Assembly: GCA_001776195.1 (NCBI GenBank)
Contig: MEZY01000038.1
Coordinates: 4,568 to 51,565 of the forward strand
Source: Candidatus Berkelbacteria bacterium RIFOXYA2_FULL_43_10
Lineage (GTDB): Bacteria > Patescibacteriota > UBA1384 > XYA2-FULL-43-10
DNA: 46,998 nucleotides
Reading direction: 5' to 3'
In this document: positions 1 through 46,998 of the stretch, one piece after another
Position numbering within the stretch: the first letter of the stretch is position 1
Layout: every line of letters starts with the position of its first letter
The notes under the pieces: model-generated
What the model saw: the letters and a program-made list of their open reading frames with translations, nothing else
Told to the model about the DNA's origin: nothing
The model's database searches: none
Program-made: the position numbers and the translations under genes

Positions 1-1745
1 AAAAGATAAATATTCGAAGAGTAGCTGGCAATGCTGACCGAGCTCTCCCACCCCGCTCCTTCTGCTAATGTCGCCTCGGAGATTGTCTCGGTTTTAAGAT
101 CAAGCAGAAAGACCTTTTTATTTTCAGTATAGTAATAAATTGCATCCAATGTATCGGAGTATGATGAGGTAATAACTTTTCCGTTTTCTGAATCTATGGA
201 AGCGAGCAAAAGCGGTTCTTTGTCTCTGGTATCGGTAGAGTAAATTTTTCCATCGGTAAGAACGCTGTATATCGTTGAACCGGAGAGAGTGTTTGCGATT
301 ACATCGGCATTCAACGAGTAAAGCGGAATTTGATCACGGAATCTTATGGCGGAAATCATCTCATCGACTTTGTCTTCGATCTGTCTCTTCAAATTCTTTG
401 CATCTTCTTTGTCGTTGCCACTTATATTGTCCGGCACGGAATTAATCATCGAAAGCGCACTTTCGAGTTCGCTTTTGCCATCTCCTCGTCCGAGTGCCAG
501 ATCCTCAACCGCTTGGTTGTAAAGTTCGCGCGTCTCGGAAATAGTGGTTTTTGCGGCAACTTGAGTATTTACTTTGGATTTTTCGATATTGTTGCTTCTA
601 ATCTTTAAATATCCGGTCAAAATCAAGATAACGGCAAGTGAGATATAGAGGTATCTTCGATTTTCCCGTTTGAAGGCAATGCCGACATATTTCAAACAAA
701 ACTGATAACTTCTTGAGAGAAACTTGCCGATTTTTTCAAGTGTAGGATGCCCGGATTTCGCACCGGAGTAAGGTTTGACCTTGAATCCTTGACCGCTTAA
801 ATTGATCTTTGGACCAACGCGTTTGTATGTATCGACGGCGATTTTCCCAGCGTGCTTTGAGGCGGATTGCAGAAGCTCTTTTGTTTTTGGATGATATTTT
901 GTCTTCCAATTATTTCTAAACTTTGCCCAGCCTTTGCTAAGATTCACAGCTAAAAATGTAAATGCCTTACTGGCCCCTGCGCGGGCTTTTTTTGCGTATG
1001 GAGAAGCTTTTTTAATGGCGACATCAAAACTCGATTCTTGCGCTTGGTCGAGATAAATAACATCTTCTGCATCCGAAAGTTCTTTTGTCTCGGCCGCACT
1101 CAAAACGACGGCGTTCGCATCGCAGACTTCGAGTTTGCGAAGGGTTGCGTGAATATTTTTAATTGCTTGAGCAGGAGTGCTCTGGGTGATCAGCTGGCGC
1201 GAGCGTTCGATGGAAAGATGATCAAAAAGCGAAGCGTTGCCAATTATCAGGTTATCTCCCAGTGCAAGATTCCCGGAGGTGATGCTGGCGAAGGTTTTCG
1301 CCGGTGGCGTTTCGTCTGAAGTCAAACTCTCGGTGATATTCGAAATTTTATTATTTCTGATCAGATAGCCGTCAACTTTACCGGCAAGTGAGAGGTGGAT
1401 TTTATCATCTGCGACAAAGCCCAAAATGGCATTTAGGTTTCCGACCCACTCTTTTTGACCTCCCTCGGAGATCAGAGCCAGGTCTTCGTTAATGGCCCGA
1501 AGCAGATCTTCAAAATCATCAAGATTAAAATTTTGGGATTGTTCGAAGCGAATCTTAATGTCATTCATAATGATATTCTCGACTTCATCGGAGGGCAACC
1601 AAGGAGAATGGAGTTCGATGAGATAGAAAAAATATTGAGACGTCAAAATAGGGGATTTGATCTTGGCTGTGACCAAAACCTTCTCCGGTAATTTTTCCCT
1701 TACCGCCAAAACGGCGCAATTGATTACCATTGCTTTCTCTGTCAT
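1..1745 (-). CDS. PP2C-like membrane protein, C-terminus beyond window
   Basis: An open frame runs without a stop from an ATG at 1745 (MTEKAMVINC) off the left edge, giving about 581 residues of an incomplete protein. The first ~210 residues resemble the divergent PPM/PP2C phosphatase fold seen in CPR hypothetical proteins (a stretch around WVGNLNAILGFV, then GKVDGYLIRNNKI); I cannot point to a full set of metal-binding aspartates, so activity is uncertain. A basic Lys/Ala-rich stretch follows (residues ~245-340), then one membrane segment around YLYISLAVILILTG (~residue 375), a charged helical region, and the start of a repetitive beta region suggestive of a beta-propeller. The layout suggests a cytoplasmic domain tethered to an external sensor domain. 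The ribosome-binding site is weak; an ATG five codons later is an alternative start. Confidence 0.7.
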   Translation of the reverse strand, partial: MTEKAMVINCAVLAVREKLPEKVLVTAKIKSPILTSQYFFYLIELHSPWLPSDEVENIIMNDIKIRFEQSQNFNLDDFEDLLRAINEDLALISEGGQKEWVGNLNAILGFVADDKIHLSLAGKVDGYLIRNNKISNITESLTSDETPPAKTFASITSGNLALGDNLIIGNASLFDHLSIERSRQLITQSTPAQAIKNIHATLRKLEVCDANAVVLSAAETKELSDAEDVIYLDQAQESSFDVAIKKASPYAKKARAGASKAFTFLAVNLSKGWAKFRNNWKTKYHPKTKELLQSASKHAGKIAVDTYKRVGPKINLSGQGFKVKPYSGAKSGHPTLEKIGKFLSRSYQFCLKYVGIAFKRENRRYLYISLAVILILTGYLKIRSNNIEKSKVNTQVAAKTTISETRELYNQAVEDLALGRGDGKSELESALSMINSVPDNISGNDKEDAKNLKRQIEDKVDEMISAIRFRDQIPLYSLNADVIANTLSGSTIYSVLTDGKIYSTDTRDKEPLLLASIDSENGKVITSSYSDTLDAIYYYTENKKVFLLDLKTETISEATLAEGAGWESSVSIASYSSNIYL

Positions 1746-1784
1746 CTTACAAACATTCTATCAAAGATTATGAAACAAGAGAAG

Positions 1785-4361
1785 TCAGACGATAATCGAC
1801 TTCGATTTGCGATATTCGGTTATGGATAGAAAGATAAAAAAGGAAATCGCAATTGCTATCCATACAATAGGTTTAATCGGGTTTGTATAAAATATCTTTT
1901 GCATCGCAGGGATAAACAATATTGCGAAAAGGAGAGCGAATGAGACAATTTCCGCGTAGATGAGCCAAATATTTGAAGTAAGTTTGTTTTTCCATACAGA
2001 AATTTTTTGACCTCGTAGTGATAAAATATTCGCAAACTGACAAACCACAAGTGTGGCGTAGGAGGCGCCGAGAGCGCTTTTGTAATTGATGTCGGAGAGA
2101 GCTGGCATTTCGCCATATCGCCAGCCTCCGAGGTATAACGAAATCACAAAGACAATCAGAGCCAATATGCCCATGGTGAGTCCAGTTATTAAGAGATTTT
2201 CAACCATTTTCCAGTTCATAATACCGCCTTTTGATGACCTCGGTTTTTGTTTCATAATCCCGGCTTCTTCTTTCTCGAAACTCAAGGCCAGAGACGGCAG
2301 AACATCTGTACCGAGATCTATTGCAAGTATCTGGATAGCGATTAGGGGTATTGGGAGGCCCAAAAGAACACCGAAAAGCGGTGCGAAAAGCTCTCCAGAG
2401 TTAGAAGAAAAAACGTAGTAGATAATTTTTTTAGCGTTATCGAATATTCTCCTTCCCTCTTTAATTGCTTTGACAATTGTGGCAAAATTATCGTCAAGAA
2501 GAATCATATCCGCCGACTCCTTGGTGACTTCGGTCCCGATTTTCCCCATAGCAATTCCTATATTGCCTTTTACGATCGCTGGGACGTCGTTGACTCCGTC
2601 ACCGGTTACGGCCACTATCTCGCCCATCGCTTGCAAATTTTGAACAATACGCAATTTTTGCCCCGATTCAAGTTGGGCAAAAATTGCGCCTTTGCTTAGC
2701 GACTCCCGCAAACGATTGTCATCCATTGCATGTAGCTCTTCTCCTGAAAGAGTGGGAGTGGAGTCATCGGCCAATCCGATCTCTTTTGCGATAGAGAGCG
2801 CGGTCAATTTGTAGTCACCAGTTAGCATAAAGACTTTTATGCCCGCCTTTTTACAGATCGAGAGTGCTTCTTTTGCTTCTTCTCTCGGGGGGTCTTCGAA
2901 GCCGATGAGACCTGTGAAAATCAAATTTTCTTCAATTATTTTTTGATCAATGGCAGAGACGGATGAAAGATTGTTGAACGCAAGAGCAATCACCTTGTAG
3001 CCAGACTCGGCCATCTTGTCGTTCTCAAGCATTATTTTTTCACGTTCCGCACTGTTTAGTTTGCAGTGACTAAGAATCTCCGTCACCGCTCCTTTGGAAT
3101 AGATAATTTTTCCGTGATCTTCCTCCCAGACAGAGGACATCATCTTCCTCTCTGATGAGAATGGGATATCAAGAATTCGTTTTTCTTTTTTCGTGGTTTC
3201 GGGATAATTTTTAAATTTTAAATATTCAATCATTGCTTTTTCTAACGGATCGCCGATCTCTTTTATGTTTGCGCTCGGTTCGATACTATGGTTTAGTGTC
3301 CTCTCGAAAACCGAACTTCCTAAAGAAGAAGGCACATATGTTGATACGACTTTTAGGTTTCCGGTGGTGAGCGTACCGGTTTTATCGGTACAGATAACTG
3401 TAGTTGATCCGAGTGTCTCTGCGTGGTAGAGAGTTTTTACTAGTGCTTTTTTCTTTAGCATTCCTCTGGCGCCCAAAGAGAGCGCGACCGACATTGCGGC
3501 TGGCAACCCCTCCGGTACCATTGCCACTCCGGCGGCAATAGCAAAGAGCATACTCTCTTTGATATCCCTACCCAAAAAATAGAGCAAGATCAGCATAAAT
3601 AGAGCCACCCCGAAGGAAATTTTTGCTACCATCCTCCCTGTGTGCATCATCTCTTTTTGCAAAGGGGTGGCTTCCTCCCGAATTTCCTGGCTGAATTTTG
3701 CAATCTGTCCGTATTCTGTTTCCATTCCGGTTTTGACTACTAGGGCTTTTGCCTCACCGTTCGCAATCTCCGTACCCATAAAGACGCAATCTTTGATATC
3801 AAGAAGAGTAGAAGTTTGTATGCTTCTGGCATCATGATCTTTCATTCTCGTCTGTGACTCTCCGGTCAAGGAGAATTCATTGACCTCGAGGTTGTAGGAC
3901 TCGAAAAGCCTGGCATCAGCGGCGATTATGTCGCCAGCTTCAAGAACCATTATATCGCCGGGGACAAGATTCATCGAAAGAATTCTTTTGAGATTTCCAC
4001 TTCGAATTACCTTGGAGTATGAGGGCAGATTCTTTTTGAAAGCCGAAAGAATTCTCTCAGCTTTATACTCTTGAGCAAAACCGATAAAGGCATTTAAGAA
4101 TATTATTCCAATAATAATCAGAGCATCATTTATGCCACCCGTGAGATAAGCGAGAACGGAGGCGATAAATAGTATTAGGGCGAGAATATCGTAGAATTGA
4201 TGCAAAAATTTGAGGAAAAGGGGAGTTCTTCTTACCTGTTGCAGACGATTAAGTCCATATTTTGCGCTCCGGAAAAGAGCATCTTTCTCGGAAATCCCCT
4301 CCGGAGAGCTTGTAAGCTCAGAAAACAAATCCTCGATTGATTTTTGATAATGATCGTTCAA
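1785..4361 (-). CDS. P2-type cation-transporting ATPase
   Basis: This 858-residue protein has the full P-type ATPase plan: an N-terminal cation-ATPase domain, an actuator TGES motif near residue 166, the phosphorylated aspartate in DKTGTLT near 326, the hinge TGDGVND near 587 and about ten membrane segments. TM4 carries PEGLP, as in Ca2+ pumps (P2A). TM6 reads IDLGTDVLPSLALS and is followed by EKEEAGIMKQKPR, which is closer to Na,K-ATPase-like P2C pumps. The ion (Ca2+, Na+ or K+) therefore cannot be fixed from sequence. The start is a TTG without a clear Shine-Dalgarno; no closer ATG exists. The gene is transcribed alone, 39 bases before the PP2C-like gene on the same strand. Confidence 0.92.
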   Translation of the reverse strand: MNDHYQKSIEDLFSELTSSPEGISEKDALFRSAKYGLNRLQQVRRTPLFLKFLHQFYDILALILFIASVLAYLTGGINDALIIIGIIFLNAFIGFAQEYKAERILSAFKKNLPSYSKVIRSGNLKRILSMNLVPGDIMVLEAGDIIAADARLFESYNLEVNEFSLTGESQTRMKDHDARSIQTSTLLDIKDCVFMGTEIANGEAKALVVKTGMETEYGQIAKFSQEIREEATPLQKEMMHTGRMVAKISFGVALFMLILLYFLGRDIKESMLFAIAAGVAMVPEGLPAAMSVALSLGARGMLKKKALVKTLYHAETLGSTTVICTDKTGTLTTGNLKVVSTYVPSSLGSSVFERTLNHSIEPSANIKEIGDPLEKAMIEYLKFKNYPETTKKEKRILDIPFSSERKMMSSVWEEDHGKIIYSKGAVTEILSHCKLNSAEREKIMLENDKMAESGYKVIALAFNNLSSVSAIDQKIIEENLIFTGLIGFEDPPREEAKEALSICKKAGIKVFMLTGDYKLTALSIAKEIGLADDSTPTLSGEELHAMDDNRLRESLSKGAIFAQLESGQKLRIVQNLQAMGEIVAVTGDGVNDVPAIVKGNIGIAMGKIGTEVTKESADMILLDDNFATIVKAIKEGRRIFDNAKKIIYYVFSSNSGELFAPLFGVLLGLPIPLIAIQILAIDLGTDVLPSLALSFEKEEAGIMKQKPRSSKGGIMNWKMVENLLITGLTMGILALIVFVISLYLGGWRYGEMPALSDINYKSALGASYATLVVCQFANILSLRGQKISVWKNKLTSNIWLIYAEIVSFALLFAILFIPAMQKIFYTNPIKPIVWIAIAISFFIFLSITEYRKSKSIIV

Positions 4362-4386
4362 AGTAAGAGATCAATCGTTATTTTAT

Positions 4387-4425
4387 TGGTCGGGGATGGG
4401 AGACTCGAACTCCCGATCTCTCTCC
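4387..4425 (-). pseudogene. orphan 3' half of a tRNA, probably tRNA-Pro
   Basis: On the minus strand there is a perfect T-arm (GGGAG, TTCGAGT, CTCCC), an acceptor 3' strand ATCCCCG, discriminator A and an encoded CCA at 4387-4389. Upstream of it CTTGGAG would place a UGG anticodon, followed by AGAGA as the 3' side of the anticodon stem. The matching acceptor 5' strand CGGGGAT with a D-arm is absent: GC-rich repeat sequence and then the GIY-YIG stop codon occupy its place. C1:G72 and A73 fit tRNA-Pro, so it looks like a truncated tRNA-Pro(UGG). The isotype is inferred. Confidence 0.6.
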
Positions 4426-4498
4426 AAGCCAGAGGCTCTCCGAGCCGGAGGCCGGACTCCCTCCAGGCGTAGCCTTACGGGCGGAGCCAGCCCAGCGC
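4426..4498. repeat. GC-rich palindromic repeat sequence
   Basis: A dense GC-rich stretch with overlapping short inverted repeats (for example GGCTCCGCCCGTAAGG with GCGTAGCC, and CCGAGCCGGAGGCCGG). It resembles other GC-rich inserts in the window (6465-6542, 9628-9653, 13211-13244) and separates the GIY-YIG gene from the orphan tRNA 3' half, so it probably marks the breakpoint. Confidence 0.55.
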
Positions 4499-4795
4499 TC
4501 ATCTGATTATAATCAATTTTTTATCGCGTATGGCTTTGTCAAATGCGCCCCGACTTTTTTTATATTTTCCTTCGAGCAATCGTGCGGTAGCCAAATCATT
4601 AAATACTTGATAGGCATAGAGTTTTAGAGGTCGTCTTCTCTTCGTCGAAATAACTTTTCCATTGCTATGCTCTTTTATCCTTCTGATTATATTGTTGGTA
4701 GAACCAATATATCGATTTCCATCAAGCAATGAAAGTAAAACATATACACAGGGTTTGTCCGCCTTTAGCTTTGAAATAGCAGTATTAGAAAGCAT
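4499..4795 (-). CDS. GIY-YIG nuclease-domain protein
   Basis: A 98-residue single-domain protein. The GIY-YIG core is visible as VYVLL (residues ~17-21) and YIGST (~29-33), followed by the conserved arginine in RRIKEH and a candidate catalytic glutamate in LLEGKYKK. Size and layout match the small UPF0213/YhbQ-like GIY-YIG family common in CPR genomes, whose cellular role is not settled; homing-type endonucleases share the domain but usually carry an extra DNA-binding domain, absent here. The gene lies between an intact tRNA-Pro(GGG) and an orphan tRNA 3' half on the same strand, and its TGA stop runs directly into the GC-rich junction. A short AAGG lies upstream of the ATG. Confidence 0.85.
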   Translation of the reverse strand: MLSNTAISKLKADKPCVYVLLSLLDGNRYIGSTNNIIRRIKEHSNGKVISTKRRRPLKLYAYQVFNDLATARLLEGKYKKSRGAFDKAIRDKKLIIIR

Positions 4796-4814
4796 AAACC
4801 TTTAATTAAGTCTT

Positions 4815-4890
4815 TGGTCGGGGCGACCCGATTCGAACGGGCGACCTCATGGCCCCCAGCCATGCGCGCTACCAACTACGCCACGCCCCG
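4815..4890 (-). tRNA. tRNA-Pro(GGG)
   Basis: Complete 76-nt cloverleaf: acceptor CGGGGCG/CGCCCCG, anticodon stem CATGG/CCATG with loop CTGGGGG (anticodon GGG), T-arm GCCCG-TTCGAAT-CGGGT and encoded CCA. The C1:G72 pair with A73 is the usual proline identity set. It should read CCC and CCU, so a UGG tRNA is still needed elsewhere if the fragment at 4387 is inactive. Confidence 0.95.
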
Positions 4891-5355
4891 ATGCCCGCCC
4901 GGTTTAAGAATTGGGCTTGTGAGTCTAGGTGGCTACTCGCAATTTTTCACCACGGTGAAAAACAATATTGAGCTCTCTCGAAACACTGTTTCAAGAAAAT
5001 CCCCGAAGGGCTGCCAATGTGAGTTATATTAAGCCAATTTTAAACCAAGCGAGACATATATAATTTAGCACAAATAACGCGCGATGTGTAATTATTCCCG
5101 AGTAAAAAAGAACCAAATTGTCATTTCGAACCATCCCGCGAAGCGATTAGCCGAAGTGGGAGGCGAGAAATCTACCATTTGATATATGAGAGAAATTACA
5201 ATAATTTGTATATCTTAAGTCGTGGAACCAGACACGATGTCGAGATGACCACTATGGAAATTACCAATTAATTACACATCACGCGTACAAATAGCACGAA
5301 GTAAGAAGTAAGGATTATGGATTGTGTACAAAGAATATTCATACATATAAACGGC
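4891..5355. other. non-coding stretch with small repeats
   Basis: No credible gene. It holds a hairpin-like repeat at about 4954-4972 (TTTTTCACC facing GGTGAAAAA), a GC-rich scrap CCCCGAAGGG near 4999, and a GTCATTTCGAAC-type repeat at about 5118-5175 related to the GTCATTCTGAAC elements at 29601 and 35422. The right end leads into the terminator of the first GC-rich cassette. Confidence 0.6.
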
Positions 5356-5381
5356 GAAGCCCCCTACTGCGAGGGAGCTTC
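5356..5381 (-). terminator. hairpin terminator of GC-rich cassette 1
   Basis: Reading the minus strand, GAAGCTCCCT pairs with AGGGGGCTTC (one G-T wobble) around a short loop, followed by CGCCGTTTAT. The stop codon of the cassette gene lies inside the loop. The trailing CGCCGTTTAT also follows the terminator of cassette 2 at 7885. Confidence 0.65.
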
Positions 5382-5738
5382 CGGTGCGGAGGTCGGTTTG
5401 TAGGTGAAACACGAGTATGCGACCAAGGCGGGGAACGCGGTGAGCGCGAAGCAGAAGAAGATGAGAAACGGCACCATGGCGAGGTTGAGGAGGAACATCT
5501 CGGGGTCTATCCAAATCTTCGGCCACGTGTCCTTAAGGAAGCCGATACAGCTACTTCCCACGACGGGGCAAGAAGCGGCGAAGCAGATCCCCGATAGGAA
5601 CCGCAGCGCCCTGACCCTAGCTAGGCGAGTGAAGAAGTTGCTCTGCACTTGATTCGCGCAGGTCAGTCCAACACCGAGTAGCACAATCGCGAACAGAGTT
5701 GCTGCTAGCAAGACGGTGATGGAAACCGCTGTTGTCAT
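5364..5738 (-). CDS. GC-rich cassette 1: small membrane protein
   Basis: A 124-residue protein I do not recognise. An N-terminal hydrophobic segment follows MTTAVS; a cysteine-bearing segment lies in the middle (LSGICFAASCPVVGSSC), and a C-terminal segment runs through MVPFLIFFCFALTAF, so two or three membrane passes are likely. The ATG at 5738 is chosen over a TTG five codons upstream because GGAGG sits eight bases before it. Base composition and codon choice (GCG, CTG, CGC) are clearly GC-richer than neighbouring genes. A TATACT -10 candidate lies at 5758-5763 with no clear -35. This is one of seven isolated GC-rich units; function unknown. Confidence 0.7.
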   Translation of the reverse strand: MTTAVSITVLLAATLFAIVLLGVGLTCANQVQSNFFTRLARVRALRFLSGICFAASCPVVGSSCIGFLKDTWPKIWIDPEMFLLNLAMVPFLIFFCFALTAFPALVAYSCFTYKPTSAPEAPSQ

Positions 5739-5795
5739 CTCGCTCACCTCCAACTGGAGTATATATCAATGAGAACGAATAGTACAGGACAAACG

Positions 5796-6443
5796 CTAAA
5801 GAAATATCGAGAAGGTGCCTTTGGTCAAAAAAGAGAGGAAGCGGATTATTGGTTCCATAACCGCGTACAATATTGAGTACGAAGAAAGTCGGTCGAGGAG
5901 GATTATCCCAAAAAGAATCATCGGGCCGATTCTTTGATAAGTGATTTTCGCCCGATAGTCCAAAAAATATTCGACAATGTGAGATCCATCAAGCGGTGGT
6001 ACCGGTAAAATATTAAAAGCCGCCAAAACCAAGTTGATATCAACCATTATGCTTAAGAACGAAAGAACCTGGCTGGAATCTATGGTGTGGCCGGTAAGTA
6101 GCGCGATACGGATTGGAATGGCGAGTATAAATGCGACAAGAATGTTGGTGACAATTCCTGCGAGGGCAACGTAGATTTCCGATGATTTTGAATGATATCG
6201 CATCGGATTCGTCGGCACCGGCTTGCCCCAACCAAAGCCGACAAGAAAAAGGAAAAGTGTGCCCAGAGGATCAAGATGAGCGATAGGATTTAGGGTCAGT
6301 CGCCCCATTAACTTTGCCGTATCGTCTCCGGATTTATAGGCGGCCCAGGCGTGGGCGTATTCATGAACAGTGATAGCTAAAAGCAACGCCACCACAAAAG
6401 CGAGGAAAGTCAGGGGGGATTGGATTAAAGAAAGTAATAACAT
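5796..6443 (-). CDS. M50 family site-2 protease-like metallopeptidase
   Basis: A 215-residue integral membrane peptidase of the compact M50B type. The zinc motif HEYAH (HExxH) is near residue 27, NPIAHLDPLG follows, and the third ligand lies in NILPVPPLDGS near residue 150, as in bacterial rhomboid-independent intramembrane proteases. Four to six hydrophobic segments flank these motifs. The frame stays open up to 6515, but that extension (LVARRRRGEVGWLC) is encoded by a GC-rich repeat, so the ATG at 6443 giving MLLLSLIQ is preferred; no strong Shine-Dalgarno is visible. Known relatives cleave membrane-bound regulators; no substrate is evident here. Confidence 0.88.
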   Translation of the reverse strand: MLLLSLIQSPLTFLAFVVALLLAITVHEYAHAWAAYKSGDDTAKLMGRLTLNPIAHLDPLGTLFLFLVGFGWGKPVPTNPMRYHSKSSEIYVALAGIVTNILVAFILAIPIRIALLTGHTIDSSQVLSFLSIMVDINLVLAAFNILPVPPLDGSHIVEYFLDYRAKITYQRIGPMILFGIILLDRLSSYSILYAVMEPIIRFLSFLTKGTFSIFL

Positions 6444-6464
6444 ATATCGAGAACACAACCACCC

Positions 6465-6542
6465 CACTTCGCCTCGCCTTCGGCGGGCTACGAGGGGCAG
6501 GCTGATCTTGCCCAAGCCGAAGGCTCCCCCTTGGGGCTGATC
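6465..6542. repeat. cluster of GC-rich palindromic repeats
   Basis: Several short inverted repeats abut here: CGCCTTCGGCG, then GGGGCAGGCTGATCTTGCCC, then AGCCGAAGGCT with CCCCCTTGGGG. They fall between the M50 gene and rpmB and extend the M50 reading frame upstream by chance. Similar GC-rich motifs occur at other intergenic sites in the window. Confidence 0.6.
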
Positions 6543-6654
6543 GACACTGATGGCTTGAAAAGATTAATTTTTTCTGCTACTATTACTATATCGAACATAA
6601 ATATAATATCACATTTTTGTTATATATTATTAGTTGTAAGTTTTAATTTGAGCG

Positions 6655-6674
6655 CCTGCCTGCCGGCAGGCAGG
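6655..6674. repeat. 20-bp perfect GC palindrome
   Basis: CCTGCCTGCC followed directly by GGCAGGCAGG is a perfect palindrome ten bases before rpmB. Its right end supplies AGGCAGGAAG, the nearest purine-rich sequence before the rpmB ATG. Related palindromes lie at 37539 and 38094. Confidence 0.75.
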
Positions 6675-6683
6675 AAGCGAACT

Positions 6684-6863
6684 ATGGCAAAATGTTCTAT
6701 ATGTAAAAAAACCGCAGTTGTGGGGAGTAATGTTTCTCACTCCCAGGTTCATGCCAAGCGAAAATTCAAACCGAACTTACAAAAAGTAAATGGTGTAGTT
6801 TTATGTACTCGCTGCCTTAGAACTATGGACAAGGCAGAAAAAGCATCATCTAAGAATAAATAA
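6684..6863 (+). CDS. rpmB: 50S ribosomal protein bL28
   Basis: A 59-residue L28 starting MAKCSICKKTAVVG, with the typical VSHSQVHAKRKFKPNLQKV core and the CTRCLRTMDKA ending. Two CxxC pairs (residues ~4-7 and ~44-47) suggest the zinc-binding form. The ORF extends 51 codons upstream through repeat DNA; the ATG at 6684 gives the family's normal length. The region just upstream is a 20-bp GC palindrome that may supply the Shine-Dalgarno. Confidence 0.95.
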   Translation: MAKCSICKKTAVVGSNVSHSQVHAKRKFKPNLQKVNGVVLCTRCLRTMDKAEKASSKNK

Positions 6864-6898
6864 GAATAGATAAAGCCGATGATTTCTTCGGGCACGGG

Positions 6899-6960
6899 AT
6901 TGATCAATATTGATAATCGTCGATAATTGTCGATCATTTCAATATCGATCATTGATCAAT
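6899..6960. repeat. AT-rich imperfect inverted repeat
   Basis: ATTGATCAAT, itself a palindrome, occurs at 6899-6908 and again at 6951-6960, and the sequence between has further GATCG/CGATC symmetry. It lies between rpmB and the Cas2/PaaX-like gene and could be a regulatory region or repeat debris. Confidence 0.5.
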
Positions 6961-6985
6961 GAAGTCTGATGCGTGATTCACAAAA

Positions 6986-7023
6986 CGTCTCGATTTATCA
7001 ACGTACGACGATAATTGCAGACA
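6986..7023. repeat. 38-bp palindrome, copy 1 (left arm degenerate)
   Basis: The right half ACGACGATAATTGCAGACA is intact; the left half keeps about 13 of 19 symmetric bases. It lies 65 bases upstream of the Cas2/PaaX-like start codon. Copies 2 and 3 are at 7751 and 40182. Confidence 0.75.
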
Positions 7024-7088
7024 GTTTACTATTTGTTAAAGTTGTGTGAGCCGAATGATTTCAGGGGGTGAAATGATGGGAGGGAAAG

Positions 7089-7676
7089 ATGACCTTTAGC
7101 CGCAGGAGCATGGAGGCGTCGCAAGACATTGTCTTAGAAGCGACTGGGTTCGTACTTTTTTCGATCGCAAAATTGTGTAAATTTGCTGCAGATACGATAA
7201 TCGATAAGAATAGCATTTGGGAAGAAATATCTACGAGTGGCCAACATCAAGATTGGACTAAATCTCGCTTTACCCATACCATTTACAACTTGAAAAAGAG
7301 CGGATATCTTCGATTAGATTCGGCTAGCCAATCGGTAGAATTCACAAATAAAGCCAAATTAAGGATTGTTGATCAGATCGCCAAATCACGAAGCAAAGTT
7401 TCCGAATATCGGTTTGTTTCCTTTGATATCCCAGAGCCGAAAAGGAGATTGAGGGATGGTTTTAGGCGAGCGATTAAGAAGATGGGTTTTGTTCAGATAC
7501 AAAAAAGTTTGTGGGTGATAAATAAAGATGTCGGTGATCTGGTAGAACTTGCCGCTTACGAATATGGAGTAGAAAAATATATGGCATATATTGCTTCTGC
7601 GAAATCGGACATTGATGGAATAATTGCCAAAAAATTGGCTTCATATACTAAACCTGAATCAGTATCGAAAGAATAA
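7089..7676 (+). CDS. Cas2/PaaX-like winged-helix protein
   Basis: A 195-residue protein. Residues ~1-110 are helical and fit a winged-helix DNA-binding domain (LKKSGYLRLDSASQ resembles a wing). Residues ~118-185 (YRFVSFDIPEPKRRLRDGF, then MGFVQIQKSLWVIN) match the ferredoxin-like Cas2 fold, with the beta-strand aspartate in FDIPE where Cas2 has its DxP-type residue. The arrangement is that of PaaX-type regulators, and similar stand-alone proteins in CPR genomes are often labelled Cas2. There is no CRISPR array, Cas1 or other cas gene in the window, so a CRISPR role is not supported. GGAGGG precedes the ATG. Copies of a 38-bp palindrome lie on both sides, which suggests it binds them. Confidence 0.8.
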   Translation: MTFSRRSMEASQDIVLEATGFVLFSIAKLCKFAADTIIDKNSIWEEISTSGQHQDWTKSRFTHTIYNLKKSGYLRLDSASQSVEFTNKAKLRIVDQIAKSRSKVSEYRFVSFDIPEPKRRLRDGFRRAIKKMGFVQIQKSLWVINKDVGDLVELAAYEYGVEKYMAYIASAKSDIDGIIAKKLASYTKPESVSKE

Positions 7677-7750
7677 GCGACATTCGCGTGGTATTTATAA
7701 TGGCAATTATATATTTTGGCTTAATATCGTATAGTTAATCAGCGGACAAC

Positions 7751-7788
7751 TGTCTGTAATTATCGTCGTACGACGATAATTGCAGACA
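7751..7788. repeat. 38-bp palindrome, copy 2 (nearly perfect)
   Basis: TGTCTGTAATTATCGTCGT is followed by its reverse complement with a single mismatch. It lies 74 bases after the Cas2/PaaX-like stop codon. The central 22 bases are a perfect palindrome. It could be an operator or the relic of a small mobile element. Confidence 0.85.
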
Positions 7789-7884
7789 AATGAGATAAAC
7801 ACAAATAAGAGACAAACGAAATAAAAGATACTAAATATAACGAAAGATGGAATATAGATAAGAGCGTGATTAATACATAAACGG

Positions 7885-7919
7885 CGAAAAGCACCTCTAG
7901 AACTTTGGGGTGCTTTTCG
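7885..7919 (-). terminator. hairpin terminator of GC-rich cassette 2
   Basis: An 11-bp stem CGAAAAGCACC/GGTGCTTTTCG with a 13-base loop; on the minus strand it is followed by CCGTTTATG. It ends the two-gene cassette 7947-8896. Confidence 0.85.
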
Positions 7920-7946
7920 GTTTCCTCTCCTGTGTTGTTGCCGCAG

Positions 7947-8171
7947 TCAGAGGCTCTCGACCTCGACGAAGTCGAAGAGCATCTGGGCGGCGACGATGTG
8001 AATCATGGCAACGCCATTATCCGAAGGCAATCTGCTCGGGAGCCTTTCGCCTTCGTAATAGACGCGCCAGACGAAGTGGCTACCGTCGTGGTAGGCGTGA
8101 ATACTCACCCACTCAGCGCCAGTAGCGGTTGGGTCAGATACCCCCTTAGTGTATCGAACCTTCGTTTTCAT
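7947..8171 (-). CDS. GC-rich cassette 2, distal gene: small soluble protein
   Basis: A 74-residue protein I do not recognise, starting MKTKVRYTKGVSDPTATG and containing two aromatic, strand-like stretches (EWVSIHAYH and HFVWRVYYEGE) followed by a hydrophobic helix near the C-terminus. No signal or membrane segment is seen. It starts eight bases after the stop of the cold-shock gene on the same strand and shares its terminator, so the two are probably co-transcribed. The short spacing and common GC-rich composition support a functional pair, perhaps an RNA-related partner; this is inference. Confidence 0.65.
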   Translation of the reverse strand: MKTKVRYTKGVSDPTATGAEWVSIHAYHDGSHFVWRVYYEGERLPSRLPSDNGVAMIHIVAAQMLFDFVEVESL

Positions 8172-8179
8172 GGTCGCCC

Positions 8180-8896
8180 CTACTCCCCACCGACGACGAG
8201 AGCCTCGGTGGCGGTCTGGACGGACTCGGCGTTGCCGATGGTGGCGAGGACGGCATCATCGTCGCCCTGGCCCGTCGTTGTGGGCGTGGTGAGCTTCTCG
8301 AGCACGATCTCCTCGAACAGCTCGAGTAGGCGGGGGTCGCACAGGGAGTCGGCGGTGATCTGATCGATCACCGTGTTGCGCTCACGACTGGCGCGGTTGA
8401 CCCGTGTCGCGATCTCGGCCTCGAGCCGGTTGGTCTCGACCGAGTCGTCACGCCGAACCTGGCGGGTGATCTTGGCTTCGTCGACCGGCGAGATCATCTT
8501 CTCGACGACCAGCCGATGCTCGCCGAAGGCGGCCTCGAACGGCTCCATCGGCCGCTCGGTCTCCACTGGCGCGAGCGCGGTGGCGGTCTTGGTCGTAACC
8601 GTGGCAGCGGGAGGCACATGTTTCTTCGCCTCCGCGGTTGCCGTCGGTCGGCCTACATCCGGCTTCTGCCGTGTCCGCGGCTTGGGGGCGTCCTCCATGA
8701 TGATGACCCTCTTGGCGACGGGGCCCCTGTCACCCTCCTCCTCATCGAAGGAGACGTGGTCGCCCTCGTTCAGCGTCCGGTGCCCCTCCCCGACGATGTC
8801 GGAGAAGTGGACGAAGACGTCGTCACTGCCAGCTTCGGGCTCGATGAATCCGAACCCCTTCGCGTCGTCGAACCACTTGACCTTGCCTGTGGCCAT
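8180..8896 (-). CDS. GC-rich cassette 2: cold-shock-domain protein with long C-terminal extension
   Basis: A 238-residue protein. Residues 1-68 are a cold-shock domain: [17 protein letters not shown] carries RNP1 (KGFGFI), and VFVHFSDI is RNP2, so single-stranded RNA or DNA binding is expected. The remaining ~170 residues are not a known domain: a Pro/Thr/Ala-rich linker (~70-115) leads to a charged helical region with many Arg, Glu and Asp. Ordinary CspA proteins are ~70 residues, so the extension is unusual. The ATG at 8896 is chosen because the domain begins there and GGTGAGAG precedes it. The gene has a near-consensus promoter at 8968-8996 and a ~60-base GC-rich leader. Composition is far GC-richer than the flanks. 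Confidence 0.85.
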
Positions 8897-8967
8897 AACT
8901 CTCACCGATCCTCTGCAGAGGTTTTGTGCGTTGTTGCGGGACACGACGGTCCCCTTCAACTGAAGAT

Positions 8968-8996
8968 AATATAGCATAATAATAAATACTTGTCAA
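8968..8996 (-). promoter_or_regulatory. sigma-70 promoter of GC-rich cassette 2
   Basis: On the minus strand TTGACA (8991-8996) and TATATT (8968-8973) are separated by exactly 17 bp, with TGC before the -10. The promoter itself is AT-rich while the transcript is GC-rich. Confidence 0.85.
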
Positions 8997-9206
8997 GGGT
9001 TTTTCGTACGCAGATTTATTACGCAGATATGCGCAGATGATCAAAGATCGAGAACTAATATCGAGAATCAATAATTAAATACAGCGCGAAGTAAACAGTA
9101 AACGCAAAGAGTCTCTAAGATCAAGTTGTCACTTGCTAGAAATTAATTTCTAATAAACGCGCATCTTGACTGGAATATCAAACAACAGTTGTGTTACAAT
9201 AATGGC

Positions 9207-9545
9207 ATGGGATCTAAGATCAAAGAGAGTGAACTTACTGAACGCACCTTGATGTGCAAGGATTGCGGCGCAAAGTTCGTCTGGACTACCGGCGAGCAGA
9301 AGTTTTTTTTGGATAAAGGTTTGCAAAATATCCCAAAACGATGCAAAACCTGTACGGTTGCGTATAAAGCGAAATTGAATTCAAAACAACCGAGGACCTG
9401 GATAAAATGCGCCGGTTGCGGGAAGAAGGCGGAGGTTACCTTTGAGCCGAAAAATGAAGATATCCTTTGCGAAAAGTGTTTCACTGAAGCAATTGAGGCA
9501 AGAGATAAAGCGATAGAGGCGATGGGAGAGAAAGTGCCGGAGTAA
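9207..9545 (+). CDS. zinc-ribbon protein with two Cys clusters
   Basis: A 112-residue protein with two zinc-binding units. The first, TLMCKDCGAKFVWTTGEQKF followed by PKRCKTC (residues ~12-45), matches the probable zinc-ribbon family in which a treble-clef-like CxxC...CxxC repeat surrounds a GEQxFxxxKG motif. The second, IKCAGCGKKAEV followed by ILCEKCF (~65-95), is a CxDx-type ribbon. A DNA- or RNA-binding accessory role is usual but unproven. The frame is open from a TTG at 9189; ATG 9207 gives the normal start. TACAAT at 9195-9200 lies seven bases before it, so the message may be leaderless. Confidence 0.85.
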   Translation: MGSKIKESELTERTLMCKDCGAKFVWTTGEQKFFLDKGLQNIPKRCKTCTVAYKAKLNSKQPRTWIKCAGCGKKAEVTFEPKNEDILCEKCFTEAIEARDKAIEAMGEKVPE

Positions 9546-9871
9546 AATAGCTTTCAGCTGTTAGCTGTTAGGATAAAAAATTGCTCTAATTGACCTAGGC
9601 ACTCATAAATTCCCAAGATACAAGATACCCTGCTTCGCTAAGGCTACGCAGGGCGAGCAATAACCAGTTAAATTCCGAAATTCAATAATCAATTTCCAGT
9701 AAGTGCCTGTTTGGTAATTGGGTTTTTGGTTATTAACTGGTAATTGTTACTTGGTTATTGGTTATTTAAGCGTTGGGGTTTGGGATTTGATTAAGTTAAT
9801 TAGCGTAATTAGAATAATTGCTCCTGCGGTTGCTGTTGTATTGAAAGCGTAAATCTGTTAATTTTGAACTA
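9546..9871. other. intergenic repeat mosaic
   Basis: No gene is seen. The stretch contains GCTTTCAGCTGTTAGC (the inverse of a copy near 22261), an ACAAGATACAAGATAC-type repeat, a hairpin CCCTGC/GCAGGG at 9628-9653 inserted in it, and several TAATTGGTTATTGG-type repeats at 9712-9770. These are typical of small dispersed repeats in CPR intergenic DNA. Confidence 0.6.
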
Positions 9872-10573
9872 ATGAGTCAAAAAAGCTCCAGCTTGGATAT
9901 AGAGGGAAAAGTTGGTAGTTTTGAATTACCATCGTCTTTGCTCTTTTACATCAAAGACGAAAAGATGAAGGAGACGGTGCTTCACCATATTGTCGACAAA
10001 TATCAAATATCATCTCAAGACGAGGTTCATCTGGTTGCAGACGAGAAGAAGAGCAAAAAGGGAGCAGTAACTATCGGAGCGATGAGAGAATTTATTAAAA
10101 AAATCTCTCTGACACCGGTCGGACCGGTGAGGCTGGGGATAATTGAGAGTGCAGAATCAATGACAACCGAGGCGGCGAATGCACTTTTAAAAACGCTAGA
10201 GGAGCCGCCGAGGAAAGCGCTACTCACATTATTTTCGAAAAATAGTAAGTTACTTTCAACGATAAAATCGCGTTGCAGAGAAATAGAGATCGCAGAGGGT
10301 GGGGATAAGATCGAGGCAGATCCGGAGATCGAAAAACTTCTTCTGAGGCCGTTTTCGGTGCAGTCAAAATTTGTTGAGGAGAAGATAAAGAGCAACGGCA
10401 GCGATGAATTAATCGAGAAATTGATTTTAGAGGCGGCACTAAGAGTAAGGCGGGAGAAGGATGGGAGTAGTACAGCATTGGTGAAAGAGGCATTTAAAAC
10501 GAAAAAATTAATCGCAGGAAATGCAAATTCAAGACTGGCGATTGAGAATTTACTATTAAAGTTTCTTAAGTAA
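9872..10573 (+). CDS. holB: DNA polymerase III delta' subunit-like clamp-loader protein, short form
   Basis: A 233-residue protein with the hallmark AANALLKTLEEPP (residues ~91-103) and a sensor-like stretch LLSTIKSRCREIEI, as in HolB/DnaX clamp-loader subunits. It is about 100 residues shorter than typical delta' and lacks a P-loop and the N-terminal zinc module; delta' need not hydrolyse ATP, so a structural role in the clamp loader is still possible. It is followed after 29 bases by ricT, the same order as in many Firmicutes (holB-yaaT), which supports the call. No Shine-Dalgarno is visible before the ATG. Confidence 0.82.
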   Translation: MSQKSSSLDIEGKVGSFELPSSLLFYIKDEKMKETVLHHIVDKYQISSQDEVHLVADEKKSKKGAVTIGAMREFIKKISLTPVGPVRLGIIESAESMTTEAANALLKTLEEPPRKALLTLFSKNSKLLSTIKSRCREIEIAEGGDKIEADPEIEKLLLRPFSVQSKFVEEKIKSNGSDELIEKLILEAALRVRREKDGSSTALVKEAFKTKKLIAGNANSRLAIENLLLKFLK

Positions 10574-10602
10574 CTTAAGTCACTTAAGAAACTTAGTTCA
10601 AA

Positions 10603-11394
10603 ATGATAAAAAACATTAAACTAAATAGTGACGGGAGTTATTACAAAACCGATGTCGGTGACCATAAAGTTTCCGGTGGGGACGAGGTTTTGGTTGAGAC
10701 TGAACACGGAACGGAGATCGGGGTTATTATCGAGCCGTGTTGCGGAAAAAATATCTTGGGAGAAAGTGAAGTCGGGGATAGAAATTTAACATTTATCAGA
10801 AAACTTGGTGAAAAGGATAAAGAATTAGCCGAGAAATTGGCCCGTGAAGCGAAAACGTTTTTGGTTGAATGCCAAGCAAAAATTGAAAAATATTCGCTCC
10901 CGATGGAGCTACTTGATGCCGATCTTTCCTTTGATGAAAAAAAAATCACTTTCTATTTCACTGCTCCGGGAAGGGTGGACTTTCGGATGTTGGTTTCGGA
11001 GTTGGCGCACACATTTAAAAAAGTGATACGCTTGCAACAGGTTGGTCCGCGCGATGAAGCAAGATTTTTGGGCGGAGTCGGACGATGCGGACGGGAACTT
11101 TGTTGTAAAAAATTTCTAAGAGGCAATTTGGAAAGTGTTACGCTGGAGATGGCAGGGGAGCAGTATTTGGCACAGATGGGACAAAATCGAGTTACTGGCG
11201 CTTGCGGAAAACTGATGTGTTGCCTTCAGTACGAACTTGAATTTTACAAAGAGGCGAGGGCAAAACTGCCGGGTTTGGGAGAGGAGATAAAAACAGCGGA
11301 GGGTTTGGGCAGAGTCATCTCCCACAATGTTTTTGCGAGTAAAGTTACGGTAAAATTGGATGAGAATGATAAATATTTGGAGGTTAGTTGCTAG
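10603..11394 (+). CDS. ricT: PSP1-domain protein, RicT/YaaT-like
   Basis: A 263-residue PSP1 protein. The core is RDEARFLGGVGRCGRELCC (around residue 150), followed by KKFL and then GACGKLMCCLQYE (~200-212); the cysteines match the set that ligates Fe-S clusters in Bacillus RicT, part of the Y-complex that influences RNA maturation. The N-terminal half (VSGGDEVLVETEHGTEIGVI) is the usual beta-domain. Its position directly after holB matches the conserved order. The next gene's TTG overlaps this stop codon, suggesting translational coupling. Confidence 0.88.
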   Translation: MIKNIKLNSDGSYYKTDVGDHKVSGGDEVLVETEHGTEIGVIIEPCCGKNILGESEVGDRNLTFIRKLGEKDKELAEKLAREAKTFLVECQAKIEKYSLPMELLDADLSFDEKKITFYFTAPGRVDFRMLVSELAHTFKKVIRLQQVGPRDEARFLGGVGRCGRELCCKKFLRGNLESVTLEMAGEQYLAQMGQNRVTGACGKLMCCLQYELEFYKEARAKLPGLGEEIKTAEGLGRVISHNVFASKVTVKLDENDKYLEVSC

Positions 11395-12119
11395 AACTTG
11401 CGATTGTAATTTGTGTGGCGGCGATATTGTTCTTACTTTTAAGAAGCTATTCGAGGGTGGGGAAAAATACGGAGGGAGCGAAGAAAGGTATTATGGAAAA
11501 TATTTTTAAAAAACTTTTTGCTCGTAGAAGAAAGCGAGTTGAGGATGAGATTATCAAAACTCTTGATGGAAGCAACAGCGGAATTGTTTCTCCGAAAGAG
11601 ATAGATGATGCTCAAAAGCATTTTGCGACTGCCGACCCAGAGCTTGCAAAAATTTTATACGAGGCCAGCGAGGCTTACGACAGAGGTGATTTTAACGAAG
11701 TGGAAGAGAAAGCGATAGTTGCCGTCGGGCGGGATAAACGTTGCGACCAGGCGTATTCTTATATAGCCGCCTCTGCTATTGAAAAAAAGAATGAAAAAGA
11801 CGCCGAAGAAGCGCTTGAAATCGCTCTGAAATGTAATCCGGAAAACGCTTTGGCTCATGCACTTTTCGGTCAACTTCTTTACGATAAAGAAAAATACTCT
11901 GAATCCATAGAACATTTCCAGAAAGCGGTTAACCTGGATCGCAACCGAGCTGATTGGCAGGCCGGACTAGGGAAAGCTTTTATGGTGGTTCGCCAATATG
12001 CCAAGGCGAGCAAGGCTCTGAAGCGCGCGGCAACTCTTAACATTGATAATGCGGAATACAAAAAACTGGCCATGGAAGCGGAGGAGAAGCAAAGAGCACA
12101 TTCGCAGGTGGGGAGATAA
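11388..12119 (+). CDS. membrane-anchored TPR protein
   Basis: A 243-residue protein beginning with an N-terminal membrane segment (LELAIVICVAAILFLLL), a basic stop-transfer stretch (FARRRKR), then three or four tetratricopeptide repeats from ~residue 80 onward (NPENALAHALFGQLLYDKEK and LDRNRADWQAGLGKAFMVV are clear units). The domain should face the cytoplasm and act as a protein-protein scaffold; no partner is evident. The TTG start overlaps the ricT stop by seven bases and is preceded by GGAGG, so the three genes from holB form an operon. It ends before a bidirectional hairpin at 12143. Confidence 0.85.
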   Translation: MLELAIVICVAAILFLLLRSYSRVGKNTEGAKKGIMENIFKKLFARRRKRVEDEIIKTLDGSNSGIVSPKEIDDAQKHFATADPELAKILYEASEAYDRGDFNEVEEKAIVAVGRDKRCDQAYSYIAASAIEKKNEKDAEEALEIALKCNPENALAHALFGQLLYDKEKYSESIEHFQKAVNLDRNRADWQAGLGKAFMVVRQYAKASKALKRAATLNIDNAEYKKLAMEAEEKQRAHSQVGR

Positions 12120-12142
12120 AAGCAACCATCGATTGATACGAA

Positions 12143-12172
12143 GAAGCGGGCTCCCCTCTGGGAGCCCGCTTC
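12143..12172. terminator. 13-bp GC-rich hairpin between convergent genes
   Basis: GAAGCGGGCTCCC and GGGAGCCCGCTTC form a perfect stem with a CTCT loop. It lies between the TPR gene (plus) and GC-rich cassette 3 (minus) and could terminate both; the minus-strand tail is TTCGTATC. Confidence 0.85.
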
Positions 12173-12184
12173 GGATGTGCCGGA

Positions 12185-12721
12185 TCACGGTGTCGGTGGT
12201 GTCGGCGCGAACGTCTCGAGAAACCCTTCCGGAAAGCGGTAGATCTCGAAGTGCTCGGAGGTAAGCTCGTGTGCGGTCGCCCAACGCGTGGAGTGACTGA
12301 CTACAGCATCGAGCTTCATGCCCCTGCCGATCAATTTCCAGTACTCGCGATGAGTTGCGATGACGCGGTTGGTTGTGTTGCGAACGTTGAAGCACGGGGC
12401 GACCGCACTGTCGGATACCGCGCCCTCAGTATCCACGTATGCCATGCGCGCATACGCAAGATCTATTCCGGCGATGCTGAAGAGCACTATGTAGCGCACA
12501 TCCTCTCCCCCAGTATCACGGCTACCAGTGGAGGCGTTGGACGCCGCCAACAGTTGATCGCGCCACGTACGGAACGCGATGTATCGGAGATTCCGCTCAA
12601 CCCAGAGACGAGGGCGCTCATCGCCCACCGTCTGTGGCTGAAGGGGCTTGGACAGTGTCCGGAGTATCACGCTCAGCTCCGGGTTTTCCCACATGAACCG
12701 GATGTAGTTCTCCCACTTCAT
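12185..12721 (-). CDS. GC-rich cassette 3: soluble protein of unknown function
   Basis: A 178-residue protein I do not recognise. It begins MKWENYIRFMWENPELSV and ends in a Pro/Thr tail (APTPPTP). The middle reads as mixed alpha/beta with strand-like LRYIAFRTW and VRYIVLFSIAGIDLAYARM; there is no signal or membrane segment and no obvious catalytic motif. The ORF extends upstream to 12796, but its promoter -10 lies at 12784-12789 inside that extension, so the start must be further in; the ATG at 12721 is preceded by GGTGG. Composition is GC-rich compared with neighbours. Transcribed alone, with promoter and terminator. Confidence 0.65.
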   Translation of the reverse strand: MKWENYIRFMWENPELSVILRTLSKPLQPQTVGDERPRLWVERNLRYIAFRTWRDQLLAASNASTGSRDTGGEDVRYIVLFSIAGIDLAYARMAYVDTEGAVSDSAVAPCFNVRNTTNRVIATHREYWKLIGRGMKLDAVVSHSTRWATAHELTSEHFEIYRFPEGFLETFAPTPPTP

Positions 12722-12783
12722 CTTGTCCACCGCTTTCTGCCATGTAGGCAGGGGATCCGGAGGATATACCAGCCGGTAGTGAG

Positions 12784-12812
12784 AATATAACATCAATACG
12801 ATAAATTGTCAA
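12784..12812 (-). promoter_or_regulatory. sigma-70 promoter of GC-rich cassette 3
   Basis: TTGACA (12807-12812) and TATATT (12784-12789) with a 17-bp spacer on the minus strand. Confidence 0.85.
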
Positions 12813-12884
12813 CTCTTGTTGAATAGTAATATTTCGGGTATAATTTTCGCGTCAAGGGAGTTTTTGGTGTATATCAATTATTGT

Positions 12885-12959
12885 GCCAGCGTAGCTCAAT
12901 GGTAGAGCAACTGTTTTGTAAACAGTAGGTTATGGGTTCAAATCCCTTCGCTGGCTCCA
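12885..12959 (+). tRNA. tRNA-Thr(TGT)
   Basis: Complete 75-nt cloverleaf: acceptor GCCAGCG/CGCTGGC, anticodon stem ACTGT/ACAGT with loop TTTGTAA (anticodon TGT), T-arm ATGGG/CCCTT with a wobble, encoded CCA. Confidence 0.95.
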
Positions 12960-12969
12960 GGGATTATTT

Positions 12970-13056
12970 GCTGAGATAGCGAAGCGGTCAAACGCGGCAG
13001 ACTGTAAATCTGCTGGCCTTGTGCCTTCGCAGGTTCGAATCCTGCTCTCAGCACCA
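12970..13056 (+). tRNA. tRNA-Tyr(GTA)
   Basis: An 87-nt class II tRNA: acceptor GCTGAGA/TCTCAGC, anticodon stem GCAGA/TCTGC with loop CTGTAAA (anticodon GTA), long variable arm with GGC/GCC, T-arm GCAGG/CCTGC, encoded CCA. It follows tRNA-Thr(TGT) after ten bases. Confidence 0.95.
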
Positions 13057-13095
13057 ATCTTCGTCATTTACAATTGATTACCCACCCACGACATT

Positions 13096-13291
13096 GCCCA
13101 CGTAGCTCAGTTGGTAGACCTGCCCGCCGAAGTGCCGATATAGCTCAGCTGGTAGAGCGCATCCATGGTAAGGATGAGGTCTCGGGTTCGATTCCCGATG
13201 TCGGCTCCACGAAGGCGGGGCAACTCTCCGCCAAAGGCGGACAGGCATGGTAAGGAGTAGGTCAGCAGTTCAACTCTGCTCGTGGGCTCCA
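13096..13291 (+). pseudogene. tRNA-Thr(GGT) interrupted by repeats and a second tRNA
   Basis: The 5' part (GCCCACG, TA, GCTC, AGTTGGTA, GA at 13096-13118) and the 3' part (loop ATGGTAA, GGAGT, T-arm AGCAG-TTCAACT-CTGCT, CGTGGGC, T, CCA at about 13246-13291) belong to one tRNA-Thr with a perfect acceptor stem. The sequence between them includes a complete tRNA-Thr(GGT) at 13134-13209 plus GC-rich palindrome pieces (CCTGCCCGCCGAAG before, GCGGGG and CCGCCAAAGGCGGACAGG after). GCAACTC at 13219-13225 looks like a leftover of the D-stem/anticodon-stem strand, so there may have been two insertions. Unless spliced, it is non-functional. Confidence 0.75.
13134..13209 (+). tRNA. tRNA-Thr(GGT), nested
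   Basis: Complete 76-nt cloverleaf: acceptor GCCGATA/TGTCGGC, D-arm GCTC/GAGC, anticodon stem CATCC/GGATG with loop ATGGTAA (anticodon GGT), T-arm TCGGG/CCCGA, encoded CCA. It lies inside another tRNA-Thr(GGT) and is flanked by the direct repeat GAAG. Confidence 0.95.
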
Positions 13292-13403
13292 TAAAATAGC
13301 GAAAAACTAAAAGCGATAAGTGTAAAAAAATTATTTAAAATAAGAAATTCCATTATTTTACGCTATTAGCTTAACATTTTTAACTAACCCCGAAAGGATC
13401 AAT

Positions 13404-13571
13404 ATGGCAAAAGATGCAAGAGAAATCGTCGCGCTCGAATGTGAGAGCTGTAAAAGCAGAAACTACCACACTGAAAAAAGAGTCAAAGGCCAAGATGTCG
13501 TAAAGCGACTTGAGTTTTTGAAATACTGCAAAAAATGCAAAAAACGAACAGCGCACAAAGAATCAAAGTAA
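13404..13571 (+). CDS. rpmG: 50S ribosomal protein bL33
   Basis: A 55-residue L33 starting MAKDAREIVALECESCKS and continuing NYHTEKRVK, with two CxxC pairs (CESC and CKKC) of the zinc-binding form and the usual LEFLKYCKKCKKRTAHKE ending. AAAGGATC precedes the ATG at good spacing. It sits among tRNA genes, just before tRNA-Trp; in many bacteria rpmG, tRNA-Trp, secE and nusG are linked, but here secE-nusG lies about 23 kb away at 36669. Confidence 0.95.
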   Translation: MAKDAREIVALECESCKSRNYHTEKRVKGQDVVKRLEFLKYCKKCKKRTAHKESK

Positions 13572-13740
13572 CCACCGCTGAATATTACCACTGAAAATCA
13601 CTGAAGTTAGAACACGAATTACGAATAAAGAAATCCAAAACGATATCAAAATAAGAATATCAAAACGCTTAGGACGTAAATACTTGGGGAGTTGTTATTT
13701 GTTCCGAATTTCGTGTTCCAAGCTTCGTATTTATAATGTA

Positions 13741-13904
13741 GGGGTATCGCATAACGGTTATTATGGCGGTCTCCAATCCAGCACAATAATGACATAGGGA
13801 AGTAGCTCAATTGGTAGAGTATCGGTCTCCAAAACCGACGGTTGTGGGTTCGAGCCCCACCTTCCCTGCCAAATTGTGCGGGACGACTCCTCTATACCCT
13901 GCCA
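13741..13904 (+). pseudogene. degenerate tRNA-Trp-like gene with a nested tRNA-Trp
   Basis: GGGGTAT at 13741-13747 pairs with ATACCCT at 13894-13900 over seven positions (G1-U72 wobble), followed by G and CCA. A D-arm (CATA/TATG) and an anticodon loop CTCCAAT (CCA anticodon) follow the 5' end. The anticodon 3' stem and the T-arm are degenerate. A complete tRNA-Trp (13796-13871) lies inside, flanked by the inverted repeat GCACAAT/ATTGTGC. I read the outer gene as a disrupted tRNA-Trp. Confidence 0.55.
13796..13871 (+). tRNA. tRNA-Trp(CCA), nested
   Basis: Complete 76-nt cloverleaf: acceptor AGGGAAG/CTTCCCT, D-arm GCTC/GAGT, anticodon stem TCGGT/ACCGA with loop CTCCAAA (anticodon CCA), T-arm GTGGG/CCCAC, discriminator G, encoded CCA. 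Confidence 0.95.
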
Positions 13905-13921
13905 AAATTAAAGATTGTATC

Positions 13922-14040
13922 AAGCATCATGTATAATGTATAATGTATAAAAGAGTTGGAAAGTTAGAAAGTTTATAAAGTTGAAAGTACCCCGAAGGGG
14001 GATCTCCCTTTGGGAGGTTCATAAAGTCATAAAGTTTGAA
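13922..14040. repeat. short tandem and GC-palindrome repeats before the pilus locus
   Basis: ATGTATAATGTATAATGTATAA is a tandem of a seven- or eight-base unit, followed by AAGTTAGAAAGTTTATAAAG-type repeats and a GC-rich insert CCCCGAAGGGGG with CTCCCTTTGGGAGG. No gene is seen. Confidence 0.6.
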
Positions 14041-14055
14041 GTGGTGTGAGGGGAA

Positions 14056-15702
14056 ATGAAACAGGTTTCAATTTTTACAATAATACGCGTTCGGATGCTT
14101 ATCAGATTGGCTCTCCTTCTGATTGTTTTGGCATTTGCGGCGAAATTGCTTATTACCAATAATCCTTTCGGCGCGAAAGCTGCCTTCACTTCCACATCTG
14201 TAAGCTGTACCTTGACTAATATCGGCACCGATATCCGATACGAAATTCCAGCGGAATGCGAAAACAAAAACGTAGTAATAAACGGGATCGGAAGCGAGTA
14301 TTCCGTGGATGCTGGTTCAATCAGAGTAAAACAGGACGACACTCGTAGCGCTTGTAGCGATGCCAATGATCCGCTCTGCGATTCAAAAAGAGTTTTTTTG
14401 AGCTTGACGCTCTCTGGAACAACCAAACTGACTCACAATCTTTTGGGCGCCAGTTCCGATAATAACATTACCGACAATACGACAGGAGAAGAGAGATGGA
14501 AAAAGATTGATATAGAGCTAACGAATGGGAATCTGACACTGTCGGATAGTGCGAGGATAGATGCCGACGGCAAAGGGTATTCAGGAGGCAATTCTAGGAG
14601 TCATCCGGATGGATACGGGCCTTACGGTGGATACGGGATCGTAGAGCCGACTGAAGCGGAAGTCGGTGCAAATGGTGGCGGGAATTGGGGAGACGGAGGA
14701 CGCGGTTATTGCAGTAGCAACGGCGGTTCTGCGACTTGTGATCCTGAAAATTTAAGCGTAACCCCATACGAAGGTATCAATCCGGATCAGAACAACAAAG
14801 GGAATATAGAGTTCAATTTCGGTTCTGGCGGAGGATATGCGAACCAATTGTTTGGTGGTGACAAACCAGATGGCACGGCTGGCGGCGTCGGTGGCGGTAG
14901 GATAAGAGTTGCAGCTAATGGTGATATTACACTTGGGTCAGCATCTTATATTACAGCTTCGGGCCAAAAGGGAACGATAAATTCCGAGGGGACAGATGAC
15001 GAATGGGAAATATCCGGTGGCGGTGCCGGCGGATCTGTCTTGCTGTATGCGAAAAACTTTTTCTTGCCCACATCGAACCCAGTTTCCAATGTTTATGGTG
15101 CCGCGTCGGCGGGAGGAAAAATAGAAAAGTATATCAGCGGCGGCAATGGCGAAATTTATGAAGAATACTCTCCGATTGATGGAGCCCTAAATTGGGGATA
15201 TATAAAATATGGATTAGGTAGCGATGGCCTGTTGGTCAATGACACCATATCTTCGATTGTTACTAATATTTATTCAAATGGCGGTGGAAATTATCATAAT
15301 GGCAATAAGGATATTTTTGGTGGTGCCGGTGGTGGGGGGCAGGTTGTAATTTCTGACGGTAAAAATCAATTCACAGTCAAAAAGAAGTTGGAGGCTATCG
15401 ACCGCGCAGGCGCAGGTGCTACCTTTAATCCCTACGCCCTGCTCTCCGGCGATATAATAAAAGTAACGATCGCAGTCTCGAATTATTATCTCGAGAGATT
15501 ATTTGTAGTTAAAGATGAGTTTTTGAAAACTTCTTTGATTTCAACAAAAAGGTGTGTTTTTCAGGCCGGATCGGAATCGCCAATAAAATTTGGTCCTGCT
15601 CAAATTTCCGAAAACGAAATAACCTGGCCAGGCTACGCGCCCGACTCTGCCGATATGAGCAGGGGATATATCGATTTTACCTACACATGCAAAGTGCAAT
15701 GA
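14056..15702 (+). CDS. secreted glycine-rich surface protein of the pilus locus
   Basis: A 548-residue exported protein. A basic N-terminus and hydrophobic segment (LIRLALLLIVLAFAAKLLI, residues ~15-33) form a signal peptide or anchor. The mature part begins with a cysteine-containing beta region, then a long Gly/Asn-rich part (residues ~170-440) with many GG and GGG turns (GYGPYGGYG, GGNWGDGGRG, GGAGGGGQ), suggesting a repetitive beta structure exposed outside the cell. It has no recognised catalytic domain. It is the first gene of the type IV pilus locus and its stop overlaps the next start (ATGA), so it is probably a pilus-associated adhesin or assembly factor. GAGGGG precedes the ATG. Confidence 0.7.
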   Translation: MKQVSIFTIIRVRMLIRLALLLIVLAFAAKLLITNNPFGAKAAFTSTSVSCTLTNIGTDIRYEIPAECENKNVVINGIGSEYSVDAGSIRVKQDDTRSACSDANDPLCDSKRVFLSLTLSGTTKLTHNLLGASSDNNITDNTTGEERWKKIDIELTNGNLTLSDSARIDADGKGYSGGNSRSHPDGYGPYGGYGIVEPTEAEVGANGGGNWGDGGRGYCSSNGGSATCDPENLSVTPYEGINPDQNNKGNIEFNFGSGGGYANQLFGGDKPDGTAGGVGGGRIRVAANGDITLGSASYITASGQKGTINSEGTDDEWEISGGGAGGSVLLYAKNFFLPTSNPVSNVYGAASAGGKIEKYISGGNGEIYEEYSPIDGALNWGYIKYGLGSDGLLVNDTISSIVTNIYSNGGGNYHNGNKDIFGGAGGGGQVVISDGKNQFTVKKKLEAIDRAGAGATFNPYALLSGDIIKVTIAVSNYYLERLFVVKDEFLKTSLISTKRCVFQAGSESPIKFGPAQISENEITWPGYAPDSADMSRGYIDFTYTCKVQ

Positions 15703-16832
15703 ATGCAAAAAGAATGATCTTTTATGGTTTAGTTGTTGTTACATCCACTGCGGCTTTTTTTGGTGTGGTGAATAAGGTATCAGCCGAAAGCACAGAGTTG
15801 CCTGAAGTTATGGTAGGTCAAACCCAAGTCGTATTTATAGATGAACCCAAGCGCTTTTATTACGCAGGGATGACGGGAAATGAAGCGATTATCAACTATG
15901 AACCCAATATTATTTTAGGATTCAACCAAAAATTGTTAGCAAACGGTTCATTCGGGTCGCCCGCAGGTTGTTATGATTTGGATTTTACTGTTGCTCCAAG
16001 CCAATGTTTCGCTTTATCACCCAACACGACAAGTATTCGGATGATGAACAGCCGAACATCTGTGGATAACTTTATCGAACTTGAAACTGGTGCTATTTAC
16101 TATCCTACCAATATGATCATCGGTGACGCATATACCAATGGCAGTTATTTGAATAATTTCGCCTTTTACGGTCGGAATCTAAATCAATCCGGCTCCAACA
16201 CCTCGGGAGATTTCGCGACTTGGGAGTTAGCGAATTATACTTTTAATCCACAGGCTCAAGCTTCGTATTCCGAAAATCAAAAAGCTTATTTCGATAATAA
16301 AATTAATAATCTAGTCGGCGAGGGCAAAAAAGTAACCGAGGCGGTTGTAAAAAATAACCACACTCGCTGGTATATGCAGAGCGCCACCGATCTTTCAACC
16401 GGCAACTTAGAAGCGAGCATTTATCCGGAGGGCAAGATTTGGAATGTCGATTCTGGCACTGACGGAGTAATGGCATTGCTCGGTGATTATAATTATCAAG
16501 GAACCGGCACCTTGGTAGTTGATGGGAATTTGACGATTTTCGGGAACACTAGCATTTTTCCGGCAGGAGTTAATGATTCGCTGGGGATAATTGTTAAGGG
16601 AGATGTCACGATTTGGGGGAATGTGAAACTGAATGCGGCCGTATTTGCCACTGGCACCGTAAATATTTCCGGAAATATCGTAGATGCTCAAGGCTCATAT
16701 GTCGCTGCCGGATTTAGTATCCCAAGCGCAAGAAGATATGTGCGATTCCGCTATGACTACAAACTTGATGATAACTGGCCGCCGGGATTCAGGTTTTTTT
16801 CTATGCCTACGGCTACAAATGAGTCTATGTAG
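15699..16832 (+). CDS. secreted beta-rich protein of the pilus locus
   Basis: A 377-residue protein with a clear signal peptide (FYGLVVVTSTAAFFGVVN, cleavage likely after VSA near residue 30). The C-terminal third has short repeated strand motifs (GTLVVDGNLTIFGN, then GIIVKGDVTIWGNV, then AVFATGTVNISGN), typical of a right-handed beta-helix or polymer-forming bactofilin-like fold on the outside. The frame is open from 15552, but the ATG at 15699 gives the signal peptide and overlaps the upstream stop as ATGA, indicating translational coupling. Similar proteins beside pilN/pilO may take a PilX/PilY-like role; that is inference. Confidence 0.7.
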   Translation: MNAKRMIFYGLVVVTSTAAFFGVVNKVSAESTELPEVMVGQTQVVFIDEPKRFYYAGMTGNEAIINYEPNIILGFNQKLLANGSFGSPAGCYDLDFTVAPSQCFALSPNTTSIRMMNSRTSVDNFIELETGAIYYPTNMIIGDAYTNGSYLNNFAFYGRNLNQSGSNTSGDFATWELANYTFNPQAQASYSENQKAYFDNKINNLVGEGKKVTEAVVKNNHTRWYMQSATDLSTGNLEASIYPEGKIWNVDSGTDGVMALLGDYNYQGTGTLVVDGNLTIFGNTSIFPAGVNDSLGIIVKGDVTIWGNVKLNAAVFATGTVNISGNIVDAQGSYVAAGFSIPSARRYVRFRYDYKLDDNWPPGFRFFSMPTATNESM

Positions 16833-16852
16833 ATAGAATTGTAAGCGATCTG

Positions 16853-16881
16853 TTGCATTGCGAAATGATGTGTAATATAAT
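16853..16881 (+). promoter_or_regulatory. promoter before pilN
   Basis: TTGCAT (16853-16858) and TATAAT (16876-16881) with a 17-bp spacer, 30 bases before the pilN-like start. It suggests that PilN and later genes can be transcribed apart from the two secreted proteins. Confidence 0.7.
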
Positions 16882-16911
16882 AACAATAAGAGTAATAGTG
16901 GCGAGGGGAAT

Positions 16912-17535
16912 ATGGACGATACGGCGGGGGACAAAGAGAGCCAATCGGTAGTCGAGTTCTCGGACAAAAAGAAAATGAATCCAGCACCGATTTTGGTCTG
17001 GACCGGTTTTGCGTTATCCGTATTATTTTTGGTCTACCTCTTGGTCGCTAAAAGCGGTCTTTCTTCTACCATTTTAGATTTAGAGACGGAAAAAAGCGAG
17101 ATAACCAGCCAGCTCGCAAGCCCAAGCTATGCCGATACCGAGAGCCAGGTGATGGCCGCATCGGAGGCGATAAATACGCTCGCAGAAGTGAAAGATAGGG
17201 AAATTTCAAAGAAAATTCTCTTAGACGAAATATATGCGCATATCACAAACGATGTCAAAATTGCCAGCATCGCTGTGAGCTCCGATGGGAGTATTGCGAT
17301 TGACGGGGCTACCGGGTCATATAGGAGTGTCGCCGATCTGATGTTGGCCTTAAAATCCAACGAACGCATATCCGATTTAAAACTTGCTTCGGTAGCAATC
17401 TCCGATGAGGAGGGGGTATCCAGCAAAGAAAAAGTCACATTTTCGATATCGGGACGGATAGATTTCGCGAAAGATATTACGACTAGTAGCAGCGACAATA
17501 CATCTGATTTAAGCGCCGATGACGAATTCCTATAA
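16912..17535 (+). CDS. pilN: type IV pilus assembly protein PilN-like
   Basis: A 207-residue bitopic protein: a short cytoplasmic N-terminus, one membrane segment (ILVWTGFALSVLFLVYLLVA, residues ~24-43), a coiled-coil-like stretch (~50-90), then an alpha/beta domain with the strand-helix pattern of PilN (VKIASIAVSSDGSIAIDGAT). PilN binds PilM and PilO in the inner-membrane alignment complex. No pilM is visible in this window. GAGGGG precedes the ATG, and PilO follows after 15 bases. Sequence similarity is weak, so the call rests on topology and gene order. Confidence 0.75.
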   Translation: MDDTAGDKESQSVVEFSDKKKMNPAPILVWTGFALSVLFLVYLLVAKSGLSSTILDLETEKSEITSQLASPSYADTESQVMAASEAINTLAEVKDREISKKILLDEIYAHITNDVKIASIAVSSDGSIAIDGATGSYRSVADLMLALKSNERISDLKLASVAISDEEGVSSKEKVTFSISGRIDFAKDITTSSSDNTSDLSADDEFL

Positions 17536-17550
17536 AATTTCAAGGATCCA

Positions 17551-18138
17551 ATGAAAGAGCGAGGCCAGCAAACAATTTATTTAAACATTTTAATAGCGGT
17601 TTTAACAGCGGTAGTTTTGATAACGACCTGGAAAGTGGTTGCGCCCAGCTATTCGAGCGAAAAGAGCCGGAAAATTGAGCTCGAAAACGAAGTTGCTTTA
17701 GCCAAACAGCGACTTCTGTGGCTCGACACTTCCAAAGCGGAACTTGTGAAAAATAAGGAGCTCGTTGACCAGCTTTTCGTGGCTGTTCCAAAAGATATCG
17801 ATGCCCCCAATTCGATAAGCGAACTTGAGGCGATAGCGGTAAAAAACTCTCTTGCTATCCCGTCAATAGGCATCCAGGACAACTCCGGGAGCGATACCGA
17901 GACGGGTTTGACTCTCTCGAATACAGTAACGATCTCGCTTTCCGTCACCGGAGAGTTCGAAAATATCAATTCGTTTATAGCTTCGCTGGAGAAAAGCGTC
18001 AAGTTTATGAATATTAGAAGTCTGACTTACAGTAATTCAGCGGAATCCGGAACATCGATCTCATTGGAAATAGAGGCCTACAAACAGATTGGCCAAGTTG
18101 CAGATCAAGAAGGAGCTACTAGCGAGGAGGGCGTATAG
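17551..18138 (+). CDS. pilO: type IV pilus assembly protein PilO-like
   Basis: A 195-residue bitopic protein with a membrane segment at residues ~9-27 (YLNILIAVLTAVVLITTW), a coiled-coil linker (~30-75) and a ferredoxin-like periplasmic domain typical of PilO (VTGEFENINSFIASLEKS is the characteristic helix after the strand). It pairs with PilN in the alignment complex. The stop is directly followed by the ATG of the next small gene, so they form one operon. Confidence 0.82.
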   Translation: MKERGQQTIYLNILIAVLTAVVLITTWKVVAPSYSSEKSRKIELENEVALAKQRLLWLDTSKAELVKNKELVDQLFVAVPKDIDAPNSISELEAIAVKNSLAIPSIGIQDNSGSDTETGLTLSNTVTISLSVTGEFENINSFIASLEKSVKFMNIRSLTYSNSAESGTSISLEIEAYKQIGQVADQEGATSEEGV

Positions 18139-18393
18139 ATGAAGAAAAGCACATTTAATTTAATAGCCAGTCTGCTGTTCATCGTCATAGTCCTTGTCGC
18201 CCTTTATTCTATTTGGGGTGTGGCATCGAACGCTCAACCGAGCCTGACCACAAATTATTCTGTCGGTCCGGATTTTTCGGGGATTGAACAACAGGCGACA
18301 AAATTGCTTTCCGGATTGGAAAATAACGCCGGGATCCCACTTCCCACCCCGACGGATAAAATGGGGAAAAGCAATCCATTCACTTCTCCGTGA
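18139..18393 (+). CDS. small single-pass membrane protein of the pilus operon
   Basis: An 84-residue protein with one N-terminal membrane segment (LIASLLFIVIVLVALYSIW, residues ~8-26) and a short Pro/Gly-containing outer tail. By position after PilO it occupies the place of PilP, but it is too short and lacks a PilP beta-domain, so I do not assign it. It starts in the base directly after the pilO stop codon and is followed by pilB, which suggests a structural part of the assembly complex. Confidence 0.7.
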   Translation: MKKSTFNLIASLLFIVIVLVALYSIWGVASNAQPSLTTNYSVGPDFSGIEQQATKLLSGLENNAGIPLPTPTDKMGKSNPFTSP

Positions 18394-18437
18394 TCGCATT
18401 GTTGATAGCAATTTGGAATAATATTTAGGAAAGCATA

Positions 18438-20936
18438 GTGGGAACAACATTGCAAAATGCTTCTTTTGTAAGTGGGGCACTTGGCAACCCAAACTCAACC
18501 CAGTCTATTCTGGATGTTTTTGTAATTCAGGGCATAATTTCGCCGAACGATGCCGGCCAGATCAAAGCACGTTTCAAAACCGGGAGGGAGCTCGAAAATT
18601 TTTTACTGAAAAATCGTATTGTCACCAGGGAGACTATTAATAAAGCTTACAGCATCCTTCTGAAGTTGCCCTTTGTCAGTCTTACAAATATTAAGATTCC
18701 ACAAGAAGCGTTAGCCGTAATACCAAAAAATGTTGCTCAAAAATTCGGTGTAATACCTTTTGGGACAAATGGCTCAAATTTGATGCTAGCGGTCTCGAGG
18801 CCGGCAGAATTAAGTATTGCGTTCGGTAAGGGGATAGGAGAGTTGTTGGATTCTAAGGCGATGATGCTTGAGCTATACATTACCGGAGATAAAGATTTTG
18901 ATGAAGCGATAAAACAGTATGGCACCGAAAATAAAAATGGATTAAGCTCCGCAAGCTTCCCGACAGTTTTTTTGCGCAATCAAACGATACCGGCCGATCT
19001 GTTAGGGAAGATCCCGCTCACTTTAGCCAAGAAACTAAGAATGGTTGTATTTTTCAGACAATCGAGCGGAAGTTTTGCCGTAGCCGCAGAGAAACCGGAT
19101 GATCCGAATGTGATTAAAATGATAAAGGGGATCGAGAAGGGGAATGGGGTAACGATTAGATTATTCTCCACTTCTGAAAAAGATATAGACTTCGCGATAG
19201 AACAATATGCAAAACGACTCGATAAAAAAGAAAAGAGTGAGGAAATCGGTAATGTCGGTAAGAAGATTGAAGTTGTCAAAGTGGGGGGTGAAGGCCCGAA
19301 AGAAAAAGCGAAACCGGAGGAAAGTTCAGAGCGAGAAGCTAATGCTACGAAATCTGATGATACCGAGACAAACCAAGAGGACAATATAGGTTTGGGAGAT
19401 CTTTTCGGCTCATTCTTTGACAAGAAGGAGAGTGGTCCCCAATTTACTGTTGATAAACTTGGATCGGATAAAAAAGGTGAACAAAAGGAGAAGAAAAATA
19501 TCGATATTGAAGAGGAAGAGAAGGGAGAACAGAAGAAAAAAGAAGACAGGCTAGAAAACCCTAAAAAATCAGAGGATAAAAGAGACGACTCCGAAGCGTC
19601 GAAAGAAATCGAAAGGGAAGACAAGCCAGAATCAAAACGAGACAGAATCGAAGCGAAAGATGAAGATATCTCCGGCAAAGAGCTGGGTTCACTTTTGGAT
19701 TCCGATGTAAAAACAGTAGAAGACATCAAAAAGATCGCAAACGAGGGTTATGTACCGAAAATAGTTGCCGGGCTCATCAACCTGGCATTAAATCTTGAAG
19801 CGTCGGATATTCACTTTGAGGCAGAAGCGAAAAAATTTCGGATCAGACTTCGTATTGACGGTATTCTGCGCGATGTTGTTGACCTACCACTTTTGCTCCA
19901 CCCACCGATAATCAGTAGAATCAAAATTTTATCAAATTTGAAAATTGACGAAACTCGCATTCCACAAGACGGGCGCTTCGATGTCGCTTTCAAGGAGAGG
20001 GAGGTTGATGTCCGTGTCTCTTCTCTGCCTACGGTTCACGGTGAAAAAATAGTGATGAGAATTTTGGACAAGAATCAGGGGATTCTCTCGCTTGAGGATT
20101 TGGGGACAATGGGAAGGGCATTTGATCTTACGGTTGAAGCAATCGCCAAACCTTACGGGATAATTTTATCCACAGGCCCAACAGGGTCTGGCAAATCGAC
20201 AACTTTGTATGCAATATTAAATAGAATTTCGGTTCCTGCTGTGAATATTGTCACCCTAGAAGATCCGGTTGAATATGAAATACCGGGGGTAAACCAATGC
20301 CAAGTAAAGCCGGCGATCGGTTTTACCTTCGCTGAAGGATTGAGATCGGTTTTACGCCAAGACCCGAACGTGGTAATGGTGGGAGAGATCAGAGACGGAG
20401 AGACGGCTGGGATGGCGACACACGCTGCCCTAACCGGTCACCTGGTTTTATCCACTTTGCACACCAACGACGCCGCAGGAGCCCTGCCGCGACTTATTAA
20501 TATGGGGGTAGAGCCGTTTTTGATCACATCCTCAATAAATATGATAATGGGCCAGCGGCTTGTAAGAAGAGTCTGCCAAAAGTGCAAAGAGGAGCTAAAA
20601 GTGCCCCGGGTGCTTATGGAAAAAATTCAGGCAGAGATAGCGAATATTCCGAAAGATAATGAAAAAGATTTAGCTCGAGTCAAAAAAGAGCCGAGATTTT
20701 ACCATGGTGTCGGTTGTCCTGAATGCACGCAGGGATACAAAGGAAGGATCGGGATATTCGAAGCGTTGCGCACCACTCCGGAAATTGAGGAGCTGGCGAT
20801 AGAAAAGAGATCGTCGAACGAGATTAAGGAGGCGGCGATTAAAGATGGAATGATAACTATGAAACAAGATGGAATTCTGAAAGCGATGGATGGTTTGACC
20901 ACCATAGATGAAATATTCCAAGCTACGCAAAGTTGA
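18438..20936 (+). CDS. pilB: type IV pilus extension ATPase PilB
   Basis: An 832-residue GspE/PilB ATPase. The N-terminal ~240 residues contain two copies of the MshEN-like domain (both with IP and KIP-type turns). A highly charged Lys/Glu linker spans residues ~255-420 and is longer than in typical PilB (~570 residues). The ATPase core follows with Walker A GPTGSGKST near 579, an Asp box, Walker B VVMVGEIRDGE near 645, the His box GHLVLSTLHTNDA, and the four-cysteine zinc site (CQKCKEE, CPEC) that marks PilB rather than PilT. The start is a GTG preceded by AGGAAAG. It powers pilus assembly at the inner membrane. Confidence 0.96.
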   Translation: MGTTLQNASFVSGALGNPNSTQSILDVFVIQGIISPNDAGQIKARFKTGRELENFLLKNRIVTRETINKAYSILLKLPFVSLTNIKIPQEALAVIPKNVAQKFGVIPFGTNGSNLMLAVSRPAELSIAFGKGIGELLDSKAMMLELYITGDKDFDEAIKQYGTENKNGLSSASFPTVFLRNQTIPADLLGKIPLTLAKKLRMVVFFRQSSGSFAVAAEKPDDPNVIKMIKGIEKGNGVTIRLFSTSEKDIDFAIEQYAKRLDKKEKSEEIGNVGKKIEVVKVGGEGPKEKAKPEESSEREANATKSDDTETNQEDNIGLGDLFGSFFDKKESGPQFTVDKLGSDKKGEQKEKKNIDIEEEEKGEQKKKEDRLENPKKSEDKRDDSEASKEIEREDKPESKRDRIEAKDEDISGKELGSLLDSDVKTVEDIKKIANEGYVPKIVAGLINLALNLEASDIHFEAEAKKFRIRLRIDGILRDVVDLPLLLHPPIISRIKILSNLKIDETRIPQDGRFDVAFKEREVDVRVSSLPTVHGEKIVMRILDKNQGILSLEDLGTMGRAFDLTVEAIAKPYGIILSTGPTGSGKSTTLYAILNRISVPAVNIVTLEDPVEYEIPGVNQCQVKPAIGFTFAEGLRSVLRQDPNVVMVGEIRDGETAGMATHAALTGHLVLSTLHTNDAAGALPRLINMGVEPFLITSSINMIMGQRLVRRVCQKCKEELKVPRVLMEKIQAEIANIPKDNEKDLARVKKEPRFYHGVGCPECTQGYKGRIGIFEALRTTPEIEELAIEKRSSNEIKEAAIKDGMITMKQDGILKAMDGLTTIDEIFQATQS

Positions 20937-20950
20937 TCAATCAAATTTCA

Positions 20951-20980
20951 TTGACCTTGTATGCATAAGTTTAGTATAAT
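20951..20980 (+). promoter_or_regulatory. promoter before pilT, with a long leader
   Basis: TTGACC (20951-20956) and TATAAT (20975-20980), 18-bp spacer. The predicted start of transcription is ~130 bases before the pilT ATG; the leader contains GGTGCTC facing GAGGGCACC, and ATCCGTGATAATCTGTGG, a repeat-like sequence. Confidence 0.7.
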
Positions 20981-21120
20981 TGTTTATGAGGCAGTAAAGT
21001 AATGAGCTGGTGCTCTTGCCGTCGGGATGATCCGTGATAATCTGTGGTGAAAATCCGTGTGGTTGAGGAGGGCACCGACAACTATCATATATTATTATTG
21101 TAATATCGGTGGAGGGGAAT

Positions 21121-22191
21121 ATGACTGAGGGGAATTTGTCTTCGGAAAATAAATCGTATTTGGACTATGCTATCGACCATGGAGCTTCCGATATCCATAT
21201 TAATGTCGGAGTACCAGTTTGTCTTCGAGTCGACGGTAAACTTTTTACGATTCCAAATGCACCGGAAGTGACGGTCGCAAAGGCGAAAGAGCTGATCAAG
21301 GGGTTGGCCTCGGAGGAGTTGCTCGAATCTCTGAAACAAAAGAAAGAGATAGATTTTTCATTCGGCTACAAGGAGATGCGCTTTAGAGTAAATGTTTATT
21401 ACCAGATGGGAAACGAATCTGCTTCTTTGCGTCTGATCCCAAGCAAGATTAGGGGCATCAAGGAGCTCGGTTTGCCACCGATACTGGAGCAATTTACCGG
21501 ACAGAGTCAAGGATTTGTAATAATAACCGGTCCGACCGGTTCCGGAAAGTCGACTACGCTGGCGGCACTTATTGATGAGATCAACACCAACAAACGATGC
21601 CATATAATCACCATTGAAGATCCGATCGAGTATGTTTTTGAACATAAAAAAAGTATTGTTTCTCAGCGCGAACTCGGTCAAGATACTAACACTTTTTCGA
21701 GAGCTTTAAGATCATCCTTGCGAGAGGATCCGGATGTGGTGCTGGTCGGTGAAATGCGAGATTTGGAGACCATAGACGCCGCACTCACCTTGGCGGAGAC
21801 AGGCCACTTGGTATTCACCACGTTGCACACAAATTCATCTGCTCAGACGGCAGATCGAATTGTGAGCGTCTTTCCGCCACATCAGCAACAGCAAATCAGA
21901 AGCCAGCTCGCATCAGTTTTGTTGGGAGTAGTCTCGCAGAGGCTAATTCCCCGCGCAAAAGGTGGCAGGGTCTTAGCGGCGGAGATAATGGTTGTTAACT
22001 CGGCCATTAGGAACCTAATCCGAGACAATAAAATCTATCAAATACCAAATATCATCCAAACTTCTGCTTCAGAGGGGATGATTAGTCTAGATAAAGTTCT
22101 TGCCGAGTTGGTCTCACGCGGAGAGATATCGCTCGAAGATGCTCTGACCTGGTCGCTTGACCCCAAGAGCTTGAAGATGATGGTATACTGA
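21121..22191 (+). CDS. pilT: type IV pilus retraction ATPase PilT
   Basis: A 356-residue PilT. The N-terminal PAS-like domain starts with ASDIHINVGVP (residues ~21-31); Walker A GPTGSGKSTT is near 137, the Asp box near 165 (ITIEDPIEYV), Walker B VVLVGEMRDLET near 205, and the His box TGHLVFTTLHTNSSA near 230. The C-terminus has the AIRNLIRDNKIYQI motif of PilT, absent from PilB. The protein should drive pilus retraction (twitching, DNA uptake with DprA). The ATG at 21121 with GGAGGGG upstream is preferred over a GTG at 21109. Confidence 0.96.
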   Translation: MTEGNLSSENKSYLDYAIDHGASDIHINVGVPVCLRVDGKLFTIPNAPEVTVAKAKELIKGLASEELLESLKQKKEIDFSFGYKEMRFRVNVYYQMGNESASLRLIPSKIRGIKELGLPPILEQFTGQSQGFVIITGPTGSGKSTTLAALIDEINTNKRCHIITIEDPIEYVFEHKKSIVSQRELGQDTNTFSRALRSSLREDPDVVLVGEMRDLETIDAALTLAETGHLVFTTLHTNSSAQTADRIVSVFPPHQQQQIRSQLASVLLGVVSQRLIPRAKGGRVLAAEIMVVNSAIRNLIRDNKIYQIPNIIQTSASEGMISLDKVLAELVSRGEISLEDALTWSLDPKSLKMMVY

Positions 22192-22194
22192 TTT

Positions 22195-22291
22195 TAAGTT
22201 AAAAGTTAGAAAGTTAAAAGTTAGAAAGTAGAATTATCGTAAATTATTAAATGCCTAAGAAGCTAACAGCTGAAAGCCATAAGCTAATCAA
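22195..22291. repeat. intergenic repeats (AAAGTTAGAAAG and GCTAACAGCTGAAAGC types)
   Basis: Tandem AAAAGTTAGAAAGTT units are followed by GCTAACAGCTGAAAGC, the reverse complement of the repeat at 9552. Related sequence occurs within ileS at about 31950. Confidence 0.65.
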
Positions 22292-23491
22292 ATGAGTCGA
22301 TTTCTATACAGAGCAAAAAACGACAAGGGGGAGATTGTTTCTGGCACAGTTCAAGCCAAGAACGAGTTTGAGGCGGATAAAATCTTACAGCAAAACATGC
22401 TATATGCCGTAGATATTATGCCGGAGCGTGAGATCGCTCTTCCAGCATTTTTTCGATCTAAGATTACTCTTAAAGATCGGGCGCTTTTCGCGAGACAGTT
22501 GGCGACAATGATCAGTGCCGGGTTACCTTTGACGAAATCCTTGAGCATTTTAGCTCGGCAAGCGCGCACCGACCGGCTTCGTGAAGTGTATTATAAAATT
22601 TATCGTGATTTGGAGGAAGGTTATTCTTTCTCTACATCTCTTGCGAAACACCCGGAAGCTTTTGACAGGGTATTTGTCTCTGTAGCAAAATCGGGCGAGT
22701 CGAGTGGAAATTTGGATACGGTGCTAGAACAGCTCGCAAAAAGGTTGGAGTCGAGCCAGGATTTTTCCTTGAAGATCAAAGGAGCGCTTTACTACCCGAT
22801 TTTCGTCCTGGTCGCGCTCGTCGGCATTGCAACATATATGCTAATAGCTATTATCCCCAAGCTGGAAGGAGTTTTCACTCAAGCCGGAGTGACTCTTCCT
22901 TGGACGACGAGAGCATTAATTGCGATATCGGGTTTTGTGACACATGAGTGGTGGTTGCTAATAATTATTATTGCAATAGTTATTGCGGCGGTTCGATTCT
23001 GGCTGGTCTCCGATGCCGGCTCAAGAACCTACGATGATGCACAGCTTAGGATTCCGATACTAAAAGACCTCTCCCAAGGGTTATATATGAGCAGATTTGC
23101 AAGAATTATGGAGATGCTGATCAAATCCGGTGTACCGATTCTCGATTCTCTCAAGATTGTCTCCGACACGATGAATAATATCATTTACGAAGAGACGATT
23201 CGGGAGATCGTGATAGAAGTCGAGCGCGGTGTTCCGCTATCAACCCCGCTTCAGCGGAGCGATGTCTTTCCCAATATTATCGGGCAAATGGTAGCCGTTG
23301 GAGAACAGACGGGAAAGCTGGATCAAGTATTAGATAAAGTGGCGACTTACTATGAAGAAGAAACATCAGAACATATTAAATCTCTTTCTACGCTGGTGGA
23401 GCCGATAATTTTAATAGTCGTCGGTGCAGGGGTGGCATTTATAATCTTTGCGATCTTGGTTCCGATATACAATATCGCACAAGTCCAGTAG
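22292..23491 (+). CDS. pilC: type IV pilus inner-membrane platform protein PilC
   Basis: A 399-residue GspF/PilC protein with two T2SF cytoplasmic domains, each followed by membrane segments: first domain FARQLATMISAGLPLTKSL (~68-86), then a transmembrane pair near 165-240; second domain MSRFARIMEMLIKSGVPILD (~265-285), then a C-terminal segment IILIVVGAGVAFIIFAILVP. It anchors PilB/PilT action on the pilus base. A stop-associated CACACAGAAAG repeat follows directly. Confidence 0.96.
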   Translation: MSRFLYRAKNDKGEIVSGTVQAKNEFEADKILQQNMLYAVDIMPEREIALPAFFRSKITLKDRALFARQLATMISAGLPLTKSLSILARQARTDRLREVYYKIYRDLEEGYSFSTSLAKHPEAFDRVFVSVAKSGESSGNLDTVLEQLAKRLESSQDFSLKIKGALYYPIFVLVALVGIATYMLIAIIPKLEGVFTQAGVTLPWTTRALIAISGFVTHEWWLLIIIIAIVIAAVRFWLVSDAGSRTYDDAQLRIPILKDLSQGLYMSRFARIMEMLIKSGVPILDSLKIVSDTMNNIIYEETIREIVIEVERGVPLSTPLQRSDVFPNIIGQMVAVGEQTGKLDQVLDKVATYYEEETSEHIKSLSTLVEPIILIVVGAGVAFIIFAILVPIYNIAQVQ

Positions 23492-23520
23492 CACACAGAA
23501 AGAATACACAGAAAAGCGCA
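23492..23520 (+). repeat. stop-associated ACACAGAAAG repeat (after pilC)
   Basis: CACACAGAAAG, ATACACAGAAAAG and CGCAGAAG units begin directly after the pilC stop codon. Confidence 0.65.
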
Positions 23521-23557
23521 GAAGATCATACTTGATACATGACAAATATTCATTAAT

Positions 23558-23587
23558 TTGTTTGCATTGCAGAATTTATGGTATAAT
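23558..23587 (+). promoter_or_regulatory. pilin promoter with structured leader
   Basis: TTGTTT (23558-23563), 18-bp spacer and TATAAT (23582-23587). A leader of ~115 bases follows; GACTGAT pairs with ATCAGTC (23640-23663) and TCTTG with CAAGA (23662-23685). The pilin ATG has an AGGAGGG site. Confidence 0.6.
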
Positions 23588-23707
23588 AATTATAACAACG
23601 CTCGCATAGTTGTGTTTTACCGGTGCACTGTAAAATATGACTGATGTGAGACAAATCAGTCTTGCCTGGAGGGGTCGATCAAGACGAAGTAAATTTTAGG
23701 AGGGAAA

Positions 23708-24139
23708 ATGAAAAAACATGGTTTTACATTGATAGAGCTTTTGGTGGTAATAGCCATTATCGGTATTTTGGCTGTTTTGATAATTATCAACCTTAGCGGC
23801 GCGACCAAGAAAGCAAAATATGCGTCAGCGATAGAGAATCTAAACCGAGCGCTCGAGGCTGCGCAGCTTTGTGTCGCTGAGGGAGGAACGTTAACTGCCG
23901 TTGGCTCGGTGGGCAATCTAGGCGATCCAAATGGGGCTGCGGTTTGCGCAAATCCGGCAACCAATGCTACAGCGAAAGGAGCATCGTGGCCGGTTATGGA
24001 CGTGAATAGCAATGGCTATGACTATCAAATAGTTTCTTCGGGAAGTGCTGTGACAAGGGTATCAGTGAGCAAGCTTGATAGTTCGTGGACCGCGATTACA
24101 TGTCCTGCGGTCAATAACGTAATTACGAGTTGTAAGTAA
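23708..24139 (+). CDS. type IV prepilin (major-type)
   Basis: A 143-residue prepilin. The class III signal reads MKKHG, then [19 protein letters not shown], with PilD cleavage after G5 and E5 of the mature form present. The rest is a compact globular domain with cysteines near residues 57, 79, 137 and 142 that could form disulfides. It has its own promoter, a strong AGGAGGG ribosome-binding site and a second pilin just after, so it is a good candidate for the main pilus subunit. Confidence 0.93.
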
Positions 24140-24164
24140 TTTTTATAAAGTATTAGGAGGGTTT

Positions 24165-24662
24165 ATGAGAAGAAAAGGTTTTACCTTGATCGAGCTTCTT
24201 GTGGTCATTGCCATCATCGGCATTTTGGCTGCAATGGTCTTGGTCGCCATTAATGGCGCAAGAGCAAAAGCTCGCGACGCGAGAAGAAAGAGCGATTTGA
24301 GGACAATTAAGAGTGCTTTGGCTCAGTACCAGAGCGACAACGAGGCTTATCCTGCTGCAGCCGCCAATGAGACTTGGGAGCTTGTAACAGATAACCTTGA
24401 CACCGCTTTGGTTGCGACTTACGCAAAAACATTGCCGACAGACCCACAAGGGACGAATGAGTATCAGTATGCTACTCACAACGGCACGAGCGTAAACTAT
24501 GTAGAATTTGCCCTTGAAGGGAATCTGGAGAATGACAACGACAGTGACTCTGGAGTGGCTACGGATGATGGCGCAGGTGGCTGGGAGGTTAGTTTTGTAA
24601 CCGCCACAGCTTCCACGCTTGGATTGACTGCTGGCTACGATTATGCAATAACTTCTGACTAG
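24165..24662 (+). CDS. type IV prepilin (second copy)
   Basis: A 165-residue prepilin with the signal MRRKG followed by [20 protein letters not shown] and mature E5. The helix continues into [21 protein letters not shown], the type IV pilin/pseudopilin pattern common in CPR, and the C-terminal domain is acidic (NDNDSDSG). It starts 25 bases after the first pilin, behind GGAGGG, and is followed by a hairpin at 24675. Confidence 0.92.
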
Positions 24663-24674
24663 TTTATCCACAGG

Positions 24675-24691
24675 CCCCGAGATACTCGGGG
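24675..24691 (+). terminator. hairpin after the pilin pair
   Basis: CCCCGAG and CTCGGGG form a 7-bp stem with an ATA loop, 13 bases after the second pilin. Only TTC follows, so termination strength is uncertain. Confidence 0.55.
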
Positions 24692-24699
24692 TTCTGGAT

Positions 24700-24866
24700 A
24701 CACTAGAAGTTATCTCATGAATTATAAAATTCTGTGTCATTCTGAACTTGTTTCAGAATCCCATTGAGATGCTGAAATGAATTCAGCATGACAAATCGTA
24801 GATCGTTTAACCAGAAAGTAGAAAATTTGATACGTTCTCAACTATTTGCGAGGTAGCTTCAAGTGT
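24700..24866. mobile_element. MITE-like element, copy 1
   Basis: A 167-bp element with imperfect terminal inverted repeats (ACACTAGAAGTTATCTC at the left; the right end matches in 14 of 17 bases). It encloses a GTCATTCTGAACTTG palindrome. A 165-bp copy in the opposite orientation lies at 40268. No ORF inside; it separates the pilins from pilD. Confidence 0.7.
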
Positions 24867-24888
24867 TTTAATTAGGGTTTGGGATGAG

Positions 24889-25650
24889 ATGATAATTTAC
24901 GCGACAATTGTTTTTGTGGTTGGTCTTGCAATCGGAAGTTTTTTGAATGTCTTGATTTTTCGAATCGACGATCTTGAGAGTGTGATTAAAACAAGATCCC
25001 ACTGCCCCCATTGTAAAAAAGTACTTTCTTGGTTTGAGCTGATCCCGCTTCTCTCCTTCATCTTTTTACTGGGACGGTGCAAAGATTGCAAAGAGAAGAT
25101 TTCCATTCAATATCCGGCGGTTGAACTTGGTACGGCTGGATTGTTTTTGCTTCTTTTTTATCTCTTCGGAATTTCTTGGCAAATGGTATTCTATGCAATT
25201 GTTTTTTCGATATTGATTGTAATTTTCGTCTATGACATTAAAAAACAACTCATTGCGGATGAGCTCACCTGGGTTACTCTGATTTTGGTTGTCCTTGGTT
25301 CATGGTACTTCGGACAATTTTCGATAACGCATATGCTGATTGGCGGTTTAATCTGCGGTGGGGTACCGGCACTTCTGGTATTGATTTCAAAAGAGAAGTG
25401 GATGGGGTCGGGTGATATCAAGCTGGGACTTATGTGCGGACTTTTAGTCGGATATCCAAGAGCTTTGTTTCTATTGTTTTCGGCCTTTGTTTTGGGCGCC
25501 GCGATAGGATTGATATATATGACGCTTAAGAAAAAAACGATCAAAGATTCACTGCCCTTTGCGCCTTTTTTAATATCGGCCGCATTAATTACATTAGTTT
25601 TTGGCGAAGTAATAGTTCGCTGGTATTTGGGTTATTTGAGCATATTGTAA
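24889..25650 (+). CDS. pilD: prepilin peptidase PilD (A24 family)
   Basis: A 253-residue aspartic membrane peptidase that cleaves and usually methylates prepilins. The N-terminal cytoplasmic loop carries two CxxC pairs (HCPHCKKVLSW and GRCKDCKEK, residues ~34-67) of the zinc-binding type. Catalytic aspartates lie in VYDIKKQLIADE (~118) and in the GSGDIKLGL motif (~181). Six to eight membrane segments are visible. It is placed between the major-type pilins and the minor pilins that it should process. Confidence 0.95.
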   Translation: MIIYATIVFVVGLAIGSFLNVLIFRIDDLESVIKTRSHCPHCKKVLSWFELIPLLSFIFLLGRCKDCKEKISIQYPAVELGTAGLFLLLFYLFGISWQMVFYAIVFSILIVIFVYDIKKQLIADELTWVTLILVVLGSWYFGQFSITHMLIGGLICGGVPALLVLISKEKWMGSGDIKLGLMCGLLVGYPRALFLLFSAFVLGAAIGLIYMTLKKKTIKDSLPFAPFLISAALITLVFGEVIVRWYLGYLSIL

Positions 25651-25676
25651 TAAATTAATCATCTCAAAGGAGGAAG

Positions 25677-26297
25677 ATGTATAAAAAATATTCGAAACGG
25701 CGCGGTTTTACATTAATCGAGCTTTTGATCGTTGTGGCGATAATCGGCATTTTAGCGGCGATAATCTCGATAGTTTATGTAGGCGCACAGGAAAAATCCA
25801 GAGATAGTAAACGAAAAGCCGATTTGCAGTCGATAGCTTCGGCCTTAACTCTTTTCTACAATGACAATAAGAGATATGTTGGGCGCGGAAGTGTCATTAG
25901 CGATTCAAGCACTGATTCCAGAAATTCCTTTCCGGTCCAGGGGTCGGGGGCAACTGGTTTGGACCAACTTGAAGAAAAGGGATACTTGAGCTTTCTGCCT
26001 TCTGACCCGTTGCACAAAGACACCGCTGGAAAAAAATGCCAGTATGTCTACTATCAAAACACCGTCTCGAATGATCCGCCCCCCCTTAAGGCCACAAATT
26101 TTAAGGTGATTTCAACCAATGCAGAGGCGCTGGGAGACGCCGATTCAGAGTGCAAATCGAATGCCGGCGAATTTGCGGATTCACAGTACTCGTGTAAAAT
26201 ACTACAAGTTTCGTCTTCCTCAACATCAAAAACTTGGAATATAAACAATTCAGCCGTAAACGGGGATAATAATTTCAGCGGCTGCCAGTTAAAATAA
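25677..26297 (+). CDS. minor prepilin
   Basis: A 206-residue prepilin-like protein: a short basic leader (KKYSKRRG) precedes [19 protein letters not shown], with cleavage after G and mature E5. The helix and the KSRDSKRKADLQSIASALTL region match G-type pseudopilins. Three cysteines near the C-terminus suggest disulfides. AAAGGAGG lies just before the ATG. It heads a run of four closely spaced minor pilins after pilD. Confidence 0.92.
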   Translation: MYKKYSKRRGFTLIELLIVVAIIGILAAIISIVYVGAQEKSRDSKRKADLQSIASALTLFYNDNKRYVGRGSVISDSSTDSRNSFPVQGSGATGLDQLEEKGYLSFLPSDPLHKDTAGKKCQYVYYQNTVSNDPPPLKATNFKVISTNAEALGDADSECKSNAGEFADSQYSCKILQVSSSSTSKTWNINNSAVNGDNNFSGCQLK

Positions 26298-26302
26298 CAA
26301 AA

Positions 26303-26872
26303 ATGAAAAAAGGATTCACGCTGATTGAATTGCTTATCGTAACAGGGATTATTGTCGTCCTTAGCGCTGTTTCAGTTCCACAATTTGCGACTTTTGGGAG
26401 CAAGTCGGAAGTAGTTGACTATGGCTCGCAAATTGAAGCTCTTATTGATAAGGGGATCTCAAGCTCTTTGGGGTCGCAAATTTCGGCTAGTGGTGAGATA
26501 GCGAACGGTATCAGAATCAGGGCGAATCTTGACAATAGCACAGGAATTGATAAGAATTCGACCTTTCTCGATATTGTAAAATACAGCAATCTCGATAATC
26601 CGGAATCTTCCGAAGTAAATGTCTTATCTTCGGAGAAAATTAAGCTTCCCGACCATATGCGAATCGAAACTTTAGCTGGCGGAGGTAGCGGAACGTTATT
26701 TGCTTATTTTACTGCTCCCACAAAGTATTATAAGGACTCGAGTTTGGGCGATAACAATTTTGCGATTCGTTTGGTCTCCGACAAAACATCGAAAGCAGTG
26801 ATAATAAAAATAATTCCCGAGAGACTCTCTAAGGATACTCGTGGGCTTGTGAGGGTGGTTCTCGATGAATAA
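26303..26872 (+). CDS. minor prepilin (GspH/FimT-like)
   Basis: A 189-residue prepilin with signal MKKG, then FTLIELLIVTGIIVVLSAV and mature E5. The remaining domain is beta-rich (GTLFAYFTAP, FAIRLVSDK), in keeping with GspH/FimT-type minor pilins. It starts five bases after the previous stop, and its last eight bases overlap the next gene. Confidence 0.88.
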   Translation: MKKGFTLIELLIVTGIIVVLSAVSVPQFATFGSKSEVVDYGSQIEALIDKGISSSLGSQISASGEIANGIRIRANLDNSTGIDKNSTFLDIVKYSNLDNPESSEVNVLSSEKIKLPDHMRIETLAGGGSGTLFAYFTAPTKYYKDSSLGDNNFAIRLVSDKTSKAVIIKIIPERLSKDTRGLVRVVLDE

Positions 26873-27467
26873 AGTGAATAATAATAGATTAAAAAAAGGG
26901 TTCGGACTGCTTGAGGTCCTTCTGGCCGGAGTAATTATCATTACTGTGCTTGGAGCACTGGTTTTGTTGGGAAGAAATACAATTAACAATTCGACGTATA
27001 ATCAACAGAGAACAGAAGCGCTTTTTCTGGCCCAGCAAGGGATCGAGATGGTGCGCCAGATTCGAGATTCAAACTACATCGATGGGAATTCAGATACCAA
27101 TTGGAATTATTTTGTATCTCTTGCACTAACGGAGGGCGGTCTCGGACCCAGAGACCCGAATGCGACTCCGGAGCTTGAGAGAAATTATAAACTGTGTAGG
27201 ACATTTAGCAATCTTGCGGATGGAGGTTTGAGACGACTGGTTTTGGTCGACGTGAACGATCCAAGGTGCAGCACAACAGATAGATTTTATACAAGAAAAA
27301 TAATTTTTCATGATATTGGGAACGAAATATTTACGAAACCATTGAGGGTAGAGGCAGCGAAAAGCAATGGTTACAAAGTAGAAGTCAGAATGGAGTGGAG
27401 CTTCAACGGGAGCAATAAATCATTGGTAATAAATGAATTGATCGCCAATTCAAGGCAAGGCTGGTGA
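26865..27467 (+). CDS. minor prepilin (PilV/GspI-like)
   Basis: A 200-residue prepilin-like protein: the leader (MNKVNNNRLKKG) is followed by FGLLEVLLAGVIIITVLGAL, cleavage after G and mature E5. The following AEALFLAQQGIEMVRQIRD-like segment (TEALFLAQQGIEMVRQ) is typical of PilV/GspI minor pilins. It overlaps the previous gene by eight bases, indicating coupled translation. A stop-associated ACACACACAG repeat follows. Confidence 0.88.
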   Translation: MNKVNNNRLKKGFGLLEVLLAGVIIITVLGALVLLGRNTINNSTYNQQRTEALFLAQQGIEMVRQIRDSNYIDGNSDTNWNYFVSLALTEGGLGPRDPNATPELERNYKLCRTFSNLADGGLRRLVLVDVNDPRCSTTDRFYTRKIIFHDIGNEIFTKPLRVEAAKSNGYKVEVRMEWSFNGSNKSLVINELIANSRQGW

Positions 27468-27502
27468 CACACACAGAAAGATTGCACAGAAAGGTCACAG
27501 AA
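27468..27502 (+). repeat. stop-associated ACACACACAG repeat (after pilV-like gene)
   Basis: ACACACACAGAAAG, TTGCACAGAAAGG and TCACAGAAATT units start at the stop codon. Confidence 0.7.
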
Positions 27503-27603
27503 ATTAGTTCGAATTATTCACATTGTGTTTCATCTGCATCGCAAAATATCAAAATAGTTCGTGTCGTAGCCGTGAATAAAGTTGATAATCATCAAAAAAT
27601 AAT

Positions 27604-28377
27604 ATGATCAAGAAACGAAAAGTACAAGGTTTTACGTTGATAGAGATACTGCTTGCGGCAGCGATATTTTCGATTGTGATAATCCTTGCAACCGGGACTT
27701 TCTCTTGGGCGTCATCTTATCGCTCAAAACTGCGTGAAATGCGGAAAGTAACGACATCAGCCCGGGAAGTTGTTGATGATATTAGCAGAAACACTCGCTT
27801 GGCAAACGGGGGGGTAGGTTACAAGAATAGCGATGAGTGTTTCCGATCCAATATTATTCTTAATGGGATCACTCAAGAAGTATGCTACGAAACGAGTGAG
27901 TTAATTTTCTTGCACTACGACCATGCTTCTGGCTACTCTATTGTCAATGTCCCGAGGAATAATCCCGGAAGAGTCTTTGTCTATGCGAATCCTCAAGATC
28001 AGACCCCGATAATAAATGCATTATTAATATTGCAGGAAAAACAAAATATCGCGATACTTTATCGTAGTCTTGCACCAGATGGGCGAAATTTCAGAGTGGA
28101 GAAACTTACAAAAAGCTTCAACAGCTGGCCAACCTTTGATATGGTGGATTTTGATACCGACTTGGTTAGCCGCATTGTGTTGAGCGATCAGTCGCTTAGT
28201 GCTTTTCTTGAATTCGGCGGTTATGCACCGGCGGAGTCGACAAAGTGGCAACAGCCATTCGCGGAGATAAGGGTTACTGTACAGTCGAAAGATTATGGCG
28301 AGGGTACGGGCAGAGAGAGAACATTTCAATCAAAAATTTCTTTAATGACAGCGATAGAGACTAGAGACTACAACTAG
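27604..28377 (+). CDS. minor prepilin (PilW/GspJ-like)
   Basis: A 257-residue prepilin with leader MIKKRKVQG and then FTLIEILLAAAIFSIVII, mature E5 present. The TSAREVVDDISRNTRLANG stretch is typical of PilW/GspJ, and the rest is a larger beta-rich domain. It is the last pilus gene in the window. Together the four minor pilins probably form the priming tip complex. Confidence 0.88.
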   Translation: MIKKRKVQGFTLIEILLAAAIFSIVIILATGTFSWASSYRSKLREMRKVTTSAREVVDDISRNTRLANGGVGYKNSDECFRSNIILNGITQEVCYETSELIFLHYDHASGYSIVNVPRNNPGRVFVYANPQDQTPIINALLILQEKQNIAILYRSLAPDGRNFRVEKLTKSFNSWPTFDMVDFDTDLVSRIVLSDQSLSAFLEFGGYAPAESTKWQQPFAEIRVTVQSKDYGEGTGRERTFQSKISLMTAIETRDYN

Positions 28378-28447
28378 ACACACACAGATTTTATACACCG
28401 AAAGAACACAGAATAATCACACAGAAAATTACACAAAATAGCACAGA
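28378..28447 (+). repeat. stop-associated ACACACACAG repeat (after pilW-like gene)
   Basis: The longest copy: ACACACACAGATT, ACACCGAAAG, AACACAGAAT, CACACAGAAAATT, ACACAAAATAG and CACAGAAAT units follow the stop codon in series. Confidence 0.7.
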
Positions 28448-28504
28448 AATATTTGTAATTTCGTTAGATATGTATTTTCGTGAAGGGGTTGGGCGCAGAG
28501 TTCG

Positions 28505-28533
28505 TTGATAATTATTACTCCATCTGATATAGT
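28505..28533 (+). promoter_or_regulatory. trpS promoter, probably giving a leaderless mRNA
   Basis: TTGATA (28505-28510), 17-bp spacer and TATAGT (28528-28533). The trpS ATG is only seven bases past the -10, where transcription would begin. Confidence 0.65.
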
Positions 28534-28540
28534 TTTAGAT

Positions 28541-29542
28541 ATGGGAAACAAGAAAAAAGTACTATTTTCAGGAATTCAGCCGAGCGGTGTTTTGCATATC
28601 GGCAATTTTCTTGGTGCAATAAAGCAGTGGGTACCGATGCAAGACGAAGTTGATGAGGCGATATATTGCGTCGTTGATCTCCATGCGATAACAGTCCCAC
28701 AAGATCCCAAAGAGCTGAAAGAGAATATACTGAAAACGACTGCTACCTACATTGCCTGCGGTATCGATCCCAAAAAGTCATCGATCTTTGTCCAGTCAAC
28801 CCGTCCGGAACATACGGAAATGACTTGGCTTCTAAATTGCCACGCCAGTATCGGTGAACTTTCACGAATGACGCAGTTCAAGGACAAAACGGTGAGCGGA
28901 AAAGAGCAAGCGAGTACTATAGGGCTTTTTGATTACCCGATTCTTATGGCTTCGGATATTTTACTTTATCAATCAACCCATGTGCCGGTCGGTGATGACC
29001 AAAAACAGCATGTGGAGTTGGCGCGTAATATCGCCCAAAGAATAAATAATAAATACGGCGAGATATTTACACTACCAGAGCCGGTAATCAAGAAATCAGT
29101 CGCAAGAGTGATGGGACTCGATGATCCGACGAAAAAGATGAGCAAGTCGGCAGGGAGCGGCCTAAACTACATCGCGCTTGATGATGGTGCCGATGATATC
29201 AAGCGAAAAATAACGAAAGCAGTCACAGACTCCGGAAGCGAAGTCAAATCCGGTCCGGACAAACCGGCGCTAACGAACCTTTTGAATATTTACAGCGAGT
29301 TTTCAGGAAAATCGGTAACCGATATTGAAGTAGAGTTCGCTGGCAAAGGATATGGAGAGTTCAAATCATCACTTGCAGAAGTCATCATCGAGTCTCTAAA
29401 ACCGATACAGAAAAAGTATGAAGAGGTAATATCGGACAAGGCGGGTTTGATAAAGATATTAAATACCGGAACTGAAAAGATAGCGCCCATAGCGCATAAA
29501 ACATTGAGAGAGTTGAAGGAGAAGATAGGACTTGGGTTGTAG
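28541..29542 (+). CDS. trpS: tryptophanyl-tRNA synthetase
   Basis: A 333-residue class I synthetase charging tRNA-Trp. It begins MGNKKKVLFSGIQPSGVLHI; the HIGH-type motif is HIGN (residues ~19-22) and KMSKS is at ~196-200 (DPTKKMSKSAGS). QSTHVPVGDDQKQHVELAR is the conserved TrpRS region before it. Length matches the bacterial family. The frame opens at a TTG at 28505, but that codon is the -35 box of a promoter, so ATG 28541 is the start. Confidence 0.97.
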   Translation: MGNKKKVLFSGIQPSGVLHIGNFLGAIKQWVPMQDEVDEAIYCVVDLHAITVPQDPKELKENILKTTATYIACGIDPKKSSIFVQSTRPEHTEMTWLLNCHASIGELSRMTQFKDKTVSGKEQASTIGLFDYPILMASDILLYQSTHVPVGDDQKQHVELARNIAQRINNKYGEIFTLPEPVIKKSVARVMGLDDPTKKMSKSAGSGLNYIALDDGADDIKRKITKAVTDSGSEVKSGPDKPALTNLLNIYSEFSGKSVTDIEVEFAGKGYGEFKSSLAEVIIESLKPIQKKYEEVISDKAGLIKILNTGTEKIAPIAHKTLRELKEKIGLGL

Positions 29543-29600
29543 GGCAAGTAAGGATGACGAATTAGACTAATAACCAATAACGAATGCCTGCTTTACCCTT

Positions 29601-29666
29601 GTCATTCTGAACGAAGTGAAGAATCCCATCGCAAGCAAGGGGATCCTTCATTGCATTCAGGATGAC
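29601..29666. repeat. GTCATTCTGAAC-type dispersed repeat
   Basis: GTCATTCTGAACGAAGTGAA at the left faces TTGCATTCAGGATGAC at the right; a degenerate member of the GTCATNCTGAA palindrome family also seen at 24737, 35422 and 40350. Confidence 0.7.
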
Positions 29667-29678
29667 AGAAAAACGAAT

Positions 29679-29706
29679 CCCCCGAGCACGGCAACATGCA
29701 GGGGGG
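29679..29706 (-). terminator. hairpin terminator of GC-rich cassette 4
   Basis: On the minus strand CCCCC then GCATG pair with CGTGC then GGGGG around a TTGC loop, followed by ATTCGTTTTTC. Confidence 0.75.
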
Positions 29707-29732
29707 CGACGGTTCGCGGTACTTGTTCGTGA

Positions 29733-29948
29733 TCAAGCGTTGACGGCATGACGGATGGTGCGTATCGCTTTCATGGAGGCGATCGTAAGCCAGCCCCCGA
29801 TCAGTATATCGCCCAAGCCAGCTAGGGGAATATATGCCGGCAGGTGATACACCAAGCATGACCATACGGCTATACATCCGAGGGAGACCATGACTGCACC
29901 GAAAGCGACAATCAGCGCGAACTCGAACACTCGGTGATCGGTTGTCAC
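29733..29948 (-). CDS. GC-rich cassette 4: small two-pass membrane protein
   Basis: A 71-residue protein I do not recognise. Two hydrophobic segments (FALIVAFGAVMVSLGCIAVW, residues ~10-29; LAGLGDILIGGWLTIASM, ~42-59) suggest a hairpin in the membrane with a basic C-terminus (RTIRHAVNA). The GTG start has AGGAGG seven bases upstream. The promoter is a full consensus with its -35 overlapping the rnhA start codon on the opposite strand. GC-richer than its neighbours trpS and rnhA. Confidence 0.7.
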   Translation of the reverse strand: MTTDHRVFEFALIVAFGAVMVSLGCIAVWSCLVYHLPAYIPLAGLGDILIGGWLTIASMKAIRTIRHAVNA

Positions 29949-29977
29949 AGCGGAACCTCCTCAATGGTGGTACCCAA

Positions 29978-30006
29978 ATTATAATAAAAGATATCTGTTA
30001 TGTCAA
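29978..30006 (-). promoter_or_regulatory. consensus sigma-70 promoter of GC-rich cassette 4
   Basis: TTGACA (30001-30006) and TATAAT (29978-29983) with a 17-bp spacer, minus strand. The -35 lies on the first codons of rnhA, so cassette expression and rnhA transcription start from overlapping DNA. Confidence 0.9.
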
Positions 30007-30437
30007 GCATTTATATCAACACAGATGGGGGGGCGAGGGGGAATCCCGGTCCGGCGGGGATCGGGATCGTTTTTTTCGATGAGAATGAAAAAGAGATTCA
30101 CAAATGTTGCGAATATATCGGTGAAGCGACAAACAATCAAGCAGAGTACAGGGCAATTATCAAAGCACTGCAGATACTGAAGAGGAGCAAATGGTTCACG
30201 GAAAATAATAATCCAGATTCAGAGATCATTTGCCGCTTAGACAGCCAACTTGTGGTAGAACAAATCAATGGCAATTTCAAGATCAAAAACGAAGGGATAA
30301 AGGGACTTATAGATCAAATTCGAGCACTGCTTTCGGATCTAAAAGCGAACATTTCTTTCATCCACATCCCACGCGAGAAAAACAAACTCGCCGATAAAAT
30401 GGTAAACAATGCAATAGACACAGAATTGAAGAAATAG
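30000..30437 (+). CDS. rnhA: ribonuclease H (type I)
   Basis: A 145-residue RNase H that degrades RNA in RNA-DNA hybrids. The acidic active site is complete: D9 in YINTDGGARGNPGPAG, a glutamate near 50 in TNNQAEYRA, an aspartate near 81 in CRLDSQLV, and an aspartate near 132 in KLADKMVN. Length is normal. No Shine-Dalgarno is visible. A TATAAT on the plus strand at 29980-29985 may serve as a -10, sharing DNA with the divergent cassette promoter. Confidence 0.93.
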   Translation: MSSIYINTDGGARGNPGPAGIGIVFFDENEKEIHKCCEYIGEATNNQAEYRAIIKALQILKRSKWFTENNNPDSEIICRLDSQLVVEQINGNFKIKNEGIKGLIDQIRALLSDLKANISFIHIPREKNKLADKMVNNAIDTELKK

Positions 30438-30497
30438 TCGTGAAGAGAATAAACTCAATTATCCATTATCCATAATTCGTGAATAATTTGAAAAATT

Positions 30498-33400
30498 ATG
30501 AACTTTCGTAAAGTTGATCCAAAATTGGACTTGCCCAGAGTTGAGGAGAAAATCCTCAAGTTTTGGGATGAGAATAAAATATTTGAGAAGTCATTAGAGA
30601 ATCGAAAAGATTCCTCGCTTTATGTTTTTTATGATGGCCCGCCTTTCGCGACCGGTACGCCCCACTACGGCCATATTGTTCCCTCACTGATGAAGGATGT
30701 TATACCGCGCTATTTTACGATGAAGGGCAGATTAGTTGAGCGTAAATGGGGTTGGGATTGTCATGGACTACCGATCGAGAATATCGCTGAAAAAGAATTG
30801 GGTATTAAAAGCAAAAAACAGATTGAGGAGATGGGAGTTGCTAAATTCAATGAATTTTGCCGCTCAAAAGTTTTGGGCTATGTTACAGAATGGAAAAAGG
30901 TAATCCGTCGTCTCGGGCGCTGGGTTGATATGGAGAATGCCTACAAGACAATGGACCTTCCGTTCATGGAATCAGTTTGGTGGACCTTCAAACAGCTCTA
31001 CGACAAGGGATTGATTTATGAAGGTTACCGATCGATGCATGTTTGCCCGCGATGTGAAACGACTCTCTCGCAGTCCGAAGTCGCCGAGGGGTACAAAGAT
31101 ATTAAGGATCTTTCGGTGGTTGTCAAATTCAAAATTGATGACCCAGTAGTTTTTCCTGACACATATTTTCTTGCATGGACGACCACACCTTGGACATTGT
31201 TAGGCAATGCTGCTTTGGCACTTAGCACCGATATCACTTACGCAAAGGTTAAAATCAAAGGAAGAAAAGAGGTTTATATATTAGCGAAGGATCGCATAGA
31301 TAATGTGTTCAAAAATAAGGATTATGAAATAGTTGCCGATGTGTCAGCTCAAACGCTTGTTTCAACAAGTTATGTCCCTCTGTTTGATTTTGTGAAAAAG
31401 GATAACGCTATAAAAAACTATGACAACGGATGGAAAGCTGTGCCTGCCAACTTTGTAACTTCAGATGATGGTACCGGTGTTGTTCACATTGCTCCTGCAT
31501 TTGGTGAAGATGATCTGAATTTGGGGAAAGAAATGGATTTACCGTTTATCCAGCATGTTGGCATGGATGGAATTATCAAGTCTGGCTATGGAGAATTATC
31601 TGGGTTATCCGTCAAGCCGGCAGATGATGTTCAGGCGACGGATGTAGCGATTATTAAATATTTGGACAGTAAGGATTTATTATTTGATAAGGCACAATAC
31701 GAGCATTCTTATCCTCATTGCTGGCGTTGCGAAGCTCCGCTCATCAATTACGCCACGTCGTCGTGGTTTGTTGCTGTAGAAAAAGTAAAAGATGAGGTGA
31801 TAGGGTTGGCAAAAGAGATTAATTGGACGCCGAAACATATAAAGGCGGGGCGATTCGGGATGTGGCTTGAGGGCGCGAGGGATTGGTCAATTTCCCGCCA
31901 GCGATATTGGGCATCGGTCCTTCCCATCTGGCGATGTGGTGGCGAAGCCGAGCTAAAAGCTAAAAGCGCAAAGCTAAAATCGATAACTGATAATTCAAAA
32001 CTTTGTAAAAATATTAAAGTAGTCGGATCAGTGAAGGAATTGGAAGAACTGTCCGGACAGAAAGTTACCGATCTTCACAAACATATAGTTGACGAGATCA
32101 CTTTCAAGTGTGAAAAGTGTGATGGCGAGATGAGGCGGATCCCGGATGTACTCGACACATGGTTTGATTCCGGTTCGATGCCCTATGCCCAAAAACATTA
32201 TCCCTTTGAAAATAAGGAAAAATTTGAGAGTAATTTTCCAGCTGAATTTATTGCTGAAGGAGTTGACCAGACCAGGTGCTGGTTTTATTATTTGCATATA
32301 ATATCGACGGCGATAATGCGGAAACCGGCATATAATAATGTCATCGCTAACGGCATCGTACTGGCCGAAGACGGCAAAAAGATGTCGAAACGACTTAAAA
32401 ATTATCCCGATCCGATGGAAGTTTTTGAAAAATATGGTGCCGATATTTTGCGACTTTATCTTTTATCCTCGCCGGTAATGCTGGCGGAGAATTTGAGCTT
32501 AAAGGAATCGGAACTTACAGAATTACAGCGAGGATTTTTCCGTATGCTTTGGAATTCGTATTACTTCTTCATACTTTACACGACGCTGGATAATTGGAAT
32601 CCGGAAGCAGGAAAGAAAATTTCTGATAATATATTAGATCGTTGGATTGTCGCTAAGGTTGAGAAATTGAATTTGGAAGTTGAGATAAATTTGAAGAATT
32701 ACAATCTTCCCGGTGCCACAAGATTATTCCCGATTTTTGTCGACGAACTTTCCAACTGGTATTTGCGCAGAAGCAGAAGAAGATTTTGGAAGTCAGAAAG
32801 CGATAAAGACAAGAATTGTGCTTACGAAACTATGTATTTTGTTCTTCTGAAACTAGTAAAACTTTTTGCCCCGTTTCTACCTTTTATTGCGGAAGAGATG
32901 TACAAAAATTTGACCGGAGAGGAATCGGTACATCTGGCTGATTTTCCGGAAGCCGATGAAAAATTAATCGATCATAAAATTATCGAGTCAATGGATCGAA
33001 CAAGAAAACTGGTTGAATCCGGACTTAGTTTGCGAGCCGCATCAGGAATTAAAGTTCGACAACCGCTACAAATATTTAAATATCTTGGTGAGGAATTACC
33101 TAAAGATTTTGAGAGGATATTATCCGAAGAGCTGAATGTTAAAGAGATAGCATCGTTAAAAAAAATTGAGACAACAGAAATCGGTGAGACGAAGTTTCGC
33201 GATGTTTGGTTCGATTTCAAGATTACACCTCAGCTTCGAAGCGAAGGTTTGGCTAGAGAGGTTGTAAGGGCGATTCAGGGTCTTAGAAAAGAGACTGGGC
33301 TTCAGGTTGAAGATCGAATACGAATTAGATATCAGACAAATGAGAATGAAATCGGGAGTGCTATTAGAAATAATCAAGAATATATTGCCAAAGAGACGCT

Positions 33401-33500
33401 AGCCAAAGAGATCAAAAAAATCGATTCAGATATTGCTCAATCAAATAAAATCGAAATCGAGGGGAAGGTCGTAGATATCGAGATAATTCGGGTATCATAG
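30498..33500 (+). CDS. ileS: isoleucyl-tRNA synthetase, eukaryal/archaeal type
   Basis: A 1000-residue class Ia synthetase. HYGH (residues ~55-58) and KMSKR (~628-632) are the catalytic signatures; GWDCHGLPIE and WTTTPWTLLGN mark the editing domain. The ARDWSISRQRYWASVLPIW and CEKCDGEMRRIPDVLDTWFDSG stretch fits the IleRS2 (eukaryal/archaeal-like) type. Between the first cysteine (WRCGGE) and the next (KLCKNI) a ~20-residue Lys/Ala-rich insertion (residues ~484-502) is encoded by DNA resembling intergenic repeats. RodA starts two bases after the stop. Confidence 0.96.
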   Translation: MNFRKVDPKLDLPRVEEKILKFWDENKIFEKSLENRKDSSLYVFYDGPPFATGTPHYGHIVPSLMKDVIPRYFTMKGRLVERKWGWDCHGLPIENIAEKELGIKSKKQIEEMGVAKFNEFCRSKVLGYVTEWKKVIRRLGRWVDMENAYKTMDLPFMESVWWTFKQLYDKGLIYEGYRSMHVCPRCETTLSQSEVAEGYKDIKDLSVVVKFKIDDPVVFPDTYFLAWTTTPWTLLGNAALALSTDITYAKVKIKGRKEVYILAKDRIDNVFKNKDYEIVADVSAQTLVSTSYVPLFDFVKKDNAIKNYDNGWKAVPANFVTSDDGTGVVHIAPAFGEDDLNLGKEMDLPFIQHVGMDGIIKSGYGELSGLSVKPADDVQATDVAIIKYLDSKDLLFDKAQYEHSYPHCWRCEAPLINYATSSWFVAVEKVKDEVIGLAKEINWTPKHIKAGRFGMWLEGARDWSISRQRYWASVLPIWRCGGEAELKAKSAKLKSITDNSKLCKNIKVVGSVKELEELSGQKVTDLHKHIVDEITFKCEKCDGEMRRIPDVLDTWFDSGSMPYAQKHYPFENKEKFESNFPAEFIAEGVDQTRCWFYYLHIISTAIMRKPAYNNVIANGIVLAEDGKKMSKRLKNYPDPMEVFEKYGADILRLYLLSSPVMLAENLSLKESELTELQRGFFRMLWNSYYFFILYTTLDNWNPEAGKKISDNILDRWIVAKVEKLNLEVEINLKNYNLPGATRLFPIFVDELSNWYLRRSRRRFWKSESDKDKNCAYETMYFVLLKLVKLFAPFLPFIAEEMYKNLTGEESVHLADFPEADEKLIDHKIIESMDRTRKLVESGLSLRAASGIKVRQPLQIFKYLGEELPKDFERILSEELNVKEIASLKKIETTEIGETKFRDVWFDFKITPQLRSEGLAREVVRAIQGLRKETGLQVEDRIRIRYQTNENEIGSAIRNNQEYIAKETLAKEIKKIDSDIAQSNKIEIEGKVVDIEIIRVS
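31942..32004 (+). repeat. intergenic-type repeat in frame inside ileS
   Basis: AGCTAAAAGCTAAAAGCGCA, AAGCTAAAATC and GATAACTGATAATTC follow each other inside the coding frame. The units match the AGCTAAAAG/GCTAACAG family found between genes at 9552, 13304 and 22261. The reading frame is kept and the product gains ELKAKSAKLKSITDNSK. Confidence 0.7.
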
Positions 33501-33501
33501 A

Positions 33502-34617
33502 ATGGGTAATAAGATAAAAATATTCGATTTTACCCTCTTTATCGTCCCTTTGATTATTACTGCTTTAAGTATTGCTCTAATATACAGTTTGGTATTTTCC
33601 GGCGATGATGTGAACTTGGCTCTGCGCCAAGGAATTTTTGCCGCTGGTAGTATCGCGATTGCGGTTGCAATCTCATTTTCTGATTACAGGGCTCTTAGAG
33701 GTTTGTGGTGGGTATTCTATCTTCTCTCTCTCTTACTTTTGCTCTATGTCGATCTTTTCGGTCACGTCTCGGGCGGAGCGATGCGCTGGATAGATTTGGG
33801 TTTTTTCCAGCTTCAGCCTTCGGAAATAGCCAAGGTTGGAGTATACATTATGCTCTCAAGTTTTTTGTGCGGTAAGATCGGAGCGATGAGGATAAAAGAT
33901 TACATTGTATCGATTATTTTGACCGCGATTCCATTTATTCTAATTCTGAAAGAGCCAGATCTTGGCACAGCTTTGGTAGTAATATTTATCTATATTGTTA
34001 TGATTTTAGCCTCGAAACCAAACCTCAAACAGACAATCGCTATTTCGGCGACGATACTAATTCTAGCTGGTACCTTTCTCCTTTCCGTATTCAATGTGGG
34101 GGTCTTCGGACGCATACTTAAGGATTATCAAAGAAGCAGAGTATTCACATTTATCGATCCGGGGAGAGACCCCTATGACCAAGGTTATAATGTGCGCCAA
34201 GCGCAGATTGCTGTCGGATCAGGTGGGATTTTCGGCAAAGGTTTGGGCCGCGGTTCTCAAAGCCAGCTTGAGTTTTTGCCCAAACCTCATACAGATTTTA
34301 TTTTCGCAGGAGCAGGGGAGGCATTGGGATTTTTCGGTTCATCATTCCTGATACTTCTCTATCTCTATTTGATTTATCGAGTTCTCACCATTTCGACGCT
34401 GGCCAAAGACACTTTCGGATCTCTGCTCGCGATCGGTGTTGCGGCAATGCTCTTTTTCCAAACAGTAGTTAATATTGGGATGAACTTGGGTCTTATGCCG
34501 GTTACGGGAATCCCTCTGCCACTTCTCTCTTACGGCGGAAGCTCATTGCTTGTGACCTACTTTTCTCTCGGAGTTGTCCAGAGCATTTTCATTAGACATA
34601 GAAAAATAAATTTCTAG
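33502..34617 (+). CDS. rodA: peptidoglycan glycosyltransferase RodA/FtsW (SEDS family)
   Basis: A 371-residue SEDS polytopic membrane protein with about ten membrane segments. Conserved motifs: GGAMRWIDLGFFQLQPSEIAK (residues ~91-111), LILKEPDLGTALV (~148-160) with the catalytic-type aspartate in EPDLG, DPYDQGYNVRQAQIAVGSGG (~223-242), HTDFIFAGAGEALGF, and GIPLPLLSYGGSSLL near the C-terminus. It polymerises lipid II in cell elongation; length is nearer RodA than FtsW. The start lies two bases after the ileS stop. No partner class B PBP gene is adjacent. Confidence 0.95.
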   Translation: MGNKIKIFDFTLFIVPLIITALSIALIYSLVFSGDDVNLALRQGIFAAGSIAIAVAISFSDYRALRGLWWVFYLLSLLLLLYVDLFGHVSGGAMRWIDLGFFQLQPSEIAKVGVYIMLSSFLCGKIGAMRIKDYIVSIILTAIPFILILKEPDLGTALVVIFIYIVMILASKPNLKQTIAISATILILAGTFLLSVFNVGVFGRILKDYQRSRVFTFIDPGRDPYDQGYNVRQAQIAVGSGGIFGKGLGRGSQSQLEFLPKPHTDFIFAGAGEALGFFGSSFLILLYLYLIYRVLTISTLAKDTFGSLLAIGVAAMLFFQTVVNIGMNLGLMPVTGIPLPLLSYGGSSLLVTYFSLGVVQSIFIRHRKINF

Positions 34618-34660
34618 GTAACAGAATCTGCGCACAAAGGACAATTTGCAGAGTAAAAAC

Positions 34661-34688
34661 TTGACTATTATTTTTCGTTAGATAATAT
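34661..34688 (+). promoter_or_regulatory. promoter before the 34736 gene
   Basis: TTGACT (34661-34666) and TAATAT (34683-34688), 16-bp spacer, about 47 bases before the ATG. Confidence 0.6.
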
Positions 34689-34735
34689 TAAAGGTGATAT
34701 TAATAACAACAATAAATGATTAGGAAGGAGAAATT

Positions 34736-35272
34736 ATGGCAAATGAATTAGAAGGTGGATTTAAATCCCCAGAGGAAAGGGAAGCCGCCAGACAATTCAA
34801 GGGGAAAGTAATGGATGTTGATCTGGCGCGTGACATAGCCAAGGCCGAAGCACCTGGACGTCAACGAGCTCAAGACATAAGAGAGGGTGGAGAACTCAGC
34901 CCAGAATTGGCAGAAATGGTTGCGAGAAGGCACGAAAGAGCTGCTGTTCAAATGGGTGAAGATGTGGAAAAAGGACCGGAGGGAATTGAGCGAGAGGCTG
35001 ATTCCGTGATAGAAAAAATCTCTCGATTATCCGGTTTGCACTATGTTTTTTTGGCTGAAAGTAGCCCGGGAACAGTAACAAAAATCAAAGAAAAACTTGG
35101 GGTTGATGTCGGAAAGCCTGTTCTAAGAACGAAAAAAGGCGATACAAGTATCTCGGTATACAGCACGAATATTCCGGGGAAATACTTTGTTAACAAACAC
35201 CATCCTGGTTTCGGGCTGGAGCAGTATATATACAACTTGGCCTCCCCGGAGCAGATTGAGGAGACGAGCTAA
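34736..35272 (+). CDS. hypothetical soluble protein
   Basis: A 178-residue protein I do not recognise. The first ~110 residues are charged and helical (EEREAARQFKGKVMDVDLAR, EMVARRHERAAVQMGEDVEK), low in aromatics; the last ~65 are a small alpha/beta region with strand-like ISVYSTNIPGKYFVN. No signal or membrane segment. The base composition is like the neighbours, so it is not one of the GC-rich cassettes. It has a promoter at 34661, an AGGAAGGAG ribosome-binding site seven bases before the ATG, and no operon partner. Confidence 0.75.
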   Translation: MANELEGGFKSPEEREAARQFKGKVMDVDLARDIAKAEAPGRQRAQDIREGGELSPELAEMVARRHERAAVQMGEDVEKGPEGIEREADSVIEKISRLSGLHYVFLAESSPGTVTKIKEKLGVDVGKPVLRTKKGDTSISVYSTNIPGKYFVNKHHPGFGLEQYIYNLASPEQIEETS

Positions 35273-35421
35273 ATCTGGCATAGTGTACTAAATTCTGGCG
35301 CTTTATGTCATTTGTTCTAATGTGGCGCCGATTTTGTAATTGAGGCGACAGAGATTATTTTCGCACCCGTACAACCGTGAATCCGATAATTAGTTTAGAG
35401 CCAACAATAGCCTTTCTCTTG

Positions 35422-35474
35422 TGTCATCCTGAACTCGATTCAGGATCCAGATTCTGAAATGAATTCAGAATGAC
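35422..35474. repeat. GTCATCCTGAAC-type dispersed repeat
   Basis: GTCATCCTGAACTCGATTCA at the left faces TGAATTCAGAATGAC at the right. The rest of 35273-35514 holds GGCGC/GCGCC at 35299-35337 and no gene. Confidence 0.7.
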
Positions 35475-35514
35475 GTAAGTAGGCACGGGTTGTTGGGTTC
35501 ACGGAATCAAACGG

Positions 35515-35543
35515 TTGACATAACTGTCGGACTATGCTATAAT
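35515..35543 (+). promoter_or_regulatory. consensus sigma-70 promoter of GC-rich cassette 5
   Basis: TTGACA (35515-35520) and TATAAT (35538-35543), 17-bp spacer, with TGC before the -10. Confidence 0.92.
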
Positions 35544-35564
35544 GTAGGTATCGATCATAACTGA

Positions 35565-35598
35565 CCTCGGAAAACGCCTGATTCGTCAGGTTCCGAGG
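35565..35598 (+). promoter_or_regulatory. structured leader hairpin of GC-rich cassette 5
   Basis: CCTCGGAA (35565-35572) pairs with TTCCGAGG (35591-35598); inside it CCTGA pairs with TCAGG around a TTCG tetraloop, leaving a one-sided four-base bulge (AACG). It lies between the promoter and the ribosome-binding site, about 25 bases before the ATG. Confidence 0.8.
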
Positions 35599-35622
35599 CA
35601 GTGAGAAGGTGAGGGTAGAAGA

Positions 35623-36156
35623 ATGTCTACGAGGATGATCATCGCCGCCGCCGTGGTTGTGGTCGTGTCGCAGGGGGTGCTGTTCATCTGTTGCTCCCCC
35701 CTCGACACCCTGGATGCATCAGGGATTTACTTGTGTAGCCATGGGCATCCTCCCATGGAGTATCCTCCGACCAGGGATGCAGTCGCCGCGACGAGGGCGG
35801 CGAAAGAGGACCACAAGCAGGCTGTCGCTCGAGCCTGCGTCCAGAGGGCGATCCGGAACGGCGCGCAAAGCGTCGCCATCTTTCCGGACAAGCCGGTCAA
35901 GTCGGCGAAAGAGTTCGGGATCCTGTGCGCGAAGTACAGGAACATCGAACTCGATCGGGCGAAGGTCATCGGGGGTCCGGCCCCCGGGAAGGTGACCTTT
36001 GCCGTGGAGGTTATGGGGGATGACGAATGGGGGCAGCTATGCTACCTCGCGAACGCGGTCGTCGCATATTGCGAGGCCGCTGACGAGGCGAGGCTAATTG
36101 GCTTCGCCCCCCCGATGATCCCCAACGACCTGTTGGGGTTCCTCCTCGAGAACTGA
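35623..36156 (+). CDS. GC-rich cassette 5: exported or membrane-anchored protein of unknown function
   Basis: A 177-residue protein I do not recognise. It has an N-terminal hydrophobic segment (MIIAAAVVVVVSQGVLFICC, residues ~5-24) that may be a signal anchor; the cysteine pair at its end resembles but does not match a standard lipobox. The rest is a soluble alpha/beta domain (ARACVQRAIRNGAQSVAIFP, KVTFAVEVMGDDEWGQL) with two conserved-looking cysteines. GAAGGTGAGGG precedes the ATG. Codon use is strongly GC-biased. The unit has a full-consensus promoter, a stable leader hairpin and its own terminator. Confidence 0.7.
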   Translation: MSTRMIIAAAVVVVVSQGVLFICCSPLDTLDASGIYLCSHGHPPMEYPPTRDAVAATRAAKEDHKQAVARACVQRAIRNGAQSVAIFPDKPVKSAKEFGILCAKYRNIELDRAKVIGGPAPGKVTFAVEVMGDDEWGQLCYLANAVVAYCEAADEARLIGFAPPMIPNDLLGFLLEN

Positions 36157-36164
36157 ATCGTCGT

Positions 36165-36190
36165 CCCGCCGTGCAGAGATGCGCGGCGGG
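36165..36190 (+). terminator. hairpin terminator of GC-rich cassette 5
   Basis: CCCGCCGTGC pairs with GCGCGGCGGG (one G-T wobble) around AGAGAT; followed by GCGAGCTGTATTT. It lies eight bases after the stop codon. Confidence 0.8.
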
Positions 36191-36233
36191 GCGAGCTGTA
36201 TTTAGCGGAAACCATAGAGATTGTTTTGGCATA

Positions 36234-36262
36234 TTGACAAGATTGCGATATTAGAATAAACT
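36234..36262 (+). promoter_or_regulatory. rplU: promoter before rplU
   Basis: TTGACA (36234-36239) and TAAACT (36257-36262), 17-bp spacer. Transcription would begin near 36269, ~85 bases before the rplU ATG. Confidence 0.65.
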
Positions 36263-36275
36263 ATAAGTATATAGA

Positions 36276-36293
36276 AGACCGCCGGTCTTTTTT
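36276..36293 (+). terminator. promoter-proximal terminator-like hairpin before rplU
   Basis: AGACC, loop GCC, GGTCT, followed directly by a run of T. It is placed a few bases after the predicted transcription start, so it is either an attenuator of rplU or a back-up terminator for cassette 5. Confidence 0.6.
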
Positions 36294-36352
36294 AGATTAG
36301 AGTTAACATAATAACTGCTCCTGAAGTTGTTAGATAAGTTCTTGGAGAAAAT

Positions 36353-36667
36353 ATGTTTGCCGTGTTCGAATACAATAAAGTTCAATTCAAAGCAAGCGAA
36401 GGCACAGAGCTACAAATGCCGAAAATCGTTTCCGATAAGAAAACGATAGTTTTTGAAGATGTTTTGCTTGTAAGCGATGATAAGAAGTGCGAAATCGGCA
36501 CACCGTATGTAAAAGGTGCTAAAGTGGAAGCAGATATTTTGGGAGAAGAAAGAACCGAAAAAATTAGGGTATTTAAATTTAAAGCCAAGAAAAGATACAA
36601 ACGAACAGCCGGACACAGAGATGAAAAAACCAGAGTATTGATTAAAAAAATTCAATTTGCAAATTAA
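36353..36667 (+). CDS. rplU: 50S ribosomal protein bL21
   Basis: A 104-residue L21. The C-terminal half is typical (VFKFKAKKRYKRTAGHRDEK followed by TRVLIKKI). The N-terminal motif that is usually xxTGGKQYxV reads FEYNKVQFKASEGTELQM, a divergent form. The TTGGAG ribosome-binding site lies six bases before the ATG. In this genome it heads the secE-nusG-rplK run rather than the usual L21-L27 operon; no rpmA is seen nearby. Confidence 0.9.
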   Translation: MFAVFEYNKVQFKASEGTELQMPKIVSDKKTIVFEDVLLVSDDKKCEIGTPYVKGAKVEADILGEERTEKIRVFKFKAKKRYKRTAGHRDEKTRVLIKKIQFAN

Positions 36668-36668
36668 T

Positions 36669-36866
36669 ATGAAAAAGATTGCACCGATACAATATTTCAT
36701 AGATATTTGGGGGGAGCTTAAAAAAGTAAGCTGGCCCACGAGAGCCGATGTTGTCAAACATACTGTTATAGTCATTGTTTCATCAATTATTGCGATGGCA
36801 GTAGTGGCTGCAGCCGATTTCGGATTATCTAAAGCGATTGAATATATTATATCCTTTAACCAATAA
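36669..36866 (+). CDS. secE: preprotein translocase subunit SecE
   Basis: A 65-residue SecE with the conserved amphipathic WGELKKVSWPTRADVVKHT (residues ~14-32) and a single C-terminal membrane segment (VIVIVSSIIAMAVVAAADF). It clamps SecY in the translocon. The ATG at 36669 is used rather than a TTG at 36657; the gene begins one base after the rplU stop and nusG begins three bases after its stop. Confidence 0.96.
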   Translation: MKKIAPIQYFIDIWGELKKVSWPTRADVVKHTVIVIVSSIIAMAVVAAADFGLSKAIEYIISFNQ

Positions 36867-36869
36867 ACT

Positions 36870-37511
36870 ATGGGACAAAAAGAAGAAAAAAAACAACCGG
36901 ATGAAGTGATCGAGGCTAATATTTTTGATCAAGAGAGCCGAGGTGATGAAGAGCCAACCAATCACTTTTTGACCACAAAACAATCTGGAGAGAGAAACTG
37001 GTATGTTATACACACCTACTCGGGTTACGAGGACCAAGTCTCCGATTCCCTCAAACAGAGGATCGAATCGCTTCATATGCAAGAAAAGGTTTTTGATGTG
37101 ATAGTGCCGAAAGAGAAGCAGATAGAGATCAAAAACGGAAAAAGAAAGACTGTCGCAAAGAGAATTTTCCCGGGATATGTATTGGTTGATATGATAGTTA
37201 CCGATGACTCTTGGTATGTGGTCAGAAATACTCCGAATGTTACCGGGTTTATCGGGTTCGGGGTAAGGCCGACTCCGATGTCGAAAGAGGAGATAAATCG
37301 AATAAAGAAAAGAATGGGTGTTGAGGAACCGAAGTACAAAGTTGATTTCAGTATCGATGAATTGGTAAGAATCACAGACGGAGCGCTCAAAGGTTTTGAA
37401 GGCAAGGTTGAAGATATAAATGAGGACAGAGGTACGGTCAAAGTATTGGTGAATATGTTCGGCCGTGAAACCCCGGTAAACCTGGATTTCTTGCAAGTAA
37501 AGAAAGTCTAA
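36870..37511 (+). CDS. nusG: transcription termination/antitermination factor NusG
   Basis: A 213-residue NusG. An acidic N-terminal extension (~40 residues) precedes the NGN domain, which starts at NWYVIHTYSGYEDQV and includes FPGYVLVDMIVTDDSWYVVR; the KOW motif is in DELVRITDGALKGFEGKVED near residue 160. It binds RNA polymerase and couples it to Rho or the ribosome. It follows secE immediately, in the conserved order. Confidence 0.97.
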   Translation: MGQKEEKKQPDEVIEANIFDQESRGDEEPTNHFLTTKQSGERNWYVIHTYSGYEDQVSDSLKQRIESLHMQEKVFDVIVPKEKQIEIKNGKRKTVAKRIFPGYVLVDMIVTDDSWYVVRNTPNVTGFIGFGVRPTPMSKEEINRIKKRMGVEEPKYKVDFSIDELVRITDGALKGFEGKVEDINEDRGTVKVLVNMFGRETPVNLDFLQVKKV

Positions 37512-37562
37512 ACACACACAGAATTATTACACAGTCCGCCTGCTGGCGGAGGGCACAGAAGC
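37512..37562 (+). repeat. stop-associated ACACACACAG repeat with inserted GC palindrome (after nusG)
   Basis: ACACACACAGAATTATTACACAG is interrupted by TCCGCCTGCTGGCGGA at about 37534-37550 and resumes as GGGCACAGAAG. The GC palindrome therefore appears inserted into the older repeat. Confidence 0.7.
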
Positions 37563-37636
37563 AGATTAGTTGCATTATTTACGATCAGCGCTAATCAGTG
37601 GACAAGATCAGGGGTAGTGTGATCAATAGGAGTATT

Positions 37637-38062
37637 ATGGCTAAGGAAATAAAAACTATAGTAAAATTGCAATGTCCGGCGGGGAAGGCAAATCCTGCCC
37701 CTCCGGTAGGGCCTGCTTTGGGCCAGCATGGTGTAAATATCATGGAGTTTTGCCAGTCTTTTAACGAGCAGACAAAAACTTTTGGTGATACCACGATACC
37801 GGTAGAAATTACAGTTTATGAGGATCGATCTATCTCATTCATTCTAAAACAACCACCAGTTGCCGTTTTGATAAAAAAGGCACTCAAACTGGAAAAGGGA
37901 GCAGAGAACTCGAAAAGAGATAAGGTTGGGAAACTTACAAAAGCACAGCTTCGAGAGATTGCAAAGATAAAAATGCCGGATCTGAATGCCAACGACGAAG
38001 AAATGGCGATGAGAGTTATCGCCGGTACGGCTAGGAGTATGGGAGTAGAAATCGAAAAGTGA
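37637..38062 (+). CDS. rplK: 50S ribosomal protein uL11
   Basis: A 141-residue L11, the standard length, with [20 protein letters not shown] (residues ~16-35) and the C-terminal rRNA-binding [11 protein letters not shown]. It forms the GTPase-associated region of the ribosome. AGGAG precedes the ATG; an upstream in-frame start at 37598 is ignored. The usual next gene, rplA (L1), is not present: a repeat, a terminator and then mfd follow. Confidence 0.97.
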
Positions 38063-38130
38063 CACACACATCAACCACACTGATTTAACACACGCCTGTC
38101 TGCCGCAGGCAGGGATAGAGCACGGAAAAT
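38063..38130 (+). repeat. stop-associated ACACACACA repeat with GC palindrome (after rplK)
   Basis: ACACACACATC, ACCACACTGATTTAACACAC and GAGCACGG units follow the stop codon; CGCCTGTCTGCCGCAGGCAGG interrupts them at about 38093-38113. Confidence 0.65.
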
Positions 38131-38197
38131 AATACAAATCAATTTAGAAGACGAAGAATTGTGTACGCAAAGAACAAAGATATAACCGAAATAAATA

Positions 38198-38224
38198 AAC
38201 CTCCGGCAAATCGCGGAGGTTTTT
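38198..38224 (+). terminator. intrinsic terminator after rplK
   Basis: AACCTCCG (38198-38205) pairs with CGGAGGTT (38214-38221), followed by TTTTG. A standard terminator for the rplU-secE-nusG-rplK run. Confidence 0.85.
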
Positions 38225-38321
38225 GTCTGATAAGTGCTACCTGAGTCCGTCCACCCCCGAAGGGGGCGGATAGACCGCCTAAGGAGGGGCAAAGGCATTT
38301 CAGATAGCACCCATCAGACAA
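38223..38321. repeat. 99-bp inverted-repeat element next to the rplK terminator
   Basis: TTGTCTGATAAGTGCTACCTGA at the left end is matched at 19 of 22 positions by the reverse complement of the right end (TCAGATAGCACCCATCAGACAA). The interior is GC-rich with CCACCCCCGAAGGGGGCGG. It is non-coding and MITE-like in layout. Confidence 0.6.
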
Positions 38322-38357
38322 TTAATATTACCCTATCATACTTCGATAGATCTTTCA

Positions 38358-40175
38358 ATGGAAATCAAGACCGGTAATAAAATCAAAATGTATGAGCTCG
38401 TCATTGCGCTTACAGATTTGGGATACGAGAATGTAAACAAGATATCAATGCCGGGTCAATTTTGCCGTTTAGGTGGCAGTATTGAAATATACACGATCGA
38501 CGATATTTCAATATATATTGTCGATTTTTTTGGAGAAGTAATTGAATCAATATTTACAAAATCCAAGGCTAGGATTAAGAAATCATTATTATCCATCAAC
38601 GCAAATATATTATTGCTCGAAGACGGAACGAAAATATTACATGGAGAATATATTGTACACGAACATCACGGTATCGGCATATTTAGGACTCTGGGAACGA
38701 AAAAATTGGGCATAAATGAAAAACGGTATATATTTATCGAATACTTGAATGGCGACTTTCTATATCTTCCGGAAAATCTTAAGACCAAAGTCACAAAATA
38801 CATAAATGTTGGACGCCGAGTACCAAGACTTAACAAGCTCGGTACTCAAACTTGGCAAAGAACCAGGAGAAAAGTCTATGAAAATATGCTAATTTTGGCA
38901 AAAGAATTACTGCTAATATATTCCAAGCGAGAGATTGCTCATAAAAAATCATACGTTATAAATTGTGATTGGGAAAAGGAATTGATTAAAACATTCGGTT
39001 TTGTTGAGACGAATGACCAAGCGGTGGCGATTGAGGATACGTACATAGATCTTAAAAGCCATCTGCCGATGGACAGATTAATTTGTGGAGATGTCGGATT
39101 CGGAAAAACTGAAGTCGCACTGCGAGCCGCTCTGCAAGCGATTGCGAACGAACATCAAGTTGCGCTTTTGTGTCCGACAACAATTCTTTCTGAACAGCAC
39201 TACACAAATATTCAAAGAAGATTTAAAAATCTTCCGATAAAATCTGCGGTATTGAGCAGATTTTACTCCAAAAAGGATCAATTAGAATCAATAGAAAAAA
39301 TAAAGCAAGGGCAAATAGACTTTATAATCGGAACACACAGATTGCTGGGGGGCGACGTAAAATTTAAGGATTTAGATCTGTTGATAATCGACGAAGAGCA
39401 AAGATTCGGGGTTAAGCAGAAAGAGGAGCTAAAGCGGCTTAGGGCAAAAATAAATGTATTAACGCTGACCGCAACTCCGATTCCAAGAACTCTTTTTATG
39501 TCGCTCTCTGGAATCAGAGATATTTCGCAAATAGAAAGCGCTCCTTCTGGACGGCGTGGAATTGAGACAGAGGTGAAAAAGTATGACGAGGTAATAATTG
39601 ATCAGTATATTGAGAGGGAAATAAAACGAAATGGGCAGGTGTATTATCTTCACAACAAAGTCTCGACTATAGCCGCAAAAGCATCAGCAATAAAAAGAAG
39701 ACACAAAAAAATGAGAGTGGAGATTGCCCACGGACAGATGGACGAGAGGGAGCTTTCGGATGTGATGATACGGTTCACCAAGGGGGAGATTGATATTCTG
39801 GTTTGCTCGACGATTATTGAAAATGGCCTTGATCTTTCTAATGCAAACACCTTGATTGTCGAAGGAGCTGATAGATTTGGTCTCTCGCAGATGTATCAAA
39901 TTCGCGGAAGAATCGGCAGAAGTCCAAGACAAGCGTATTGCCTCCTGACTCATTCAGAGAAGAAATTGACTGACAATGCCTACAAAAGATTAAAATCAAT
40001 TACCGAAAACCAGCATTTAGGATCGGGTTTCGACATTGCGCTTTCCGATCTAGAAATCCGCGGTGGAGGCAATATTCTCGGCCGCGAACAACACGGCGCA
40101 ATGGAACAAATTGGGCTGATTTTGTACTCCAAAATGCTAAAAAGCGCTGTGGATAAATTAAAGTCCAATTGCTAA
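38358..40175 (+). CDS. mfd: transcription-repair coupling factor Mfd, short form
   Basis: A 605-residue Mfd-like superfamily 2 DNA translocase, about half the usual ~1150. It keeps the RNA-polymerase-interaction domain (GEYIVHEHHGIGIFRTLG, residues ~96-113) and both motor domains: Walker A GDVGFGKTE near 243, DEEQRFG near 343, motif III LTLTATPIPRTL, and the QIRGRIGRSPRQAYCLL and GSGFDIALSDLEIRGGGNI regions with the TRG element. The UvrB-like N-terminal domains (UvrA binding) and the C-terminal autoinhibitory D7 are missing. It should still push stalled RNA polymerase but may not recruit UvrA. It is visibly AT-richer than neighbours, with many ATA codons. Confidence 0.9.
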   Translation: MEIKTGNKIKMYELVIALTDLGYENVNKISMPGQFCRLGGSIEIYTIDDISIYIVDFFGEVIESIFTKSKARIKKSLLSINANILLLEDGTKILHGEYIVHEHHGIGIFRTLGTKKLGINEKRYIFIEYLNGDFLYLPENLKTKVTKYINVGRRVPRLNKLGTQTWQRTRRKVYENMLILAKELLLIYSKREIAHKKSYVINCDWEKELIKTFGFVETNDQAVAIEDTYIDLKSHLPMDRLICGDVGFGKTEVALRAALQAIANEHQVALLCPTTILSEQHYTNIQRRFKNLPIKSAVLSRFYSKKDQLESIEKIKQGQIDFIIGTHRLLGGDVKFKDLDLLIIDEEQRFGVKQKEELKRLRAKINVLTLTATPIPRTLFMSLSGIRDISQIESAPSGRRGIETEVKKYDEVIIDQYIEREIKRNGQVYYLHNKVSTIAAKASAIKRRHKKMRVEIAHGQMDERELSDVMIRFTKGEIDILVCSTIIENGLDLSNANTLIVEGADRFGLSQMYQIRGRIGRSPRQAYCLLTHSEKKLTDNAYKRLKSITENQHLGSGFDIALSDLEIRGGGNILGREQHGAMEQIGLILYSKMLKSAVDKLKSNC

Positions 40176-40181
40176 CAAAAA

Positions 40182-40219
40182 TGTCTGCAAATATCGTCGT
40201 ACGACGATAATCTTAGATA
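40182..40219. repeat. 38-bp palindrome, copy 3 (right arm degenerate)
   Basis: TGTCTGCAAATATCGTCGT at the left is nearly intact; the right arm keeps ACGACGATAAT then diverges. It lies six bases after the mfd stop codon, far from copies 1 and 2 flanking the Cas2/PaaX-like gene. Confidence 0.8.
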
Positions 40220-40267
40220 GCATGGATTCTCGAGAACAATAATACTATTCCATAAGCGGTAGCAAAC

Positions 40268-40432
40268 ACACTAGAAGCTATCTCATAAATAAGTCGAGTT
40301 GCATTAGATTATCGTTTCCAGGACATAGCAATAGTTGATCTGTCATGCTGAATTTGTTTCAGCATCTCAATGGGATTCTGAAACAAGTTCAGAATGACAC
40401 GGCTTATGATGATTTATGAGATAGCTTCTAGT
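40268..40432. mobile_element. MITE-like element, copy 2 (inverted)
   Basis: A 165-bp element with perfect 21-bp terminal inverted repeats (40270-40290 against 40412-40432). The interior carries the same GTCAT...GAC palindrome as the 24700 copy but in the opposite orientation, and contains no ORF. The remaining sequence of 40220-40490 is AT-rich and has no gene. Confidence 0.78.
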
Positions 40433-40490
40433 ATTCTGGATGAGATCAATTATTGATATGGATATATAAAATGTATGCTGTAAATGCGTA

Positions 40491-40521
40491 ACGGCGGCCG
40501 GAACTCGTGTCCAGCCGCCGT
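40491..40521 (-). terminator. hairpin terminator of GC-rich cassette 6
   Basis: ACGGCGGC pairs with GCCGCCGT, with additional GGA/TCC pairing inside; the minus-strand tail is TACGCATTTAC. The first base of the hairpin on the minus strand is the last base of the TGA stop. Confidence 0.75.
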
Positions 40522-41117
40522 CAGCGGTTCTTCTTGAGGATGGCGATCAGTGGCACTACGAACTGGGTAGCAAAGCCAGTTACATGAAGAGCCACCTGGT
40601 GCCATTCCATCGTCCAGTACTGGACTCGTAGTGCTGTCGCTGTTCCAGTGAGCAAGTATGAAAAGCAGATCACCAGCCACGGCTTCGGATCCTCTCTCGA
40701 CGGTTCCTGCCATGTATTGATCCATGTTGGGATGATCGAGATTACAACAGGGAAGAGGAGTGTAAGTAGCGCGTAGGTGGCATCATGTTTCAACCACCAG
40801 AGGAAGATGGCCAACAGACCGAAGAGCGAAAGAGCCGTGTCGCGCAGTTTCGGTTTGTCGTATTTGCGTGCGATCAGGACGACAACAACCATGATCACAT
40901 TAGCGATACATATCCCGTAGGCCTGGAGCGACTTTATGACATCGCCCTTGTTCATGACATGGGAACTTACCGCGAGCAATATTCCCAGTACTGCCCATTG
41001 TTCCCATGATGCCAGCGAGGGATTGACTTTACCCGCCAGCGCGCACTTCCCGTAGTAGATGAATCCCAGGAAGTACAGTACGATACCGACAGCCGCCAGC
41101 GCCGTGTCGCACTCCAA
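40521..41117 (-). CDS. GC-rich cassette 6: polytopic membrane protein
   Basis: A 198-residue protein with about six membrane segments, arranged as two similar halves of three. The KVNPSLASWEQWAVLGI loop after the first segment resembles PQ-loop/SemiSWEET-like membrane proteins in CPR genomes, where NP..SW..W is recurrent; assignment to that fold is tentative and no substrate can be named. The start appears to be TTG at 41117, with AGGTGA seven bases before; no ATG fits in frame. Composition is GC-richer than the flanking mfd and dprA. It is transcribed alone from the promoter at 41157. Confidence 0.65.
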   Translation of the reverse strand: MECDTALAAVGIVLYFLGFIYYGKCALAGKVNPSLASWEQWAVLGILLAVSSHVMNKGDVIKSLQAYGICIANVIMVVVVLIARKYDKPKLRDTALSLFGLLAIFLWWLKHDATYALLTLLFPVVISIIPTWINTWQEPSREDPKPWLVICFSYLLTGTATALRVQYWTMEWHQVALHVTGFATQFVVPLIAILKKNR

Positions 41118-41156
41118 GAGGTCACCTACCCATTGTCAGGATGATGCGTCACGACG

Positions 41157-41185
41157 ATGTTAGCATATACTATTTAATCCGTCAG
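41157..41185 (-). promoter_or_regulatory. promoter of GC-rich cassette 6
   Basis: CTGACG (41180-41185) and TAACAT (41157-41162) on the minus strand, 17-bp spacer, TGC before the -10. It is weaker than the other cassette promoters. Confidence 0.7.
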
Positions 41186-41214
41186 CGTTATCGGCGGTGA
41201 TAACTCACTGTATT

Positions 41215-41297
41215 GTCATTGCGAGGAGGAACGACGAAGCAATCTATTTAGGAAAGGATTGCCACGCCTCTCGCTTCACTCGATGGCTCGCAATGAC
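41215..41297. repeat. GTCATTGCGAGG-type dispersed inverted repeat
   Basis: GTCATTGCGAGGAGGAACGA at the left faces TCGATGGCTCGCAATGAC at the right. This is a widespread bacterial repeat type. No gene is seen between 41186 and 41369. Confidence 0.75.
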
Positions 41298-41369
41298 AGT
41301 GAGTAGTTGCTATCGGTGGAATCGATGATTGAGTGATAAGTAATGATTCCGAGTTGAATATCAGCTATA

Positions 41370-42467
41370 ATGAACAGAATGGATTCGAAATATATATTAG
41401 CGCTGAATACGGACTTGAGGATTGGGGGGCAGACGATTAAGAAAATCGGAGCCGCTTTTGACGGTGATTTTGAAAGAGCTTGGAGGGCGGAGGGCGGATT
41501 ATTAACTAAAAGATTAGGCGAGAAAATCGCGGAGATCATCATCGAGGCAAGAGATAAGGTTGATCCTGATCGGGAAATCGAGAAAATCAATAAGCTGAAT
41601 CTGGGCTATACAACAATATACGATAAAAGTTATCCACCGCTTCTTGCGGAAATTCATGATGCCCCGGCCGTGCTATATATAAAGGGTGATGCCGAAACAT
41701 TAAAATTACCTTCACTTGCGGTTGTCGGGAGCAGAAAATATTCCAACTACGGTGTGAGGGCGACGAAAAAACTTGTTTCTGAAATATTGCGGCTCTCAAA
41801 TCTCACAATAATATCCGGTTTGGCATTGGGGATCGACTCTATTGCGCACAGAACCGCGCTGGATCATCAGGGAATCACAGTCGGGGTGTTGGCTTGCGGC
41901 CTGGATTCGGTCTATCCGGTGAGTAATAAAAATTTGGCGGATGATATTGTCAAATCCGGCGGGGCCATAATCTCCGAACAAGCCCCAGGAACGATGGCAC
42001 TCAAGCATCTTTTTCCTGCTCGGAACCGAATCATTGCCGGCTTGAGTCTGGGAACGCTGGTCACGGAAGCGGCAAAGGAATCCGGAGCATTAATTACTGC
42101 CTATGCGGCGCTGGATTATAATCGGGAGGTATTTGCGGTGCCAGGAAACATTGATTCGCCTTTTTCTGATGGCGCAAACGAGCTTATTAAAAAGGGAGCA
42201 AGATCGGTCACACAAGTAAGCGATATTCTTGAGGAGCTAAATATTGAAAGTAAAAAAGCAGAACAGTTGGCAAAAGAGATTCTACCGGAGAGCGAAGAAG
42301 AGGGTGAAATATTAAAATTGTTTGAGTCAGAGCAGGAAATCCCCGCCGATATAATAGTGAAAGAGTGCAAGCTTAACATAGTAAAAGTTAACTCTTGCTT
42401 GACGATGATGGAAATGAAAGGTATTTTGGAGAATGTCGGAGGCGGAAGATACCGAAAAAAATTATAA
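41370..42467 (+). CDS. dprA: DNA processing protein DprA
   Basis: A 365-residue DprA (Smf). The Rossmann-like core contains VVGSRKYSNYGVRATKKL (residues ~117-134), ISGLALGIDSIAH (~149-161) and GAIISEQAPGT followed by FPARNRIIAGLS. A C-terminal winged helix follows (~295-365). It loads RecA on incoming single-stranded DNA, so with PilT, PilB and pilins it fits competence for DNA uptake. No Shine-Dalgarno is apparent. TopA follows after a repeat of 80 bases, the common dprA-topA order. Confidence 0.95.
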   Translation: MNRMDSKYILALNTDLRIGGQTIKKIGAAFDGDFERAWRAEGGLLTKRLGEKIAEIIIEARDKVDPDREIEKINKLNLGYTTIYDKSYPPLLAEIHDAPAVLYIKGDAETLKLPSLAVVGSRKYSNYGVRATKKLVSEILRLSNLTIISGLALGIDSIAHRTALDHQGITVGVLACGLDSVYPVSNKNLADDIVKSGGAIISEQAPGTMALKHLFPARNRIIAGLSLGTLVTEAAKESGALITAYAALDYNREVFAVPGNIDSPFSDGANELIKKGARSVTQVSDILEELNIESKKAEQLAKEILPESEEEGEILKLFESEQEIPADIIVKECKLNIVKVNSCLTMMEMKGILENVGGGRYRKKL

Positions 42468-42469
42468 TT

Positions 42470-42515
42470 TTTTCGAAAATTCGAAATCCGAATGTCGAAA
42501 TCCGAAACAAATTCA
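42470..42515 (+). repeat. TCGAAATCCGAA intergenic repeat
   Basis: AATTCGAAATCCGAATGTCG and AAATCCGAAAC repeat the unit TCGAAATCCGAA between dprA and topA. The same unit occurs three times inside topA at 42845-42884. Confidence 0.8.
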
Positions 42516-42550
42516 AAATTTTAAATAATAAATTAAAAAAGAGGGCAGGG

Positions 42551-44773
42551 ATGAATCTAGTTATTGTTGAATCGCCGGCGAAAGCAAAGACTATCGAGAA
42601 ATATTTGGGAGGCGGATACAAAGTTTTGGCCTCTTACGGACATGTCCGTGATTTACCTGCTGGTAAATTGGGCGTAGACACAAAAGCGAATTATGAGCCG
42701 GAGTATGTTGTCCCCGATAAGGCGAAAAAGGCGGTATCAATTCTTAAAAAAGAGGCATCAAAATCGGAAAAAACATATCTTGCGACTGACTTGGACAGAG
42801 AGGGAGAGGCGATAGCCTGGCACATAGCCCAAGCTGTTGGCTTGGGAAACTCGAAATCCGAAACTCGAAATCCGAAACTCGAACGGATTACTTTTTCGGA
42901 GATTACAAGGGCGGCGGTAGAGAGGGCGATAAAGAATCCAAGAGATCTCAATATGGATCTGGTCGACGCTCAACAAGCGCGAAGAGTGCTGGATCGCCTT
43001 GTCGGCTATAAACTTTCTCCACTTTTGTGGAAGAAGGTAAAATCTGGTCTCTCCGCTGGCCGAGTCCAATCGGTAGCGGTTAGACTAGTGGTCGAGAAGG
43101 AGCGGGAGATTCTAGATTTTAAGACGCAAGAGTTTTGGTTGGTGGGAGTGACGCTTTCCAAAGCGGAGGATGAATTGCAGTTTGTTGCTTACCTTGTCGA
43201 AGAAAATGGCAAGCCTGTGGATAAATTTGATATCATGGGCGAAAAACAAGCGAAAAATTACGAAAAATTACTGGAAAAGGCAAAATATAAAATCATTGAC
43301 CTTAAGCAAGAAGATGCACTGCGACGACCATCTGCACCATTCACAACATCGACTTTGCAGATGGAAGCATCGAGAAAACTTAGCTTTTCAGCAAAGCAGA
43401 CAATGATGCACGCTCAAAGACTTTACGAAGCAGGGCACATCACATATATGCGTACCGATTCGACCAACCTATCGCTTGAAGCTATTAAAAAAGTCCGCGC
43501 TCTTATCGGAAAAAAATACGGTAAGGAGTATTTGCCGGAGTCAGCGCAGATTTACAAAACCAAAACCAAAAGGGCGCAGGAAGCGCACGAAGCGATCCGA
43601 CCAACCCACTTTGAAAAGGGCGAAGTTTCCCCTGATGGGAGGGAACAAAGATTGTATGATTTGATATTGAAACGGACAGTTGCCTCGCAGATGAAGGAAG
43701 CAATAGTAGAAATGACACAGGCGAGAATACTGGCCGATGTGAAGGAGAAGCTGATATTTTTGGCCAAAGGGGAGAGGGTCAAATTTGATGGCTTTATTAA
43801 AGTATATACTGAAGGAAAAGATGATGTGAACGGTGAGGAGAGCGGGACATTGCCAAAACTCGCAAAAAATGAGGAGTTGGACTTTCATAAATTTATGGCC
43901 GACCAAAAGTTCACCGAGCCACCGAAGCGATATTCAGAGGCGACATTGGTCAAAAAGCTGGAGAGCTTGGGAATCGGCCGTCCTTCGACATACGCACCGA
44001 CAATGTCGACGATACAAGATCGCGGATACGTAAAACTCGAGGATCGCAGATTCATCCCGGAGGAGATTGGGATGATTGTGAACGATCTTTTAGTCAAACA
44101 TTTCCCTACAACCGTCGATTACAAATTTACCGCAAAGATGGAGGATAACTTGGACGCTGTTGCCGAAGGCGAGGAGGAGTGGCAAAAGGTTATTGATGAG
44201 TTTTACATACCGTTTGAGAAAAATCTTATAGTCAAAGGCAAGGAGTTGGAAAAAGAGGAGATAATGCCGGTCGAGGAGCTCAAAGAGAAGTGTCCGAAGT
44301 GTAAAAAACCGCTCATCGTAAGGTTCGGAAAATTCGGAAAATTTGTTGCTTGTAGCGGATATCCCGAATGTAAATACTCCCGTCCGCTCGAGAGCAAGGC
44401 AGATAAAAAATCGGAAGTGGTTGAAGGCGATGGGACAACGGAGAAATTGTCGGAAGCCGAGGGTGAGAAATGTGAGAAGTGCGGTGGAAAAATGATGCTC
44501 AAAGAGGGAAAATTCGGGAAATTTTTAGCTTGCGATAACTATCCAAAGTGTAAAAATACAAAGTCGATTGTTCAGGGAACTGGAAAAAAGTGTCCGGATT
44601 GCGGGGACGGCGAGATAATTGAGCGTAGAACGAAGCGAGGCAAGAAGTTCTGGGGATGTTCCAAGTATCCGGGATGCAAGTGGGCTAGTTGGGAAAGTCC
44701 AGCCAGCGAAAATTCCAAGAAACTCGCCTCGTCTCCGACGAGTCGGAGCGGGCAAGATACAAGTAACAAATAA
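42551..44773 (+). CDS. topA: DNA topoisomerase I
   Basis: A 740-residue type IA topoisomerase. The Toprim domain starts LVIVESPAKAKTIEKYLG and contains the metal motif ATDLDREGEAIAWH (residues ~77-90); the active-site tyrosine is in GHITYMRTDST near 299. Three C4 zinc ribbons end the protein (CPKCKKP...CSGYPECK near 580; CEKCGGK near 640; CPDCGDG near 679). A 12-residue insertion (SKSETRNPKLE) after the Toprim motif is encoded by an intergenic-type repeat, and the last ~20 residues are encoded by a GC palindrome plus ACAAGATACAAG repeat. The ATG at 42551 is preferred over an upstream in-frame start. Confidence 0.97.
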   Translation: MNLVIVESPAKAKTIEKYLGGGYKVLASYGHVRDLPAGKLGVDTKANYEPEYVVPDKAKKAVSILKKEASKSEKTYLATDLDREGEAIAWHIAQAVGLGNSKSETRNPKLERITFSEITRAAVERAIKNPRDLNMDLVDAQQARRVLDRLVGYKLSPLLWKKVKSGLSAGRVQSVAVRLVVEKEREILDFKTQEFWLVGVTLSKAEDELQFVAYLVEENGKPVDKFDIMGEKQAKNYEKLLEKAKYKIIDLKQEDALRRPSAPFTTSTLQMEASRKLSFSAKQTMMHAQRLYEAGHITYMRTDSTNLSLEAIKKVRALIGKKYGKEYLPESAQIYKTKTKRAQEAHEAIRPTHFEKGEVSPDGREQRLYDLILKRTVASQMKEAIVEMTQARILADVKEKLIFLAKGERVKFDGFIKVYTEGKDDVNGEESGTLPKLAKNEELDFHKFMADQKFTEPPKRYSEATLVKKLESLGIGRPSTYAPTMSTIQDRGYVKLEDRRFIPEEIGMIVNDLLVKHFPTTVDYKFTAKMEDNLDAVAEGEEEWQKVIDEFYIPFEKNLIVKGKELEKEEIMPVEELKEKCPKCKKPLIVRFGKFGKFVACSGYPECKYSRPLESKADKKSEVVEGDGTTEKLSEAEGEKCEKCGGKMMLKEGKFGKFLACDNYPKCKNTKSIVQGTGKKCPDCGDGEIIERRTKRGKKFWGCSKYPGCKWASWESPASENSKKLASSPTSRSGQDTSNK
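42845..42884 (+). repeat. TCGAAATCCGAA repeat in frame inside topA
   Basis: Two complete copies of AACTCGAAATCCGA and part of a third stand in tandem inside topA, preserving the frame. The unit matches the intergenic repeat at 42470-42515, about 350 bases upstream. Confidence 0.8.
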
Positions 44774-44838
44774 ATTCCAAAAAGGACAGAAATCAGAAAT
44801 AAAAAGAAATTAACATTATTGCGACTTACGCGCTTGGT

Positions 44839-44897
44839 GTCATCCCCGTGAAAACGGGGATCCACTAATAGTAGATTCCCGCCTGCGCGGGAATGAC
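44839..44897. repeat. GTCATCCCCGTGAAAACGGGG-type dispersed repeat
   Basis: GTCATCCCCGT with ACGGGGATCC at the left and GATTCCCGCC with GCGCGGGAATGAC at the right form a double hairpin. It is a common bacterial repeat type. No gene is seen in 44774-44962. Confidence 0.75.
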
Positions 44898-44962
44898 AAA
44901 GAAGCGAATCGCGCAAGTCCTGATTACAACTATTAAGCAAATAATCTGTGTGATTAAACGAC

Positions 44963-44993
44963 GTTCCTCGCCCCTATGTCGAGGGCGAGGAAC
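44963..44993 (-). terminator. hairpin terminator of GC-rich cassette 7
   Basis: GTTCCTCGCCC pairs with GGGCGAGGAAC over 11 bp around a nine-base loop that contains the TAG stop codon; the minus-strand tail is GTCGTTTAATC. Confidence 0.85.
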
Positions 44994-45231
44994 GGGACGG
45001 CTGTGTGAGTCGATCGTGCTCGTCGACCAACTCTTGGAACTTGCAGTAGCCTGCGCCGAATGCGACGCTGACCGCAAAGGCAGTCAGCGGTGGTATCCAT
45101 GCCAAATCGGCACTTATGCCGAGGACGCGCATCAAGGCTACTCGGAGGGCCAGCATCGAGCAGACTATGATGCAAGCGATGCCAAGGATCCCGCACAACG
45201 TCCGAAACGGAGCAAACGGATTGAACGCCAT
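44974..45231 (-). CDS. GC-rich cassette 7: small two-pass membrane protein
   Basis: An 85-residue protein I do not recognise: MAFNPFAPFRTLCG, then two hydrophobic segments (ILGIACIIVCSMLALRVAL, residues ~15-33; LAWIPPLTAFAVSVAFGAGY, ~43-62) and a polar tail (VDEHDRLTQPSRSSPST). The ORF extends to 45288, but the promoter -10 (45279-45284) lies within that extension, so ATG 45231 is the start; GGAGG precedes it by nine bases. It is GC-richer than topA and recR on either side. Size and topology are like cassette 4, but there is no clear sequence similarity. Confidence 0.7.
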   Translation of the reverse strand: MAFNPFAPFRTLCGILGIACIIVCSMLALRVALMRVLGISADLAWIPPLTAFAVSVAFGAGYCKFQELVDEHDRLTQPSRSSPST

Positions 45232-45278
45232 TCTCGTGGACCTCCGTGCATGTGAGTGTGCATCTACAACCTGTACAA

Positions 45279-45307
45279 ATCCTAGCACAGAGAAATTAAG
45301 CCGTCAA
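45279..45307 (-). promoter_or_regulatory. promoter of GC-rich cassette 7
   Basis: TTGACG (45302-45307) and TAGGAT (45279-45284) on the minus strand, 17-bp spacer, TGC before the -10. Confidence 0.78.
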
Positions 45308-45347
45308 TGTCGTATGATTCAATAGCTAACATCCGAAAGCTAATAAA

Positions 45348-45950
45348 ATGTTGCCAGAATCAGTTCAAAATTTAATAGATGAGTTTTCTAAACTTCCCGG
45401 GATCGGGCCGAAAAGTGCGGCGCGGTTGACTTTTTATTTGCTAACAAAACCCAGGGAAGAGATATTGCAATTCGGTGAAGCCGTGAGTGCACTTATGGAG
45501 AACATCAAATACTGCAAAGAGTGTTTCAATATTACCGATAGAGAGATTTGCAAAGTCTGCGATGACGACAAGAGGAATAGAAAATTACTTGCAGTCGTAG
45601 AGGAGCCGCTAGACGTAATAGTTTTAGAAAAATCAGGTGCTTTCGGTGGCGTTTATCATGTTTTGGGCGGACATATATCGCCCTTGGATGGGATCGGCCC
45701 TGAACAATTGAGAATAAAACAGTTGGTAGAGAGGTTGAAAGGTAATGAGATATCGGAGGTAATACTAGCCACAAATCCCGATTTGGAGGGCGAGGCGACG
45801 GCATCATACATCAAGGAGGAGATATCAAAAAACAAAATCAAAGTGGAGATAACCAGAATCGCCCGCGGACTTCCGGTGGGCGGCGACATTGAATACGCAG
45901 ACGAAATAACCCTGAAACGATCGCTCGAAGGCAGACGAGCTTATGAATAA
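45348..45950 (+). CDS. recR: recombination mediator RecR
   Basis: A 200-residue RecR of normal length. The helix-hairpin-helix is FSKLPGIGPKSAARLTF (residues ~13-29), the zinc finger CKECFNITDREICKVC (~56-71), and the Toprim domain begins LLAVVEEPLDVIVLEKSG near 80 and ends at GLPVGGDIEYADEITL. It works with RecO to load RecA at gaps. No DnaX or YbaB gene, its frequent neighbours, is adjacent. A stop-associated repeat follows. Confidence 0.97.
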   Translation: MLPESVQNLIDEFSKLPGIGPKSAARLTFYLLTKPREEILQFGEAVSALMENIKYCKECFNITDREICKVCDDDKRNRKLLAVVEEPLDVIVLEKSGAFGGVYHVLGGHISPLDGIGPEQLRIKQLVERLKGNEISEVILATNPDLEGEATASYIKEEISKNKIKVEITRIARGLPVGGDIEYADEITLKRSLEGRRAYE

Positions 45951-45988
45951 ACACACACAGAAGTTATACACAGAAAGGGCACAGAAAC
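45951..45988 (+). repeat. stop-associated ACACACACAG repeat (after recR)
   Basis: ACACACACAGAAGTTAT, ACACAGAAAGGG and CACAGAAAC units begin directly after the TAA stop codon. Confidence 0.7.
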
Positions 45989-46067
45989 CGTATCTATGGG
46001 TAGTTATCTTTGGAGAATGTTGAGGTAAATCGAATTATTCAGTTCTATAAATGATAAATCATAGGTG

Positions 46068-46096
46068 TTGACAAAGATGCGCGGTCGAAATAGAAT
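46068..46096 (+). promoter_or_regulatory. promoter of the 46132 gene
   Basis: TTGACA (46068-46073), 17-bp spacer, TAGAAT (46091-46096); 36 bases before the ATG. Confidence 0.8.
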
Positions 46097-46131
46097 CTGA
46101 AAAGTATCAAAAATAAAAAAAGGGAGATTTC

Positions 46132-46422
46132 ATGGCAGATCAATGGGTATGTGTAGAGTGCGGCCATCCGACACCGATAGAACCGGGAGGCGATGGATGT
46201 CCGGAGTGCGGCGGGAAGATGGAAAAGATAGATGATCTCGACAACGATTTGGAAAAGGATACTTACGGAAAAGGTGAGATGGAAACCCCGCTCGATGACG
46301 ACATAGAGTTGCCGGAGACAGATGATGAAGCCGAAGGCGACGATGAAGAAGAAGCTCAGGATGAATCACCGATAATTCAGCCAAAACAAGATGATTATTC
46401 AGATGAGAGAGAAGCAACTTGA
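46132..46422 (+). CDS. small acidic zinc-ribbon protein
   Basis: A 96-residue protein. A rubredoxin-like zinc ribbon (VCVECGHPTPIEP, then GCPECGGKM, residues ~6-29) is followed by a ~65-residue strongly acidic, low-complexity tail (ELPETDDEAEGDDEEEA), probably disordered. No specific function can be assigned. GGGAGA precedes the ATG, with its own promoter and terminator, so it is a single-gene unit. Its base composition is like its neighbours, unlike the GC-rich cassettes. Confidence 0.82.
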   Translation: MADQWVCVECGHPTPIEPGGDGCPECGGKMEKIDDLDNDLEKDTYGKGEMETPLDDDIELPETDDEAEGDDEEEAQDESPIIQPKQDDYSDEREAT

Positions 46423-46437
46423 TCTTCAAAAGCAATT

Positions 46438-46476
46438 AACAAATGCCACCCACCGAATCGGCGGGTGGCATTTGTT
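46438..46476 (+). terminator. terminator hairpin after the acidic zinc-ribbon gene
   Basis: AACAAATGCCACCC pairs with GGGTGGCATTTGTT, with CCG/CGG pairing further inside; the stem is long and nearly perfect. No T tract follows on the plus strand beyond the stem itself. Confidence 0.75.
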
Positions 46477-46509
46477 GCGCATCGAGTTAAAATCAGGTAC
46501 ATTCAATAT

Positions 46510-46998
46510 ATGAAATTGTATAATACTTTATCGAGAAAATCAGAATCAATTGTACCAATCGAGCCGGGCAAGATTAAACTCTATACCTGCGGACCGACTG
46601 TTTATGACTTTGCCCACATCGGCAACCTGCGTACCTATATTTTTGAGGATGTTCTGCGCCGTACGCTTGAGACGAATGATTATAATGTGAATCAAGTAAT
46701 GAATATCACCGATGTTGACGACAAAACCATCAGAGCAAGCGGCGGCAAACAGGAAAAGTTCAAGGAAATCACGCACGAATTCGAAAAAGCTTTCTTCGAC
46801 GATCTCGAGAAATTAAATATCAAAAAAGCTGAAACGATAACGCGAGCGACAGAATATGTAGAGAAAATGGTCGAGTTTGTGTCCGATCTTCTGGATAAAG
46901 GATTCGCCTACAAAGGTGAAGACGGAAGTATATACTATTCTATTGAAAAGTTCAAAGATTACGGAAAACTTTCACATCCGAATCTTGATGAGCTAAAA
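46510..46998 (+). CDS. cysS: cysteinyl-tRNA synthetase, N-terminal part (runs off window)
   Basis: The first 163 residues of a class Ia CysRS. The zinc cysteine is in LYTCGPTVYDFAHIGN (C27) with the HIGH motif as HIGN at residues ~36-39, followed by MNITDVDDKTI. KMSKS lies beyond the right edge. No Shine-Dalgarno is seen before the ATG at 46510; it follows a terminator, so it must have its own promoter between 46477 and 46509. Confidence 0.95.
   Translation, partial: MKLYNTLSRKSESIVPIEPGKIKLYTCGPTVYDFAHIGNLRTYIFEDVLRRTLETNDYNVNQVMNITDVDDKTIRASGGKQEKFKEITHEFEKAFFDDLEKLNIKKAETITRATEYVEKMVEFVSDLLDKGFAYKGEDGSIYYSIEKFKDYGKLSHPNLDELK

Follow-up and report, generated by a model that had tools for sequence, protein, structure and literature searches.

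Results

Seven GC-rich transcription units among the native genes

The stretch of DNA analysed here (the window) comprises 46,998 nt of contig MEZY01000038.1 (positions 4,568-51,565), from the assembly of Candidatus Berkelbacteria bacterium RIFOXYA2_FULL_43_10. This assembly holds 960,706 bases in 58 contigs and is 92.5% complete; by isoleucyl-tRNA synthetase, the closest named relative is an uncultured Candidatus Berkelbacteria genome (67%). Seven units, U1 to U7, are found at the coordinates that a first-pass annotation had given. Their genes, with the promoters and hairpins read from the sequence, are as follows.

5356-5382, minus strand: U1 terminator hairpin, tail CGCCGTTTATATG
5364-5738, minus strand: U1 gene (ATG at 5738), small membrane protein of about 124 aa, GC 0.57, no family
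7885-7919, minus strand: U2 terminator hairpin, tail CCGTTTATG
7947-8171, minus strand: U2b gene, 74 aa, no family
8180-8896, minus strand: U2a gene, 238-aa cold-shock-domain protein (Pfam CSD, 2.1e-25), GC 0.66, GC3 0.87
8968-8996, minus strand: U2 promoter, TTGACA-N17-TATATT, TGC before the -10 box, score 11/12
12143-12172, minus strand: U3 terminator hairpin
12185-12721, minus strand: U3 gene, soluble protein of about 178 aa, no family, frame open to 12796
12784-12812, minus strand: U3 promoter, TTGACA-N17-TATATT, back to back with the upstream region of tRNA-Thr
29680-29706, minus strand: U4 terminator hairpin
29733-29948, minus strand: U4 gene, 71-aa membrane protein, GC 0.55, between trpS and rnh
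29978-30006, minus strand: U4 promoter, TTGACA-N17-TATAAT, -35 box at 30001-30006
35515-35543, plus strand: U5 promoter, TTGACA-N17-TATAAT, TGC before the -10 box, score 12/12
35623-36156, plus strand: U5 gene, 177 aa, GC 0.62, hydrophobic N-terminus, no family
36159-36192, plus strand: U5 terminator hairpin
40491-40520, minus strand: U6 terminator hairpin
40521-41117, minus strand: U6 gene, 198-aa membrane protein, motifs PNxxSWxxW and PT...W..P..E
41157-41185, minus strand: U6 promoter, CTGACG-N17-TAACAT, TGC before the -10 box
44963-44994, minus strand: U7 terminator hairpin, tail GTCGTTTAAT
44974-45231, minus strand: U7 gene, membrane protein of about 85 aa, no family, between topA and recR
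45279-45307, minus strand: U7 promoter, TTGACG-N17-TAGGAT, TGC before the -10 box

The expression signals reported for these units are present. The hexamers stand at exactly 17 bp in six of the seven (U2-U7), U1 having a weak candidate (8/12); TGC precedes the -10 box in U2, U5, U6 and U7, and a GC-rich hairpin lies at the end of every unit, its tail often interrupted and poor in U (e.g., CGCCGTTTATG). U2b, separated from U2a by 8 nt, is presumably cotranscribed with it. The products are also of the kinds described: membrane proteins (U1, U4, U6, and U7), a cold-shock-domain protein (U2a), which carries a long C-terminal tail unrelated to that domain, and a soluble protein without a family (U3). 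To judge from its hydrophobic N-terminus, the U5 protein is probably exported or anchored. That the units stand alone between native operons holds in general but not strictly for U4, whose -35 box reaches into rnh and lies within the first codons of this native gene (ATG at 30000). Thus, the U4 promoter need not have come with its gene, and at least that promoter seems to have been completed, at least partly, in place.

An interspersed palindromic repeat, TGTCATTCTGAAC...GTTCAGAATGACA, occurs at window positions 24735, 29600, 35422, and 40341, with copies adjoining U4, U5, and U6. A PaaX-type gene (PaaX_M, Cas2-like domain) at 7089-7676 is flanked by nearly identical repeats in inverted orientation, set around CGTACG palindromes, and the region (6987-7788) has the look of a small element that is mobile or regulates itself; two of six PaaX-like genes adjoin units, which is not notable.

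A second class of genes across the genome

The sequence compared consisted of 918 kb of this genome, 561 kb of G001, a second member of the same family, and samples of others, the relatives including nine more genomes of the same order; the evidence is drawn from sequence throughout, and gene calls were mechanical. Gene GC in the genome under study (genome median 0.43) is bimodal: hardly any genes fall at 0.50-0.52, and a second peak stands at about 0.58. Of the 584 genes that encode 150 aa or more, 54 have a GC of at least 0.52. For GC3, a two-component mixture (0.435 and 0.668) clearly beats a single component, and a similar gap in gene GC, at 0.46-0.54, is found in G001. The window unit genes, with a GC of 0.53-0.66, fall outside the native spread, and their GC3 lies 3.5-7.7 robust standard deviations above the native median, so that their higher GC is well founded. 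A composition model yields 94 GC-rich segments across the genome, in 52 of which a codon-biased frame is followed by a hairpin. The class to which the seven units belong is genome-wide rather than limited to these genes.

This class differs from native genes in its signals, whose rates in the GC-rich set are probably underestimates, as the set includes some chance frames. Promoters scoring at least 10/12 with a 17-bp spacer precede 21 of 64 GC-rich genes vs 30 of 301 native transcription-unit starts (odds ratio 4.4, p 1e-5); in shuffled sequence they appear at 0.6% and 2.8%, respectively. A hairpin of -15 kcal/mol or lower follows the stop codon in 69% of GC-rich and 22% of native genes (8% and 2% after shuffling), and a Shine-Dalgarno match of at least 6 is present in 37% and 14%. 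The extended -10 element TGn is found in 16/30 vs 14/120 cases, and the motif GAACCG lies between stop and hairpin in 10 of 55 units, as against 2 of 279 native genes. The promoters and hairpins, which the first-pass annotation took to be lacking in ordinary genes, are thus enriched in the GC-rich ones, but the promoters are not exclusive to them, since about 10% of native genes also have such promoters. The data support an expression style common to the units and statistically unlike that of native genes.

GC-rich foreign fragments joined to the contigs during assembly or binning could mimic such a class. In this regard, 23 of the 114 contig ends of this genome lie in GC-rich segments vs 7.6% expected, and some joins outside the window adjoin N runs, as at L094 (71% GC). 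However, seven units with both junctions each are located on one stretch; this is free of N, and the unit junctions are therefore not scaffold joins. Independent assemblies of relatives, moreover, show the same anatomy, and an artefact is scarcely credible as an explanation. The enrichment at contig ends looks as if strains differ in their units, or scaffolds had been misjoined. The piece at L094:231-1311, a contig end past the N run, is probably a foreign scaffold piece.

Unit proteins and their homologues

Only U2a among the window unit proteins belongs to a known Pfam family. In 65 further unit proteins just 12 families were detected, each in one protein (DHDPS, dihydroorotate dehydrogenase, PurM-type AIR synthase, GHMP kinase, GNAT, pilin-like, and others), and the proteins are mutually unrelated singletons apart from two tandem pairs. 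Single-sequence structure predictions for the U3 and U5 proteins gave a pLDDT of about 40 and were unusable. When the U1, U2b, U3, U5, and U6 proteins were compared with 55 genomes of the class, homologues were found of U6 alone, in six of them, with PNxxSWxxW conserved; the closest, in G044, is also encoded by a GC-rich gene with a terminator directly after the stop codon. Other unit genes have homologues in different families as GC-raised units (L247 and L244), the one at L247, in G006, showing TTGACT/TAGAAT and a canonical terminator. Similar units exist in other families of the class, and unit-type genes with promoter and terminator were found in G006, G008, G023, G044, and G045. In our preferred reading, the proteins made by the units would be accessory and specific to the lineage.

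A stand-alone RNA polymerase alpha C-terminal domain occupies its own unit (L088:13153-13635) and has a relative in G004 (L244). In a post hoc comparison, seven of the nine TrmB-like regulators of the genome adjoin GC-rich units (odds ratio 21, p 4e-5; loci L088, L037, L044, L069, and L072).

Occupied and empty sites in relatives

In the right half of the window, gene order is kept in the relatives G006, G008, and G031. The U4 site is empty in G006 (L114), where trpS and rnh overlap (TGATG), and in G008 (L172), where the two genes are 115 bp apart. U5 is missing from the matching gap in relatives, and the topA-recR gap that harbours U7 has no GC-rich unit in L228. The U6 slot of G006 contains a different GC-rich unit (L114:19943-20338), with TTGACA/TAGCAT and the terminator CCACCGCC-GGCGGTGG-TTTTTT. 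Neither observation that the first-pass annotation named as refuting its view was made: in the relatives examined these sites are not occupied by the same genes, and the GC of the units lies beyond the native spread. Outside the window, the G001 counterparts of the gaps holding the L050 pair, L092:4673, L035:7105, and L069:10465 are AT-rich, without a GC-rich gene, and in the slot of the L041 unit G001 has another GC-rich gene, of 437 aa (L109:11989-13302). Absence from a relative could in single cases mean loss there; the pattern over many sites, together with the foreign composition, favours the view that the units were acquired rather than ancestral.

Two relatives have small antisense genes of similar appearance in the gap from rnh to ileS (L114:9380-9793, GC 0.46; L172:15662-16126, GC 0.42); their GC is only slightly elevated, and they are perhaps old, ameliorated units.

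Placement and ends of the units

Where the neighbours are co-directional, 25 units are antisense and 8 sense to them (p 0.005). The terminator of a unit in sense orientation would be expected to cut off the downstream genes, so that antisense insertions survive, and the bias fits working terminators. No shared att-like motif and no target duplication were detected at the unit ends by a k-mer test of their sequence. Palindromes are not enriched as targets in the unit gaps, and CGTACG palindromes near units (4/13) are a weak signal. An insertion sequence or MITE was considered and rejected, as the units show neither multiple copies nor terminal inverted repeats or target duplications.

Two loci show relationships between units. 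At L088:11425-13750, two neighbouring unrelated unit genes share a 95-nt terminator module that is almost 90% identical (BLAST alignment), as well as the leader element GCCGGCGGGCT, and at L081 a whole unit is duplicated, from promoter to terminator. The L088 pair, the slots with different units in relatives, and the homologous unit genes across families are the grounds for a reading in which units are exchangeable expression frames, with a conserved leader and terminator in which the gene is swapped, spreading in the class and re-using slots. L088 and L081 are its main, thin support, and we hold this reading to be unlikely.

The common ends of the L088 pair, the re-use of slots by different units, and the 3' hairpins of single genes with exchangeable content also recall integron cassettes moved by a site-specific recombinase. 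Unlike such cassettes, the units form no arrays but lie dispersed, often in antisense, and carry their own promoters; the k-mer test showed no conserved end motif or duplication, and the integron integrase TIGR02249 did not exceed the cut-off in seven genomes. A mechanism of this type is highly improbable.

Discussion

In this study, we have described a recurrent class of GC-distinct genes with their own promoters and terminators. Our preferred reading, with a probability of roughly two-thirds, is one of self-contained transcription units, mostly of a single gene, that were acquired recurrently, resemble phage morons, and are situated between native chromosomal genes. The proposal of recurrently acquired single-gene modules thus stands as regards a recurrent class with a shared expression style, but not as regards a defined mobile module. 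The common origin suggested at the same time is not sustained, given the unrelated proteins, the ends without common motif or duplication, and the U4 -35 box in native rnh. Our limited literature search found no earlier report of this class.

A phage moron usually consists of a single coding region between a promoter and a terminator, inserted between two genes adjacent in relatives and differing in composition, and its mechanism of acquisition is unknown (PMC4378225). Residence in a phage is the one point in which the units depart from this published picture, and we liken them to morons rather than class them as such. Like the morons of lambdoid and Mu-like phages, six of the seven window units have their own promoter and terminator (U2 with two genes), the units differ in composition from their neighbours, and U4, L050, and L092 are inserted between genes that are adjacent in relatives. 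The units might accordingly be true phage morons, left by prophages or carried on unsampled Patescibacteria phages, as their published anatomy and the few unit proteins matching PHROG families would allow. In contrast to phage morons, though, the window units lie in the chromosome beside housekeeping or pilus genes (trpS, rnh, ileS, topA, recR, and dprA among them), none of phage type, and dozens are present per genome, mostly antisense to their neighbours. A search of 50,697 phage records matched none of the U1, U2b, U3, U5, and U6 proteins, and three scans of viral contigs matched cold-shock domains alone, which makes a phage source very unlikely.

Ordinary scattered transfer is another way to account for the units: genes from many GC-richer donors would have arrived singly, those that brought serviceable promoters and terminators or gained them on site would alone have been retained, and their common look would be the result of selection rather than the mark of one class of element. 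The unrelated proteins, the wide GC range (0.52-0.67), the lack of end motifs, and the U4 promoter lying partly in native rnh codons are in line with this, and both individually transferred genes and genomic islands have been reported in Patescibacteria (PMC12455944). On the other hand, the recurrent 17-bp spacer and extended -10 element exceed bare need, and neither the frequency of GAACCG in units over native genes nor the terminator module and 5' leader element common to two unrelated genes at L088 would be expected; we regard this explanation as rather unlikely. The cases in PMC12455944, which relied on island and homology methods and in whose text the word "promoter" does not occur, resemble ours in being foreign genes in reduced Patescibacteria genomes, and differ in that the units form a genome-wide insulated set with their own signals.

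In the reading of recurrently acquired units, each would be transcribed from its own sigma-70 promoter, translated from a strong ribosome site, and stopped at its own hairpin, and could thus be expressed without joining a native operon. Short foreign DNA pieces may bring the units in, with natural transformation as the likeliest way, and illegitimate recombination would then insert them at the borders of transcription units. Units whose transcription spares the neighbours would persist, which favours antisense placement, and would afterwards be slowly ameliorated or lost. As for the route of entry, the genome encodes ComEC, a type IV pilus cluster, and DprA (in the window, 41370-42467). Both ComEC and DprA occur almost throughout the class, and competence alone therefore does not explain the uneven distribution of units; G002 and G003 have ComEC, yet no units in small samples. 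Neither ComEC nor DprA was found in G006, which is 98% complete. No donor of the units was identified.

Patescibacteria have reduced genomes, and discussion of them usually turns on gene loss. If our reading is true, the moron concept would extend from phages to chromosomes, and a Patescibacteria genome would contain a countable second class of insulated foreign genes, a way of gaining genes without breaking packed operons. The combination of GC class, promoter, and terminator would then offer a simple handle on fast-turning accessory genes, most of them without a known family.

Follow-up and report, generated by a model that had tools for sequence, protein, structure and literature searches.

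A tRNA-Thr(GGU) gene nested within another tRNA-Thr(GGU) gene suggests replacement of tRNA genes from within by palindrome-bounded cassettes in Patescibacteria

The window analyzed in this work, i.e., the whole stretch of 46,998 nt from Candidatus Berkelbacteria bacterium RIFOXYA2_FULL_43_10, carries at 13096-13291 an outer tRNA-Thr(GGU) gene that is cut by two inserts, with a second tRNA-Thr(GGU) gene nested within it. Such a nesting had been claimed in a preliminary description of this DNA and is confirmed here: the inner gene was called by both ARAGORN and Infernal, and the outer one is present in three pieces. As interrupted, the outer gene was called by neither program in the window. The locus and its surroundings include the following features:

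12885-12959, + strand: tRNA-Thr(UGU), gene 1 of the tRNA cluster (ARAGORN, Infernal)
12970-13056, + strand: tRNA-Tyr(GUA), gene 2 of the cluster (ARAGORN, Infernal)
13096-13118, + strand: 5′ piece of the outer tRNA-Thr(GGU) (5′ strand of the acceptor, 5′ strand of the D stem and D loop, to GGTAGA), same sequence as the beginning of the uninterrupted gene in genome G010
13119-13128, + strand: left arm of the palindrome, CCTGCCCGCC, start of insert 1; same arm in most of the 47 cassettes collected and in empty palindromes
13129-13133, + strand: left linker GAAGT (from the sequence, compared with the linkers of other cassettes)
13134-13209, + strand: inner tRNA-Thr(GGU), intact, with encoded CCA (ARAGORN; Infernal, 67.2 bits; genome inventory)
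13210-13219, + strand: right arm of the palindrome, CGAAGGCGGG, end of insert 1; same right end in the empty palindrome CCTGCCCGCCGTAGCTTTAGCGAAGGCGGG of the same genome (C14)
13220-13226, + strand: middle piece of the outer tRNA, GCAACTC (end of the D stem, base 26 and the greater part of the anticodon-stem 5′ strand), matching G010 once joined
13227-13245, + strand: insert 2, second palindrome, TCCGCCAAAGGCGGACAGG, in the anticodon stem (from the sequence)
13246-13291, + strand: 3′ piece of the outer tRNA (last stem base, anticodon loop ATGGTAA with GGU, variable loop, T arm, 3′ strand of the acceptor and CCA); the joined tRNA has one mismatch to G010
13404-13571, + strand: downstream gene of ribosomal protein bL33 (Pfam PF00471, E 6.9e-15)
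13796-13871, + strand: tRNA-Trp(CCA), in the same conserved neighbourhood (ARAGORN, Infernal, relatives)

Insert 1 (101 nt, 13119-13219) lies in the D arm, on the 3′ strand of the D stem (GA^GC), and has the order CCTGCCCGCC-GAAGT-[inner tRNA]-CGAAGGCGGG. Its tRNA portion represents 76 of its 101 nt and it contains no integrase gene. Insert 2 (19 nt) is a palindrome located in the 5′ strand of the anticodon stem. The preliminary description had placed palindrome pieces and an intact tRNA in the D-arm/anticodon region. The borders of both inserts are clean, without possible sliding or any target-site duplication, and no direct repeat that could be an attachment core was found at the ends of either. 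The Rfam scan of the window at gathering scores revealed only tRNAs, without any ribozyme core or intron family. Insert 1 belongs to what we call here nested-tRNA cassettes, i.e., an intact tRNA framed by an arm of the CCTGYCCGCC type and its inverted partner (the right arm being here a variant), in a host tRNA of the same isotype and direction (here, the D arm of a tRNA-Thr(GGU)). The RNA fold of the whole 196 nt is stable compared to shuffled sequences (z -3.0); since its minimum-energy form mixes strands of the inner and outer tRNAs, it was not counted as evidence. The promoter scan detected no match on the plus strand within the cassette; the cluster is preceded by a weak match only. As the leader within the cassette is only 5 nt long, the inner gene must use the promoter of the cluster. 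Two other observations concern the window. A 203-aa ORF adjoining the tRNA cluster (12185-12796, - strand) has no Pfam match and its start shows a strong match to a sigma-70-like promoter on the same strand (TTGACA-17-TATATT, 12812-12784). A G+C-rich palindrome, TCCGCCTGCTGGCGGA, is also found at 37536-37560, with no tRNA called by ARAGORN nearby.

Once the inserts are removed, the joined outer pieces form a perfect 76-nt cloverleaf with the anticodon GGU, which bears out the earlier statement that the outer tRNA is otherwise sound (acceptor, T-arm, CCA and anticodon). A comparison of the locus with relatives had also been proposed in order to look for an uninterrupted outer tRNA. This is what is found in G010, which belongs to the same order: its tRNA-Thr(GGU), the only one in the cluster, is uninterrupted, is identical to the joined outer tRNA at 75 of 76 positions and sits in the same Thr-Tyr-Thr-Trp tRNA cluster. 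Relatives have a single uninterrupted tRNA-Thr(GGU) gene in a cluster of tRNA-Thr(UGU), tRNA-Tyr and tRNA-Trp genes, and the order of the cluster is kept on both sides. By sequence comparison, the outer gene is thus the native resident of the locus. The inner gene shows ~74% identity with the outer one (57/77), and its nearest relative (91% identity) is a gene from another family of the class. The acceptor stems of the two genes have different sequences yet pairing is kept in both, which indicates that both were once working tRNAs and that they have separate descent. A tandem duplication of the same gene in the window is ruled out by these differences. The inner gene is the sole intact tRNA-Thr(GGU) gene in the inventory of this 960-kb genome (37 tRNA matches); it should be noted that our tRNA inventories were built from searches and fetched stretches and not from a whole-genome scan.

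The same arrangement was found in many other genomes. In total, 47 distinct nested cassettes (at least 46 besides that of the window) were collected, all from the phylum of the window as far as identified. Their tRNAs belong to nine isotypes: Thr (three anticodons), Arg (four anticodons), Ala, Val, Gly, Leu, Ile, Cys and Pro. When the isotype of the interrupted gene was assigned by aligning its flanks to 313 tRNAs, outer and inner isotypes were the same for 40 of the 47 cassettes, whereas 100,000 shuffles of the labels gave 13.8 matches on average and never more than 25. Most of the seven mismatches still show the right anticodon by eye, their outer genes being damaged or located beside another tRNA. 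Inner and outer genes also have the same direction in 45 of the 47 cassettes, the two exceptions being one truncated locus and another whose intact neighbour lies on the opposite strand. Insertions are located in the D arm in 23 cases (GGTAGA^GC, GGTTA^GAGC); the others are mostly in the anticodon loop (34^35, 35^36 or 37^38) and one is in the T loop (L106).

These elements were searched for in several ways. The scan of the GTDB genome collection with a D-loop motif followed by CTGYCCGCC retrieved 35 stretches. About half of them are tRNAs interrupted by a cassette, nearly all from Patescibacteria (Kerfeldbacteria, Moraniibacteriota, Taylorbacteria, Falkowbacteria, Gottesmanbacteria, Kuenenbacteria and Doudnabacteria), two having no lineage given; the matches from other phyla result from chance or correspond to other kinds of interruption. 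In 380 genomes of the phylum of the window, the pattern CCTGYCCGCC-N85..115-CAGGCGGG had 33 matches in 22 genomes, of which 31 have a tRNA between the arms, and the reversed control had two matches. Because of its variant right arm, the cassette of the window is missed by this strict pattern and these counts are therefore lower bounds. In a denser sample of one class, the pattern was found in 11 of 49 genomes. The mismatches between arms (T.G and C.A) are partly imposed by the search pattern and are not an independent finding. Cassettes carrying different isotypes have linkers in common. In G377, the genome that is the richest in cassettes, none of the anticodons of the five nested inner tRNAs is present in a second copy among the inventoried tRNAs (a subset of 44 matches). 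No tRNA-loaded cassette was seen outside tRNA genes. The pattern had at least 120 matches in viral contigs, and none among the matches listed has a tRNA between the arms.

Empty forms of the palindrome (CCTGCCCGCC-N4..34-GGCAGGCGGG) are present in 19 of the 380 genomes, with up to 11 near-identical copies per genome, and the reversed pattern has no match in the same 380 genomes. Most of them are located outside tRNA genes. Being dispersed, multi-copy, near-identical and devoid of coding capacity, these empty forms have the features of small mobile palindromic repeats. The genome of the window itself carries two empty variants, CCTGCCCGCCGTAGCTTTAGCGAAGGCGGG at C14 and a close likeness at C56, and the arms of the C14 copy are exactly the two arms of the cassette of the window. 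Since empty palindromes sharing these ends are scattered as repeats and one copy from the same genome has the arms of the window, the cassette can be described as a dispersed palindrome of ordinary appearance whose loop contains a tRNA. The C14 copy (L079, near 2369) overlaps the 5′ end of a tRNA-Gly(UCC) gene, the last bases of the palindrome doubling as acceptor strand. The clearest empty palindrome within a tRNA gene (L331, G267:C5) is inserted in the anticodon loop of a tRNA-Cys gene, and an intact tRNA-Cys gene is found ~230 bp downstream; in this case, the replacement lies next to the broken gene instead of being nested in it. Further empty palindromes are located in tRNA genes at L091 and L106. 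A targeting of hairpin loops by empty palindromes was ruled out, since base pairing between the flanks is not better for 29 insertions than for control positions in their vicinity (combined p 0.76). A Y1 transposase (PF01797) was also considered as a possible mover. It is encoded by 14 of the 22 genomes harbouring the cassette pattern, compared to 177 of the 380 genomes, and is absent from G377; the association is not clear.

The outer halves can be rejoined into a tRNA in ~17 of 43 loci, and the anticodon is then almost always the same. The remaining loci have outer genes that are truncated, mutated or struck by further palindromes. In one locus from Falkowbacteria (L098, 3836 onward), a tRNA-Thr is triply nested, with a cassette inside the tRNA of another cassette. 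Another locus (L143) has two right arms, and in L141 one site is occupied by both an empty and a loaded palindrome, side by side. In a genome from the order of the window (G008), an intact tRNA-Thr(GGU) gene is followed by a worn right arm, GGCAATCGGC, and then by a ruined 3′ half. As far as can be read from the succession of these remnants, this locus shows a late decay stage of the nested arrangement.

Our preferred reading, to which we give a probability of about 0.78, is a palindrome-bounded replacement of a tRNA gene from within, the outer gene being dead and the inner one working from the operon of the outer. A short mobile palindrome with a complete tRNA-Thr(GGU) in its loop, coming from another lineage, would have inserted in the D arm of the resident gene; this foreign origin is inferred. 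The resident gene would now be dead, the second palindrome also breaking its anticodon stem, a loss of function that is likewise deduced rather than observed. The inner gene would be transcribed together with the outer one from the promoter of the cluster and its tRNA would be released by ordinary RNase P and 3′ processing, which is an inference in the absence of expression data. The inner tRNA would be the only GGU threonine tRNA of the cell. With time, the outer halves would decay and the inner gene would stay as the new resident. An insertion delivering a working replacement had been suggested by the preliminary description. It finds support in the uninterrupted outer gene of relatives, in the status of the inner gene as sole intact tRNA-Thr(GGU), in the recurrence with matched isotypes for nine amino acids and in the decay of many outer genes; that palindrome and tRNA arrived in one event is inferred and has not been shown. 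Some points also speak against replacement. No enzyme was identified. If the cassettes were freely moving, loaded ones would be expected outside tRNA genes, where none was seen. Furthermore, the outer gene is here perfect save for its inserts, which a recent event and a conserved function predict equally.

The outer tRNA could remain functional by RNA processing, the insert being an intron and the halves being ligated, so that one locus would give two tRNAs. The clean borders of both inserts, the perfect joined tRNA in the window and the rejoining of outer halves in other loci would be consistent with splicing, as would the location of some insertions at 37^38, the canonical intron position; the palindrome arms could also keep the halves together. 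However, most outer genes have been wrecked by truncation, mutation or further palindromes, whereas the exons of a spliced intron would be expected to remain able to form a functional tRNA in all carriers. In addition, RtcB (PF01139) has no match in this genome, which is 92.5% complete (controls positive in 9 of 14), insertion sites vary (D arm, 34^35, 35^36, 37^38, T loop), also between isotypes, and no Rfam intron family matches the window. Splicing also leaves the matched isotype unexplained. This alternative, which the preliminary description had mentioned, is thus unsupported and we consider it as very improbable. The lack of a detected RtcB, the free decay of outer genes and the variety of sites rather indicate that the locus of the window is a replacement caught soon after the event. 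An assembly or amplification artefact fusing two tRNA genes could also be invoked, as the genome is a draft of 58 contigs without available reads and palindromes can cause chimeras. Nevertheless, more than 20 genomes obtained by different projects share this architecture, with its arms and linkers, its isotype matching and its orderly decay, and relatives have the same cluster order on either side of the locus. Even without a check of reads, this independent recurrence makes an assembly error very unlikely.

How the cassette came to be in a gene of its own type is less clear. An empty palindrome could have entered a tRNA gene, the insertion being tolerated thanks to a second copy, and a tRNA of the same type could have come later into its loop, giving the same end product. 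The empty palindromes with the same ends found in tRNA genes (L331, L091 and L106) and the confinement of loaded cassettes to tRNA genes, the empty ones being mostly elsewhere, would agree with such a succession. However, no known process puts a tRNA gene so precisely into the loop of a palindrome, and the linkers common to different isotypes look as if the cassette were one unit; this scenario is a real possibility, if short of an even chance. Alternatively, the cassette could move as one unit into any tRNA gene, only matched insertions surviving because the struck tRNA is essential. This would be in line with the conserved arms and linkers around different tRNAs, the inner copies being the sole intact gene and the triple nesting of L098. 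Nevertheless, loaded copies should then be common outside tRNA genes, where none was found, and many nested tRNAs with C34 anticodons, which are maybe dispensable, match nonetheless. We regard this explanation as rather unlikely. Were the survival of matched insertions the only factor, unmatched loaded cassettes would be expected in neutral DNA, where none was seen. Assembly of the cassette in place, or guidance by the homology between inner and outer tRNAs, would account for the matching of types as well as for the constancy of direction. Replacement from within could even reflect a homology-guided system of this phylum, by which a cassette would find a gene of its own type, insert in the same orientation in a hairpin arm, kill it and take its promoter, repeatedly and for many isotypes. 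This extension is speculative and, at this stage, we doubt it more than we believe it.

Integrative elements and prophages attach at tRNA genes and resupply the lost tRNA sequence, so that the host survives. They carry an integrase and restore the 3′ end of the tRNA through a duplicated core. The cassette similarly strikes a tRNA gene and supplies the lost tRNA but, unlike these elements, it has neither core duplication nor integrase and provides a whole second tRNA in ~100 nt. Small mobile palindromic repeats include REP elements with Y1 transposases, MITEs and Rickettsia palindromic elements. The empty forms resemble them, being short, dispersed, near-identical and without genes of their own; unlike for REP elements, the presence of a Y1 transposase shows no clear link with the cassette. 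To our knowledge, no small palindromic repeat carries a tRNA or sits in a tRNA of the same type. In archaea, tRNAs have introns in the D arm and anticodon loop that are mobile between tRNAs, and split or permuted tRNAs with bulge-helix-bulge motifs are known (PMC10714607, PMC3978253). The interruptions of the D arm and anticodon loop and the G+C-rich helix at the junction are common to both systems. However, the cassette is bacterial and holds a full tRNA of the same type, its outer halves often decay and no RtcB was found here. Bacteria from the Candidate Phyla Radiation harbour group I and II introns as mobile inserts in 16S and 23S rRNA genes (PMC10714607). These are also mobile inserts in RNA genes from the same bacterial group; unlike them, the insert described here is a tRNA framed by 10-nt arms, and no ribozyme was matched in the window.

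Neither nested tRNA genes nor palindrome-tRNA cassettes were found to be described in the open-access literature searched, which leaves out preprints and most subscription journals. The parts are of known kinds, namely small palindromic repeats and tRNA-targeting elements. Their combination, a tRNA within a palindrome nested in the gene of the same isotype that it replaces, is apparently undescribed and would be categorically new within the limits of this literature. Vertical descent and duplication are the usual explanations for the evolution of essential tRNA genes. In the present case, a very short mobile palindrome seems to have exchanged essential, single-copy tRNAs from within, on many occasions and for nine or more amino acids. 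If true, this would be a concrete route for the turnover of tRNA genes in ultra-small genomes and a new class of mobile cassettes, paying their way by replacing the gene that they break. How the cassette always ends in a tRNA of its own type becomes testable. It should also be emphasized for tRNA annotation that tRNA finders miss the outer gene.

Other remnants of tRNA genes were observed. In the genome of the window, the tRNA-Thr(CGU) gene (G000:C28:9353-9446; L080, L003) is directly followed by GGCAATT-GGCGGGCAGG-TAAAG. This sequence resembles a right arm and the first bases of a decayed outer tRNA-Thr(CGU), and probably represents a second, older replacement in the same genome. In L117, L100 and L067, the anticodon arm or the T arm of outer or remnant tRNAs is exactly swapped for a G+C-rich palindrome of similar length. 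Finally, in L073 (G043, near 1267), a copy of the 5′ end of an intact tRNA-Thr(GGU) gene is located upstream of this gene. Its D arm is now a perfect inverted repeat, GCTCAGTTGGT-ggcggctacgcc-ACCAACTGAGC-like, and this copy is another kind of tRNA fossil.
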